A DNA stretch of 64,000 nt from Magnolia sinica (taxonomy: Eukaryota; Streptophyta; Magnoliopsida; Magnoliales; Magnoliaceae). Positions 1 through 64,000 of the stretch are shown one piece after another. Each line of letters opens with the position of its first letter. Within the stretch, counting starts at the first letter, position 1. Location of the stretch: assembly GCF_029962835.1 (NCBI RefSeq), contig NC_080581.1:25186001-25250000 (forward strand). The letters are read 5' to 3'. The position numbers were made by a program, and so were the translations under genes. The notes beneath the pieces were generated by a model, which searched no databases, was not told where the DNA came from, and was given only the letters and a program-made list of their open reading frames with translations.

Positions 1-240
1 AGGATGAAAATATCCCTGCTTACGCTACTTATGGCTACGGTTATAATCCGTAGCCATAGGTCTATAGAAACAAAAAATCAATTTGAAAAGCAGGGGTATT
101 TTCATCCTCAAATGCTCTGTCCGTACGTGCAAGGTCTAAGTTGGGAAGGTAAGTTTTAGATCCTTCATAAAAGATGCTAGATAAAAGGTGAGGTCTATAG
201 TGGTAATTTTCTCCCATGAAATCTCGGCCTGGTCCCGTCT
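1..240. mobile_element. Small MITE plus transposon-end module
   Basis: Bases 1-21 and 86-108 are inverted copies of one another (AGGATGAAAATAtCCCTGCT against its complement). They enclose a near-perfect palindrome at about 30-58 built on GGCTACGGTTATAATCC. This is a 108-bp MITE-like unit that may begin just before the window. The following 130 bp (TCTGTCCGTACG ... GATAAAAGGTGAGGTC ... GGTAATTTTCTC) recur in diverged form near 10190-10430 and 33310-33450, and inverted at 11100-11245. They are probably a transposon end. No coding capacity is seen. Family assignment is unknown. Confidence 0.55.
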
Positions 241-514
241 TTATCAGAACAGTTGTAAAACTCATTCATTTGGCGAACCCAAAACAAGCCACAACCAGCT
301 CATGGCAGAAAACTCGTGCTAGGGCTCACTCGAGGTAAATTAACATCCACTTGAGGATTCCTCAAAAGGGATTCTTGATTAGGTTTTTCCTGGCCCACCA
401 TGAAGATCTTCTTTTGGAAAACTCAACAACAATCATTCATTAAGTGGGCTACGTTTGTGGTTTGCTATTCATCGGTGGCTGGACATTGTTTTACATGGTG
501 TGTCCCACTTGATG

Positions 515-625
515 AGGACACATACACCCACGCCGTGGTGGGATTTCACCACCTATGGGTATCGAACCCAAGACCTCATGTCAAAACTCCTCAAAGTCTA
601 CCACTGAGGTAAGGACTGGAACCCC
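515..625 (-). mobile_element. tRNA-derived SINE (copy 1)
   Basis: Read on the - strand, this is the same element as at 37719-37861. It has an A-box-like CTTACCTCAGTGGTAG, then GAGGAGTTTTGACATGAGG, then a B-box-like GGGTTCGATACCC, then CATAGGTGGTGAAATCCCAC and a TG-rich tail. The A-box and B-box spacing is that of a pol III promoter from a tRNA-derived SINE. No clear target duplication is visible here. The box assignment is from sequence; the family name is not known to me. Confidence 0.6.
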
Positions 626-635
626 AGTAATTCTT

Positions 636-1794
636 TAATATATATAGTTGTATATTTCTATAAAAGTTCCATTGATGCTAATACAATACAGATGAATTAT
701 AGGAGAATTCTCAAATTCATCTTGAATTATGGACCATAACTTGTGGTCTAATCAGTTTAACTTAAGACATACATACATATATGTGTGTGTGTAGACACAA
801 ACACCCTAATGTGTTCATTGGTGGACTGGCCACTCTTTTCAAGAAAAAAGGGTTAAGTTAGGAACCGCAAATCCTGAATTGATCTTAACTAGTGTCACAA
901 ATTTCAAGCTTGTTTATGAAGAGCTTATCTCATTGTATTAGCGTCTATAATTAATTTCTTATGTGTAATACAAATTGGTAGCACCTTATTTGATAAGTGG
1001 TATAGGATCTTGTGCATTAAAACCCATGGTTATAGACTTAAATCCAGTAGGATTGAATGTTTTCCTTTTCAAGTGAAATCCCCTAGTATATGGAAAGGGA
1101 ATCTAGATCCTCTGCAAGAAATCCTATTTGTTGCAGTTTGATTGCACCACATCATCGCACATTGCATTTAATGCAGCAGTGATGTTGATCAATCACGGTG
1201 TAAGAAAACATGTATTTCCTATTTGTGGCAAGAAGAAGATCTGGATTCATGGAAAGAATGAAAAAGTGTTTTTGCTATTGTCATCGCTATTGTTGTTGTT
1301 GTTGTTGATGATGATGTATGTGAGTGTGTATGTGACTTATGGGATTTAAGCATGTGCGACCGTAGAGCCATCCCCCTAAGTGTATGTGGAAGGGTGACTG
1401 ATCACTTGCGAATCATCCAGCTAGGTACCTTAATTGTGGGTCACAAATAATTTAAAATATGATTGGATGACTCTAAACATTCAATTACTCCCCCTAAAAT
1501 CAATGGTAGAAAATAAAATTCTTGAAGGTTAAATTTATGAGAGATAAATGAACAAAATAGATGTACATTATATTTTTAGCTCGTGTAATTTTTGAAACAT
1601 AAACCATCCATGATATGGCCGAGCATATGGATGGACCTAATTGATACGCCAACACGCCACCTTGCCACGACCTTTTCTCACCTAGTGTGAAGTGATGGCT
1701 ATACTTGCTAGGGAAATTTGCAGGGCCCATCGTGAGGATGGTTGGATTACTAGGCACCATTGCACATATCAACATTTTAGAAACAAGTGACATG
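636..1794. other. Unassigned intergenic sequence
   Basis: About 1.16 kb of AT-rich sequence with short simple repeats (TG-rich near 780, TTG and GAT runs near 1280-1330). No gene, RNA or transposon end was recognised. The short open frames have no recognisable motifs. Confidence 0.5.
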
Positions 1795-4760
1795 CAATGA
1801 GGGTTTTTTTGTCTAAATAGCTTTGTACTGAGACGTGGTCAGGGTAGGAGTCCATCCTTTCCAAACTTAAGTTTTCTAGCTTGAAATCACTTTTTCATTT
1901 TTTTAAAGACAAAAATTCCCTTGTGCCACAACTAACTATGAAGAGCTCTCCTCACAAAAAAGGAGAATGTTTTTTCAAGAGACATGGGCCTCACCAAAAT
2001 TTGAAATTTGACCCACCCCTTGGTTGATCTAATCCATTCATTTTAATCGGATAGTCGTGAACCCATAATAGGAATTTTTTAATTTTCTGTTTAAAGTTCC
2101 ATGTGGCCCACAACTATACTAATGTTGTGCATTAATTCTGAATTATTTACTTCGGTGTGGTCCATTTATGATGAGTTTTATCTCAAACTTAGACCGATGA
2201 CATGAAATTAAAACCCCTTTTATATGGACGGGCTGGATTTGCTTCCCAATAACCCAATGAGCACACAATGTATGGATGGGTTTAAAACATGAGGCCTTTC
2301 CACATGAGGGCCATTTGGTTCTTTCCTTGGTTTTTCATGGAAGGGGAGGATGGTATTTTTTGGTTCCTTCATTATTCCTTTTTTTTTATTTATTTAATAT
2401 AAATGGTGAAAGTTTGTGAAAGGGAATAATATGTATAATAATACTATAATGTATGAATTTTGTAATAGAAGAATGTTGTAATATATAAACTTTGTAATGG
2501 AAGAATGTTGTAATGTATAAATGTAATGAATGTTGTAATGAATGAATTTTTAAAATAGAATAATATTGAGATGGAAGTATGTTGTAATGGATGGATGTTG
2601 CATGACGGATCATTTATATTTACTGTGAATCACCCATATTCACTATATATCACTGATATTTTCAATGTGGATCGCCGATATTCAATGTTCGTCGATATTT
2701 GTTGTGGACCGCTGATATTAAGAGTGAAACATTGATATAAAGAGTGGACCGTTGATATTCAATGTGGACCACTGATATTTTCATCGTGGATTGCAGATTT
2801 CATTGTGAATCGTCAGTCTAATGAAAATGCCCATAACCCCCTTATTACATGTCTGATTTGGATGAACTTATTGGAAAGATAATTTGATGAAATTTCAAAT
2901 GCCTTCGGAATCATCTCATTTGAATACCATTTGATTATCCAAAAGTGGGCCCAAAGTTCATCATTTACTATGGATCATTGATACTCACTATGGGTTACCA
3001 ATCTAACGAAAACAACCATAGCTCCCTCGTTACATGTCCGATTTAGGGAATCTTGTACTTGTTATAAAGGTGATTTAATTAAATTTTAAACGGAGTTAGA
3101 ATAATTTTATTTGGACACTATTTGATTAACCAAAAGTGAGCCTAAAGTTCATTATTTAACGTAAATCGTTGATATTTATTATGGGTCATTGATATGACGA
3201 AAACGATAACTCCCTCATTAAATATTCACTTTGGTTAATATTATGCTTGTTAAAATGATAATTTGATGAAATTCAAATGTCTTTACAATTATCTCATTTG
3301 AACACCATTTGATTGCCCAAAAGTGGGCTCAAAGTTTATTTTCGGTCCATAGTAAATAATGAATTTTAAGCCCACTTTTGAGCAATCAAATAACGTCCAA
3401 CTGGGATGATTTCAAATCCATTCGAAAGTTCATTAAATTATTTTTTTAACAAGCATAAGTCACCCAAATTAGACATGTCACGAAGGAGTTATGATCATTT
3501 TCGCGGGATCGATGATCTATAGTAAATATATCTACAATTCACAGTGAAAATATCAGTGGTCTACAATGAATATCAATGGTTCACTATTAATATCAGCAAT
3601 CCACAGTGAATATCAACAGTTTTTTGTTAATATCAATAGTCTACTATTAATATCAGTGATCCACTATTAATATTAGCGGTCCACTGTTAATATCAGTAGT
3701 CTATAGTAAACAGTAATGGTCCACTGTTAATATCAGCGGTTCTTAATGAACATTAGTGTACATAATGAATATCAGTGGTCCTATGTTAATATCAGCGATC
3801 CACTGTTAATATCAGCGGTCTATGGTGAATATCGATGGTCTATATATATTGAACATTAGCAGTCCATTGTTCATTCATTCCAACATTCATCACATTCATC
3901 TATTATAACATTCTTCCATTATAAAACTTATCCATTACAAAATTCTTCCATTATAACATCCATCCACACCCTCCTCCCTTTCGCAAAGTCATATCATTCA
4001 TTTTTAAAAAAATTATAAAGAGAACCACCACACTCTCTTCTCTTTTACAAACTCGTACCATTCATACCTAATAAAAAAAATCCAAAAACAACTATAAAAG
4101 AAACCAAGGAAGAAATGTGGAAAGAAAAATGAAGAATTAAAAAAAAAAAACCTAAAAAAACATCATCCTCCATTTCACACCCTCCTCTCCTCCCATGAAA
4201 AAAATCAGTGAAGGAAATAGGCAAGTGGCCCTTGTGTGGCAAAGGATCACATTTTAAACCTATCAACATCTTATGTGGGGCTCACTAGGTTATTGTGAAG
4301 CAAATATATCCCATCCACATGTAAGAGGTTTTAATTTCATGTCATCGGCTCAACTTTGAGGGCAAAACTCATTACAAATGTACTACATGGGAGAAAATAG
4401 TTCAGAATTAACATACAACGTTAGTGTAGTTGTGGGCTATAGAGAACTTCAAATAAAAAACTAGAAAAAGCCTCCTTTGAGTTCACAGTAGTCTGATTAA
4501 AATGAACGGATCATATCAACCAAAGGGTGGTGCGAATCCTTTTTTATGGGCAATGTTTCTTTTTAAAAAAATATTTCTGCTTTTGAAACAAGAGCTGCCA
4601 TATAAGGGACAATTGTGGCATAAAAGCATTTTAGTCTTCTAAAAAATAAAAAAGTGGTTTTAGAGCTTAAAACAAACTGAAGTTTAGAAAGGATGGGCTC
4701 TATCATGACCACGTCATAGTATAAGGTTATTTGGACCAAAAATTGCGTGTAGTGCCTGTA
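1795..4760. mobile_element. Giant foldback element (about 3 kb, arms about 1.4 kb)
   Basis: The left half (from about 1800) and right half (to about 4755) are inverted copies over nearly their whole length. Left blocks TACTGAGACGTGGTCAGG, GATGACATGAAATTAAAACC and TGGAAGAATGTTGTAATG reappear complemented and in reverse order near 4720, 4330 and 3910. The symmetry centre is near 3335-3345. The arms contain a minisatellite of about 22 bp (GTGGACCGCTGATATT-like) at about 2590-2830 and 3530-3880. Next to the centre lie three diverged direct copies of a block of about 170 bp (about 2820-3330). No transposase is encoded. MULE-like foldback is one possibility, but I could not find a convincing target duplication. 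Confidence 0.75.
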
Positions 4761-4783
4761 GCATCAATCTAAATTGGAATAAC

Positions 4784-5383
4784 TAGAGGTGTACATGAGT
4801 CGAATCGAGTCAAGCTTAGCACAACTCGGCTTGTCTTGGCCACTAGCTAATCCCAGCTCGAACTCGGCTCGGCTCGATCCTCGAGCCTGACTTGCCAGCT
4901 CGTTTCTGTTCAATTAACAGCTTTGCCAGTTCAAGCTAAGTTCGAGCCAAGTTCGCCTATGCATCATTTTCACAAACACATGGATTGCACCTTCAAATTC
5001 TCACTGTATGTAAAACAACAGCAGTGGTTTTACATGTATTTAATCAAACACCTTGTAGGCAACATTAAAATCAAGAAAAAATGGTATTTTTTTCATATAC
5101 ATACCTTCCTTGCCAGCAGCCAACAATTCGTTGAGTTATTTCATCAAACACTCGGTGAGCAATGCAATATCGAAGTAACCGATTCATCGAATTGGTTCGA
5201 TCCGAGTTCAATTCGAGTCGGGGTTCGATTTGAGCTGATTTGAGCTCAAGCAAGCTCGAACTCTATTTGAAATTTTTTCGAGCTCAACTCGGCTTGAACT
5301 TAGTTTCGAATCGAGCTAAATCGAGCTTTTTCGAGTCGAGTTGAGCGAGCTAACCAAGCTAACTCAATTAGTGTAAAGCACTA
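4784..5383. mobile_element. hAT-type non-autonomous transposon, 600 bp
   Basis: The element is bounded by TAGAGGTGTACATGAG on the left and TGTAAAGCACTA on the right (complement TAGTGCTTTACA), an imperfect TIR. It is flanked by perfect 8-bp direct repeats GGAATAAC at 4776-4783 and 5384-5391. Eight-base target duplications and TAGRGGTGTACA-type ends are characteristic of plant hAT elements. The interior is dominated by degenerate CGAGCTCG/AACTCGG words and has no transposase. Confidence 0.82.
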
Positions 5384-5640
5384 GGAATAACCCATGCTTC
5401 AGCAATCAAGACCACTAATTTTGTACCCCAATCTCCAAATGTCTTAAAATATGAAGAATCGTAGCCATCTTTTTTCTTTCTTTTTTGCCTTACGGTCCAT
5501 TGATGTTGAGATCCACAAAAACAGTCTGAATAGCCATAACATGGGCCACACTCATAGATACACATTGCTCTAGTCTTGCTTTGATCCGGGTTAATTAATT
5601 AGGTGGGTCCCAGCCAAGTGCACACTCACACCACACTGGG

Positions 5641-5945
5641 ACATGTGTGACGCCCTGTCACTGTTGCACATGTGGGCGGGCACACGTGGGCAGACGCTGA
5701 TGTGGGCGGGGCCTAAGGGCCTGGGCGAGCTACCAGTGATTGACAGGCTACTGTGTACGCAGTGGGGGTTGAACTTGTCCCACATCGGAAGAGTCGTAGG
5801 AAGTTATGGTGGTTATATGTGGGGTTCGCACCTTAAGGATACAATGCGTTTTGGGGGCAACCCTGAGAACAAAGCCGTGAGCCCTCTGGGCAAAGCGGAC
5901 AATATTGTGTCCTTGGGTGGGTCGTTTCAACATGTTTAACATCTG
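5641..5945 (+). mobile_element. LTR/TRIM-like retroelement fragment
   Basis: The stretch contains TTGTCCCACATCGGAAGAG at about 5775 and GGGCAAAGCGGACAATATTG at about 5888, followed by GTGGGTGGGTCGTTTCAACA. From memory, this pair of motifs is widespread in plant LTR retroelements, including TRIM-like LTRs. The start TGTGACGCCC and the end CAACA fit an LTR, but no 5-bp target duplication could be aligned, so the boundaries are approximate. Confidence 0.5.
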
Positions 5946-6311
5946 ACCACTTCATCAAACAATACTTTCTGTGTAGATTAGATGCATCAAAATTAAATAT
6001 GGTTATTAGCTGGGCCACACAAAGACGCGGAATTTGGAGCAATGGTCCGTTTCTTTTAGCCGTTCATTTGCTTTAACATGTTGATCATATATTTCTAGTT
6101 TTGCTACGTGTATATAGGAAGTCCTCCTTTCATTTCACATTTCAAGTAGGATCGTCCACCTAGTGGTCGCTACTCTGGATGGAAACAGGTTCATGACACA
6201 CCGAGATTAGATCAGAGATCTTATCCATCTGAACATTGGCCTTCAAAGTGTTGGACTCACACGTGTCTCGTATTATTAAGATGGAAATGGCGTTTAAAAA
6301 CATCATGGTAT
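5946..6311. other. Unassigned intergenic sequence
   Basis: No gene, RNA or repeat family was recognised in these 366 bp. Confidence 0.5.
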
Positions 6312-6317
6312 GGCGCA

Positions 6318-6740
6318 CAGAGCACTCGCTATTGGTAGCCTCAACATGCAATCCGCGTCCCCGGACTGTGTTACCAGCATGAGCGTACTCTATCCAGTAT
6401 CATGGTTGGTCCACAAGCACTCGATCAGCATGCAATTTGCGTCCGTGGACTGTTTTACCAGCATGGACGGACTCTATCCAGTGATATGGCCGAGCCCACA
6501 AGCACTCGATGCTGGTAGCCTAGCATGCAATCCGCTTCCGCGGACTGGTGTTTTACCAGCACGGACGGACTCCATCCAGTATCATGGCGGGCCAGCCTCA
6601 GCAGGCAATCGGGTTCTACCGTGGATGGACTCTAACCAGTATCACGACGGGGCCCACATGCACTCGATGCTGGTAGCCTCAGCTTGCAATCCGCGTCCGC
6701 GGACTGTGTTTTACCCTCATGGACGGACTCTATATAGGCA
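6318..6740. repeat. GC-richer minisatellite, about four diverged units
   Basis: The phrases CACTCGATGCTGGTAGCC, GCAATCCGCGTCCGCGGACT and ATGGACGGACTCTATCCAGT recur in the same order about four times, with unit lengths varying from roughly 80 to 165 bp because of internal deletions. The stretch is clearly richer in GC than its surroundings. The 150-codon open frame across it is a by-product of the repeats. Confidence 0.65.
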
Positions 6741-6786
6741 GGGCTCTGTAGGCCCACCATGATGTATGATGTATGGGTTTTATTCG

Positions 6787-7327
6787 GGAACGGATTGGCT
6801 ACTCCCCCTGCCACGAGTCCGTTGGCTGATGGTTGGTGCTCTGTGGGTCCCACCATGATGTATGTGTTTCATCCATGCTGTCCATTCAATTTTACATATC
6901 ATTTTAAAGCTTGATACCAAAAATGAGAGGGGAATAAATCTTAGTTGGACCAAACCACAGAAAACAATAGCGATTGAATATTCACCATTAAAATTCTCTT
7001 AAGGCCCATTGTACTGTTTGTTTGACATCCAATCTGTTGATTAGGTCATACAGGCCTAAATGAAGGGAAAAAACAAAGATCAGCTTGATCCAAGACTTCT
7101 ATGGCCCTCAAAAGGTTTTTAATGGTCGGCGCTCATTCAACACTTTTTCCTGTAATGTGGTCCACTAGAGATTGGGATATACCTAATTTTTTGATTGTTA
7201 CCATAAAATGATCTGGAAAAATATATGGACGGCATGGATGAAATACGTACATCATGTTGGGGCCCACAGAGCACCGACCATCGGGCATTGGCTGGTGGAA
7301 GGAGGAGTAGCCAATCTGTCGTTTCCG
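6787..7327. mobile_element. Foldback MITE (dominant family), full copy
   Basis: The left arm (GGATTGGCTACTCCCCCTGC ... TGGGTCCCACCATGATGTAT ... CATCCATGCTGTCCATT) is mirrored by the right arm (ATGGACGGCATGGATG ... CATCATGTTGGGGCCCAC ... GGAGTAGCCAATC). The interior carries the family phrases GGACCAAACCACAG, GATTGAATATTCACC and GATCAGCTTGATCCAAGAC. Length is about 540 bp with no coding capacity. This is the best-preserved copy in the left part of the window and serves as reference for the other copies. Confidence 0.75.
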
Positions 7328-7866
7328 TCTAATTCATACCGTCCATTTACTTTTTCAAGTCATCTTAGACTAATATACCAGAAAATGTGGCAAATGGACC
7401 ATACCACGGAAAACTGCATTGCTAATGACGCCAACCGATGAAGCCTTCCTATGGCTCACGCTGATGCTTATTTGCCATCCAATCCGTTGTTCATAAGGTC
7501 AAATAGAACGCTGATGAAAGGAAAACACAAATTTGATGAACTTGAACAAAACTTCCGGAGCTCCCAGGAAGTTTTTAACTGTGGGCTTTCAATCCACAGT
7601 TTTATGGCCCACTTGGGCCTTGATCTAAATGATCTAGTAAAATGGATGCACTGCGTGAACTAAGACTATATATCCCAGTGGCCCCACAGAGCCCCTACTT
7701 ATACCAGACGCTGGCTAATGACCCCAATAACAGCCAACTAGCCGGTGTCAAAGCTCCATAGGCTCCACCATGATGCATGTGCTTCATTCAAGCCGTCCAT
7801 TCATTTTTCCAGCTTATTTTAATGGATGATGTTAAAAAATGAAAAATATCCAAATCACAGGTGGAA
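7328..7866. mobile_element. Two partial copies of the dominant foldback MITE
   Basis: A diverged copy spans about 7328-7735 (CATACCGTCCATTTAC ... GGACCATACCACGG ... CCCCACAGAGCCCC). A left-half copy spans about 7764-7866 (CTCCACCATGATGCATGTG ... ATATCCAAATCACAGGTGGA). The second copy runs without a break into the 21-bp array that begins at 7861, at the place where the reference family would continue with CCACACCAC. Confidence 0.65.
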
Positions 7867-8310
7867 ATTGAGCAAGGCAAATTGGAAATTGAGTGAGGCA
7901 AACTATAAATTGAGTGAGGCAAAAGAGAAATTGAGTGAAGCAAACGGAAATTAAGCATGGCAAAGTAGAAATCGAATGAGGCAAAGAGAAAATTGAGCGA
8001 AGTAAACTGGAAATTAAGCTAGGCAAACTGAAAATTGAGCGAGGCAAACATGAAATTGAGCAAGGCATACATGAAATTGAGCGAGGCAAACTGAAAATTG
8101 AGCGAGGCAAATATGAAATTGAACAAGGCATACATGAAATTGAGTGAGGCAAACTGAAAATTGAGCGAGGCAAACTGAAAATTCAGCAAGGCAAACATGA
8201 AATTAAGCGAGGCAAACTGGAAATTAAGCGAGGCAACTGAAAATTGAGCGAAGAAAACTGAAAATTTAGCGAGGCAAATTGGAAATTCAGCTAGGCAAAC
8301 TAGAAATTGA
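7861..8310. repeat. 21-bp minisatellite array A1
   Basis: About 21 tandem copies of a 21-bp unit of the type GAGGCAAACTGGAAATTGAG. The orientation shown on + is the GCAAACT sense. The unit length is a multiple of three, so the complementary strand stays open for 113 codons as a repeated proline- and cysteine-containing heptad. That frame is a repeat artefact. Confidence 0.85.
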
Positions 8311-8495
8311 ATTCACATCATACTGTGCCCATCAGTTAAGAAGCCATGTTCGAAAAATAACAAGTACGTAATGGATTGACAAACAACCTGTATCAAGGTA
8401 ACACCAGACTGATAACTAATGTGGCTCCTATGAAGTTCCACATCAGACCAGGTCTGCCAGGTTACCAGGATGAGCTGACCATTGACAAACACATT

Positions 8496-8770
8496 CATTC
8501 CAATGAAGCTCGTTCAATTTCATTTAAAGTTCATTCAATTTCATGTTAGGCTTGCTCAATTTCCTTTAATGCTCATTGAATTTCATGTTTGCCTCACTAA
8601 ATTTCATGTTTGCCTCGTTGAATTTCATATTTACCTTACTTAATTTCATGTTTGCCTTAGTGAAATTCATGGTTGCCTCGCTCAATTTCCTTTGATGCTC
8701 CCTGAATTGCAAGTTTGTGTCGTTGAATTTTCAATTTGTCTCGTTCAATTTCCTTTTTGCCTCGCTCAAA
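8496..8770. repeat. 21-bp minisatellite array A2, inverted relative to A1
   Basis: The same 21-bp family in the opposite orientation (TTTCATGTTTGCCTCGCTCA), about 13 diverged copies. A1 and A2 face each other across a non-repetitive spacer of about 185 bp (8311-8495). Confidence 0.8.
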
Positions 8771-8779
8771 CTAGAAAAG

Positions 8780-8848
8780 TTGATTTAGCCAACCAACCTA
8801 GTAGATTTGCAAGATTCCATCAGATCGATGGCTGAAAGTCCATTTTAT
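8780..8848. repeat. Conserved 65-bp flank module (copy 1)
   Basis: GATTTAGCCAACCAACCTAG followed by AAGATTCCATCAGATCGATG and GAAAGTCCATTTTATT. The same module occurs at 12091-12160, and inverted at 14197-14265 and 20662-20714. In the first three places it lies beside a 21-bp array, which suggests it belongs to the transposon that carries the arrays. Confidence 0.7.
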
Positions 8849-9164
8849 TTTCGTTTTTACTATAAATATTAAGTTTTAGTTTGATTAGGCTACCCCAGCA
8901 TTCTTCTCAACTTAAACTTGAAAACTTTAAACCCATGTGATTAATCACCATAGAAGATGTTCATATTAGTTTTTTGGATACAATGTGAACCACGTCATAG
9001 AGGGACCAATCAATGATTACGAATGTTTTAATGGGGAGTCGACTTTGAGTATACTGTGGAAATGCTCGAGCCAAGGATCCTATAATTCCTAAATCCGTAC
9101 ATCATCCTCTCTTTCGGGTCATCCGTGGATATAAAGAAACTAAAGGCAGCGATTCACGCGATGC
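8849..9164. other. Unassigned spacer between 21-bp arrays
   Basis: About 315 bp with no recognised gene or repeat, separating two blocks of the 21-bp minisatellite. Confidence 0.45.
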
Positions 9165-9866
9165 ATGAAATTCAACGAGGAAAACAGAAAATTGAGCAAG
9201 GCAAACAGGAAATTGAGCGAGGCAAATATGAAATTTCATGTTAGCCTCGCTCAATTTCATGTTAGCCTAACTCAATTTCTAATTTGTCTTGCTCAATTTC
9301 ATGTTTGCGTCACTGAATTTCCTGTTTGCTTCGCTTAAGTTTTAGTTTGTCTCGCTCAATTTCATGTTTGCCTCGCTCAATTTCCAGTTTGCCTCGCTCA
9401 ATTTCTAGTTTGCCTTGCTTAATTTCCTGTTTACCTTGCTCAATTTCTAATTTGCCTCGCTCAATTTCATGTTTGCCTCGCTCAATTTTCAGTTTGCAAT
9501 TTCCAGTTTGCCTCGCTCAAGTTCATATTTGCCTCACTCAATTTTCAGTTTTCCTCGCTCAATTTAAAGTTGGCCTCAATCAATTTTCTCTTTGCCTTGC
9601 TTAATTTCAAGTTTGTATTGCTCAATTTCATGTTTGCCTTGCTGAATTTTCAGTCTGCCTTGATCAATTTCCTGTTTGCCTCGCTCAATTTTCATTTTGC
9701 CTTGCTCAATTTCATGTTTACCTTGCTCAATTTGAAGTTTGCCTCGCTCAATTTCATGTTATCCTCGCTCAATTTCATGTTTGTCTTAATCAATTTCCAA
9801 TTTGCCTCGCTGAATTCCCAGTTTGCCTCGCTCAATTTCCAGTTTGCCTCGCTAACTTTTCAGGTC
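9165..9866. repeat. 21-bp minisatellite array A3 with internal inversion
   Basis: About three units read in the GCAAAC sense (9165-9236). They are followed directly by about 30 units in the opposite sense (TTTGCCTCGCTCAATTTC) to about 9866, making a head-to-head junction near 9236. Two + frames stay open (92 and 130 codons) purely because of the 21-bp periodicity. Confidence 0.85.
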
Positions 9867-10185
9867 CGTGAATTCGAAGTAGTTATCCCCTTAGGAAGAC
9901 GGGTATATGGAATGGGGGGTTTTGAGGGAATTGGGTTTGAAAGGAAGAATTTTAGTAAATAAAGAGCTTAGAGATGAAGAGATTTAGGAAAACAGAGTTT
10001 GATGGGGAGGATTGGATGCAGGGAATAGGCTTATAGGGGAGTTTTTGGGTTTTGAGGGAGATGGAATACGAAAATTTTGATATGGGAGTGTTTGGGAGCT
10101 TAAAAAAAGGGCTAAAATGGCTAAAAGGGGCCTTACACGTGTGTATAGGACTCCACTAAACTCAAGTCCCAACGCAGTTGCGTCG
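9867..10185. other. Unassigned sequence right of array A3
   Basis: G-rich on the + strand (GGGTTTTGAGGGAATTGGG, GATGGGGAGGATTGG). No feature was recognised. The 159-codon - strand frame over this stretch and the following one has no recognisable domain. Confidence 0.4.
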
Positions 10186-10460
10186 AACTGGCGGTGGCCT
10201 TGCATCCGCCAATGGCTATGCTGCTTATGGCTACAGTTATAATCCATAGTGATAGGTTTACAAAATGGACAATGCATCAATGCCGAATGCAAAGTATTTT
10301 TGTCTAAAAATCGTGTGTCCGTACAAAATGGTTTAGTTTTAGAAAATAAAGTTTGGGAGCATTTGGAATTGACAGTAAGTAAAAGGTGAGGTAAGGTGAG
10401 GTCCACGGTCGTAAATTTCTTTCGTGCATCGAATGGGACGAGCGCGCAGATGACATGGCA
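10186..10460. mobile_element. Transposon-end module (copy 2) with GCTACGG palindrome
   Basis: A decayed palindrome TATGGCTACAGTTATAATCC at 10229-10252 is followed by CGTGTGTCCGTACAAAATGG and AAAAGGTGAGG ... GGTCCACGGTCGTAAATTTC. This is the same order of blocks as at bases 1-240. The pattern supports a shared transposon end; the superfamily is undetermined. Confidence 0.5.
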
Positions 10461-10519
10461 CATATGGTCCGATTATGGGAGCGTGGCAGCGTGTATAGAC
10501 GGACTGATCCTGGAACGCC

Positions 10520-10965
10520 GTGTTCCACCTTGATGTATATGATTTATCCACACTGTCTATCCATAGATCAATTTTAGAAATCATTCGAGAAAGGATATAG
10601 ATCGAAGTTTACATGAGCCACACCACTGAAACAGTGGGGATTGAATTCACACCGTTGAAAATTTTTTGTGGCCACGGAAGTTTTGATCAAGCTGATATTT
10701 GTGTTTTCCCTTCATCCAATCAAGATGATATTTGTTTTTTCCCTTCATCCAGTCTAGACCTTATGAACAGGTTTGTTGGCAAATAAACATCATGGTGGCC
10801 CTGGAAAGGTTTCAACAGTGCCGTCATTATCACCCATGCTTCCTTTGTTACCGCTCATTTCACCTTTGGACCTGTCTCATTTTTGCTTCATACCTTAAAA
10901 TGATATATTAAAATGGATGGACGGCATGGATAAAACAAATACATCACAGTGGACTGACAGGCCCA
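10520..10965. mobile_element. Foldback MITE (dominant family)
   Basis: The left arm TTCCACCTTGATGTATATG ... CCACACTGTCTATCC pairs with the right arm GGATGGACGGCATGGATAAA ... ACATCACAGTGGACTG. Between them lie family phrases GCCACACCACTGAAACAG and GATCAAGCTGATATTTGTG, with one local duplication of the GATGATATTTGT block. Confidence 0.6.
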
Positions 10966-11099
10966 TGCGAGTACAGTCCGTCTCAGTAGGGGTAAGACGC
11001 AATCCGTGTCCATCCCTCACACGCACCACTCCAGTGGATCGCGAGTGACACGCGGGCATTAATGCGGTTGTGAAACGCGGATCACACGAGGCCTGGTTT

Positions 11100-11245
11100 A
11101 CCCCAAAATTCAAGCGAGAAATTTACGACTGTGGACCCTACCTTTTATCCAGCGGTTTTTACGAAGCAATACAAACTTAGAATACACACTTGGACCTCCT
11201 CGTACGGAGTCAGAATTTCAGGATGAAAATACCCCTCCTTTTGAC
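11100..11245. mobile_element. Transposon-end module (inverted copy)
   Basis: GCGAGAAATTTACGACTGTG, CTTTTATCCAGCGGTTTTTA, GACCTCCTCGTACGGAGTC and CAGGATGAAAATACCCCTCC appear here in this order. The reverse complement of all four is found at 33310-33450. It is also the inverted counterpart of the module at 1-240. Confidence 0.65.
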
Positions 11246-11755
11246 GGAAACGGATTCGATACTCCCCCTACCACCAGCTAATGCGGACGGTCGGTGGTCT
11301 GTGGACCCCACCATGTTGTATACTTTTCATCCATGCCGTCCATATATTTTTCCAGATCATTTTATGGTATGAGACCAAAATTAGGTATATCCAAATCTCA
11401 ATTGTACCACATTACAGGAAACAAATTTGAATGAGCGTCAACCATTAGAAACTCAGGTGGAGCCCACTATGATGTTTGTGAGAAATCCTCCCCGTCTAAG
11501 TTCATTTATAAGCTCACAAAGACATGGATGAATAGGAAAAACAAATTTCATAATGATCCAAAACTTGTGTAACCCCTAAAAGGGTTGCAATGGTAGACGT
11601 TCAATTCCCCATTGCCTTTTCCAGTGTGGTCCACTTGATTGCTAGATCTGTCTTATTTTTCACCTCAAGCCTTAATTCGAGTTCGCCAAATCGATTGACG
11701 GTTTGGATATAACGCATACCTCATAATGGGACCCACAAAAATCGGTGGGGATTAC
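11246..11755. mobile_element. Foldback MITE (dominant family)
   Basis: The left end GGAAACGGATTCGATACTCC ... GTGGACCCCACCATGTTG is close to the reference copy at 6787. The right arm is more diverged (GACGGTTTGGATATAACGC ... CATAATGGGACCCAC). It abuts the transposon-end module on its left. Confidence 0.6.
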
Positions 11756-12090
11756 AATAGGGAAAAAGAAGGAAAAAAAAAAGGAAGCCAGCGACCGGGT
11801 CAGAGCTGGGTCTATTGCTACGGATTATAACCGTAGCCAAAACTGAGTGCTATGCACTTTTTTATTTTTTTTATTTTTTTATTTTTATTTTTATTTTTAT
11901 TTTTTACATTGAGAACGTTTTCCCCCTTACATTTTTCTATAATGCATAATTATGTAAATATGTATATATAAGTATATAAAAATATTTTTCTATCTTTTAA
12001 TTCATTTCTTTGTCTATTTATTTAACAAGCATATCTCCTAAACTAGAATGATTTACTTAACTTGCCACATATGATTTTGGGGTAGGAGAA

Positions 12091-12160
12091 GCTAATTTAG
12101 CCAATCAACCTAGTTATTTTTCAAGATTCCATCGGGTCATTGGTCGAAAATCCATTTCAT
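12091..12160. repeat. Conserved 65-bp flank module (copy 2)
   Basis: GCTAATTTAGCCAATCAACC, AAGATTCCATCGGGTCATTG and GAAAATCCATTTCATTC, the same module as at 8780-8848, here inside the left inverted arm of the 11.8-14.6 kb element. Confidence 0.7.
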
Positions 12161-12650
12161 TCAGTTCATGGTCAATTTGAATCACTTCGTGGTCAAACTA
12201 GAAATTCACCAGGGCAAACATGAAATTGAGCAAGGCAAATATGAAATTGAGCAGGGAAAACTAGAAAGAACTTCATTTTTATTATATTTCAATATAGGAC
12301 TTATTACATTAGTTTATTATATTTCAATTACGTGTTAATATTTTTGTTATTACATTAGTTTATTATTTCAATTACGTGCCAATCCATTACGTGCTAATAT
12401 TTTTGTTATCACATTAGTTTATTATATTTCAATATAGGACTTGTTTTTGTTATCTATGATTTTATTAATTATATACGTGATTATTCATCATAAAGAATTT
12501 CATTTTTTTCTTTAAAAAACTAAGCTAAAATATAGGACTACTCCTTTAAAAAGTCATATAGCATAGCACGCAGTCTATTTGGGAGAGAAATCCGGTATAT
12601 CTTGTTAGCTTGAGTCCTTGGAAATGATGTGGACAAATGAGACCTGACAT

Positions 12651-13912
12651 TTGCCCCGTTGTTTTTCTTGTTTGCCCCGCTCATATTTCAGTTTGTCTCG
12701 CTATTTTTCTAGTTTGTCCCGCTGTTTTTCTTGTTTGCCCCGCTGTTTTTCTAGTTTGCCTCGCTCATATTTCAATTTGCCCCGCCGTTTTTCTAGTTTG
12801 CCCCGCTCATATTTCAATTTGTCCCGCTGTTTTTCTAGTTTGCCCCGCTGTTTTTCTTGTTTGTCCCGCTCATGTTTCAGTTTGTCCCGCTGTATTTCTA
12901 GTTTGCCCCGCTCATATTTCAATTTGCCCCGCTGTTTTTCTAGTTTGCCCCGCTCATATTTCAGTTTGCCCCACTGTTTTTCTTGTTTGCCTCGCTCATG
13001 TTTCAGTTTGCCCCGCTGTATTTCTAGTTTGCCCCGCTCATATTTCAGTTTGCCCCGCTCATATTTCAATTTGCCCCGCTGTTTTTCTAGTTTGCCCCGC
13101 TCATATTTCAGTTTGCTCCGTTGTTTTTCTAGTTTGCCCCGCTCATATTTCAATTTGCCCCGCTGTTTTTCTAGTTTGCCCCGCTCATATTTCAATTTGC
13201 CCCGCTGTTTTTCTAGTTTGCCTCGCTGTTTTTCTAGCTTGCCCCACTCATAATTCAGTTTGCCCCGCTCATATTTCAGTTTGCCCCGCTCATATTTCAA
13301 TTTGCCCCGCTGTTTTTCTAGTTTGCCCCGCTCATATTTCAGTTTGCTCCGTTGTTTTTCTAGTTTGCCCGCTCATATTTCAATTTGCCCATTGTTTTTC
13401 TAGTTTGCCCCGCTCATATTTCAATTTGCCCATTGTTTTTCTAGTTTGCCACTGCTCATATTTGATTTGCCTCATTGTTTTCTAGTTTGCCCGCTCATAT
13501 TTCGATTTGCCCCATTGTTTTTCTAGCTTGCCCCACTCATAATTCAGTTTGCCCGCTCATATTTCATTTGGCCCATTGTTTTTCTAGTTTGCCCGCTCAT
13601 AATGCAGTTTGCCCCACTATTTTTCTTGCCCATTGTTTTCTAGTTTGCCCGCTCATATTTCAATTTGCCCAGCTGTTTTAAGTTTGCCCCGTTGTTTTTC
13701 TAGTTTGCCCCGTTATTTTTCTAGTTTACCCCGCTCATATTTCAGTTTGACCCGCTGTTTTTCTAGTTTGCCCCGCTCGTATTTCAGTTTGCTCAGCTGT
13801 TTTTCTAGTTTGCCCCTCTCATATTTCAGTCTGCCCCGCTGTTTTCATGGTTGCTTAACTCATTTTCATGTTTGCCCCGTTGAATTTCTAATTTGCCCTG
13901 CTCAATTTCATG
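12651..13912. repeat. 21-bp minisatellite array A5 with 42-bp higher-order unit
   Basis: About 58 copies of the 21-bp unit. Two variants, GCCCCGCTGTTTTTCTAGTT (A) and GCCCCGCTCATATTTCAGTT (B), alternate in runs such as A-B-A-B, making a 42-bp higher-order repeat. Towards the right end single-base deletions break the period. Two + frames (282 and 200 codons) and one - frame (199 codons, heptads GKLEKQR and GKLKYER) are open at once, as expected for a repeat with a period divisible by three. I do not call a protein-coding gene. A short outlying piece lies at 12187-12270. Confidence 0.9.
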
Positions 13913-14086
13913 TACGGCTGAAAGTTGAGCGGGTTCAACCCGACCGACCCGACATTGGGTTGGGCTCGGGCAGGATATATCGGTCCCGATCTCTAGCTTG
14001 GGCTATACAAACACCAACCTGATAAAACTTGGGTTGGGTTAGGCTTGAGCACCAACCCGTACCAACTCGCCCAACTTCCAGCCCTA
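13913..14086. mobile_element. hAT-type MITE, 174 bp
   Basis: TIRs TACGGCTGAAAGTTGAGC (left) and, complemented, TAGGGCTGGAAGTTGGGC (right), flanked by perfect 8-bp duplications ATTTCATG at 13905-13912 and 14087-14094. The target is inside a 21-bp unit, so this insertion postdates the array. The interior has the words CAACCCGACC and GGGTTGGGCTCGGG. Confidence 0.88.
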
Positions 14087-14165
14087 ATTTCATGTTTGCC
14101 CTGCTCAATTTCATGTTTGCCCCATTGAATTTCTAGTTTGTCCCACCGAATTTTTAGTTTGACCG
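14082..14165. repeat. 21-bp minisatellite array A6 (remainder of A5)
   Basis: About four units (TTTCATGTTTGCCCTGCTCA) continue the array on the far side of the hAT MITE. The next sequence is the right inverted arm of the surrounding element. Confidence 0.75.
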
Positions 14166-14501
14166 CGAAGTGATTGAAATTGACCATGAACTGAATTAAG
14201 TGGATTTTCGACCATCGACCCGATGGAATCTTGGAAAATAACTACATTGGTTGGCTAAATTAGCTTCTCCTACCCCAAAATCATGTGGCAAGTTAAGTAA
14301 ATCATTCTAGTTTAGGAGATATGCTTGTTAAATAAATAGACAAAGAAATGAATTAAAAGATAGAAAAATATTTTTATATACTTATATATACATATTTACA
14401 TAATTATTACGATAAAAAAATGTAAGGGGGAAAATGTTCTCCATGTAAAAAATAAAAATAAAAAAAAATAAAAAGAGAAAAGAGAAAAAAATGCATAACA
14501 C

Positions 14502-14700
14502 TACAGCTATGGCTACGGTTATAATCCGTAGCGATAGGCCGAGCTCTGACCCGGTCGACCGGGTCCCAATTTGCTGGTTTTGTTTTTAAGTAAGCTGGCC
14601 TATGGCTACGGATTTAGCAGCCTTTATGGCTACGGATTATAACCGTAGCCATAGGTATCGCGAATCCGTAGCCATAGGTACCTTGGTCCAGGGACTTGAT
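14502..14700. repeat. Cluster of GCTACGG palindromes
   Basis: Two complete palindromes (14507-14538 and 14626-14654, core GCTACGGWTWTAAYCCGTAGC) and two half-sites (about 14601-14612 and 14672-14687, TCCGTAGCCATAGGTA) lie within 200 bp. Complete copies also occur at 30-58 and 11817-11837, and a decayed one at 10229. Dense short palindromes of this kind are typical of subterminal regions of plant DNA transposons. Confidence 0.6.
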
Positions 14701-15002
14701 AAACTGGGTCAGCTAGTTGGGGTCGACCGAGTTGGTTGTCTTGCCCACTTGTGTTTTTTAGATTTGTCTCATTTTTTGTCTTATATCATAATGAGAGTAA
14801 TCAATTCATTTTTTTTATTTATCTCATTTTTTGTCTTATATCATAACGAAAGTAGTCAAAATGAATTGACATGAGAGCCACATAGCTTTCAATAGTAAGG
14901 GATTCCTACCCTAAGTTGTCGTGGGCAATCTGCATCCCTTTGAATTATAGAGAATTCATCTAACCCTAGGTTATAGGCAAGTTGCATAACTTTTAGACAA
15001 TT

Positions 15003-15222
15003 TAGTTTGCATATGGCTCAATTGAGTTTTAAAACTCAAGATAAACTCGACTCGACTCGAACCACTAGCTCGAGTCGAAAGCTTTGGCAAACAAGCCAAG
15101 CCTCAATGTTGAGCTCAAGGGCAAGCTTGAGATCGAGCTCAAACTCGAGTATAGCATGGACGAGTCAAGCCGAGCTTGGCCCATCTCGACTCGACTTGGC
15201 TTGATGTACAACCCTATTTACA
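15003..15222. mobile_element. hAT-like fragment rich in CTCGA words
   Basis: Composition and words (ACTCGACTCGACTCGAAC, AGCTCAAACTCGAG) match the 600-bp hAT-type element at 4784. The right end GATGTACAACCCTA reads TAGGGTTGTACATC on the other strand, a hAT-like terminus. No 8-bp duplication could be aligned, so the left boundary is a guess. Confidence 0.35.
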
Positions 15223-15423
15223 GATAATGTACAATAGTTAGGCCTCAAGTCCAATTTAGGCATGATTTTGCTGACATGTGAGTGGTGTAATCATGCATCA
15301 GTGAGTTATGCCCTATTCTCGGCAATAAATACTCGAACATGTCTTATTTCACTCGGTATTGGATAGTGGCATATTTGTATGCATGCTTAGCGGGCTCATC
15401 TAGCACTACAAGCTCTAGATGTA

Positions 15424-15842
15424 GCGAGGCAAACTAGAAAATCAGTGGGGGAAACTAGAAAATAAGCGGGGCAAACTAGAAGATCAACGGGGCAAGCATG
15501 AAAATGAGCGAGTCAATCATGAAAATGAGCGGGTCAAGCATGAAAATGAGCGGACCAAACTAGAAAATCAGTGGTGCAAGCATGAAAATGAGCAGGTCAA
15601 TCATGAAAATGAGCGGGTCAAGCATAAAAATGAATGGGGCAAAGTAGAAAATCAGCGGGGCAAACTGAATTATGAGCGGGACAAACTAGAAAAACAGCGG
15701 GGTAAACTAGAAGATCAGCGGGGCAAGCATGAAAATGAACGGGGCAAACTAGAAAATCAGCTGGGCAAACATGAAAATCAGGGGGGGAAACATGAAATTG
15801 ACCGGGGCAAACATGGAATTGAGTGGGGCAAACTAGAAATTT
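15424..15842. repeat. 21-bp minisatellite array A7
   Basis: About 20 copies in the GCAAACTAGAAAATCA sense, with variants GCAAGCATGAAAATGA and GCAAACATGAAAATCA. Right of it, unrelated sequence resumes at about 15843. Confidence 0.85.
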
Positions 15843-16770
15843 CACTGCTAAACTATGGAGGTGTCTCAAAAGAATACTTTATGGATCTTCTGAGGAATGC
15901 TTTGAATCATGCTCGAAATGTTCATTTCAATAAGCACATTGCAGCTGTCTGGCTTCAATAAATGCCCAATGTGATGAATGTTGCTCTGGTTGCTTTGGTA
16001 GTTCACATGGTTGGAGTTGGTTATAAAGAGTGCTCCATGTAGAAACCTCTGCCATATACTTCCTAAAAGCGAACCCAAATTCTTAGGAGAAGACTAAGAT
16101 AATAATGGTGATGATGATGCATTTATAAATTCATACACATATACAAACATACATACTTATAGAAATATATAGATATGCATATGCACATACAGATACAAAT
16201 ACAGGCATGCGGTTTTGATTGTATATGGTGATCACACAATGCAATTCTTGAGATTCCAGAGAAGTTCATCTTTTTCATAGCCAACAATCATGGCCACTTA
16301 AGACCTATAACTTGCCATGAAAGAGAAAAAGTCCTCACTTTATTTTCAAAATTGCAACAAACCCAAGACATCATTTCAGTAGCAATAGTGTAGGATACGA
16401 TGTAAAGTAAAAACCCACTACACCTCGTGAATCAATGTAATTTCAAAATGAAATTACGCATGCATATATGACTGATTTAGATAGTGGACTCAATCCAATT
16501 CCAAACAACACATTCCATCCAATTCCATTGCAAAATTCTTTTAAAAAATTCCGAATCAAGTTGAGAAGTATTAACAATATCTACTAATCAATGCAAAAAT
16601 GATACCTATCAAGTTGAGATGTGACATGCTAAAGTATGCATATTACACCATAACTCTTTCAAGTTGTTTTGAATTTTCAGTAACATTCCTCCATATGATC
16701 ATGCAACAAGAAAGGCTTGTTATTTGATTAGTTGCTCTTGAATTTAACAGGGACTCAACGTTTTAATCAT
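15843..16770. other. Unassigned intergenic sequence
   Basis: About 930 bp with simple AT/CA-rich runs (16090-16210). No gene or transposon end was recognised. Confidence 0.45.
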
Positions 16771-16779
16771 TTTATGAAC

Positions 16780-17630
16780 ATGTTTGATCACAAACAAACA
16801 TCACTGTTGGGCCTAATATGGTTTCAACGGTGGAAATCATTATGCCCACTATTTCTCGTGGTATGATCTACTTGATCTCCTGATATGCTTCAATTTGGGG
16901 CTTAACCCTTTAAATTAGATGGAATAACGGATGGACGACATGGATATACTACATACATTCAATGTGGGCCCAACTGAGTTTACTCAGTACGATGGGAGCG
17001 TATTGACTAGCTCAGTACGCAATCCGATTAGGCTTGCTACGCCCCACAATGGTGTTTTATTTGTAATACATCATGTTCATCGGATTATGTAATACCCCTC
17101 CGTTTTTATCGTAATATGTATACACCAAAACCTCATATGTGGAAGGGAACCTAGACATAGAGGGAGGGAACTTAGACATTCAGCGGGACAAACATGAAAT
17201 TCAGTGGGGAAAACATGAAATTCAGTGGGGAAAACATGAAATTCAGCGGAGCAAACTGGAAAATCAGCGGGGGAAACTAGGAAATCAGCGGGGCAAACTA
17301 GGAAATCAGTCGGGAAAACTGAAAAATTAGTGGGGAAAATTGGAAAATCAGCGGGGCAAACTGGAAAATCAACGGGGCAAACTAGAAAATCAGCGGGATA
17401 AATTGAAAAATTAGCGGGGGAAATTAGAAAATCAACGGGGTAAACTGAAAAATCAGCAAGGCAAACTAGGATATCAGCGGGGCAAACATGAAAATGAGCG
17501 GGACAAACATGAAAATCATTCTGCCTACTGTTTCTCATAGTATGATCCACTTGATCTTTTGATATGCTTCAATTTGGGGCTCAACCCCTTAAAATAGATG
17601 GAAAAATGGATGGCTTAGATATCAAACTTA
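16780..17630. mobile_element. Foldback-MITE macro-unit carrying 21-bp array A8
   Basis: This single copy has the architecture of the units repeated at 25.6-32.9 kb: a MITE right arm (GATATGCTTCAATTTGGGGC ... CAATGTGGGCCCAACTGAG), CAGTACGCAATCCGATTAGG, TGTAATACATCATGTTCATC, CATATGTGGAAGGGAACC, then about 17 units of the 21-bp repeat (about 17150-17515). A second, truncated arm follows (17518-17610). One + and one - frame stay open through the array. Confidence 0.75.
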
Positions 17631-17673
17631 TCTGCCACATAGGCTCTTGTGGGGGTGTGTTGATGGATATTCT

Positions 17674-17949
17674 TTAAAGTATTTTGTCTCTTAGTGTACT
17701 CGTAGTGCAGCAATTCTTCGGTACAGTAAGATCTCCAGTCTTAAGACCGGTAATGAGGGCGAAGTCCATCTCCGAAAACTGCACTTGCCTCCCCCTGATC
17801 TCAAATACTGAATCACCTTTGTATCTTAATAAAAGAACGTGAAATAAAGCCCCTATAAATCTAAAAGATGTAACATGCAATAGAAATGAGAAAGGGGATT
17901 GCTTAAACAGATTTAGGCGATTATTGTGCTTCTCCACTCCACCCTTCAC
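17674..17949 (-). pseudogene. DUF1985-like fragment, probable MULE remnant
   Basis: This 91-codon frame contains LLLRYKGDSVFEIRGRQVQF followed by SEMDFALITGLKTGD. That resembles the core of the DUF1985 domain, in which a strand-turn-strand G-R-x-V-x-F is followed by a F-A-L-I-T-G-L-x-x-G signature. In plants, DUF1985 is common in proteins with a C-terminal Ulp1 (C48) peptidase, many of which are carried by Mutator-like transposons. Here only the domain core is present; there is no peptidase downstream and no TIR was recognised. The frame ends after LRDKIL. It lies next to the 21-bp macro-unit, but a link is inference. I treat it as a transposon-derived fragment rather than a functional gene. 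Confidence 0.6.
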
Positions 17950-19540
17950 CTTGTCAAACCACCATGTCAGTATACACCTGGATGTTGGGTTGGAGATAAC
18001 GGCAGAATATTCGTCGCCTGCAGAGATGAATTGAAAAACATATCAAACATAAAATTCACAAGATAAACATAGTGTACAAAATTAGACATAATTGAAAACA
18101 ATGTATCATTTCATTAATTTGAACAAGCTTCATATGAAATAGAAATAGAAATTGAGCGGGAAAATACCGAAAATTGTATGAGACAAGCTATCAACATTAG
18201 CTATAAATTGATCGGGGCAATCTGCAAATTGTACGAGGCAAAGTGGATATTGAATAGGGCAAGCTAGACATTGACTGCTGGAAGGGCTGTTTTCAGTTTC
18301 CTTTTATTGATTGCTGGAACGGCCGTTTTCTCTCAATTGGTTGAAGATCTCTCTTCTTAGATCTGTATCCATTCATTTTTGGAGGCAAAAACTCATTTAA
18401 GTTAATTAAGTACTATCATTTGCCCTCCATTTTTGTTGTATATCAATCCACATCTCGTAAGCTTGTGGATAGTGTGATCTGCGCAATTTTTTCTTGATAT
18501 AGATGTAGATCTTGTTAACTCGTGGATAGAGTCTCCTTTTTTACTGGATACTGATTTAGATTGTGTTGAACTCAGATATGTATTACATTTTTCTTGAAGA
18601 GGTTGAATCTTTTAAATTATCTTCCTCCCAACAGGTGAAAATCTTCTTTTCTTTGCTCCAACATTTGGGATTTTTTCTTTTAATGACTGCTAGTGATTAG
18701 AGTTAGTCCATTGTTCCCATACATACCTAACCAAGTGAAAAACATAAAGAGAAATTTCCAAATGTACGACCAGTATATGGCCCACAACCTTTTAAAGCCC
18801 ATTTCTTTTTAGTTGCCAAGAATACTCCCCAGACATACGGACGCCCTTGTACATGATGAAAATGCCCCTGCTCTAAAACAGATGCCCCTTCCAATGCTGT
18901 CAGCCCCATCTCCACCAAAAATCTAATTATTTCTTCTCTCCTCTCCCTGCTCCTTCATCCTATCCGACCAAATCTGATTCTCCGATTACTTCTCCCCCTC
19001 TGTGACTGTCCTCCTTCCAGTAAAACTCTCCCTTTTCTTCATTTTTTTTATTTCCCCTTTGTCCGGTCGAGAATACAGACCCCACCAAGTTATTGATAAG
19101 TCCAAATCCTGTGATTTTTAAATTTGAATTGAGGCTTAACTATTGCGCATTATCTAGAAAGGACAATGACATCTGGATAGCCAATATTTTGAAGACATTG
19201 CCTGATTGTTTTGGAAGTGGAGTAAGATGATTTGGGACCACGGTTGTTCAAGTTTGAGTTGATGTGGTGAAAGTGAAGGGATTCTCAAACTTGGTGAATG
19301 AATGATGGTTCTCTGGTTCTCTTCTTTTATAAAATTTCATCATCTTAAAACAAAGAGAGTTCTAATTGCCTATGTCGTTTTGTTCTATTTAAAAACATCA
19401 TAACGTTCAATTCTATAGATATTAGAAATGGCAATTGGATTGTGCATTTGTCGGAACGGTCACTTGATATCTACCATTTGACGACCTTGGGCAACTGTGA
19501 ATTAGATTGTTAAAGCATGATAGAAATGATGTAGATCCAG
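17950..19540. other. Intergenic, with a degenerate 21-bp array
   Basis: About 18145-18275 holds decayed units of the 21-bp family (AAATTGAGCGGGAAAATACC, AATTGTACGAGGCAAAGTG). The remainder includes a duplicated phrase (TAGATGTAGATCTTGTTAACTCGTGGATAGAG-like near 18430-18520) and a CT-rich stretch near 18930-19060. No gene was recognised. Confidence 0.4.
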
Positions 19541-19832
19541 AGCTCAATGGGCCACATGATAGAAAAAAATGGAGAATGAATGCCATCACCATAAAAAACA
19601 GTCGGGGTCGACCGAGTCTGACCCGGTCGACCCCAACTCGCTAGACAGTTACCACGTCGACCGGGTTGTAACCCGTTGGACCCCATTTAGATAAATTTTA
19701 CCTAAATGAGGTTGACCGGGTAACTGTCCAGTGAATTGGGGTCAACCGAGTCAGACCCGGTCGACCTCGACTGTTTTCCATTTTGACAGCTTTTAATCTG
19801 CACTATTTTCTATCACGTAGCCCACTTGAGCT
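19541..19832. mobile_element. Foldback MITE built on GGTCGACC palindromes
   Basis: The left arm (CATGATAGAAAA ... AACAGTCGGGGTCGACC ... GACAGTTACC) and right arm (GGTAACTGTCCAGTGAATTG ... GGTCGACCTCGACTGTTTTC ... TTTTCTATCACG) are inverted copies. The centre near 19690 is AT-rich. Within the arms the 8-bp palindrome GGTCGACC and its one-base variants recur many times. Confidence 0.75.
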
Positions 19833-20661
19833 TCTTATTTTGAAGCAAATTTGGAGACATCATTTTCATCAATAGAGAAAGAGTCAGTTTCATCATCTGC
19901 TGGAGGATCTGAAGTGGAGGAGGTGGGCCACCATCTTCCAATTGAGAATCTCTATTTACATGAAGGGGGAGGAGACGGTAGTGATTTAAAGGGTATATTA
20001 TTCCATCAATCAAGAGTCTTGATTTTTTTGAACGGGCAGAAGGAAATGGTAACGTACTGGAGGGTATGTTACTCCATCGATTCAAAGATAAAGGGTCGCA
20101 ATCATGTTCTAGTAAAGGATTCCAAGTGGAGGAGGTGGGCCACTAGTTGCCTAGGCGCTACCGCCTCGACCTCCAAACAGCGGCGGCACTACCGCTGGAC
20201 CACATTTCAAGTGGACCGCCTAATTTCAATGGGCCCCACAATAAATGCACATGATTTGTGTATGCCCCATACTCATGAAATTTAGTTTTGGTGGGCCCTA
20301 GATTCAATGTACATGGTTTTAGGTAATATGTGTCTTTAGGTATAGGTTTAGAAGATTAGTAAGGTTTGGAATAATACACTCTAAATGAATATGCATTCTT
20401 ACAACATCATTTAACATAAACATCCTGATGAATATCAAGCTGTTTCTTTGTTTCAATAGAACATCATTCCACAAATGAGAATCAAAGGAGACCCATGAAA
20501 TGTTGTTAGCAAAATCTCCTTCAAAGTAGTATCCTTGTGTCATGAGCTCGTATAAGTGGAGGCTATGGTCTTATGATCTAGACTGTTAGCCAGATGGGCT
20601 CCACTGTGGATGATCCATGTTTGGAAAAATACAAATAGGATGATCACAAACCTTATAACCA
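19833..20661. other. Unassigned sequence with a short direct repeat
   Basis: AGTGGAGGAGGTGGGCCAC occurs twice (about 19913 and 20129), and the phrases around GGGTATATTATTCCATC and GGGTATGTTACTCCATC are similar. Both + (144 codons) and - (90 codons) frames are open, without any recognisable domain. I cannot tell whether this is a captured gene fragment. Confidence 0.35.
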
Positions 20662-20714
20662 TTGTCGACCAGATGGAATCTTGGAAAATAACTAGGTTGG
20701 TTGGCTAAATTAGC
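20662..20714. repeat. Conserved flank module (inverted copy)
   Basis: CCAGATGGAATCTTGGAAAA followed by CTAGGTTGGTTGGCTAAATT, the complement of the module at 8780 and 12091. Here no 21-bp array is adjacent; the GGTCGACC repeat begins instead. Confidence 0.6.
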
Positions 20715-20729
20715 ACACAGGACAGCGAG

Positions 20730-20995
20730 ATGGGGTCGATCGGGTTACCATTTAAATAGCAAGATGGGATCGACCGGGTTACCATTTAAACAATAAGATG
20801 GGGTCGACCGGGTTAACCCGGTCGACCGGGTCACCATTTAAACAGCAAGATGGGGTCGATCGGGTAGACCTGGTCGACCGAGTAAAAGGCTATTTGAGCT
20901 AGATGGGGTTGACCGGGTAGAACCGGTCGACCAGGTAAAGGGCTATTAGAGCCAGGTGGGGTCGACCGGGCCAACCCGGTCGACCGGGTAAGGTC
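20730..20995. repeat. Tandem repeat of GGTCGACC palindromes
   Basis: Six or seven units of about 35-60 bp, each containing AGATGGGGTCGACCGGGT or a one-base variant and TACCATTTAAA or AAGGGCTATT. Full double palindromes such as AACCCGGTCGACCGGGT occur at about 20810, 20870, 20920 and 20975. Confidence 0.75.
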
Positions 20996-21224
20996 ACACT
21001 GTAGATGCACCAACAATTCATATTCAACAGTGAAAAGACCAAAAATAGACGTTCCGTATTCCTTAGAAAAGTCGGCCCCTTATATACTAACTAGGGGTAT
21101 GTGATAATGATACGAGATATTGAATTCAAAGTAAAATATTTCATTCAAAGGATTACTGTAAATGTTTGATAATTGGGAGGGGATTAGGTGTAGCCTGGCC
21201 TCCCCAAGACGATGCGACCCTCAC

Positions 21225-21373
21225 CGTGGGGCCGATCTTGATGTGAGGGCCGATCTTGATGTAAATATTCTATATTTATGCCATCCATCTGGTAATTTTC
21301 TAGATCATTTAAGGCATATTCCATAAAAAAATGAAATAGATCTAAATCTCAGGTGGAACATGCCATGGGAAAC
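21225..21373. mobile_element. Left half of a foldback MITE, split by the solo LTR
   Basis: CCGATCTTGATGTAAATATT, CATCCATCTGGTAATTTTCT and AATCTCAGGTGGAACATGCC match the left half of the dominant MITE. The family phrase continues as GAAACAATGGTGATTGACC at 25550, on the far side of the 4.18-kb element inserted at 21374. Confidence 0.65.
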
Positions 21374-23479
21374 TGTAAGACCCGTGTCCTAATCCGTACT
21401 GTTCCGTTAGCTTCCGCGATCCTTCCGGTCAAACTCCGGCAACCTTCGCACCGTATTCGGTATTTGCGCACGATCCTAAGCCAGGTCCCGCGCACCGACG
21501 TCGGCTTGGTCCGAAAGTTATATCATAGCGACCGCGTCGTCGCCGCGGTTCCAACGCCGTGACTTGCGACTGAACCGATACCCAGGCAAGAAGATGCCGA
21601 TCAGCGTTTATTCCGAAGAAACACCACGCGTTGCGGATTTCGAGGGAATTTCTACTATTAGTCCCATCAATCAACCTTTAAAGCATCCCATACCTCAAGT
21701 ACAACAACCCATCTCCACCTTTTTCAAAAGTCCACCATTCTTTCCACCTCACCACTCCTCTTTTCCAAATTTCAACAACAACCATACACCTTTTCACAAT
21801 TTTCAACCCAAACCATCCCCCATCACTCCATCACCCATCTCTTTCTCTCTCTCTCTCCCTTTACAACTATCTCTCTTATTCTTTTTTTTTCAAAAATCCA
21901 AATCCAAGAGAGAGCACCATACGTATGAGTCCCCCATGGTGAGAAAACTTCATTTGTGAGGTCCACCTTTCCCACCCCTTCATCTCTCATCTCAACCATC
22001 CATTTTTCATCTTCCTCCATCAAAGGGTAGCACAAGGAGCTAAGGAAGCCAAGGGAGCAAGAAGATCTAGCGGTGGGTGTTTGGATAGGATAGATTTTGA
22101 TGCTTTTAAGTTGGGCCAAGTGAGGCCAACCGATCAATGGTTTGGATCTCACTTTGGACCCTAAGATGTGGCCAATGGCCCACTTGGATCATCATGATCA
22201 TTCCATGATGGGGCCATTCTCCATGGACTCCATCATGATGTTTATTTCTTTGCATGCTTAGGGTCATCTAGACCATTTAATTTAGTGGAGAAGGGATCTC
22301 CACCGTTGGATCTAATTTTTATAGACCCATGTGTAATGGGGCCCACCTTGATGTATGATTTAGTGCAAGGGAGGGCCCATAGTGCCGGGGTCCCTCCATC
22401 ACACGGTCTCACTCTCTATCTCTCTCCCTTTTTATTTTAATTGTTTTATTTTTATTTTTATTTTTATGTTAATGAGGTTATGTGGCCCACTTGAATGGAC
22501 CCCACCATAGGGTATGTATTCCATCCAACTCACCTACGAGTGGGGCCCACCTTGTGTGTAGTATACACACCATCCTCCATGAGGTGGCCCACATAAGCAA
22601 GGCCCACCTCTAGTATATTTGCAGAGTCCAGCGTCCAGGGACGCTGGACGTTTCATGGAAAATGTAAAAATTTGCTTGGTTTGGGGATGGCCCACTTGTG
22701 TAGGCTCCACCTTGATGTATGTATTAAATCCATGCCGTCCATTCCTTTCCCAAATCTGTTTTAGGCGTTGAGCCAAAAGATGGGGTTAATCAGACCTTCG
22801 GGCGGGCCGTACCATACCAAACGGTGGTTTTCACCGTTGAAACCTTCCCTGATTTCTTATCCGCCAAAATACATCCAATATTGGACTCGTTTTGCTCGCG
22901 CTGAGCCATGGAGAGCCATTGGACGGAGTGGATTTACAAGGTGTGGACCCCACCTGCAAAATCCATAAGAAAACAAAAAAATAAAAATAAAAAATAAAAA
23001 AGGGCAAGCACAGCAGCAACGGCTGCTGTGTCAGGCGGCAGCAGGCGCTGCCTGCGCCAGCGTCCAGGCGGACGGACGCGTGTACAGCCACCCACGGCTG
23101 TAGCCGTGGGCCCCACCTTGATGTTTGCATGTCATCCAACCCGTTCATGAGGTGGGCCCCTCCCTGAAGAGGGCCCACTCAAGATATCAGCTTAATCCGA
23201 AACTTAGGTGGCCCACACGAAAGGAAACAGTGAGGTTGAGCGTCTACCATTGAAACCACTGCTCTGGGCCACAGAAGTTTTGGATCCGGCCGAAATTTGT
23301 TCTCCCAATTCTTTTGGGCCCGCGGGTCAAGATCAATGGATTGGATGGAATGTAAACGTTATGGTGGGCCCCACATGGAGCCCATAGTAATGTAAGTGTT
23401 TTATCTCCACCGTCCGCCTGGACGGTGGAGCCCACTGTGTGCGTGAGTGTGCGCGTGTGTGTGTGGGTGCATGTGTGTG

Positions 23480-23664
23480 CTGGTGTGTGTATATATATTT
23501 ATATATAATATTATATTACATATAATATATGTTATATGTTATATATAATGTTATATTATATATATAATATCATATGTTATATATATATATATAATATTAT
23601 ATTATATATAATATATGTTATATGTATATATATAATGTTATATTAAATATAATATTATATGTTT

Positions 23665-23719
<55 letters not shown>

Positions 23720-23735
23720 TATATTATATATAATT
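23480..23735. repeat. Compound AT/TG microsatellite
   Basis: Long TATATA and ATAATATTATAT runs are followed by about 18 TG dinucleotides (about 23683-23714). It lies inside the 4.18-kb LTR. It would fold back on itself and is a likely site of replication slippage. Confidence 0.85.
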
Positions 23736-23744
23736 TATTGATGG

Positions 23745-24125
23745 TGGGAGGCCCACCTCAGTACTTGTGACCCATGGTTGAGGCCCACTTTGATGTATAT
23801 ATAGGGCCCATGGGTCGAGGCCCATTTGATGTAATGGGGCCAATGAGTTGAGGCCCATTTGATGTGCACATGGGGCCCAATTGGTGAGGCCCATTTGATA
23901 CATATAAGGCCCAGGTGATTAGACCCATTTGATGTACATATGGAGCCCAACTGTCGAGGCCCATTTGACATGTGTAAGGCCCATAAGCTTAGGCCTATTT
24001 GATATGTTCTGAAGCCCCCGGGTTATAGCCCATTGCAATGTACATAAGGCCCATTGGTGCGGCCCGCTTAATGAATATAGGCCCATATGATACGGCTCAT
24101 TTGATGTATTGAAGGCCCAATGGGA
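23745..24125. repeat. Tandem repeat of GGCCCATTTGATGTACAT
   Basis: About ten diverged copies of a unit of about 35-42 bp containing GAGGCCCATTTGATGTACAT and ATGGGGCCCA. Located inside the 4.18-kb LTR. Long plant LTRs often contain tandem repeats of this scale. Confidence 0.7.
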
Positions 24126-25581
24126 TATACCAAAGGTCCATTGCAATGTGCAATCCCGACATGATTTATGACAGTCGTGCCTTGGGAGCAATGTTGGTTT
24201 GACGTCCACATTGCAAGTACAATGTTGGTTAAATGTCCGCATTATGCCTTTCCCTAGGGCCCATTGGCGGGCCCATGCTGTTATGTGCAGGTCGTCTAAG
24301 CCCACCTTCGTTATGCATGTCATCCATCCTATATAGCATGTTTAAATTCCATAATTCATGATCATATGCATCATATGTATGCTTGATATGAGAGATGACT
24401 GATCATAGCATAAGTCTTTGGGTAGATTGTTTAGGGACTCCCGCATAGGGGTGTTGCCCTACATGAGCGCACGATACGCGCAGGATTGCTGCATGACTGA
24501 ATAGTGTGATTCATGCATTCGCATTGTGTGATATGGTTACTCTACGCCCTAGCGACATCAGGGCCATAGCCTCCACAGACGCATCGTGGTTGGCAGGATT
24601 GGATCTGGAAATCTGTTCTACATGGGGTGCGATAGATATCCTGGGTGAAAGTCCCTAAACCCTTATGGTACCAGGAGGTTGCTCCAACGCCTAGGCCGAG
24701 TGGGTGCATGAGCGCGGGGTGCCGATACCAGACGGTTGCGCTTTTCACCGTGTCGTGGTCGGTTGGAAGGGGGTGTGGCCTTACCCGCCCGAGAGTAGGG
24801 GGCAATGCTAGGCTGACCAGCTCGAGGAATGGGTCCGCTATTGACGAGCCGAGCCCGATATTGGCGGGCGGATAGTGAGGTCTTTTCCACTCACCTTATT
24901 GCGCGCGATGGGGCGGCAATCGGCTTGGAGTGTACTAGACCCCGGTGATATTCCAGATTTGAGCCGTATTGACATGTGGACTTAGATGAGGATTTGTATG
25001 CTTGACTTGCATTTTGCATTGCATGGCCTTGGTATGGCCGACATCATTCTTTGCACCGCATGGCCTTGGTACGGCTAATGGGATTCTTAGCATTCATCAG
25101 CATGTTCCGCATTACTCTGATACTGCATAACTACATTATCACCTTGAGCATACACTTTCATCACCCTCTAAGCTTTCTATAAGCTTATGCACGACCGTTG
25201 CGTGCAGGTGACGTTGGATCGCAGCAGCGCTGAGGCTTGGACGCGTGGCTGATCTTCTTTTGGAGTTTTGGTCTATCTTCATTGTATTTCCCTTATACTC
25301 ATTGTACCTGTAAAGTTTTTGATTATAGTGAAAATGTGATGGAGTTTTTGGTCGTTGTTTGTGGGTTATGCCTTTGGTTATGCTTATTACGAATCAAACT
25401 GATGTTAAAAATCCTCCTTGTAGCATCCCAGGATCGGAACCTGGCAAATGGGCGATGGGAGCCGAGAATGGGGTTCTACGGAGGCTGTCGGCGCCAGATT
25501 CGGCGATCGGGAATTTTGTGAGCCCGGTTTCCGAGTTTGGGGCGTGACAGAAACAATGGTGATTGACCATATATTAAAAAC

Positions 25582-28500
25582 GTACAATGGGAACGTACTA
25601 CTAACTAAGTACGCAATCCGATTACGCTTGCTACGCCCCATGATGGTGTTTTATTTGTAATACATCATATTCATCAGATTATGTAATTCCCATCCGTTTT
25701 CATCGCAATATGTATACACCAAAGCCCCATATGTGGAAGGGAACCTAGACATTGAGGGTGGACACCTAGACATTCAGCGGGACAAACCTGAAATTGAACG
25801 GGGCAAACTAGAAGATCAACGGGGGAGACTAGAAGATCAACGGGGCAAACTAGAAGATCAACGGGGCAAACTAAAAGATCAGCGGGGCAAACTAGAAGAT
25901 CAGCGGGGCAAACTTAACAAATAATTTCGTAGCTTGAGCCAAAAAATCTAAACATATCCAATGTTCAAATGGAGCACACCACATGAAATTTTGAGTTGAA
26001 CTTCTAGTGTTGATCATTTCTTAGGGGCCACGGAAGTTTTGGTTCAAGCTTACAATTGTGTTTTCTATTAATCCATATATGTATGATCTTGTGGTAGAAA
26101 TCATTATGCCCACTGTTTTCCACGGTATGATCCACTTGATCTTTGATTTGCTTCAATTTGGGAGCTAGACCCCTCAAAATAAATGAAAAACCGGATGGAC
26201 GGTGTGGATATATTACATACATTCATTGTGGGCCCAACTGAGTTTACATAGTACAATGGGAACGTACTACTAACTCAGTACGCAATCCGATTACGTTTGC
26301 TACGCCCCATGATGGTCTTTTATTTGTAATATATCATGTTCATCGGATTATGTAATTCCCATCCGTTTTCATCGCAATATGTATACACCAAAGCCCCATA
26401 TGTGGAAGGGAACCTAGACATTGAGGGTGGACACCTAGACATTCAGCAAAATCCTCCTTGTAGGATCCCAGGATAGGAAGAGACTAGAAGATCAGCGGGG
26501 CAAACTAGAAGATCAGCGGGGCAAACTTAATAAATAATTTCGTAGCTTGAGCCGAAAAATCTAAACATATCCAATGTTCAAATGGAGCACCCCACATGAA
26601 ATTTTGAGTTGAACTTCTAGTGTTGATCATTTCTTAGGGGCCACGGAAGTTTTGGTTCAAGCTTACAATTGTGTTTTTGATTATATGTATGATCTTGTGG
26701 TAGAAATCATTATGCCCACTGTTTCCATGGTATGATCCACTTGATCTTTTGATATGCTTCAATTTGGGGGCTAGACCCCTCAAAATAAATGAAAAATTGG
26801 ATGGACGGTGTGGATATATTACATACATTCATTGTGGGCCCAACTGAGTTTACATAGTATAATGGGAACGTACTACTAACTCAGTACGCAATTCGATTAC
26901 GCTTGCTACGCCCCATGATGGTGTTTTATTTGTAATACATCATGTTCATAGGATTATGTAATTCCCATCCGTTTTCATCGCAATATGTATACACCAAAGC
27001 CTCATATGTGGAAGGGAACCTAGACATTGAGGGTGGAAACCTAGACATTCAGCGAGACAAATCTGAAATTGAACGAGGCAAACTAGAAGATCAGCGGGGG
27101 AGACTAGAAGATCAGCGGGGCAAACTAGAAGATCAGCGGGGGAGACTAGAAGATCAGTGGAGCAAACTAAAAGATCAGCGGGACAAACCTGAAATTGAAC
27201 GGGGCAAACTAGAAGATCAGCGGGGGAGACTAGAAGATCAGCGGGGCAAACTAGAAGATCAGCGGGGGAGACTAGAAGATCAGTGGAGCAAACTAGAAGA
27301 TCAGCGGGGCAAACTAGAAGATCAGCGGGGCAAACTTAACAAATAATTTCGTAGCTTGAGCCGAAAAATGTAAACATATCCAATGTTCAAATGGACCACA
27401 CCACATGAAATTTTGAGTTGAACTTCTAATGTTAATCATTTCTTAGGGGCCACAGAAGTTTTGGTTCAAGCTTACAATTGTGTTTTCTGTTTCGCCATAT
27501 ATGTATGATCTTGTGGTAGAAATCATTATGCCCACTGTTTCCCACGGTATGATCCACTTGATCTTTTGATATGCTTCAATTTGGGGGCTAGACCCCTCAA
27601 AATAAATGAAAAACCAAATGGACGGTGTGGATATATTACATACATTCATTGTGGGCCTAACTGAGTTTACATAGTACAATGGGAACGTACTACTAACTCA
27701 GTACGCAATCCGATTACGTTTGCTACGCCCCATGATGGTCTTTTATTTGTAATATATCATGTTCATCGGATTATGTAATTCCCATCCGTTTTCATCGCAA
27801 TATGTATACACCAAAGCCCCATATGTGGAAGGGAACCTAGACATTGAGGGTAGACACCTAGACATTCAGCGGGACAAACCTGAAATTGAACGGGGCAAAC
27901 TAGAAGATCAGCGGGGGAGACTAGAAGATCAGCGGGGCAAACTAGAAGATCAGCGGGGCAAACTTAACAAATAATTTCGTAGCTTGAGCCGAAAAATCTA
28001 AACATATCCAATGTTCAAATGGAGCACACCACATGAAATTTTGAGTTGAACTTCTAGTGTTGATCATTTCTTAGGGGCCACGGAAGTTTTGGTTCAAGCT
28101 TACAATTGTGTTTTTGATTATATGTATGATCTTGTGGTAGAAATCATTATGCCCACTGTTTTTCACGGTATGATCCACTTGATCTTTTGATATGCTTCAA
28201 TTTGGGGGCTAGACCCCTCAAAATAAATGAAAAATCGGATGGACGGTGTGGATATATTACATACATTCATTGTGGGCCCAACTGAGTTTACATAGTACAA
28301 TGGGAACGTACTACTAACTCAGTACGCAATTCGATTACGCTTGCTACGCCCCATGATGGTGTTTTATTTGTAATACATCATGTTCATAGGATTATGTAAT
28401 TCCCATCCGTTTTCATCGCAATATGTATACACCAAAGCCTCATATGTGGAAGGGAACCTAGACATTGAGGGTGGACACCTAGACATTCAGCGGGACAAAC

Positions 28501-29043
28501 CTGAAATTGAACGGGGCAAACTAGAAGATCAGCGGGGGAGACTAGAAGATCAGCGGGGCAAACTAGAAGATCAGCGGGGCAAACTTAACAAATAATTTCG
28601 TAGCTTGAGCCGAAAAATCTAAACATATCCAATGTTCAAATGGAGCACACCACATGAAATTTTGAGTTGAACTTCTAGTGTTGATCATTTCTTAGGGGCC
28701 ACAGAAGTTTTGGTTCAAGCTTACAATTGTGTTTTCTATTAATCCATATATGTATGATTTTGTGAATAGGTTTGATAACAAACAAATATCACTGTTGGGC
28801 CGGCTATGGTTTCGGTGTAGAAATCATTATGCCCACTGTTTCCCATGGTATGATCCACTTGATCTTTTGATATGCTTCGATTTGGGGGCTAGACCCCTCA
28901 AAATAAATGAAAAAACAGATGGACGGTGTGAATATATGACATATATTCATTGTGGGCCCAACTGAGTTTACATAGTACAATGGGAACGTACTACTAACTC
29001 AGTACGCAATCCGATTATGCTTGCTACGCCCTATGATGGTGTT
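25582..29043. repeat. Macro-tandem array of foldback-MITE units with 21-bp arrays
   Basis: The landmark GTACAATGGGAACGTACTAC recurs at 25582, 26251, 26858, 27674, 28295 and 28975, giving units of 669, 607, 816, 621 and 680 bp plus a sixth that continues at 32134. Each unit contains CAGTACGCAATCCGATTACG, GTAATACATCATGTTCATC, CATATGTGGAAGGGAACCTA, a 21-bp array (heptads GHLDIQR, DKPEIER, GKLEDQR), CGTAGCTTGAGCCGAAAAAT, ACACCACATGAAATTTTGAG and a MITE right arm ending CATTGTGGGCCCAACTGAG. Length differences come mainly from the number of 21-bp copies, plus presence or absence of a 60-bp piece before AAATCATTATGCCC. Open frames of 63-134 codons are repeat artefacts. Confidence 0.92.
26447..26479. 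repeat. Filler patch in macro-unit 2 matching the neighbouring LTR
   Basis: AAAATCCTCCTTGTAGGATC continuing CCAGGATAGGA replaces most of the 21-bp array of unit 2. It matches 25407-25438 inside the adjacent solo LTR with two mismatches. No other unit has it. Confidence 0.7.
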
Positions 29044-32000
29044 TGTAATGACCTTGGAATTTCTGTGCTAATCTTTCCTTAAGTAGTTATTTTTGGGGTA
29101 ATTAGCGCTTTACTCGATTGCTTGTGAAATTGGCATCAATCACTTTAAATTGTATCTGCATGGCTCTAAACGTGTAGATTAGTGAGCACTATGTTACTCT
29201 GAAATCTGGGATCCATCGCTAAATCCAGTTGTTCTGGAAAATTTTTGGAAGATCTGGATCGGACCTAGGCGGCGCGTCGAAAGTCCGATGGCGATGATCT
29301 TAGGCTGTTGCGGTCACCGAGTTGGGCTTGATCTTCACCTCGAAATCAAGTCGATCCGATGTTCTGGGTCGATTTGATTGAGTTCGGAGTGAAGAGTGTG
29401 AGAACGATTGGAAATTATTAAGTTTTTATGAAATCTGAGTCGTGTCGCTTGCGCGATGATTTTAAGCTATCTGACCGTTGGATTCTGACCCAATTTCACC
29501 CTCTGATCAGGATGGTTGGCCCAGGCATATCCTAGTGCTTGTGGACCTGATCGAGATTCCGTGACCGTTGAATTGAGTGTGGTCCGCCACGGCTGATCTG
29601 AAGAGCCGGTCGGTATGAAATCTCAGCCTGACCTAGATCCATGGTCAGTGAGCTTAAGTCCGACCTTTCGTGGTTATAGGCCTACCAGAAGTGCTTCGTT
29701 GGATCGAGAAAGGCTTACTTTGGTTATAACCTAAGTATACCTTATCCCTAGGGTTATTTTCATCAAGTAAAGGCCTATTTATAGTCCTTAAACCCTAGTC
29801 CTCTTTTCCATACGATTTTCTCTAACCCTAGCTTGGAAAGAGAGTGGAAAAGAGAGAGAAAGTGAGAGAGATAAGTTGGTGAATCACCTTGGATTCTTCC
29901 TTGTTCTTCTTTATCTTTGAACCTTCACTTTGAATTGTTCTTCTGACGGTTCTGAGTTCTTTTAGGGTAAGTTAAACCTAACCCTAACCTGTGTTAGAGC
30001 TTAGATTAGACTTGGTGTTGTTGTATCTCATTTCTATCTTTGTTTTAGGGTATTCTTTCGCCGTTGACGAAGACAACTCGTCTAAATCAGTTCGGTGGTT
30101 CTTTCTTTGCTTAAGGTGCGGACTTTAAGTATATAGGTTATAGTTTTCAAGGCTTTCAACGCCAGTTAGTGATTTATTCTTGTTATGGATGAGATTTCAC
30201 ATGCCAAATGTTGTGTTTACATTGCTTTCCTGATATGCATGTGCTATATTGAGATTTGTATATTCTAAGTGTATTTATAAAGTACCGTATACGTATAAAA
30301 TACGCACTTGTATTTGCCATGATTATTTGTCATGTATGTATGCTAGATGCATGTATGACGACTCCTTGGTAAAAGGAATTGTCTAAGTGCATGTATTCCA
30401 ACATACGCCATGTATGTTGTTCCATGTATGCTAAGTGTTTGTAGAAATGCATGAATGATCTAAGTGTAACTTATTACACTAATTGTGGGCGTTGAGAAGT
30501 GATTCTCAATACTCCCATTGATGCGCATGATTTCCTTTATGCAGTTACATTCCATATTATTTAAATTCAAGCATCTCCTATGCTTACATTTATGTTAAGT
30601 TGATATTCTTCAGAGGTGTATGTACCATGATTTGAGTTGTTGTTCCATTACTGTTTTACATTTCATATGAGTATCTGTAGTAGCGTAAGGTGTTTGGGAC
30701 TATGCCTTAGTCCAGAAAATCGGTAATTGACCCTATGTTCGTGGTTGAGATTGCTTTCGCCACGTATGACGTATTAGACGAACCCGAGCCGTATTAGAGT
30801 TGGCGGCAGTGGTTTGGCCACGCGGAGTGTTTGCGCACTCTATGTTGTTCAATTCAACGTGCGCTCGTGCTAGTCGAGTTCGTCAAGTAACCCGATTGTC
30901 CGATGTATGTTTACCATGTATGGACGCTATTGTTTGAATCTATGATACCAAACTCACCGGTGAAATCCTATTAACTATGGTACTTGATCCACTAAGACTC
31001 ATGAGCCGGACATGGTGGTATGGGACACCGTGGTCGAGCTGTCGGCCTACGCTGGGGTGACGAGCCTCCCCGTAGTGACCAATGAGCAACTTAACTCGTA
31101 AGCCGATTATGGTGGTATGGGACACTATATTCGTGCTGTCGGCCTACATTGATTGGTGACGAGCCCTTTGTAGTGACCTCGAGCATACCTGGATACCGCA
31201 ACGAGGTGACGAGCCGAACTGTGGTAGTAAAGGCATGAAAGGCGTGCATTGATTGGTGACGAGCCCTTTGCTACAACCTTAAACATATGATCGTATGAGA
31301 TGTCTAGGATTGACGACCCTAGTATGGATTACTGTTTGGATGGTGATATGAGGAAGGTATCTTAGCTTCCCAATCCGGCTGTGTGAAATGGACTAATAAC
31401 AACTCGGTAATCATATCCATCCACCGCATTTGCATGGGCTTTGTAGATGTGGCGCACTTTGAGGCGATGTCATGCGTAACGTAAGATGAAGACGCTGAGG
31501 GTGTACGCGTGAGGGCACGCATCATATTGCATTCATCCTTGCATTAACAAGAGTACTTAGGATTTATTTGATTGTCTTACTTTATCATTACTGTTTGATT
31601 GAACTGATAACATATTAACCAGTGCCTTATTGTTCCACTGAGTTGATCACTCACTTCCACGTTTCTGGGGCGGTGTTAAACACCCACCAGACTCTGTCTT
31701 AGGATCTGATGTTGCAGATGTGGATGCGACGTCTGAGGCATAGCGGGAGCTGGATGACGACGAGGCTGCCTTCTCCTATATGCAGTTTTCAGACGGGTTC
31801 TAGCGAGCCTCGGTCTGATGCGCGGGATCTCTGGGATTATTTTGGGAACTGAAATGATGTAATTGATACTTATAATTTTTGTTAAATAACAATTTCATAC
31901 GATATGGCTTGTATATGTAATTCAGGGATTTACACTTGTACACATTTTACTATAAGTCTTCCGCTTGCTTTATTCACTTATCCCTGAATCATATCTGTGT

Positions 32001-32133
32001 TTTGGCTTAATCTATTCCATGTTATATGCACTAATACAGTCAACATACATCCATCATTAAATATGTTGCATAAGTGATGTTTTGGAACTCGGGAGCTGAG
32101 TTATGCTCGACCCCCGAATTTCAGGGCGTTACA
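29044..32133 (+). mobile_element. Solo LTR (3.09 kb) of a probable Ty3/gypsy element
   Basis: The element starts TGTAATGACCTTGGAATTTC and ends GAATTTCAGGGCGTTACA; the two ends are imperfect inverted repeats. It is flanked by perfect 5-bp duplications GTGTT at 29039-29043 and 32134-32138. It splits macro-unit 6, whose sequence GATGGTGTTTTATTTG resumes exactly after it. A TATA-like TATTTATA at 29776-29783 is followed by a CT/AG-rich leader (about 29800-29880), as expected for the U3-R boundary. No gag-pol is present, so it is a solo LTR or a non-coding derivative. The lineage (Tat/Athila-like) is inferred from LTR length and end sequence only. Confidence 0.82.
29776..29783 (+). promoter_or_regulatory. 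TATA-like box of the 3.09-kb LTR
   Basis: TATTTATA about 730 bp into the LTR, followed about 30 bp later by CCTCTTTTCC and a purine-rich GAGAGTGGAAAAGAGAGAG leader. The placement fits the start of the R region. Activity is not shown. Confidence 0.4.
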
Positions 32134-32905
32134 GTGTTTTATTTGTAATACATCATGTTCATCGGATTATGTAATGTCCATCCATTTTCGTCGCAATATG
32201 TATACACCAAAGCCCGATATGTGGAAGGGAACCTAGACATTGAGGGAGGACACCTAGACATTCAGTGAGACAAACATGAAATTGAACGGGGCAAACTAGA
32301 AGATCAGCGGAGGAGACTAGAAGATCAGCGGGGCAAACTAGAAGATCAGCGGGGGAAACTAGAAGATCAGCGGGGGAGAGTAGAAGATCAGCGGGGGAGA
32401 CTAGAAGATCAGCGGGGCAAATTGAAAAATTAGTTGGGCAAACTAGAAAATCAGTGGGGCAAACTGAAAAATTAGCGAGAGAATTTTGAAAATCAACGGG
32501 GCAAACATGAAAATCAGTGGGGCAAACTTAACAAATAATTTCGTAGCTGGAGCTGAAAATTTTAAACATATCCAATGTTGAAATGGACCACACCACATGA
32601 AATTTTGAATTGAACTTCTAATGGTGATCATTTCTTAGGGGCCACAGAAATTTTGGATCAATCTTATAATTGTGTTTTCTATTAATCCATATATGTATGA
32701 TCTTATGAATAGGTTTGATAACAAACAAACATCATTGTTGGGCTGACTATGGTTTCGGCGGTGGAAATCATTATGCCCACTGTTTCCCGTGGTATGATGC
32801 ATTTGATCTTTTGATCTGCTTCAATATGGGGCTCAACCCCTTAAAATAGATGGAAAAATGGATGGACAGCATGAATAGTAAATTCAATGTGGGCCCAACT
32901 GAGTT
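32134..32905. repeat. Continuation of macro-unit 6
   Basis: After the LTR the unit resumes with GTGTTTTATTTGTAATAC and carries about 13 copies of the 21-bp repeat (about 32245-32530, including GGGGAGACTAGAAGATCAGC). It then has the MITE core and right arm to AATGTGGGCCCAACTGAG. This unit keeps the 60-bp piece (GGTTTGATAACAAACAAAC) that units 1-4 lack. Confidence 0.85.
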
Positions 32906-32917
32906 TAAAATATAAAA

Positions 32918-33090
32918 GGTGGGGTCCTTACTCTTGCTCGGGTGGTAACCTCTCAGTAGTTTCAACTCCCAGTCAAGAGTTCGAGTGCCATAGGTGGTGA
33001 AATTCCACTAGCGTGAGTGTGCGCGGTGTGTGTGCAACGTGAGTGTGTGCGGTGTGTGTTTGTCCGTGTGTAATAATAATTAAATAATAT
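32918..33090 (+). mobile_element. tRNA-derived SINE (copy 2)
   Basis: GGTCCTTACTCTTGCTCGGG with GGTGGTAAC (A-box region), GTAGTTTCAACTCCCAG, AGAGTTCGAGTGCC (B-box region), CATAGGTGGTGAAATTCCAC, then a long GTGTGTGCGG tail and an (AATA)n/(TA)n end. The same modular order occurs in the copies at 515-625 and 37719-37861. The box A region is more diverged. Confidence 0.6.
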
Positions 33091-33309
33091 ATATATATAT
33101 ATACCTGTCTTGTGTGCTTTCTTCGCTGGACCCACCATTTCAAGAAGAAAAGATGAAATGCTGATAAGGGGCCGACAAAAAGGGTGTTTTTTTTGGGTCT
33201 TTCTACGGGAAATGCAGTGGGAAAATGGGGGGTGAAAGCAACGGCAGGGAAAGTGGCAGCAGAAACGGAGAGGAAAAGCAAAGAGAGGAAATGGAGAGGA
33301 AGAGCCGTT

Positions 33310-33450
33310 TCCGTCAGGAGGAGGGGTAGTTTCGTCCTAATATTCCGACTCCGTACGAGGAGGTCCAACTGCATATTCTAAGTTTGTATTGTTTCAAAAA
33401 AACCGCTGGATAAAAGGTGGGGTCCACAGTAGTAAATTTCTCAATTCAAG
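33310..33450. mobile_element. Transposon-end module (copy 4)
   Basis: CGTTTCCGTCAGGAGGAGGG, TAGTTTCGTCC, CCGACTCCGTACGAGGAGGT, CAAAAAAACCGCTGGATAAA and GGTGGGGTCCACAGTAGTAA. This is the reverse complement, block for block, of 11100-11245. Confidence 0.65.
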
Positions 33451-33736
33451 CCAAGCTATTTGATATACACGAGAGGATCACGAACATCCATAAGCATGCA
33501 TGCTAGGATTTTATACATCTAGCTAATCTACTCCAATCCATACCATCCAAATTGTGGGCCGCACCGTATCCAGGACATGTAACGAGAATGAGATTGATCG
33601 AACAATCCTGCTTATTGTTAATGGACATTGGTTGAATTTATATGATTAACCATATTTGATTTAGTCCACCTTCGTATGACTGATATGCCGAGTTATTGTT
33701 TCTATTGCAGGGCACAAGATTTTGAACCCTCGGTCA

Positions 33737-34995
33737 TGTTGAAAAAAACATTGATTTTATATAAATATATATTTTAAAATAAATATAATATAATATATAA
33801 GTATTTAAAAAATATCTTTTTATGGGTTTTGGGAATAATCTCACATTAGAAAAAGAGAAGAAGAAATAGTGGTTTAAATGAAAGTGTTGGAATACTATAA
33901 TATTTGCTTACCTAGTTCGTTGACCATGGGACTTGCATGTTCCATTGCATAACACTGAAACACCCGCGCACGCTCGCACTCGGGCTAGTCTATTGACCAT
34001 GGAACTTGCGTGTTCCAGTGCATAACACCCGCGCGCTCGGGCACGAGTTCGGTGCGAGGGTGTGGGCATGTGAGGCAGTGTGGCTGTAGATGCGCTAGTG
34101 GCATACTTTGAGCGAACCGGAGTGAACGTGTGTGAGTCACAGTGCGACTAAGTGGCTAAGGTAGATGGATGGCTGGACGAAATCTAGAGGACTGAATGAG
34201 AGTCTCTCTGATTATATAGAGGCTGGAAATATAGTTGTTACACAAATATGTAACAGCTATGGACTTGATTGCAGAAGTCATGCAGAAACTGTTGCATGGC
34301 TAGCCCAACAACTAGAAAACGGCTAGTCAGCTCTCACAACAGTTAGCATGCAACTGCTGTAATGGGCCGTGCACAACAGTAAGAAACGACAATAAAACGG
34401 CTAGTTTCTCAATAGTTAGAAATTGCATTAATGGGATTTATGTCCCTGGACCGTAACCCCCAGCCACCATAGCCTATAAAAGGAGGGCCTGGATGAGTTT
34501 CCAAACCATCTCTCAACTCACTCCAGCAGACCTATACGAACTGAGATAGCCCACTACTCCTCTCCTTTACTACAGTAATTCTAGCAAGATAGCAAGGGTT
34601 AAACTTTTGCTTGAAGAACATACCAACGGTGTGGTCTAGAATGGTTCAACTGAACCAGTGGCTGAAGACTTGACCAGTGCAGTGGTCTAAATCAAATAAT
34701 CTTCTTCTCTCTTTTCTTCTGGGATTTTTCTTTTGTATTTCTGCCAGATTGTATAGCAGAGTTCCATTTGGTGGGCCTTCGTATTTACTAAACGCAGACC
34801 CACACCAGGCTCATCGTATCCTAGAAGTGGTTTGCCTGTAACCTATCAGCATACTTAATTAACTTGAGTAGGGACAAATAATGCTTTAAGGATAGCGTTT
34901 CAGACGTACTTCAGCCTGTCCTTATTCAAGTTAATTTTATTTTTTCGGTTTCCATATTATACAGAAATTATATTAATCTGTATAAATTTCCAACA
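33737..34995 (+). mobile_element. Ty1/copia-type solo LTR (1.26 kb)
   Basis: The element starts TGTTGAAAAAAAC and ends TATAAATTTCCAACA, with TGTTG/CAACA inverted ends. Flanks GGTCA (left) and AGTCA (right) agree at four of five bases, as in an old 5-bp target duplication. CCTATAAAAGGAG at about 34473-34485 is a strong TATA box, followed by the start-like CATCTCTCAACTCAC. The right side is not followed by a tRNA-Met primer-binding site and no coding region is attached, so this is a solo LTR. The copia assignment rests on length and end sequence. Confidence 0.7.
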
Positions 34996-35377
34996 AGTCA
35001 ATGTATGCCATGTGTCCATAGGCAATGTGCATGCATATGAAAATCGTACTCTGCCCGATTAACGTTACCTTCGTAAACAGAAGTATAGTCAACTGACGAC
35101 GTGGGCATACGTATGAAGAAGAGAAATGGTTACATACAGCGACTGTACTGTAAGTTATGGTGCGACATTTTCCCGCAAAAATATCATATGTGTAGGATGT
35201 CGAATCCGTGGAAAAGATAGATCGCACCGTGATTATTACCTGATGTGAAATTTAGGCCGGTCTGCTCCATAGACACAGTCTGATTTTCACATCGGTGTGG
35301 AGCGGCCCACCTTTGGCACAGTCTGGATACTCTTACATATGGAACGTTGGTGGGCGCCGCTTCCTTGGGTCCCTGAT
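34996..35377. other. Unassigned intergenic sequence
   Basis: About 380 bp with no recognised feature. Confidence 0.45.
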
Positions 35378-35795
35378 TGTGGGACCCACGCCAATGTATG
35401 TGCCTTGCATCCAGTTGTCCATCCATTTTGACAGCTCATTTTAGGGTATGACCCAAAAAATGAAGTAGATCCAAATCTTAGGTGGACCACACCACATGAA
35501 ACAGTGTTGATTGAATATCCACCATTAAAAACTTTTCGAGGGCCACCGGAATGTGTATTTTACATACAACCTGTTGATAAGGTCACAAAGACCTGGATGA
35601 AGGGACCACACAAATATCAGCTTGATCCAAAACTTTTGTAGCCGAAAAGAAGTTTTTAATGGTCAATCACAACTGTTTCCTGTGGCGTGGTCCATCTAAG
35701 ATTTGGATCTGCTTCACTTTTTGGATCATGCACTAAAATGAGCTGTTAAACTGAATGGATGGCATGGATTTAGGTATATACATCAAGTGGGCTAG
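35378..35795. mobile_element. Foldback MITE (dominant family)
   Basis: The left arm GTGGGACCCACGCCAATGTA ... GTTGTCCATCCATTTTGACA mirrors the right arm TGAATGGATGGCATGGAT ... ATACATCAAGTGGGC. The internal halves are also mirrored: GTGGACCACACCACATGAAA on the left against TTTCCTGTGGCGTGGTCCAT on the right. It is one of the cleanest copies in the window. Confidence 0.75.
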
Positions 35796-37014
35796 TGTGG
35801 TTTTTGCATTGGTCATCCACATTGTGGGGCCTATCTGATGGATGGATCAGATGGAGTATGCATCTTGACTAGTGCATTTAAAGAGGTATGCGGGCTTGGT
35901 TACCAAGCAATCAATCCATGATCCTACCGTAGATATATGAGATCTGGATCGTTGATTTGTTGAATCTTTAATCACAATGATTGGATGACCCAACCTGTAC
36001 ATCGATAATATATTTTTTTTCGGTTGAATGACCGTTATCTAGATTATTTTTTAATCATTCCTTGTCAATCATCAAGAGTCCACTAGACGGTGACTCTGAT
36101 CATGCAAATGCTGTTATTTTTTGGGTGAGGCACATAAGTTATAGAGCCTAGCAAATGACCAGTCTACAAATAGGAATGAGTGCTTGATCACCGTATAAAT
36201 GCAAAGCAGTGCACCCACGGTGAATGGAGCACGCGGTCACCTCTAGTCATCAAGGGAATCTACGAAATATAAAGGGAGGCTTACTGGAACTCGTTGCAAG
36301 AAAGACTCTTGCAAGAAGCTGGGCATGTTTTCTTTACATAGTTTTTGGCCCATTACACTGACCAATCAGATGCGCCTACTTTATACTTGATGATGGAGCC
36401 TGAGGATATGTTTTGCTCCATCTCATTTGAAGATACGTTACTTGTTAAATGCAAAACAGTTCATAGTCTTATATACATACTGTAATAACTCAAAATATTT
36501 CTTAGATGCTTAAATAAGCATATGTACACATACCACATTATAATACATTTCGGACCTACAAATTTTCTTAGATGCTTAAATGAGCACATACTTCTTATAC
36601 ATACCATATTATAATATATTTCAAACCCTTGTATAGCACCGTACAATTGATCATGTATCAAACCAACTGTAGAAACTACCCATTATCAATAGTTTAAGAT
36701 ATCCGATCGTCCATTTCAATTTTGGACCACTATCATACTAAATTGACTTCAAGATCATTGTATCTACTCGTACACACGTCAATATAATAATCACATCCAC
36801 TCATCTTACCTGTTACCCGTATAGATACTTGACCTACCGTTGAGATCTTGATATACGTATCCTGATTCCATATACTTAGACATGAATATGCATCTACATA
36901 TTTTGAGCCTATGTATTATTATATAGTCAATTTACTAGCAATTCAAACCATTGAGAAGACTTTTTATAGGCTGGTTAAGCCATCCAACTGTTCGATTTTC
37001 ATCTACACTCTTAC
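35796..37014. other. Intergenic, with one short tandem duplication
   Basis: TTTCTTAGATGCTTAAATAA and TTTTCTTAGATGCTTAAATG start two copies of a block of about 75 bp (about 36495-36635). Nothing else was recognised. Confidence 0.45.
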
Positions 37015-37712
37015 ATCATCATTAAATAGATAAATATTCCATCTTAGCGGTATATATTTAGTCATCTTTGATTTTAAACCCATCATCTTAATTTCAATAC
37101 AATAAAGAATATTTTCTACCATTAAAATTCCATTCTAATGGTTACAAATTCACCATCCACCATATCGAGTTTCTAAGGTGTATATATTCCTACTTCACGT
37201 TAATCTCAAAAGGTCTATTTCATAAAAACTGGATCACAATAAAATTTAAGACATTGCCTATTTGATCAAATTGAGCCATATATTTTATTTTAAAACCTAA
37301 CTCACAAGATCCATTGTCTACTGAATTTTGCATCATTTTCGTTGGAGGAGCTACCTACATCATTCAACAACAATCATCTTAGTAATATATAATTGATCAT
37401 ATTTGATTCCAAACCATTTGCTTAAGCCTAATACAATAATGAGTGTTTTCTATTGTTAAAATCTCATTCCAATGGTTTCTAATTTACCTTCGACCATCTC
37501 GAGTTTCTGAGGTGAATATGTTTATACATAATATTATTCTAAGATAACATATTTTTAAGAACTTGAGCATGATAAAATTTCAAACATTGGCTATTCAGTT
37601 CAATTGAGCTGCACATCTTTACTATTGAGACCTGACTTACAAGATCTACTATTTCATTGAATTTCAAATCATTTTCGTTGGATGACCCACCTAAAATCAT
37701 TCAACGGTAATC
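37015..37712. repeat. 334-bp tandem duplication
   Basis: Two complete diverged copies, aligned by ATCGAGTTTCTAAGGTG at 37164 and CTCGAGTTTCTGAGGTG at 37498. A third copy begins with ATCATTCAACGGTAATCATC and is interrupted by the SINE at 37719. AT-rich, no coding capacity. Confidence 0.7.
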
Positions 37713-37718
37713 ATCATG

Positions 37719-37861
37719 ATCCATAGGTTCGAGTCCTTACCTCAGTGGTAGTCTGGTAGACTCCGAGGAGTTTCAACATGAAGTATTGGGTTCGAGACCC
37801 ATAGATGGTGAAATCCCACTACAACGTGCGTGGGTGGGGTGTGTCAGGTGCGTGTGTTAAA
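37719..37861 (+). mobile_element. tRNA-derived SINE (copy 3) with target duplication
   Basis: A-box region CTTACCTCAGTGGTAG, GGAGTTTCAACATGAAG, B box GGGTTCGAGACCC, then CATAGATGGTGAAATCCCAC and a TG-rich tail ending TTAA. The 10-bp direct repeats AATCATCATG at 37709-37718 and 37862-37871 flank it. This is the clearest copy and defines the element as about 143 bp. The related stretch near 53271 is much more decayed. Confidence 0.82.
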
Positions 37862-37871
37862 AATCATCATG

Positions 37872-40225
37872 TTCCACGAGTGATTCCCGTCCAATGTAAT
37901 GGTTTATTTTTCATATTGAACCACCCTCGGACCTATTTCCAGAGTTCTCTGAGCATCAAAGGATTTCCGGTTTTTAAATTCAAAAAGATACTGGTAAATG
38001 CATGTATACCTTATTCTGTATACATTTGTAAGAAAAGATCGCAATCCAATCGTTAGTTTGAATGATTGATTGTATACCCATGCCTAGTCACCCCATATAG
38101 CATTGTGAGACCTTGATTTATGAATTTAAAGGCAATTAGATTGTTAAGCCCAGGTCAAAATGATAATAACCATTTAATCACGAATAAGTCAACGGGAATT
38201 ATCTTTTTTTATAAATTTAACCCGTACAATAAGTGACCAACGTATACCATCACATGTGATCAACGATTTTGGCCACACTTTGTTGTTTACAAGGGTGAAC
38301 CTGAAACAAACCCACGGTGCACCTGTTGCGCGCGAAATGGAGACAACCTCTCTCTCATCGAACGAAAACAATAACGACAAATTCTCCTTTCCAGTTTTTG
38401 CATGGAAAGCCAATTGCACCATGATCCGAGAGATCTCTCAGGCAAATCTAACTGTCCAAGCGATTGATCTTAATTGTTCACGAGAGATCACAACTGTCTA
38501 GCATTGTATAAGAAGCCAGTTGCTGCCATGTCAAATAGATTTCTCCCACTTTCTACATTAAAAACTTGAATAGTCTGTGAAAGGAATTATTGACAGATCC
38601 TCACCATCCCTTTCACATAATCAGTATGTGCACTAAAAAGGAATCATGGGTTTTCCAGCACGAAAACATCGGTTCTATTTTCCTCATATTTCTTCGGTCT
38701 GACAAAATCCAACGGTGAGAAAACCACAAAGATATTGGCCTTTGATATTGTGGGACCACCATCATTCCCAGTGGCCAAAGCCGATCAATAAAATCAAGAT
38801 CCGATGCTTGAAAACCTCTCCATATTCGGCGGATACATGCGGAAGCCGAAATCTTTTAACTCGTGAACCACTGACCAAACCTCCGTAAAGCTTTGATTTA
38901 TACCATCCACAAGCATCATACAGTCAATCCAGACTGTTCAAATCAATCATCATGAAGGAATACACGTTGGAATAAAATCCGCCATTGTCGAGGCTCTTCT
39001 TCCCCGCCAAAATACTCATCACCGTTGGATCTTATGGAATCTGCGATTCGAGATCCCAACCGCACATTACTTGGGCCATTAGATCATCTTATGATCACCA
39101 ATGACAATGCCATGATCAACGCAACCTAAGTATCACAACGAAACTATGATTCTAGCACCGTAACCGAGGTGCTAGAAGTGTTCGCATAAAGCCATGTAAG
39201 TGCTCGCCCTCATTCTCATTGTATCGAGAACCTTTTAAAAGTCCTATAAAGCCTCTCCCAATAAGAGAAATTAATAATAAGAGCATACCCAACAAACTTG
39301 AATAAAATGAGGATGAGAAAAAGAGAGAAAATGAGTGTCAAGTTGCCGACTCGCTGGCTCACTCAGTTGAGCAAAGTCAACCTCGGGTTGAGTCCAACAA
39401 TGGATGAGAACTGAAGAAGGTTAATGAAAAAAGAACGAGAAAGAAAAATAAAAAAATAGTTTAAGTGAGTTAACCCGTTGAGTTGGGCTAAACTTAATTC
39501 AAATTAAAATCTAAAGGTGTTGGAAACCCATATGGGAGAGCTGGAAACCCAGCGGGTGTGCCATGTGTCGAATCAGCACAGAGTTGCTCGAGTTACAACT
39601 GAGTTCACACTAAGTCGCAATCGAATCGCATTGAGTTAGGCCAAGTCTAGCCCATTTTGAGTCAGATTGAAATCAACATATGAGGTGAGTGATCTTCCAG
39701 TAGTTTGATTTCTAGTTCTTCAATTTTGCATTGCTTTCATATTCGTTCCTCTCACGTTGTTAGTTTTAAAGATCCTCAATAAAGATAATTTCTACTCTTG
39801 AACTTGACTGCGCGTTTGATTCGGGGTTAGTCTATTGGCCTCGAGCCTAGTCCTCTTGACTAAGGGCTAACCTCTTCTTTTGAATTCAACTCAAATTTGC
39901 CCCGTATTAACTATTTTCTTCCTTTTGACTCAATGGCTTTTCTCTCAACTGTGTGTGTGTGTATTACACACACGTTTATAGTTCATTGATGATAGCCCTT
40001 TGCATATTCATTTGCATCTTAATATGTGATGTTGTATTTTCTTGAGATCATCCTTTGCACTTGCACCTTGTGTAGTCCTTGAATTGTGATCATTTTCTCT
40101 TATGTGTCCTATATATATTGTATTGTTAATTATGATATGCATTATGACTGTGAACGTATAAACTTGTATGCTTGAGAATGTTTGATTGTTGTGTTGCTTG
40201 CCTCATCATGAAACGCATTGAATTT
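37872..40225. other. Unassigned intergenic sequence
   Basis: About 2.35 kb. A TG microsatellite (GTGTGTGTGTATTACACACAC) lies near 39950. The short open frames (65-83 codons) show no recognisable motif. No gene, RNA or transposon end was recognised. Confidence 0.4.
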
Positions 40226-40227
40226 AT

Positions 40228-40570
40228 ATTTATTGATAGGTGGGTGATATTGAGAGGGGTTCCCTAGGCCATTTTATGGTAAGGATGATTGATTGGTATG
40301 TGATATTGAGAGAAAGTTCCCTTGGTCTTTATGATATGGATGATTAAATGGTATGTGATATGGAGAGGGGTTTCTCTTGATCTCTGCGACAAGAATGATT
40401 GATTGGTGGGTGATGTTGATAATGTGTTTTTTTAGCCTTTTATGGCAAGGATGATTGATTGATGAGTGATATTGAGACAGGGTTACCTTGGCCTTTATGA
40501 TAAAGATGATTGATGATAGGTAATATTGAGAATGAGTTCCCTTAGCCTTCATGGCAAGGATGATTGCACA
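40228..40570. repeat. Tandem repeat, about 60-bp unit, six copies
   Basis: The phrases GGTGATATTGAGAGGGGTTC, CCTTGGCCTTTATG and GGCAAGGATGATTGATTG recur in order with a period of about 59-62 bp. The 116-codon - strand frame is a repeat artefact. Confidence 0.7.
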
Positions 40571-41297
40571 ATGGATCGATATCAAGTAATAGTCTAGAGG
40601 CCTATTAGCTTGGACTATGATCATGAGATCATGACTTCATAATGTATGAAAGATGGTTTGATCCTTAGACATGGGGATGTGTAAGGGTCATGATCTCGAC
40701 TAGTTAGCCTTGACTCTTCCTATGAAGTCTATGCAAGGGCTAATAAAGTAGACGTAGTTGTGCACTTCCATTAAGAGCTATTGATTCTTGCACAAGCCAA
40801 CAAGGAATCCATTATTTTGCATACGAACATGTTTATGACTTTGATCTGGATAGATTATAGACTCATAAAGTGATTTTTCCGCTGGGTCCAACACTCTAAA
40901 TATTTTAATTAGTTTTTCAAAGGTTTTTAACTGTTGAAGTTTTGTTTCAATCATCTAAATTATTTTGACCACACTTAATGATAACTTAATGACTCAGTTT
41001 TGATGGTCCACTTATAATTGGCATGAGATATGATCAATACGCCATGGTAGTGTGGGGATTAGATAGTGAGTATATGCATATATGATGTGGATTAACGAGC
41101 TTCCTTTGTAGTAGGTTACACTAAGTCCATAGGGTGGTGGAGCACCATATGTGAGTGCACCTTGAAACCTTGATATCTCATTATTTATATGGTCCTATTC
41201 TAGAGAAAATGAGAGCTAGCCCTGTATGTCCCCACCCATGGGACGCATGAGTGTGTGGAAAAAGATGTGTGAGTGTGTGGAAAAAAGAGAAAAATAT

Positions 41298-41335
<38 letters not shown>

Positions 41336-41527
41336 AATTCCACGTTTATATTGTATATTATAGAAATTTGATGTTATTGTAAATGAAAATTTCTTAGATA
41401 AGTTTCATGATAAAATAATATCATATTGTATTCTGCTTCGTTTGTATGTTATAGACCCAATAGTCACACCTATGGATTGGATTGCCCAATGACTTAGTCA
41501 CCATGGATATCCTTGGTGACGCAATTT
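40571..41527. other. Intergenic with a GA microsatellite
   Basis: Contains (GA)17 at 41299-41332. No gene or mobile element was recognised. Confidence 0.5.
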
Positions 41528-41935
41528 TGTGGGGCCTGCCGTGATGTATGTGTTTTATCCATGCCATCCATCCGTTTTGTCAGCTCATTTTAGGGCACAA
41601 GCAAAAAACGAGTTAGATTAAAAGCCCAAGTGGACCATACCACATGGAACACTAGATATTAAACACCTACCGTTGAAAACTTCTCCGAGGCCACAAAGTT
41701 TTAGATCAAGCTATATTTGTGTTTTCCCTTCATCCATGTTTATGTGACCTTGTGAATAGGTTGGATGGCAACCATGCCCTATAATGGTTTCAACGTTGGA
41801 TTACCCCCACTACTTCTTATGGTGTGGTCCACTTAAGCTTTGGTTATGCCTTATTTATGGGCTCATCCTTTAAAATGAGCTAGCAAAAGAGATGGACACT
41901 TAATAAAACACATACATCATGATGCTCCATAGAGT
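41528..41935. mobile_element. Foldback MITE (dominant family)
   Basis: The left arm GTGGGGCCTGCCGTGATGTA ... CATGCCATCCATCCGTTTTG and right arm GAGATGGACAC ... ACACATACATCATGATGC are mirrored, with core phrases GTGGACCATACCACATGG and TAGATCAAGCTATATTTGTG. Confidence 0.65.
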
Positions 41936-42009
41936 AGGTCACCAGGACCGGTTCAATGGGCAACCCGTGTACCAAACCTCATACTGATAGGCTTGAATAC
42001 ACAATATCA

Positions 42010-45000
42010 ACTCTATGTGCATAGTGTTCACAACCCCAGGTGTAGGGTAGTGATGTAGTAATAACTCGGTGACACCGAGGTCGAATCCAAAAGGACTAAT
42101 CTTGTACATTTATGAAAATAACTAGAACTAAAACTAGAAGAATATATAAATCTGAAATCTTGAATAAAGAGAGTAATTATGAATAATGTTTAAACTATCA
42201 ATTGAAATGTGAGAACTAGGGTGCCAAGGATCCTCTTGTAGCTATCAAGGTGCTACCTTACTTGATTCAAATAACATAATTAGAATTAAAGTCCTATCTT
42301 ATCCAGTTGGAAGAAGAGATGATCACAATCATCCTCCATCGATCTAATCTCAATGGAGGATGATTGTGAATATTTGGAAGGGATTCTATCACACTAACAT
42401 GCCCAAGAAACAATGGTGAACAACAAGATTTACCAATTTCATAATCTCAAATAGGAAAAGAAGATATTCAAAGCTATCGTAGTGTCTATTGTAATTTGAG
42501 TCACAACAAACCATAGAAAACTGAAAATATTCATTAAAATTAACTATAAATCAATGAAGTTCAATATAAACATGAAACAAAGCAAGATAAACATCCCAAT
42601 CACGTTACAAGTTTCACCTCTTAGCCTTAGCTAAGAGGTTTAGTTAACCATAGACATGATTAAATCAAAATTTTTTAAATAAAATATGAAAATAATTAAG
42701 GAAGAAGAAGAAAAACTCTTAGTGGCAACTCTCCACCCTTTTAATCCATTCCTTAAACCCTAGAAGATACTCAGGAACGTCCTAGGGACTTGTGTTTATA
42801 GTTGTGAAGCTCTATCTTATGCACTCGACTTGAAATTTTCACAATCCGATTGCGAAACCACCTCTACTTATGCACCGCATTACGCATCAGTCAAACCAAA
42901 GTTATCTTCGGTCGGACCGAAGTCGAGTCCGAATCTTGATAGGATTCTGTTTCGTCAGTTGCCTGATTTCGGTTGGACCGAGCTTGGGTTTGGTCGGACC
43001 AAACTTAAGTTGTCGGTTAGACCGAATTAATCTTCGGTCGAACCGAATTAACTCCTTTCAACGTTGGAGCTTTTTGTGCACTTTCGGTTCCACTGAATGC
43101 TCCCTTCGGTCGGACCAAACTAACTTCTGAATTTTATCTTTGGTCACCGGACTGTTTTATGCGATTTCGGTCAGACCGAAATTGTATTATTTTCTACTGC
43201 AGATTCAGTCCCTTCTTTATTCTTTATACTTGATTTTCTTGGATCTTTGGTATGTGAACTCTTCATTCTTAGTCTCCTAAGATCCATATTTTGCCATGGT
43301 GATTCTTGAGCATCAAATCTATATTTTTAGCATTTTTTTCGATCCAAGCTCTTAGATTCATATTCACAACCCTAAGTGTAGGGTCGTGATGTAGTAATAA
43401 TCTCAATAAGACCGAGGTTGAATCTACAGGGACTGAACCATGTACGTATTCTGAGAGCAACTAGAATTAGAACTAGAAGAAGATGTAATCTAAATCAGGA
43501 GAATGTAAGAGAATAATGGTAAATTATTAAACTAAAACTTATAAAATTCAAAGGTGAGAAACTAGGGTGCCAAGGATTCACCTGTAGCAATTGAGAAGCT
43601 ACCTTGCATTGATTCAAGGACATAACTGGAATTATAGTCCTATCCTATCCAATTGGTAAGAAGAGATTTGTCAGATCTCTGAACTTCTCATGGATCTAAT
43701 CATCAATGAATGCGAGTAGTGAAGATTTGAAAGTGATTCCGTCACTTAACCATGCCCAGAAGACAAGGCAAACAACAACAATTTACCAATACCACAACCA
43801 ATCATAGGAGAATTGTGAAAGTTAGGAATGATTCCGTTATCTAACCATGCTCAAGTGACGATGGTGAACAACATGATTTCCTAATTTCACAATCTCAATT
43901 CAGAAAAAGAAGATATTCAAAGCAATTGCAGATCCATTGTAATTTGAGTCACAACAAACCATTAAATACTAAAAATATTTATTAATAATCAAACTAGAAT
44001 CCATATGGTTCAACAAGACATGAATCAAAACAAAGCAAACATCCCAATCACACTATAAGCTTCACCTCTTAGCCTTAGTTAAGAGGTTTAGCCAATCATA
44101 GACATGAATGAGCTAAAATCCTCTTGGAAAAACAAAAACAAATAAAGAAAAAGGAAGGAAGAAATCTTGATGATGAAGCTGGCTGACCATCCTTCTCTCT
44201 CTCTTTCCTTCTTCACATCCACCTCCACTCATCCTTGGATATCCCTCACGTCTCATCTTTCTTTCTTTTATAAGCATTAGTAAGGTCGATTGCTGGGCTA
44301 GTAGTCGGTGGTACGTTTTACGCAATAATAACGACGTGCGCAGTGAAAGCGCGGAAGTGCTTGGCTTCGGCTGAGTTTTGGGACACTGATCGTCCCACAT
44401 CTTAGTTTTGGCTCCATGGTTGGAGTCGTGGCTAGCCTGGACTCCACCTGAACGGTCCGGATCAGCCATCCGATCAAAGATGGTGGGCCACTACTTCTCG
44501 AAAATTTCGATTTTTTCGGCGTGCGTTATGCATACGAATTCGCTGAGATGCTCGGTGGGCCTCATAGTGATGTTTTTGGAGAAATCAACCCCGTCCATTG
44601 GATTCCTGGCGAGATTTCAGTCGGAAAAGGGTGGTTTTGGTTGAGTTTTGGTGCCGTCCACTGTATCTTTGTTCCAGTCGTCCATCTTGCATTTTGGATG
44701 AGATTTTCATGTGTACACGTGCATGGATGCAAATGGAGAGCATGGTTGTGGTCAGCGCCCCGTTTGGATCGAATGGATGGTTCAAATCGTTCGAATGGAT
44801 GATCATGGTGGCCCCCTGATCACGACGCACGTCCGGTCGCTATGCATAAACGAGAGATGGGTCCAGTCAAACTGCATTTGACTCGACCCCTGGTTTCGGT
44901 GCATTGCGCACTCATGTGCATGTGTGTGCACTCAACCCAAGGTGGGGCTCATCATGATGTTTTGTGGTCAATCCACTTTGCCCATTCCATTTCTTATCTA

Positions 45001-45575
45001 ATTTAAGGGGCTGAAACCAAAATTGAAGCATATCCAGATATCAGGTGGGCCTCAAATCAATGATTTATTGGCCGATCTGTCCGTTAGACCACTTCTACAA
45101 TGATCTAAGGGCTGAATTTCGACGTGTACGGTTAATTTAAGGTTCTCAGGCCATATATAAAGTTTCGAGCCAAACGGATGGTGGGAATCCTATGATCTTG
45201 TATTTAGGATAATTTTCAAGTCCCTTTAACTTCAATCACTGAGTTTTCTCGGATCTTTAGCGTGTGAATTCTTCGATCTCAATCCCCTAAGATCCGTCCT
45301 TTGCCTTGGTAATTTGTGAGTATCATTTCCATGCCTTTAGTACATTTTTTCAATCAAAGCTCTTAAATTCACCTTGCAATAAAAACATGATTAAAATAGG
45401 ATGTTAAACATCATCATGTACGTAAAACCAAGTAATAACTAGGGTCTAATATGCAATATTTGGCCCTCAACAATTCACCTTGCAACACAAACATGTGTAA
45501 AATATACCATCAAACATTATCATGTTCTTAAAATTAAGATATAATTAGGGAAAAATATGCAATATTCGACACTCA
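42010..45575. repeat. Directly duplicated retroelement-like non-coding block
   Basis: Two direct copies, at about 42010-43355 and 43365-45380. Each starts TTCACAACCC ... GTGTAGGGT ... TGATGTAGTAATAA, continues with GACCGAGGTTGAATC, GAACTAGGGTGCCAAGGATC and TTCACCTCTTAGCCTTAG, and ends with GGATCTTTGGTATGTGAA and CCAAGCTCTTAGATTCA. The middles differ: copy 1 has CGGTCGGACCG palindromes, copy 2 has a partial foldback MITE near 44941-45055. Two copies of about 115 bp ending ATATGCAATATTTGGCCCTC close the block. From memory, the GAGGTCGAATCCACAGGGAC-like phrase is typical of non-coding parts of plant Ty3/gypsy elements. No gag-pol is present. Confidence 0.5.
42895..43185. repeat. Cluster of TTCGGTCGGACCGAA palindromes
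   Basis: A 15-bp palindrome and its variants occur at least seven times in 290 bp (for example TTCGGTCGGACCGAAGTCG near 42908, CGGTTGGACCGAGC near 42970, TTCGGTCGAACCGAATT near 43034, CGGTCAGACCGAAATTG near 43168). Confidence 0.7.
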
Positions 45576-46341
45576 ACACTTAGCCTCCTTTTTAAATATG
45601 GTGTGGGACTAGATCTATTATCTCCATTTAATCATTTAGTTTGATGTTTTTAACCACATATCTTTTAAGAGGTTTTTATGGTGCCATCTTCGTACCATTG
45701 GATGAACTAGAATAATTACATCGTTTTCTATTTATGTATATTTACTACTATAACCTACATTATGATGCCATAGTAATTCCATAAATTAGGTTTATGGGAC
45801 ACATGCGTATGCAATGATATTAACTAAAAAGCCATAAATTGAAAGTGGGATTAGCCGCTTACTGAATAGGATGCACGACGAAGTCTTCCTTTGTAGGTCT
45901 TGAGATGAAAGGTTTTGATCATCGTGCCCATCTCTGGGCCTACGTCCTAGGCTCACATTCTTCTTCATGCATGTGTTAGGCCCATGCCAAGCTTGGCAAA
46001 GCCTGGGCGTAGGGTCATAAATGTCTAGTTAGGTTGGGTCTATCCCTTACCCATCCCATTGCCCGCCGTAGTCCAGGGGAGAGAAGAGAAAGTCATTGAA
46101 AAGGCCAAAAAAAAAGAAAAAAAAAGAAAAAAAGAAGAAGAGTAAAACACCCAAAATTGGTGACTTTTTCGGGTTAAACTTAAACGGAAAATTACATTTC
46201 CATATATCATTGCCCAAGGCCGGTTTGGTTGACCATTTTTTACGGTAAATTTTGGTAAATGGCAATAATTATTTAAAATAAGAAATAAAATGCAACCTAT
46301 ACATTGATAATTTCACTAAAATTGAGAAGAATAAGTAAATA
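45576..46341. other. Unassigned intergenic sequence
   Basis: About 770 bp including an A-rich run near 46108-46140. No feature was recognised. Confidence 0.45.
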
Positions 46342-46760
46342 TGTAAAATTTGCGGGGCCCACCCTAATGCATATGTTTGATCCATATCGTTCATTCATTC
46401 TAAGGCATGAGTATAAAAATAAAGCAAATCCAAAGTGCACATGTACCACACCACATGCTACCACCGATGAGAATTGAACACCTGTCATTGAAAACTAATT
46501 GAAGGCTATAAAAGTTTTATGTAAATTTGATGTTCGTGTTTTTAATTCATTCATGTCTTCCTGACCTCACCGGGGGATACACTATGGGCCTACAAAGATA
46601 AATTTAACAATTGGTGTCAATAGTAATTATCTCTTATTTCTTATGGTGTGGTCTACTCTAGCTTACAACATGCCTCATTTTTAGGCTCATGCCCTAGAAG
46701 GAGCTAGTAAAATAGATAGACAGCATGGATCAAATCACATTGGGCCTCACAAATTTTGCA
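46342..46760. mobile_element. Foldback MITE (dominant family)
   Basis: The left end AAAATTTGCGGGGCCCACCC mirrors the right end TGGGCCTCACAAATTTTGCA, and CCATATCGTTCATTCATTC mirrors TAGATAGACAGCATGG. Core phrase TACCACACCACATGC. It lies about 500 bp upstream of the mitochondrial ACP gene. Confidence 0.65.
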
Positions 46761-47162
46761 AATCTGTGAGATTCAATCTCTGAGGCATACTGACTTCATA
46801 GTTTCCATTTATAAACTAATCATCAGAATTTATTAAATGGTAAAACAAATGGCGCTAAGCTTTCCAACAAGGTAAAAATCTTATCAGATTAGATCTGCTC
46901 AGTAGGACAATAGTACCCTTTTGATCTATGGTCACAATAAACGGTTCAGAATGGACGAAAAATAAACGGTCCTTATTAAACTGAGAGAATTTCAGATATT
47001 AGGATCTAGCATTTCCTAATCAAGGGGTAATCTACGTAACAGTCCATCCACGGCGGTCCATAACATACCAACGGTTCCGATTGCCTAACCAGTGAAACAT
47101 GGCCCCATTTATTAGAATTGAGAAAACCCGAGTATATTGTGCATAACAACGGGTCGAGTAGA
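46761..47162. other. Upstream region of the mitochondrial ACP gene
   Basis: About 400 bp between the foldback MITE and the putative TATA box of the ACP gene. It is single-copy looking, AT-rich to about 47000, then of mixed composition. No defined regulatory site could be supported. Confidence 0.4.
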
Positions 47163-47170
47163 GATAAATA
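47163..47170 (+). promoter_or_regulatory. Possible TATA box of the mitochondrial ACP gene
   Basis: GATAAATA about 95 bp upstream of the ATG, followed by a pyrimidine-rich CCCTCGCTTCCATTTCCTCG that would suit a plant transcription start. It is not a perfect TATAAA match and housekeeping ACP genes may be TATA-less. Confidence 0.35.
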
Positions 47171-47264
47171 CCCTCGCTTCCATTTCCTCGCTCCACAGCT
47201 CATTCCAGAAATTCGTAAAAGGAAGTGAGAAATCTCTGAGACAAGCTTCTTCCCGGCATCTCTA

Positions 47265-47480
47265 ATGGCCGCCGCAGCAGCTAGAAACGCTGTCCTGAGG
47301 CACCTGAGAGTGCAAGTCCAAGCCCCTGTTCGTCCTTTCAATCTCCTCCTCGGCCGCGGACGCTACTTCTCCTCCTCATCGTCCTCGGACGAGATCAAGG
47401 GCTCCTTTCTCGACAAATCGGAGGTCTCTGATCGCATCATCTCCGTCGTCAAGAACTTCCAGAAAGTTGATCCCTCCAAG
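47265..47480 (+). CDS. mtACP2: Mitochondrial acyl carrier protein, exon 1
   Basis: This exon encodes residues 1-72 of a mitochondrial acyl carrier protein. The ACP carries growing fatty acyl chains for mitochondrial type II fatty acid synthesis (octanoate for lipoate); in plants such proteins can also associate with respiratory complex I. Residues 1-35 form an arginine- and alanine-rich presequence without acidic residues (LRHLRVQVQ, LLLGRGRYFSSSS), with likely processing near RYF/SSS. Then comes the start of the mature domain, GSFLDKSEVSDRIISVV and KNFQKVDPSK. The start is the first ATG after a pyrimidine-rich leader and gives the expected presequence length. The exon ends at AAG followed by the donor GTATTT, in phase 0. 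The symbol follows resemblance to Arabidopsis mtACP2; the paralogue assignment is from memory. Confidence 0.93.
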
Positions 47481-48539
47481 GTATTTGATTAATCCCTTCT
47501 TCAACTCTTCCATTCGGAACCAATCCCATCGTTTTGGATTGAATTATAGCCGTCTATTCGGTGAAATGATCATCGGCCCTGAAAATATCTGAATTGTGCA
47601 TTTTGTTTTTATTTTTATTTTGTGGTGTCTTCTATGAATTTTACTGACTTGCATTTGGGAAAAATCCCTTTAGGAGCAAATGGACAGTACACATCAACTC
47701 GTTGTTAGGGTTTAAAGAGCGTTATAACCTAATTCCGAAATCGCATTTGAATGTATGTCGCAGTTCATGGCTGATATAGTATGGTAAGTTTGGTAAATTG
47801 CGATATGGGGAGTTATCTGATACTCTGGCTGTGTATGTTGCTTGATATGCAGGCACTCATGAAATTGTGCATGTGGTGTACATTAGCTCAAATTAAACCA
47901 CCTGAATTATGGAACCCACTGTAACTAAGTTACAATCACAAAATTGGATTTGATGAACAATATTTCAAACCTCTGATTTGTGGACACTAGTTTGCTGTAA
48001 TAGGAGTCGTCCAATAAATCTCCACCAAATCGGACAGGTAGATGATCCAATAAGTTTTTTTTGTGTTTACAATACTTCTAAACTGGGGCTCAATAATTTT
48101 AATGCCGAGTTTACAATTTCTCAGTGCCTGTGCATAATCCACCTCACTCTGCCAGAGTATTAAAACTTTTCTCTTCTGTTGTTACCGATGTCGGTACAAT
48201 GTTGAATTTCATTAAAACTATGAGGTATTATACAACCCTTGGTCAAGATATTGTACAATATGTTCTTGGCTTTCAGTCTGTACAAGTGGGCTCCATGGTT
48301 TAGTGATCTAAAATATAGATATGTTGGGACTATGTATCAGTATGGCCCATGCTCTTAAGATACTCCAGATTAAAAGACCCTAGATAGGGGATTTTTGGAC
48401 TTTGACTGGTTGAATGGGAATTGTTGTTGTGTCCTCCATTTGAATTGTTTCTTCATTGGCTGCCGATTGAAAGGTTTAGTGTTTTCCTTCGGGAGATCTT
48501 TGTTGCATGGACTATTTAACTGGTTTGATGGTCTAATTG

Positions 48540-48632
48540 AAGTTATGGCCCTTGATAGAGTGGAATGTCAGAAAAGGATTCATGTAACCGACCTCAATTA
48601 GTTGGGATAAGTCTTAGATGATGATGATGACT
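48540..48632 (+). pseudogene. 3' end of a plant LINE
   Basis: The frame ALDRVECQKRIHVTDLN then a stop, followed by TTAGTTGGGATAAGTCTTAG and a GATGATGATGATGA tail. This resembles the conserved last residues of plant LINE ORF2 proteins (of the type ALDR-x-EW-x-x-RIHVADP) together with the GTTGGGATAAGGCTT and trinucleotide tail seen at their 3' ends. The recollection is from family knowledge. Only the extreme 3' end is present, as expected from 5'-truncated reverse transcription. It lies in the mtACP intron in the sense orientation. Confidence 0.6.
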
Positions 48633-49249
48633 ATTTAACTGGTTGTGGCCCTTCAAAACTTAATGCTGACTATTATTCCATGGGGAGCCTGCTGACATAG
48701 GGTTGTGATTAGAGATGGAAAGGGGGATGTTTGGATGGCCTTTTGTGGGCCATTATTAAAAGGCTCCAATGAAACAAAAGAAAGAGCTCTCTGTCATGGT
48801 CTTCACCTCTTCACTTCCCTTTCAAGGCAGCCGATTGTTGACTCATTGAGTGTCATTAAGTGGGCCTCGATGATATTGTCAGGTCCATGTGGAGTTTCTT
48901 TCTTCCTTATGGAAAACCATTGAATTTTGTCTTCTTTTAATGTATCTTGGAGTTTCTTTCTTCCTTATGGAAAACCATGGAAATTTGTCTTCTTTTAATG
49001 TATCTTCTGTCGCATTTGGAAGGACTGGGTTTTTTAATCTTATCCAATAACTGATGTATATCATCGGGTTTTTTTTTCCCCTTAAGGGACTGTTTTTCAG
49101 GAAATGCTAGTTCTAGAAAACAGTGAGAAATGAAAAGTCGCTTCTCTTGATTGTTTTTCAACAAGATTTCCTTGAATTTTTTTTTTCTTTATTTTCAAAT
49201 CTATTGTTTGAAAAAAAGGAAATTTTCATGAACATTTTATTCAAAAGAT

Positions 49250-49740
49250 GGAAGATGATACATCATACATGTGTGCTCTAAAAATGGATTGTGGCACATG
49301 TTGTACATGCGACACATTGAGACGTGGGATGCTTGAAGATGGATGGTGGCACATGTTGCACATGTGGCATGTTGACATGTGGGGCGCATGTGGAGAGCTT
49401 AAAGATGGATGGCGGCACATGGTGGCACATGTTGTTACAATGGCACATGCATTTGCAAGTGAGATGCTTGAAGATGAGAGTAGAACATGATGCACATGTG
49501 GCAGATTGATACAGTTGACAATGGGTGGTTGTACATGTCTCACATGTTGGCACATTGGCATGTGTGTGATTCTTCAAGATGGATTGTGGCACATGTTGCA
49601 TATTTCACACATTGGCACATGTCACGTATGTGAAGTTCTGAATGATGGACAATAATCATGTGGCACATGTGGCTCGGTAGCACATGTAGGGCGTTTGAAG
49701 GTGAGGGTGGCATATGTTGCACATGACATATTGGGTGTGT
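49250..49740. repeat. CACATG-rich minisatellite in the ACP intron
   Basis: Six diverged units of about 60-105 bp, each with GCTTGAAGATGGATGGTGG, CACATGTTGCACATGTGGCA and TTGACATGTG. A second block of the same family lies at 51150-51330. Overlapping histidine- and methionine-rich frames on both strands are artefacts of the repeat. Confidence 0.75.
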
Positions 49741-50865
49741 GGCCTAGTTATTCAATAACGACAGTGTTTTAAGTGGTGTTTAGTATATATGCATTCAACC
49801 CTCAATAGTGCATAGCATAAGCTACACGATACTTCTATTTTTAATTAAAGTAATAGGACAAAATATAATAAAAAGTAAAAATAATCTAAAAACAGCAAAA
49901 AGCCATCACTGTGTTGATGGGATGGTTAAAAAATCAGGCTTATCAAATCATTAGGTGGGTGGGCCACACCACATAAATAAATGTTCAACCACCCAAAAAG
50001 CCTTCACTTTGGTGTGGTTGACTCATATGATGGTTGGATCAACCCTATTGGATTGGGCAGTGGACAACATTATAGAAAACAATGACGAATAATGAGCCGC
50101 CTAAGAGAACAAAGCCTATCCAACCATGATGTGGGTCACACCATAGAAAACAATGCACAGTCACCCAAATACCTCCACTGAAGCATGGTGGCCCATGTGA
50201 TGGTTCGATGGGTTGCTTGCCATGCCATAACACGCCACAACAAACCCCACACAGTAAACAATCATAAAACAATCCCATCCTATAACATTGCATAGGAACC
50301 GGCCTCCCAAAAAGAAAAAATTGAAAAATCCCAAACGAAACCATAAATCTTCATTGAAAATTAAAAAGGAACTCATTAAGAGATATTAAGGGGCAAGAAT
50401 ATCAAGCTTGAGAAGAGGTTCAATCAATAAAAAAAAACTAATTTTTTAAGCTTCATAGCCGCATGGATGTGAAAAAGGGGTAAATTTGTTATTTTCCTTT
50501 CTTTAGGCTCCAAAAATACAAAAATGGACCTTCTTAAAAGGCCTTGATTGATTGTTCAAAATCTTCTCCTCAACAACTGCTTTGTGGATTTCTAGAATCA
50601 AAATGGACCTTCTTCGATTGAGTTGTATAGTTGTTTTTTAGGTTTCTTGGTTGTTTTTTTAATTTATTTAAATTTTTTAAATATGTTTTTCCTTTCTCCT
50701 TCTTCTGCTCGTAGGTGAAGTTGCGGTAGAGAATTTAGGGCTTGAAGTTGAAGGGGTAGGGCTTTATAGTCGAAAGTCTTCATTTTTATAGAAGCTACTT
50801 TCGTGTTTGTTTTACACCATTAAAATATGCCCATGACTCTTCAGCTGTAGACTTGTCATACTTGT

Positions 50866-50867
<2 letters not shown>

Positions 50868-50901
<34 letters not shown>
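50868..50901. repeat. (GA)n microsatellite
   Basis: Seventeen GA dinucleotides. A (TAT)n run follows at about 51000-51025. Confidence 0.9.
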
Positions 50902-50904
<3 letters not shown>

Positions 50905-51149
50905 CGCTACGCTATGATCACTATTCAAAACATTCAATAACGTAACGGTGGCTGTAACTGCCACCGTAATTACTGTTATGGTACGGGCTGTTACGACCTC
51001 TATTATTATTATTATTATTATTATTTTTTTTTTATAAACTGTATTGACCCCGTAATGAGCTGTTAGGGGTCAGCTGGCATGGCCCTGTAATGTGTAATGT
51101 TTCCCATGTTACTGTTACATAATGACCGTAACTGTTTTTGAATATCTTG

Positions 51150-51330
51150 TATGTGGCACATTGAAACATGGGTCACTAAAAGATGGGTGATGGCATGTGG
51201 CACAATGGCATGTGTGATGCTTTAAGCTGGATGGTGGTACATGTTGCATATGTGGGGCACTTGAAGATGGACAGTTGCACATGTTAGGTACTTAGAAGAT
51301 GGGTGGTAAGATGGGTGGTGGCACATGTGA
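51150..51330. repeat. CACATG-rich minisatellite, second block
   Basis: TGTGGCACATTGAAACATGG, GATGGGTGATGGCATGTGGC and TTGAAGATGGACAGTTGCAC are diverged units of the family at 49250-49740, separated from it by about 1.4 kb of unrelated sequence. Confidence 0.65.
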
Positions 51331-51865
51331 CTACTATGTGAGCCACTTTACAAAAGAGGGGTCATTTCCTCTCATTTCCATCAATTTCTTGGAAATTATG
51401 TTTCTTAAATTTTTTTGAAAGGTAAATTACGTTTCTTAAATTCAGTCAAGGAAACGAAAAAGGGGCATTTTTCATGAAATGGAAACAGCGTTTCCAAGAA
51501 ATTTTAAAAATGATCAACATAAACGCCCTTTTCACGGAAACAACATTTCCTCAATTGATATTTCAATGAATCCAAGCAGGCCGTAATGAAAAAAATTCAT
51601 TCATCTTATGACTGTTGTATCTTCTGATATTTTGTTTTCAATATAATTTTGTTATTGATAAAAGTAGTGCTAGATTTCTTTTGGACCTTCATTGTGGAGG
51701 CTGACACCAAGAATGCTATCTTGTTGGTCAGCCTTGGAGTCATGGCATCTAGGATAAACACTTGGTTTGTTTATGTGTGTATAGAATCTATAGATGCAAG
51801 CTGTGGGGCTGATACTTCAGCTGGTGAGGGTGTGAGACAGGCAACCCCCCCCCCCCCCTCGGTGT

Positions 51866-52152
51866 GTCACTTGCTCTCTGTATGTGTGTGTGTGTGTCCA
51901 TGAGCGAGCCCATGCATGCATGAGAGTTTGTGTGTGGACGCACGTGCGCGTCTGCTTGCATGCATGCGTGATCATGACAAGGATTTCTAATGAATGGACA
52001 CATTGTATTGGCAACTTGCTCAAGTGCATCACTTGTTCTCCATGTGTGTGTGTGGCCGCACAAGCCCATGCATGCGTGAGAGTGTGTGTGGGTGCACATG
52101 CGTGCCTGCTTGCATGCATGCATGATCATGATGAGGATTTCTAATGAATGGA
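51866..52152. repeat. 162-bp tandem duplication, TG/CATG-rich
   Basis: CACTTGCTCTCTGTATGTGT at 51867 and CACTTGTTCTCCATGTGTGT at 52029 start two copies, each containing GCCCATGCATGC, GCTTGCATGCATG and GATCATGA, and each ending GGATTTCTAATGAATGGA. A run of about 15 C lies just upstream at 51846. Confidence 0.75.
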
Positions 52153-52667
52153 TTCTTGTCTAGAACTACTAGTGTTACTGGGACACATGGCATGGGTGCC
52201 GCTTGCCAACTTTCATTTTTGGGTTGTGGCTCATCCTTTTTAGGGGCTTCAACTTAATTATCTTTCCTTTATGCATAATCATGTGTCTCATGGTTTCTGT
52301 CATTGTGAACCTTTTTGTCATATTGCCTTTGAATGCCCAAAAAAAAGAAGAAAAGACTTATATTGGGATGCCATAACACCATGCAAAATTGGTGTTATTG
52401 AGACTGTCTGCAAAATATCTACATTGTAAGCACCTTCAATGGTGCCATGTCTTCTTTCTTCCTTTTGGGTTGTGGCTCATCCTCTAGGGCAACTTAATTT
52501 TCTTTCGGTTATACACAAACATGTGCATTGTTGTTTCCTTCATGCTGAACCCACTTTTCATATTTACACTGGGATGACAAAACACCATAGAAATTGGTGT
52601 TATCTTTACTAATGGGAGGTTCACTTAAAAGTTAAAACCGATTGTTACCAGTTTGGTATGTGTTGTT

Positions 52668-53047
52668 CATTCATGCTACCTGGTGAGTACACAAATATGC
52701 TTCTCCACCTTCAAATTCAATTTATCAACCAACACTTTGAATGAATGCTGCAAGGCTTTTGTCAACATCTCCTTTTGTATCCCATTGTGAAGACCCAGTC
52801 AATGTCGAGACTCGAGAGATGGATTGGCATTCACTCTCTGGAATGCTGCCTCTAGGCGTTGTTCACCCATGCTACCTGGTAAGGACACAACTGCCTTTCC
52901 ACATTCAAATTCAATTTATTAACCAACGCTTGTGGATGAACGTTGTAAGCTTTGTTGTCAAGATCTCCTTTTGCATCTCATTCCAAAAACCCATTTGATG
53001 TCGAGAGATGGATTGGCATTCACTCTCTCAAATGCTGCCTGTAATCG
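52668..53047. repeat. 190-bp tandem duplication
   Basis: Two copies start CATGCTACCTGGTGAGTACA and CATGCTACCTGGTAAGGACA. They share TTCAAATTCAATTTATYAAC and end with GAGATGGATTGGCATTCACT. Confidence 0.75.
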
Positions 53048-53267
53048 TCAATTCATGAAAATTCTCCATGTGCTCTTCCATTGTTGAATTCCATTGTTGG
53101 TGGAAGAGTTCTTAAGATGTTTTCATCATCATCAATAAGTAGATATTTTCCCTTCAATTTTTCTTCTCCAAATTCGTAATAGGGAGCTGCCATGCCTATG
53201 TAACAAGTCCTCCATTGTGAAACCAATTATGAGCTTGTCCTCCTTTTAGCTTCATCTTTACAAGGAT

Positions 53268-53345
53268 TCGAGCCTATAGCTCAATGGTAGACAGGGCGTG
53301 TTTCAACATTCAGATCTCAGGTCCGTTCTAGCTTACCTATTAAAG
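53268..53345 (+). mobile_element. Possible decayed tRNA-derived SINE
   Basis: GAGCCTATAGCTCAATGGTAG is A-box-like and is followed by GTTTCAACATTCAGATCTCA and a poor B box GGTCCGTTC. It resembles the SINE at 37719 in layout, but the B box is broken. A chance tRNA-like match cannot be excluded. Confidence 0.3.
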
Positions 53346-53859
53346 TCAAGAAGACAGGAAGGTTTTTTCTTCGCAAACTCACCTCTCCTTTTGAAACCAA
53401 TCAAATAGTTCTCAAGTGACAGTAACCAATTATGGAAAGCATATGGGTACAGCTTTCTGAAAAATTCTGGAATCTCAATACATAAATACGTACACGTTTT
53501 GATCCATCATCAAAATTATTTCTCTGAGTGCCAATATTTTAATCAACTCATGTTGATCATCTTCCATAAAAGCATATGGTATAGCTTTCTAAGAAATTCC
53601 ATAATCTCAGTACATACACGTTTTGATCTTTCAGCAAAACTATTTGCATGACTGTCAATATTTAATCAAACTCATGTTGATAATCTTCCATGAAATCTCA
53701 TCTGGCCATCCCTGTGATGTGGCTGCCCACAGAGAGTTTTTGACTGTATCCCAATTATTACAGCCGTGGGATGTGCAATCCCGAGTATATCAGCGTATGA
53801 AATGCTCAAATGCCATTTTCTGGAAAATTAGAGAAAAAGCTTTTTATTTTTTTACCTCT

Positions 53860-54320
53860 CCTCAACCTGAGTGGCCCATGAGAGCATCAAAAGCATGGAA
53901 CAAATAGCTTGATGATGATCCATTCTGAGCTCCTTGGTAAAGACATGACAACTTGCTACTAACATAATGAAGCGCCATTTGTTTGTCTTCAACCTGTTTG
54001 TGAATGAAATGACTATCACACTTCATATGTTTGGTATGAGCAAAGATAGCAAGATTGTGGGAGTGTCTTTGCACTTTGATTATCACAGTGGAGAGTAGAG
54101 GTGCAACGATGAAACCCTATCTTGTGTATAATGTGATGTATCCATCATACCTCGACAATAGTAGTTGACTTGGAGTGGTATTCTCCCATTGCACTAAATC
54201 TATTGACTATCCCCTACTTGCAGCTGCACAAGAAAATGAGAAAGCTGTGACCAATGAACAGTAACCAGTGGTGGACTGTTGAGAATTGACATCTCCAGTC
54301 CAATTAGCATTGTAATATGC
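53860..54320 (-). pseudogene. Ty1/copia pol remnant (RNase H region)
   Basis: Read on the - strand from about 54320, three consecutive pieces match the copia RNase H domain in order but in shifting frames: NANWTGD with STTGYCS, then DNQSAK, then HTKHMKCDSHFIHKQVED with LHYVSSK, and finally VFTKEL. Frameshifts and stops separate the pieces, so this is a dead fragment. It lies antisense to the ACP gene within the intron. The domain order is as known for Ty1/copia polyproteins; no LTR could be tied to it. The right boundary is cut by a hAT-like sequence at 54323. Confidence 0.8.
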
Positions 54321-54322
54321 AC

Positions 54323-54545
54323 TAGGGCTGTTGACGGGTTGAGTTGGAGGTGGGCATTGGTGTGTACTTATGTCTGGATTGGTCTAAGGGGGCCATGTTC
54401 TGGCAGCTACCATATTCAAGATACTAGACCCAAATCTGATATGTTTCGGGTACTTTTTGTGTACCCCACAGCGGTTCTTTGTCTTGCTATGGCACATGAA
54501 CGACATCGAGTGGTTTGGATTGACATACGAGGCCTTCTGGTTTAG
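54323..54545. mobile_element. hAT-like MITE fragment
   Basis: The start TAGGGCTGTTGACGGGTTGA resembles TAGGGCTGGAAGTTGGGC-type hAT MITE ends seen elsewhere in the window, and ACTAGACCCAAATCTG and TTTCGGGTACTTTTTG fit the interior of such elements. It abuts the copia remnant. No 8-bp duplication was found, so the right end is uncertain. Confidence 0.4.
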
Positions 54546-54886
54546 TTTTTCATGTTGTTGTAAGTAATGGTGCCTTGACTTAAATAGAGTGCATATTCAG
54601 GGATGGAGGGAGGGAGTTGTGTTGGTCAACAGAATTGAATGCCACTTTTTCCAGACTGATTTTATACTCAAAGAAAGATCCAAAGATCATAAAGTATTAG
54701 AGGACTTGTGTATGTTTTTTAAGGTAAATGTCATAATTGATGATATGGGAAAGACAACAATCCTTTAATTCTGTCAGGATATGCATAGTATACGAGTACT
54801 CTATAGCCAATTTCATGATATTTATTACTTTCCTTGGTGAATATTGATGGGGAAATGGATGGTTGATGAGTTTTTAGTTTTATAAG

Positions 54887-54889
<3 letters not shown>

Positions 54890-54954
<65 letters not shown>
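54890..54954. repeat. (TA)n microsatellite
   Basis: About 32 uninterrupted TA dinucleotides followed by a T run, in the ACP intron. Confidence 0.95.
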
Positions 54955-54962
<8 letters not shown>

Positions 54963-55692
54963 TTCCTTTCAATTATTTAAGAAAAACCGAAAAATCTACC
55001 GATGTACCATATTGAGAATTCATTCCCTTAGGACTGATGTAAGTCCAATTTATCATTTTATGCTTATTTAGTGAAAGAGTTATTACTAAAAAAAGAATGA
55101 AAAAAAGAGTAGGAAAAACAAAGTATCATTAGATTGTAGTTTATGGCAGCAAAGTTACTGATAGATGCATGTCTGGTCTCTAAACCAAAATGTATCATGA
55201 TGACTGGAGTTAATTATATGAGAAAACATAATGATTTTTCCCCACCTTTCTCCTGAAGTTGTCAATGACTGTTCATCTGGTGGGCCCTACCATAACCCAA
55301 AATTACACTGATAGGGCAATACCAACCATTTTATTGAATGATATTGTTGGAAAAGAATAGACATTGGAACTTTGTTAGGCATGGTTACCACCTATTTTAT
55401 TCTGCCCAATAGTCCTAATCAAATGGTTAGGATTGTCAGATCTGTGTGATTTTGGCTATGGTCCATTTAACGAAGGGGTTGCTACATGATTGGTTCAGAC
55501 TTGTACACTTGTGTGAGATGACCTATTGACAAAGGGTCACCAAAACTTTAGAAAAGGTGAAAAGACTGCAGTGCAGCACCAGTTATATCTATTGTGGTTG
55601 GTTACACTAGAGCTTTTCCATGTTATGTTGAAGATATCTTTAGGTGGTAATTTGGTTTTTTTTTCTTCTTACTCTTGTCTGCGTGTGTGCAG

Positions 55693-55869
55693 GTTACACC
55701 GAATGCACATTTCCAGAATGACCTTGGACTTGACAGTTTGGATACTGTAGAGATTGTCATGGCTTTAGAAGAGGAATTTGGGTTTGAGATCCCCGACAAT
55801 GAGGCAGACAAGATCAACACCATCAACCTTGCTGTTGACTTCATTGCTTCACATCCTCAGGCAAAATGA
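55693..55869 (+). CDS. mtACP2: Mitochondrial acyl carrier protein, exon 2
   Basis: This exon encodes residues 73-130 and the TGA stop. It starts with [20 protein letters not shown] and continues with [19 protein letters not shown] and [14 protein letters not shown]. Ser87 in the D-S-L motif is the site that receives 4'-phosphopantetheine from a phosphopantetheinyl transferase. The acidic helix after it ([11 protein letters not shown]) is the surface that contacts partner enzymes. Joined to exon 1 in phase 0, it gives a 130-residue precursor, the usual length for plant mitochondrial ACPs, with all core ACP residues present. The acceptor is GTGTGTGCAG. Beyond the stop lies a T-rich 3' region; no canonical AATAAA was located close by. 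Confidence 0.95.
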
Positions 55870-58440
55870 AACAAATGCAGGGTTGGGTTTCTATTTCCTC
55901 TTTTGTTCCTTTAAACCCCTGGTTCTTTCGCCCCCTTTTTTTACTATAAAATTCTTGGAGTTATTTCCAAACAGGAATTTAGAATTCGGTTCCAGCCTTG
56001 CTTTCTCTAGATAAGCATTCGTTTCCTTTTGTTCATGGAAGTCTACCTGAATAGGAAAATAATTTTGACATTTCTTGCTATTATTTTCTGGTTCCCAAAT
56101 TGCCAGGATAATGCTACAGTGATGATGATGATTATGGCAGGTTGTTGTATGGTTTCTTCTTCTTCTTCTTCCTTAAACAAAAAAATGAAAAAAAATAATT
56201 CTTTTAAATTTTATTTGTTATTCTTTGGCTTCTGATAAAAAAAACTGAAATTATTTTATGGGTAGAGGGTGAAAATCACACTGATTGGACAAAATCCTAA
56301 CCATCCAATTGGTTGCTATCACATGGACAACGGAAAATATCATAGTATACAACAGGAGATGAGTAGGGGTGGCAATGATCTGTTTAGCCTAGGGCAAACT
56401 GGGCCTCACCTTCATTGAGAAAATGCTGAGTAGCAGGTTGGGCTCCCGACGCCAAAAGATGAGGCCCGGGCTCAATCCCACCTGCCTACATAGGTTATAA
56501 TTGGATTAGGTCAGATGACCCTACCCCAAAAACTAGCATAGCATATTAACAGAGTTTTGGTGCTTGGGACCATGATAAAGTTGTAAAACTTACCAACCCT
56601 ACTGTAGAAGTTTTGCAAATGCTGGTCCATTTTCTAAAGTTACAATTTGTTTTCAAACTAGAGAAATATTGGATGAATTTGAACTTGCTCTTCATTTTGG
56701 ACGGGCGGCCTCATGGTTTGCGAATCTAAACCGTTGGTCAACCAATTAGAGGGTTAAAATCATTTTCTAATTTACCTTTATTTGGATGGTCTGAATTGTT
56801 GTAAGTTCATGCTATGTGCATGAATTCCAAGGTAAAAATGGTGAGCTGGAGAGTCTCTTATCCGAAATTCTGGCCTAAAATGCCATAAGAAGTGTTTGAT
56901 TCACAGTGGGCCCTGCTTTTAGATGGCCCACCCTCCCAAAAATTAAATCAATGGGACAATGGTGGCTTCTTAGACCTCCGGTTCTGAACACTTCCTATGG
57001 GCAATGTGCTGCTCTCAGCCGAGTGAACAAAAGAATCTCATCGTTACCTTTTGGGACACCAAAAACTTTGGTAATCTCCAATCTGAAACCGTCCAGCGGG
57101 AGTATATGCTTCTAGTCCCTTCTTTTTCTATAGGTCAACACAGATGTCCCTCTCCAAAAGGGTGCGCTGATTGGATCGGTTGTCTTAAATGGGCCACTAC
57201 GTTTGATCACTTTGATTTTGATGGGGGGGAAAAAGAAACTTTGATACTCTGGCAGTGTGATGGATGACTGTACGGTACATCCATGATGAGGGTTAGGATT
57301 GTCCTTGCAATTTGTGAGCACGTTACATCCCTGCCGAAGGTTCATCATACCAATGGTCCGGATTAGAAATAATGAATAAGTTACCAAGGGTCTGGAGGCC
57401 TCATATACGGTTCATTGCCACTGCATGGTAACCGTAGTTGTGCGGTTGGTGACTCAGGAGCAGCCATCTGGTGGTTCCTACTGCAGATGATCCCGGGATG
57501 CAAAAAATCACAATGGACATGCAATTCTAGCTGTTTATGTGTGGACTCCTAACGGAAAGTCTGAAAAAATATTATTGTTACTGTGAAAATTAGCTAGATG
57601 GTGTGTTCAACCAAAGTGGTTTTTGTGCCCTGGCCCATCTATAGTAGGGCCCATCAGTTCGATTCTCTCAAGGACCTTAGCTCATGGGTTGGACCTGGAG
57701 GTGCTTCAACCGAGATTGGTCCGGTCACTATAATGGGGGAAATTGTTGGATCCTGGACCATGCCAGAAAAGCTCCCTGATTTTTTATGCTTTTCGGATTC
57801 ATTGGAGGTTTTTGGAGTCTAGGTAAAGTCTTGGGAGTAATCTTTCTTGTTTTAGGTGAGGTGTCTACAAATGTTCCTATTTGGCAAAGGTCATGTGCAA
57901 CCACATGCTAAAGTGAGTGGCCGCCCAACTATCCTTGTTAGACAGACATGGCCTGGCTTATTCTAATCAAAGTGTTGTTGTTGAAAAATTTGCCCGGATA
58001 AAGAGTAACTTGGGTCTCTCAAAGGTTAAGGAAAACATATTGATTTGTCCTTACACTTTTTATAGTATTATGAGTCACTAAATCATAATCCTTTCATGTC
58101 TTCATCGGCAATATGCATTGTGTTTGTCTATAAGTTTGGATTTTGTGTGGTTAGTGCCCCTATGCTTTTTTGCATCCTTATGGGGATCTGCCCAATGTAC
58201 TTTGATATGGAAGAGTAGCTCTCTTAGGATTGCCTATAAGACTAGTTGTCGCAATCAAGTAAGTGCCTTGCATTTTTTGTGACCTTATAGGTCTATCGCA
58301 TTGCAATGCATTAGGGTGATAGGTAGAGTCACCCAAGTTATTCTTTGCCACTTAGTTTTTCGATTATGACACTGATCATGATAGGCTTGCCCATAGCCTG
58401 AAGAATGGTTATTGTTGAAGTAAATTAGTTCCTTATCATA
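55870..58440. other. ACP 3' region and intergenic sequence
   Basis: The first few hundred bases must hold the ACP 3' UTR, whose end I cannot place. At about 56366, TAGGGGTGGCAATGATCTG looks like one end of a hAT-type MITE, but no partner end was found. Family-like phrases of the dominant MITE are scattered. No gene was recognised; short frames of 69-91 codons are unconvincing. Confidence 0.4.
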
Positions 58441-59100
58441 CTATAACGAAGTAAACTTGAGCAACAACAAACCCGGTTCAAACCCTAGGTATTAGAAATT
58501 CAGATCTAACATCACTTCTAATTTGTGCGCTTTGCGGAAGCATGATAAACGAAGATAGAACAATATAATAAAGCAGATAAACAAATCAAAAACAAACAAC
58601 CATAAACACAACAATATTTTACATGGAAAACCTTTACGGCAAAAAACTATGGCACAAAGCGATAGTTATCTTCATTATGATAAAAACCTTAGAATACATC
58701 ACTCACCTTCTTCAATTACTGGATTGCCCGATCTCCCCTTGTGATGCACAACTATAGGAAAACCCTAGATCCCTAGAGAAAATCCCTTACAAGCGTTGGA
58801 AACCTTCTCACATCGCAAAAACCCTTACCTCTTATAGAGAACACTCGTATTTTTCCAATAATACAAGCCCTAATTCGTAATTAGGCTTAAACACCCCTTA
58901 TGCAAAAATGCGTAAACCATCGTTGTAGTTGATTGAGCTTCCAATAGAGGCTCTCGGTCGACCAAAACAGTCTTCAGTTGACCGATAACATAACGGCGTT
59001 GTTCGGTTGACTCTCAAAAATCTCAGTTGACCGAACTGCACCTGCAATTGAAAAAAGACAGCATGCAAGGCATCCTACACAGCATTTACGCTAGCCTGGA
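58441..59100 (-). mobile_element. Probable Ty1/copia LTR fragment (antisense)
   Basis: TTTACATGGAAAACCTTTACGG with preceding GTGCGCTTTGCGGAAGCATG and following CTTAGAATACATCACTCACC resemble, in reverse complement, the GGTTTTCCACGTAAAA leader of plant Ty1/copia LTRs (Tork/SIRE-like). The recollection is from family knowledge. The stretch includes CTCGGTCGACC and CAGTTGACCGA motifs at 58955-59040. LTR ends and a target duplication were not found. Confidence 0.45.
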
Positions 59101-59534
59101 TATACATAGTTGCATTTCGAGGTGATCGGACTGACATTAGTAGTTCATGTCAGCCACCCCATATTTCACTTACGATTTTGGAGGAAACTGAAAAGTTGGA
59201 AGAAAGGAAAACCAATTACTGATGTTGTGTAGGCACCCACTGGGACGGAAGATGACCTAGTGCCTTCCATACCGTGTGCATATGTATTTTTTTTGGGATT
59301 TTTGAGAAATGCTTTCACATGTTGAACAAAGTTCCATGGGTTTTTTAGTATAAAAAAATTTTGAATAATTTTTTTCGGCTACTTTTTTTTAAAAGGATAT
59401 GTTCGATTTTGCGAAAAGGAGTTATTAACCTTTTAAAAAAAATAAAATAAAAAAAATTCGGCATGTCCTTCAGTTTTGGGGTTTTTGTATAATTTTGATT
59501 TATTCCTTTATCTTTTTTGGGGATTTAATCAATC
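59101..59534. other. Unassigned intergenic sequence
   Basis: T-rich with poly-A/T runs. No recognised feature. Confidence 0.45.
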
Positions 59535-59905
59535 AAAATCAGCTTTTATTGGAAATATATATTTTGATTTTGGAAAATAAATCGGATTCATTGCATCATG
59601 AGCTAATGGTTGTAATCAAGATAGGTTTTTATTGAAACATTTTTTTTTTTTTTTAAAAATAAAATAAAATTTGAAATTGAATCCAATCGATTATCTCGCT
59701 ATTAACGGTCTTGATCAAAATCAGATTTTATTGAAACATTTTTTAATTTTGAAAATGAATTCAATCCATCATTTTGCGATCCGACAACTGTGATCAAGAT
59801 GTGTTTTTATTGAAATATTATTTTATTTTTGAAAATAAATCTAATCCATGTGTCGTGGTCCAATGGTTGTGATTAAGATATGTTTTTATTAAAACATTAA
59901 AAAAA
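59535..59905. repeat. Tandem repeat, unit about 80-95 bp, four copies
   Basis: Repeated order: GTTGTAATCAAGATAGG-like, TTTTTATTGAAACATTTTTT, TTGAAAATGAATTCAATCCA. Units start near 59535, 59620, 59710 and 59800. AT-rich and without coding capacity. Confidence 0.6.
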
Positions 59906-60299
59906 TAAAAATAAAAATATGATCCATTGTCAACCCCCACATAAGAGTCCTATGAATGAGGTGTGCATAGCCCTATGGTAACCCGCATAAGAGTGGTATA
60001 TGCAAGGGGGCTTCTCCCTCGTCGAGGGGCATGATGAGGTGGAATAAGTGAGGAGTTCATCGATGGATAGGACTCACTGCCAACCTAAGATCTTATAAGA
60101 AGGATGCGCGGTTCCCAAATCTCTTAGCACGAGCGACTTTTTCCCCATCCATGGCATGTGGGCTCAAACACTAATATAGACCGTTAATATCTTTTTTCAT
60201 TCTTCCCATACATGTGTAGCCCCATCAATGAGTTTTAACTATCTTGATTTTATGGTGATAGCATTCACTTTTGCATGTATGTGATTCATGCTAATATCC
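59906..60299. other. 3' flank of the glycosyltransferase exon
   Basis: This contains the presumed 3' UTR of the - strand UDP-glycosyltransferase. No confident polyadenylation signal was identified. Confidence 0.4.
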
Positions 60300-61192
60300 C
60301 TAACACTTCTCTAACTTGATTGCTTCAATGAAATTGTTGAAATTCTTAAACGAAGCTCCTCCTTCGGTGACGTTCTTTTGAGCAATCTGCTGGAGCTCTA
60401 AAGATCTAGCTCTTATAACATTATCACCAACCAATTCATCCAGCTTTCCCTTAATCTCTTCTCTTGTTATGATCCCACTGGAATTGTGTTTTAGTTCCAA
60501 CCCAACCTTCCAAACGTGGGAAATGTATGTTTGGTTTTGGAACTGGTCAGCAAAGTAAGGCCAACACAGAAAAGGAACTCCATTGCTTAGCCCTTCCATG
60601 GTTGAGTTCCACCCGCAATGGGTCAAGAAGCACGCGATCGAAGGATGAGCTAACACCTTTTGTTGAGGTGACCATCCTATAATTCGCCCACGATTTGCTA
60701 CTCTAGCTTCAAAGCCATCTGGGTAGGCATCTGATGATCCATCGGTGAGGTTCGGCCGCACTACCCATAGGAACGAACGGTTGGAAAGTTCGAGCCCAAG
60801 TGCAAGTTCGTGGAATTGACGTTGGTTGAAGATAGTATAGCTGCCAAAGGCAATGTAGATGACTGAGTGGGCAGGCTGTTCGTCAAGCCAACTTAGGCAA
60901 CTTGAGTCTTCTAGCCAGAAGTTCCCTTCAAGTAGCCCGAGCCGTCTTCCCACAGAAAGAGGGCCAATGGGTAGGATTTTTGGAACCAATTCAAAGGCCG
61001 ATGGTTCGATATCATAGAATGAGTTGCAAAGATGCCAGTCTGCAGATTTGGCAGCTTGAGTGCATTTGTTCAAGTATCGGAAGATGGACGGTTTGGAGAT
61101 GTGGTCAGGGAGACAGAGCCATATTAGGTGAGAGGTGTTCAAGGCTGGCATGGTTGGGGAGAGCTTGATCATTTGCTGTTTTGTTGGAAATC
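60300..61192 (-). CDS. UDP-glycosyltransferase, UGT83A type, C-terminal exon
   Basis: The 296 complete codons encode the C-terminal two thirds of a plant family 1 glycosyltransferase, which transfers a sugar from a UDP-sugar to a small acceptor in the cytosol. Visible landmarks are QMIKLSPTMPALNTSHLIW, LCNSFYDIEPSAFELVPKIL with PIGPL, SVIYIAFGSY, and the full 44-residue PSPG box from WSPQQKVLAHPS to PYFADQ (60543-60674) with HCGWNSTMEG. The box ends in Gln, the residue usually linked to UDP-glucose preference. The sequence looks like UGT83A1; its acceptor cannot be predicted. The left limit is a splice acceptor (TTTTTGCAG then GATTTCC), leaving two bases of a split glycine codon, so the intron is phase 1. 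The preceding exon of about 160 residues, with the acceptor-binding half, is not in the window, so this is either the last exon of a gene with an intron over 2.8 kb or a 5'-truncated copy. There are no stops or frameshifts. Confidence 0.92.
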
Positions 61193-61357
61193 CTGCAAAA
61201 ATATTCAATCACAGTTAAGTTAGGATGCATTAGATGGTATGAAAAAAAACTAGAAGGGAGACAAGAACTGAAATATTGAATAATTTCTTATATATTTTAT
61301 TGAGAGTTATATTCCAAATACATATAGGAGGAATGACCCAATCCAGAAAGATTACTA

Positions 61358-61965
61358 TCAAGGCCGTTTGGATGGGAGAAAATGGAGGTAAATGGGAGGA
61401 TTTTGGAGTACATGGAGGTAAATATTCGAGGTTTGTTTTGATGTGAGATAAATGCATGGAAATGAAATGAAATGGGAGTAAATCCTCCCGCGAGAGGATT
61501 TAGAAGCAAAGGGAGGAAATGCCTTTTTGAGCTCCCTTAAGAGTCGCACGAGTAAACAAAGGTGCTGCTATGCACATGTTCACCTTACATATGACATGCT
61601 AATAATATTCCGAAATAATCTAATTATCAGCTACATCACTAAAATAACACCAATAGAATGATCCAAATAATCTAATGGTTCCATCTAAATGAATAGTTAA
61701 AAAATGTTGGCAAGTGCTTGTCTATAATCTTTACATTTGTGGCTCACCTGACGCTCAAAATTTCCCCAATTTTGATTAAAAAATATATATTTCAATGGAC
61801 TTATTATAATTATTGTGTCAAATATCACATGTGTAAACTAATTTAGGATATTAAAGCTGATTTAGTAGATCGCATATATTCCTATGAATATAATGAATTT
61901 GCTTTGCTTTCATACAAATAAAATATTTGGATTTCAAATGCATTTCCTTTTCTCCCAACCAAACA
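61358..61965. mobile_element. Possible MITE with GTTTGGATGGGAG ends
   Basis: GGCCGTTTGGATGGGAGAAA at 61362 and its inverted counterpart CTTTTCTCCCAACCAAACAC at about 61950 bracket 600 bp. GGAGGTAAATGGGAGG on the left has an echo in CATTTCCCATTTATCTCC on the right, which is itself duplicated to 62100. It would lie in the intron upstream of the glycosyltransferase exon if that intron is long. The target duplication is unclear. Confidence 0.45.
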
Positions 61966-64000
61966 CAACTCAAAAAGCTACTTACTCTCAATTCATTTGC
62001 TCTAATTCCATTTCCCATTTATCTCCATTTACAAGCTCCTAACTTCATCTTCAACTGTTACTCCAATTCCATTTCCCATTTATCTCCATTTATAAGCTCC
62101 CAACTGTATATTCTAGGGTTTTGATGTAATTGGCGCATACTATCATGGCTACCATGCTGGCACAGTTCCCATAGTTGGAACTTGTGTATGCAAGAGATCT
62201 TGACCATGCATCAAATGGTATACGGCTATACGCTATAAGCATGACTAGCGCAGTGAACTCATCATAGTGTGCCACACGGACAAGCATAGATCTAATTTCT
62301 TGGATCCATTTAAAAATTGAGTTAGATTCCGGCCGGCCATTTGTACCTAGTTATAAAATTAAGTCTACTCAATCCGAGTCAGGTCCACCATCTTGGAGCT
62401 GGTTAAAATCTGGTTGGTATTTTGTTTTACCCCAATTTGTACATAAGATGCATGGCATCTAATGATGGGACCCTTGCCTTGATTAGTACTTAGGGCTGTT
62501 GACGGGCCGGGCTGGCCCATCAGACATTTGAGCCTCGCCTGCTGCAGGCCGGCTCAAGCTGTAATATCAAGCCCAAGGGCCGAGCTTAGGCTCAGACTCA
62601 GGCTCGGGCTTAAAACTAAAATGGGGTGATGCACTGGGAGGTCGAGATGGATTTGAAATAAACATTATGGTGGAGCCCACTTGAGCCAACAACTCCTTTC
62701 TTTTAACCTATGCACGCCCCTCATCTTATAACCTCCATAACAAGCCCCCTCGTCTTCCAAGCTTCAACCCACCCCATCTCTCTCCTCCAACTCTAGCCCC
62801 CATCTCTCTTTCTCTATTTCTCACATCTTCCAAGCTCTCAAATCTTCCTACTCTCTTTTTCTCTCTCTGTCTCATCTTTTAAGCTCCCAAATCTTCCTAG
62901 CTCTCTTTCTTTGTGTGTGTGTTTGGCTCGGAATTTGGTCATGTGTATGTGTTTATTGTGCCAGGCATGCCAAAGCCTTTTATAACTCAATTTGAACCGA
63001 ATGCCTTTGACCCCAAGCACCTAGATGGACAGAGAGATCATGAATGCTCGTCTATGACCGAGAACTGAAGTAGTTCGACCGTCTATTCAACCAACTATAT
63101 CCATAATCAAGTGATTTGCGAAAGGGAAGATTTGTCCTTGTAATGAGTTATTTTTTCTTTAAGCCCAAATGACTTTTTCTCATGTGAGAGTAGAAACTTG
63201 ATTGCGTTAATTAAAATGAAAATAAAAACTTACAAAAGCATCTCCTAGCAATCCAGTCTATGGTTTTGATGACATTGCCTTAGATCTAAGTCTTCATTGG
63301 TCCAACGACTTAGGTATAGACGAAGGAAATCTTACTACTGAAAGGAAAAGAAAAGGCCTTCCCTGTAATCCAATGCTTGGTATAAATGGAAGGGAATTAT
63401 ATTGCTCATAGTTTAGGTCGGTTCAACATAGTAGTGTAGATGGACAAGGTTACACAACTTCTATGCTAAAGTCAGTCCAAGGTAGCAGCGTAAACGGGTT
63501 GTTTTAATATAAGATAAAAAATGAAAGATAAGTAGTGTTGGCTATAGATTTTTTGATTTGACATGTGTTAGGTTAGTGGGAGCTTGAAGCTCTTTGATCT
63601 TTTTCCTATTTATAAAATTCTATGATGGTTGCATAGAGAGACCTTTGTAGCCACTTCTCTTATCTACTGAGGTGGAGATAACTATCTGAACTCAAAGATA
63701 ATTATGGCCTATCAGATGATACCATGTATGCTAGTCGTTCGTTGTGCGTTAGCCATTGGTCGCGCTCATGTTCTATCCTTATTATGTGGATGTGAGTTTC
63801 CCTTAGTTGCCACATATCGGTGATGTCGCCATTTTCTTTACACAAACATGAATAATGCACTGTGATGTTAGGTCAACTCAGCGTAGTCATTACTTTGACC
63901 ATAGAGACCATGTAAAACATCATAGTGCATCAATCAAACTTAACATTCGGTGCAACTATGTTTCGGTTGATATCCAACTTCGGTCATGGGGTCATTGTGG
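61966..64000. other. Sequence upstream of the glycosyltransferase exon
   Basis: A search for the N-terminal glycosyltransferase exon on the - strand found no open frame longer than 65 codons. A hAT-like end (TAGGGCTGTTGACGGGCC) lies at about 62489, with CGGGCT-rich sequence behind it. A CT-rich stretch spans about 62755-62910. Nothing else was recognised up to the end of the window. Confidence 0.5.

Follow-up and report, generated by a model that had tools for sequence, protein, structure and literature searches.

The 64,000-nucleotide stretch of the Magnolia sinica genome analyzed here (the window) contains many arrays of a 21-bp tandem repeat, one frame of which reads as a charged heptad, GKLEDQR. 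This locus raises the question of what carries the arrays, whether the heptad has been translated, and what the repeats may do. A profile search identified 17 blocks of the unit in the window (12649-13913 counted as two) on both strands, as the original prediction had claimed. Tandem Repeats Finder and a wrap-around aligner placed a 21-bp array at every predicted position; the array reported at 9165-9866 was present, but as two head-to-head arrays (A3p and A3m, Table 1) rather than a single block. One degenerate block (array E) was additional to those predicted. A degenerate unit pattern allowing at most three mismatches matched 76 times in the window and 0 times in 100 dinucleotide shuffles. 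Judged by eye, B2 and B3 look like one array interrupted by an insertion of ~170 bp.

Thirteen of the 17 blocks were located inside a Mutator-like element (MULE) of 22,327 bp (11116-33442), whose inverted termini are 138 bp long and whose 9-bp target-site duplication is perfect. A minisatellite borne by a transposon, with a period that is a multiple of three, had been offered as the simplest explanation and is supported, the carrier being this MULE. The other four blocks (7862-9863) lie outside and probably belong to an older, decayed relative, of which the decayed terminus at 10294-10420 is probably the right end; its left end was not found. The commonest unit type was CGA in all four A arrays and CGG in all eight other tested arrays. 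Copy number varied from 2 to 15 units across adjacent macro-units, and an insertion (29044-32133) cuts off the left part of macro-unit 6. The captured fragment following array C displayed a weak Pfam match to RNA-dependent RNA polymerase (RdRP; E 0.026, under the Pfam cut-off) and matched host loci which match RdRP in turn. The window yielded no coiled-coil, Ulp1 or transposase segment.

Table 1. Features of the 22-kb element and its left flank (coordinates in the window; for arrays, strand is that of the GKLE reading).
Feature	Coordinates	Strand	Remark
Array A1, 21-bp	7862-8310	+	beyond the 22-kb element
Array A2, 21-bp	8509-8769	-	beyond the 22-kb element
Array A3p, 21-bp	9164-9235	+	beyond the 22-kb element
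Array A3m, 21-bp	9232-9863	-	head to head with A3p
Decayed terminus	10294-10420	-	E 3.5e-5
Target-site duplication, left copy, 9 bp AATTCAAGC	11107-11115	.	identical to 33443-33451
Left terminal inverted repeat, 138 bp	11116-11253	+	89% identity to the right one
Foldback arm, left (internal inverted duplication)	11792-12178	+	about 91.5% identity to 14177-14557
Array B1, 21-bp	12191-12267	+	
Array B2, 21-bp	12650-13910	-	42-bp higher-order unit, 19 indels
Array B3, 21-bp	14086-14164	-	probably B2 continued beyond insertion
Foldback arm, right	14177-14557	-	
Array C, 21-bp	15423-15839	+	GKLE frame open, in frame with following fragment
Captured fragment, host RNA-dependent RNA polymerase gene	15842-15958	+	
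Array D, 21-bp	17145-17518	+	
DUF1985 exon, truncated	17683-18042	-	protein 91% identical to fuller copy
Array E, 21-bp	18201-18274	+	degenerate
Array M1, 21-bp	25739-25914	+	macro-unit 1
Array M2, 21-bp	26483-26527	+	macro-unit 2, 2.1 units
Array M3, 21-bp	27020-27336	+	macro-unit 3
Array M4, 21-bp	27858-27964	+	macro-unit 4
Array M5, 21-bp	28460-28585	+	macro-unit 5
Array M6, 21-bp	32243-32528	+	macro-unit 6
Right terminal inverted repeat	33305-33442	-	
Target-site duplication, right copy, 9 bp AATTCAAGC	33443-33451	.	

Two fuller copies were detected in the 1.84-Gb genome, C12 (22.0 kb) and C11 (23.2 kb), each with a perfect 9-bp duplication. The perfect duplications found were AATTCAAGC, TCCGAGCAT, ATCAAACAA and ATTTTATAG; in a fifth copy the duplication reads T9 and is uninformative. 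Two other copies displayed long terminal inverted repeats of 121 bp (83%) and 127 bp (87%). C12 encodes a MuDR-type transposase including SWIM (PF03108, 5e-15; PF00872, 4.2e-8; PF04434, 3.6e-7; PF10551, 1.6e-6), and C11 has the same protein at 96-98%. DUF1985 was detected in C12 (PF09331, 8.7e-15) and Ulp1 in copy L009 (PF02902, 1.5e-20), and tblastn placed the transposase, DUF1985 and Ulp1 segments inside both bounded copies. C12 and C11 each carry a DUF1985/coiled-coil/Ulp1 gene as well as the MuDR-type transposase gene. Their arrays occupy non-coding intervals around the genes, with 0 overlaps with the three segments.

The genome search with the array gave 2479 loose first-look candidates, of which 40 were scored; a terminus was present within 9.9 kb of 18 of 20 array loci, and DUF1985 at 12 of the 20. 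Reversing the search, the right terminus gave 1985 loose first-look candidates. Ten loci drawn from the 40 best-scoring of these, some 94-98% alike and probably young copies because of this sampling, all contained an array within the inner 2.2 kb, compared with 0 of 13 background window tiles, and in all ten the first array started 0.9-1.2 kb inside the terminus. Arrays were retained in two complete copies, 6.9 and 7.8 kb long, that gave no transposase or DUF1985/Ulp1 match; such retention is also expected of a passive passenger. The arrays are almost certainly built-in, non-coding parts of a family of terminal-inverted-repeat MULEs.

A foldback transposon was also considered as the carrier. 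Foldback elements such as Tetris of Drosophila virilis possess inverted arms and internal tandem repeats, and their repeats also occur as separate arrays, as here, although the repeat is about 220 bp in Tetris and 21 bp in Magnolia (PMC4079207, in part). The genome search with the left foldback arm gave 2617 first-look candidates, of which 40 were scored. Compared by eye, the flanks of the foldback look homologous in five of five copies, and the element terminus lies 0.5-0.8 kb outside the foldback on the left side of the window element and in two other copies. This candidate was rejected, since the arms are internal and the termini and duplications lie outside them.

The GKLE frame had been described as staying open over long distances. 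This was true for some arrays: A3p, B3 and C had no stops, nor did four of those in the 25.7-28.6 kb region. Others contained 2-16 (A1, 10; A2, 7; A3m, 12; B2, 16, with 19 indels; D, 2; M6, 3), the frame being followed from one end, with the shifted frame counted after a frame-shift and the 45-bp block at 26483 excluded. A repeat period divisible by three allows several consensus frames to be open throughout, so an open frame is nothing special; over 12.6-13.5 kb the longest ORF was antisense (285 aa), compared with 223 aa for the GKLE frame. ORFs of 122-285 aa were observed in the arrays, two of them with weak matches to coiled-coil families, all under curated cut-offs. Equality of substitutions at the three codon positions, which the original prediction had named as one mark of a coincidental heptad, was only roughly observed (1760/1283/1998).

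Transposon capture of a coiled-coil segment, translated now or in the past, would account for several observations. Of the 133 array consensuses, 132 had an open GKLE frame, and the pooled arrays contained 137 stops in this frame versus 192 expected, a count as low in 0 of 200 column permutations, with synonymous changes slightly above column permutations (940 vs 855, P=0.02). The window arrays had 32 stops versus 53 by cell permutation or 50 by columns (P=0.027), and stop-free array C continues in frame into the RdRP fragment. Stops were also in relative deficit when counted by units, since TAG:CAA was 58:63 and the control dyad TGG:CAG, at which both changes are non-synonymous, 121:73 (P=0.014). 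However, the same comparison counted by arrays gave 40:49 vs 63:53 (P=0.21), and TAG (stop) and CAA (silent) arose from the CAG codon in near-equal numbers of units (58 vs 63). The stop deviations were not frame-specific, since the relative deficit was larger in frame -2 (34 vs 72) and frame +2 had many more stops than expected (530 vs 382); the window A arrays had 23 stops versus 24.5 expected. The pattern at the CTAG dyad was the opposite of coding constraint: GAA to AAA, which is non-synonymous (194 units, 66 arrays), far outnumbered the synonymous CTA to TTA (31 units, 25 arrays). The longest open frame among the heptad-query matches listed was 249 aa, with a stop inside that match, and the DNA of the heptad coiled coil in the DUF1985/Ulp1 gene resembled the 21-bp unit no more than its codon-shuffled versions did. 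Because 134 of 141 indels were not multiples of three (at least one such indel occurring in 46 of 133 arrays) and 71 of 133 arrays contained in-frame stops, the heptad reading is most likely coincidental. A lack of coding constraint on the arrays is strongly indicated, and descent from a captured coding segment appears very improbable.

The whole explanation we favor, to which we give a probability of about 0.5, is that the arrays are built-in target repeats, of the VANC kind, of a DUF1985-encoding MULE family. It is modelled on the VANDAL elements of Arabidopsis. According to the parts of PMC5735166 available to us, VANC proteins bind short motifs in non-coding regions of these elements and lift silencing; their target sites are arranged in tandem, within introns and upstream of the transposase gene. 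By analogy with VANDAL/VANC, the DUF1985 protein of the Magnolia element would bind the 21-bp unit and strip silencing marks both from its own element and from relatives that, like the window copy, are non-autonomous, so that the MULE family would be able to move. Unequal exchange or slippage would turn over copy number and unit type, and different relatives may bear different unit variants because of this turnover. We put forward the anti-silencing role itself tentatively, at somewhat less than even chances. A further version, in which the arrays bind a VANC/KIU-type anti-silencing protein from the same elements, CGA and CGG units represent successive co-evolving targets and the RdRP fragment captured in the same elements forms a second link to silencing, is to be regarded as still more tentative.

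In partial text of PMC5735166 and PMC10398659, VANDAL elements share with the Magnolia family a Mutator-like transposase, tandem repeats in non-coding parts, DUF1985 (PF09331; in VANC proteins there, in the element's gene here), and a unit type common to neighbouring arrays and differing between relatives. The last feature, resembling the joint divergence of VANC targets, favors the target role. The systems differ in that Ulp1 lies downstream of DUF1985 in the Magnolia element and that the 21-bp unit lacks the published VANC motifs (best matches to VANC21 and VANC6, 6/9 and 6/8; shuffle P 0.56 and 0.25). DUF287, the second VANC domain, gave no Pfam match in the six ORFs scanned (E up to 0.01). 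The DUF1985/coiled-coil/Ulp1 gene resembles the VANC/KIU genes of Arabidopsis MULEs. KAONASHI and other ULP-carrying MULEs of Arabidopsis, grapevine, melon and rice likewise combine a MuDR-like transposase with a Ulp1-type protease gene, and grapevine has both inverted-repeat and non-inverted-repeat kinds (PMC2528002, PMC13317346, in part). VANDAL and KI-MULEs are described, in the portions available, as being without the terminal inverted repeats that the Magnolia family has. Compared with the KAONASHI/ULP-MULEs, the Magnolia elements are distinguished by their 22-23 kb length, by a third terminus that is internal and by numerous 21-bp arrays; the available portions of PMC2528002 and PMC13317346 make no mention of a comparable array.

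The main rival to VANC-like targets is a functionless minisatellite that arose by slippage or unequal exchange in an ancestral MULE and was copied with the element. The free variation in copy number between adjacent macro-units, the frequent stops and frame-shifting indels and the absence of published VANC motifs are in agreement with such a passenger, which we consider possible but doubtful. The recurrence of arrays next to the same genes in C12 and C11 and their presence in all ten terminus-picked loci argue against it, as do the arrays retained by gene-less copies. Compared with five other window minisatellites, the arrays also kept their unit length better (22 indels/698 substitutions vs 18/202, P=0.002), a comparison in which 19 of the 22 indels came from one array and the five controls ranged from 1:61 to 5:25.

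Two other roles are each improbable. The arrays might be subterminal repeats bound by the MuDR-type transposase in pairing the element ends; 21 bp corresponds to two turns of DNA, and in all ten terminus-picked loci the first array had the same orientation relative to the terminus. However, arrays also flank genes distant from the ends, those nearest the termini are oppositely oriented in two foldback-type copies, and maize MURA binds within the terminal inverted repeats. Alternatively, inverted arrays and foldback arms could fold into hairpins that give rise to small RNAs silencing the family, as the head-to-head arrays (9164-9863) and those between the inverted arms (11792-14557) would allow. 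Tandem repeats have been considered as sources of small RNAs and as targets of RdDM (PMC10398659, in part), but most arrays close to one terminus are co-oriented in the copies that bear genes.

That an extended open heptad frame can appear in a repeat with a multiple-of-three period matters for gene annotation. Should the arrays prove to be anti-silencing targets, they would provide a large natural set in one genome for studying the age of this counter-defence and the joint change of protein and target. The VANC-type system would then reach beyond the non-inverted-repeat MULEs of Arabidopsis to include giant MULEs with inverted repeats in a different plant lineage.

Comparison of the window with itself, with the arrays masked, revealed a 138-bp inverted pair, bordered on its outer sides by a perfect 9-bp duplication, AATTCAAGC. 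The pair and the duplication therefore delimit one Mutator-type element of 22,327 bp. All of the 21-bp arrays from 12.2 to 32.5 kb were located inside this element, in keeping with the original reading of a transposon-borne minisatellite; the four A arrays were located outside. A decayed terminal inverted repeat (terminus) suggests a second, older relative, which probably carries the A arrays; the left end of this presumed relative was not found. An independent foldback transposon at 11.8-14.6 kb was rejected because its copies have flanks in common and the termini lie outside. The coordinates are collected in the table.

Features of the window bearing on the 21-bp arrays and their carrier
Feature	Position (strand)	Remark
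Further terminus of the same family	85-213 (-)	left edge of window; E 6.9e-19
A arrays (four)	7862-9863	outside the element
Decayed terminus	10420	E 3.5e-5
Mutator-type element	11116-33442	
138-bp inverted pair	11116-11253 / 33305-33442	
Foldback arms (inverted duplication)	11792-12178 / 14177-14557	
Array B2	12650-13910 (-)	
Repeat with inverted ends	13914-14085	about 170 bp; inserted into array B2/B3
Array B3	14086-14164 (-)	
Array C	15423-15839 (+)	
RdRP-like codons	15842-15958	
Array D	17145-17518 (+)	
DUF1985 exon	17683-18042	sole gene remnant of the element in the window
Tandem macro-repeat	25582-32907	unit: array with about 520 bp of flanking sequence
M arrays	25739-32528	one per macro-unit
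3.1-kb insertion in macro-repeat	29044-32133	probably a solo long terminal repeat; starts TGTAATG, ends CGTTACA, 5-bp duplication GTGTT (read by eye; borders from the self-comparison)
302-aa open reading frame	60303-61208 (-)	matches UDP-glycosyltransferase (PF00201, E 4.3e-22)

A profile search detected 17 blocks of the 21-bp unit, at the positions originally noted. The unit pattern matched 76 times in the window and never in 100 shuffles, and exact matches were absent from both the prokaryote and the viral collections. In the 12 arrays aligned, units diverged from their own array consensus by 11-22%, and the consensus heptads on one strand were GKLEIER, GKHEIER, GKLEKQR/GKLKYER, GKLENQR, GKLENER, GKLEIQR or GKLEDQR. 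A length of 21 bp corresponds to two turns of DNA. Indels per substitution were lower in these arrays (22:698) than in five minisatellites of other kinds in the window (18:202, P=0.002), and 19 of the 22 indels sat in a single array. In the macro-repeat, units 1 to 4 had right flanks that were 94-98% identical, and the last two copies were less alike. The repeat inserted into B2/B3 has AATTTCATGT on either side (10 bp, also part of the array unit; read by eye), and an open reading frame (ORF) of another genomic locus, L017, contains a similar stretch.

Relatives were sought in the same genome (1.84 Gb). Among twenty 9.9-kb loci fetched around the best array matches (L009-L028), the terminus was present in 18 and a DUF1985 gene in 12, shares that are conditional on the choice by array similarity. 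So that arrays played no part in the choice, a genome search used only the terminus as its query (1985 first-look candidates, best 40 scored), and ten of the 40 scored matches were taken, avoiding places fetched earlier. All ten, some of them 94-98% alike and old copies being unrepresented, contained an array in the inner 2.2 kb, starting 0.9-1.2 kb inside, with the strand that carries the GKLE frame (heptads such as GKLEDQR) directed towards the terminus. The same test detected no array in any of 13 background tiles taken from the window.

Extension of two loci as far as both ends yielded the fuller copies C12 (22.0 kb, bounded by the duplication TCCGAGCAT) and C11 (23.2 kb, bounded by ATCAAACAA). 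Both encode a MuDR-type transposase and DUF1985, coiled-coil and Ulp1 segments in the same order and on the same strand; their arrays lie between genes and ends, without overlap with the matched gene segments. Six ORFs were scanned with Pfam, including transposase and DUF1985 from C12, the SWIM part from C11 and Ulp1 from L009; the coiled-coil ORF, also among the six, had no match. In both copies (L015+L034+L036; L037+L021+L035) a third, internal terminus separates the DUF1985 part from the transposase part. Both are composite elements whose outer ends have one target-site duplication in common. Insertion of a DUF1985 element into a separate transposase element was not supported, since the outermost termini share one 9-bp duplication in both large copies and the DUF part alone does not. 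Two shorter complete copies of 6.9 kb (T9 duplication, uninformative) and 7.8 kb (duplication ATTTTATAG) retain arrays, and transposase or DUF1985/Ulp1 queries found no match in them.

It had been proposed, as an alternative, that the heptad repeat, whose frame stays open over long distances, might descend from a captured coiled-coil coding segment. Codon tests covered 133 arrays of at least five units (L009-L037; 1761 unit rows), which are mutually related, so that their permutation probabilities are not true probabilities. The consensus was open in 132 of the 133 arrays in the GKLE frame, in 132 in frame -2 and in 109 in frame +2. Substitutions at codon positions 1, 2 and 3 numbered 1760, 1283 and 1998, which are only roughly equal. 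Column permutations predicted 192 stops in the GKLE frame against 137 observed (none of 200 permutations went so low), and 855 synonymous changes against 940 observed, a slight excess (P=0.02). On its own this pattern leans to coding. However, stops in frames -2 (34 vs 72 expected) and +2 (530 vs 382) deviated too, and column-specific rates can therefore produce such differences without translation.

Decay of CAG to TAG (stop) or to CAA (silent) is the same change on either strand. Assuming that both derive from CAG, TAG and CAA occurred in 58 vs 63 units (P=0.72) and 40 vs 49 arrays (P=0.40), and in the window in 8 vs 19 units and 6 vs 7 arrays; for CGA, TGA and CAA occurred in 20 vs 32 units (both sets together, P=0.13). 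The control dyad CGG, in which both changes are non-synonymous, was asymmetric by units (TGG 121, CAG 73) and nearly symmetric by arrays (63, 53). Relative to this control, TAG was scarce when units were counted (P=0.014), though not when arrays were (P=0.21); this mild leaning to a stop deficit slightly favors coding over a passive minisatellite. At CTAG the non-synonymous change greatly outnumbered the silent one, by 194 to 31 in units and by 66 to 25 in arrays, contrary to what coding constraint would produce. Any stop avoidance is weak, the dyads being too uneven for more.

Within the window the picture was mixed. Over all arrays, 32 stops were counted vs 53 in cell permutations (0 of 300 as low) and 50 in column permutations (P=0.027). 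The A arrays were close to expectation (23 vs 24.5) and the M arrays as expected, while B2 had 4 vs 16 (cell, 0 of 300) and 15 (column, P=0.09). Array C had none vs 3.4-3.6 (P 0.017-0.063) and an excess of silent changes (P 0.013-0.053); silent changes in array D gave P 0.02-0.11.

Descent from a captured coding segment is not supported: 134 of 141 indels were not a multiple of three, 46 of the 133 arrays carried such an indel and 71 an in-frame stop. A heptad query across the genome (19184 first-look candidates, best 150 scored) listed many matches with stops, the longest open frame listed (249 aa) having a stop within the match, and no conventional gene with the heptad among them. The dN/dS of the element's genes, meant as a positive control, was 0.54-1.04 with few differences and uninformative. 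We concluded that the GKLE frame appears to be under no maintenance at present; a weak relic of past coding constraint may persist, and a coding heptad is very unlikely. The DUF1985/Ulp1 gene does encode coiled-coil heptads of REELKKE type. Their DNA matched the array unit no better than codon-shuffled versions on either strand, and this coiled coil is therefore not a demonstrated source of the unit.

Excerpts of published work describe VANC proteins with a DUF1985 domain encoded by Arabidopsis VANDAL elements (PMC5735166). These proteins bind short motifs in non-coding element DNA and induce methylation loss, and their target regions are often tandem repeats with units diverging together (PMC5735166, PMC10398659, in part). 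Ulp1-carrying VANC genes (KIU) act like VANC, according to part of a review (PMC13317346). The Magnolia family likewise has a transposase, a DUF1985/Ulp1 gene and repeats in non-coding DNA, with unit types common to neighbouring arrays; it differs in its inverted termini and its other repeat. Because this parts list matches the VANDAL/VANC system, we propose the arrays as candidate targets that the element's own DUF1985 protein would bind, with a probability of about 0.4. The main rival, a passive minisatellite, is somewhat less likely. The unit resembles the published VANC motifs no more than expected by chance. Both Ulp1-carrying MULEs and VANC targets that form tandem repeats are already published. 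The literature searched, with most subscription papers outside its scope, contained no match to the literal unit or heptad strings and no description of an Ulp1-MULE combined with VANC-like repeat targets.

Array C continues into 39 codons with similarity to RNA-dependent RNA polymerase (RdRP; Pfam E 0.026, below the cut-off); a search of solved structures with this fragment yielded two chains, neither convincing, the better at E 0.49. A genome search with this fragment (277 first-look candidates, best 150 scored) matched, at 74-86%, loci with RdRP-family matches of their own (C13:15522253, C13:15473744, C11:47714916), the first aligning over 35 residues with no array in front. When 25 of the 150 listed matches were compared with all 40 scored foldback-arm copies, the fragment lay at most 7 kb from 20 of the 40 (16 elements), often about 4 kb off. 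Because of the RdRP-matching host loci and the recurrence near foldback arms, the 39 codons are, judged by similarity, a fragment of a host RdRP gene carried by the element family. A fragment of a silencing-pathway gene travels with the same element family as the arrays.
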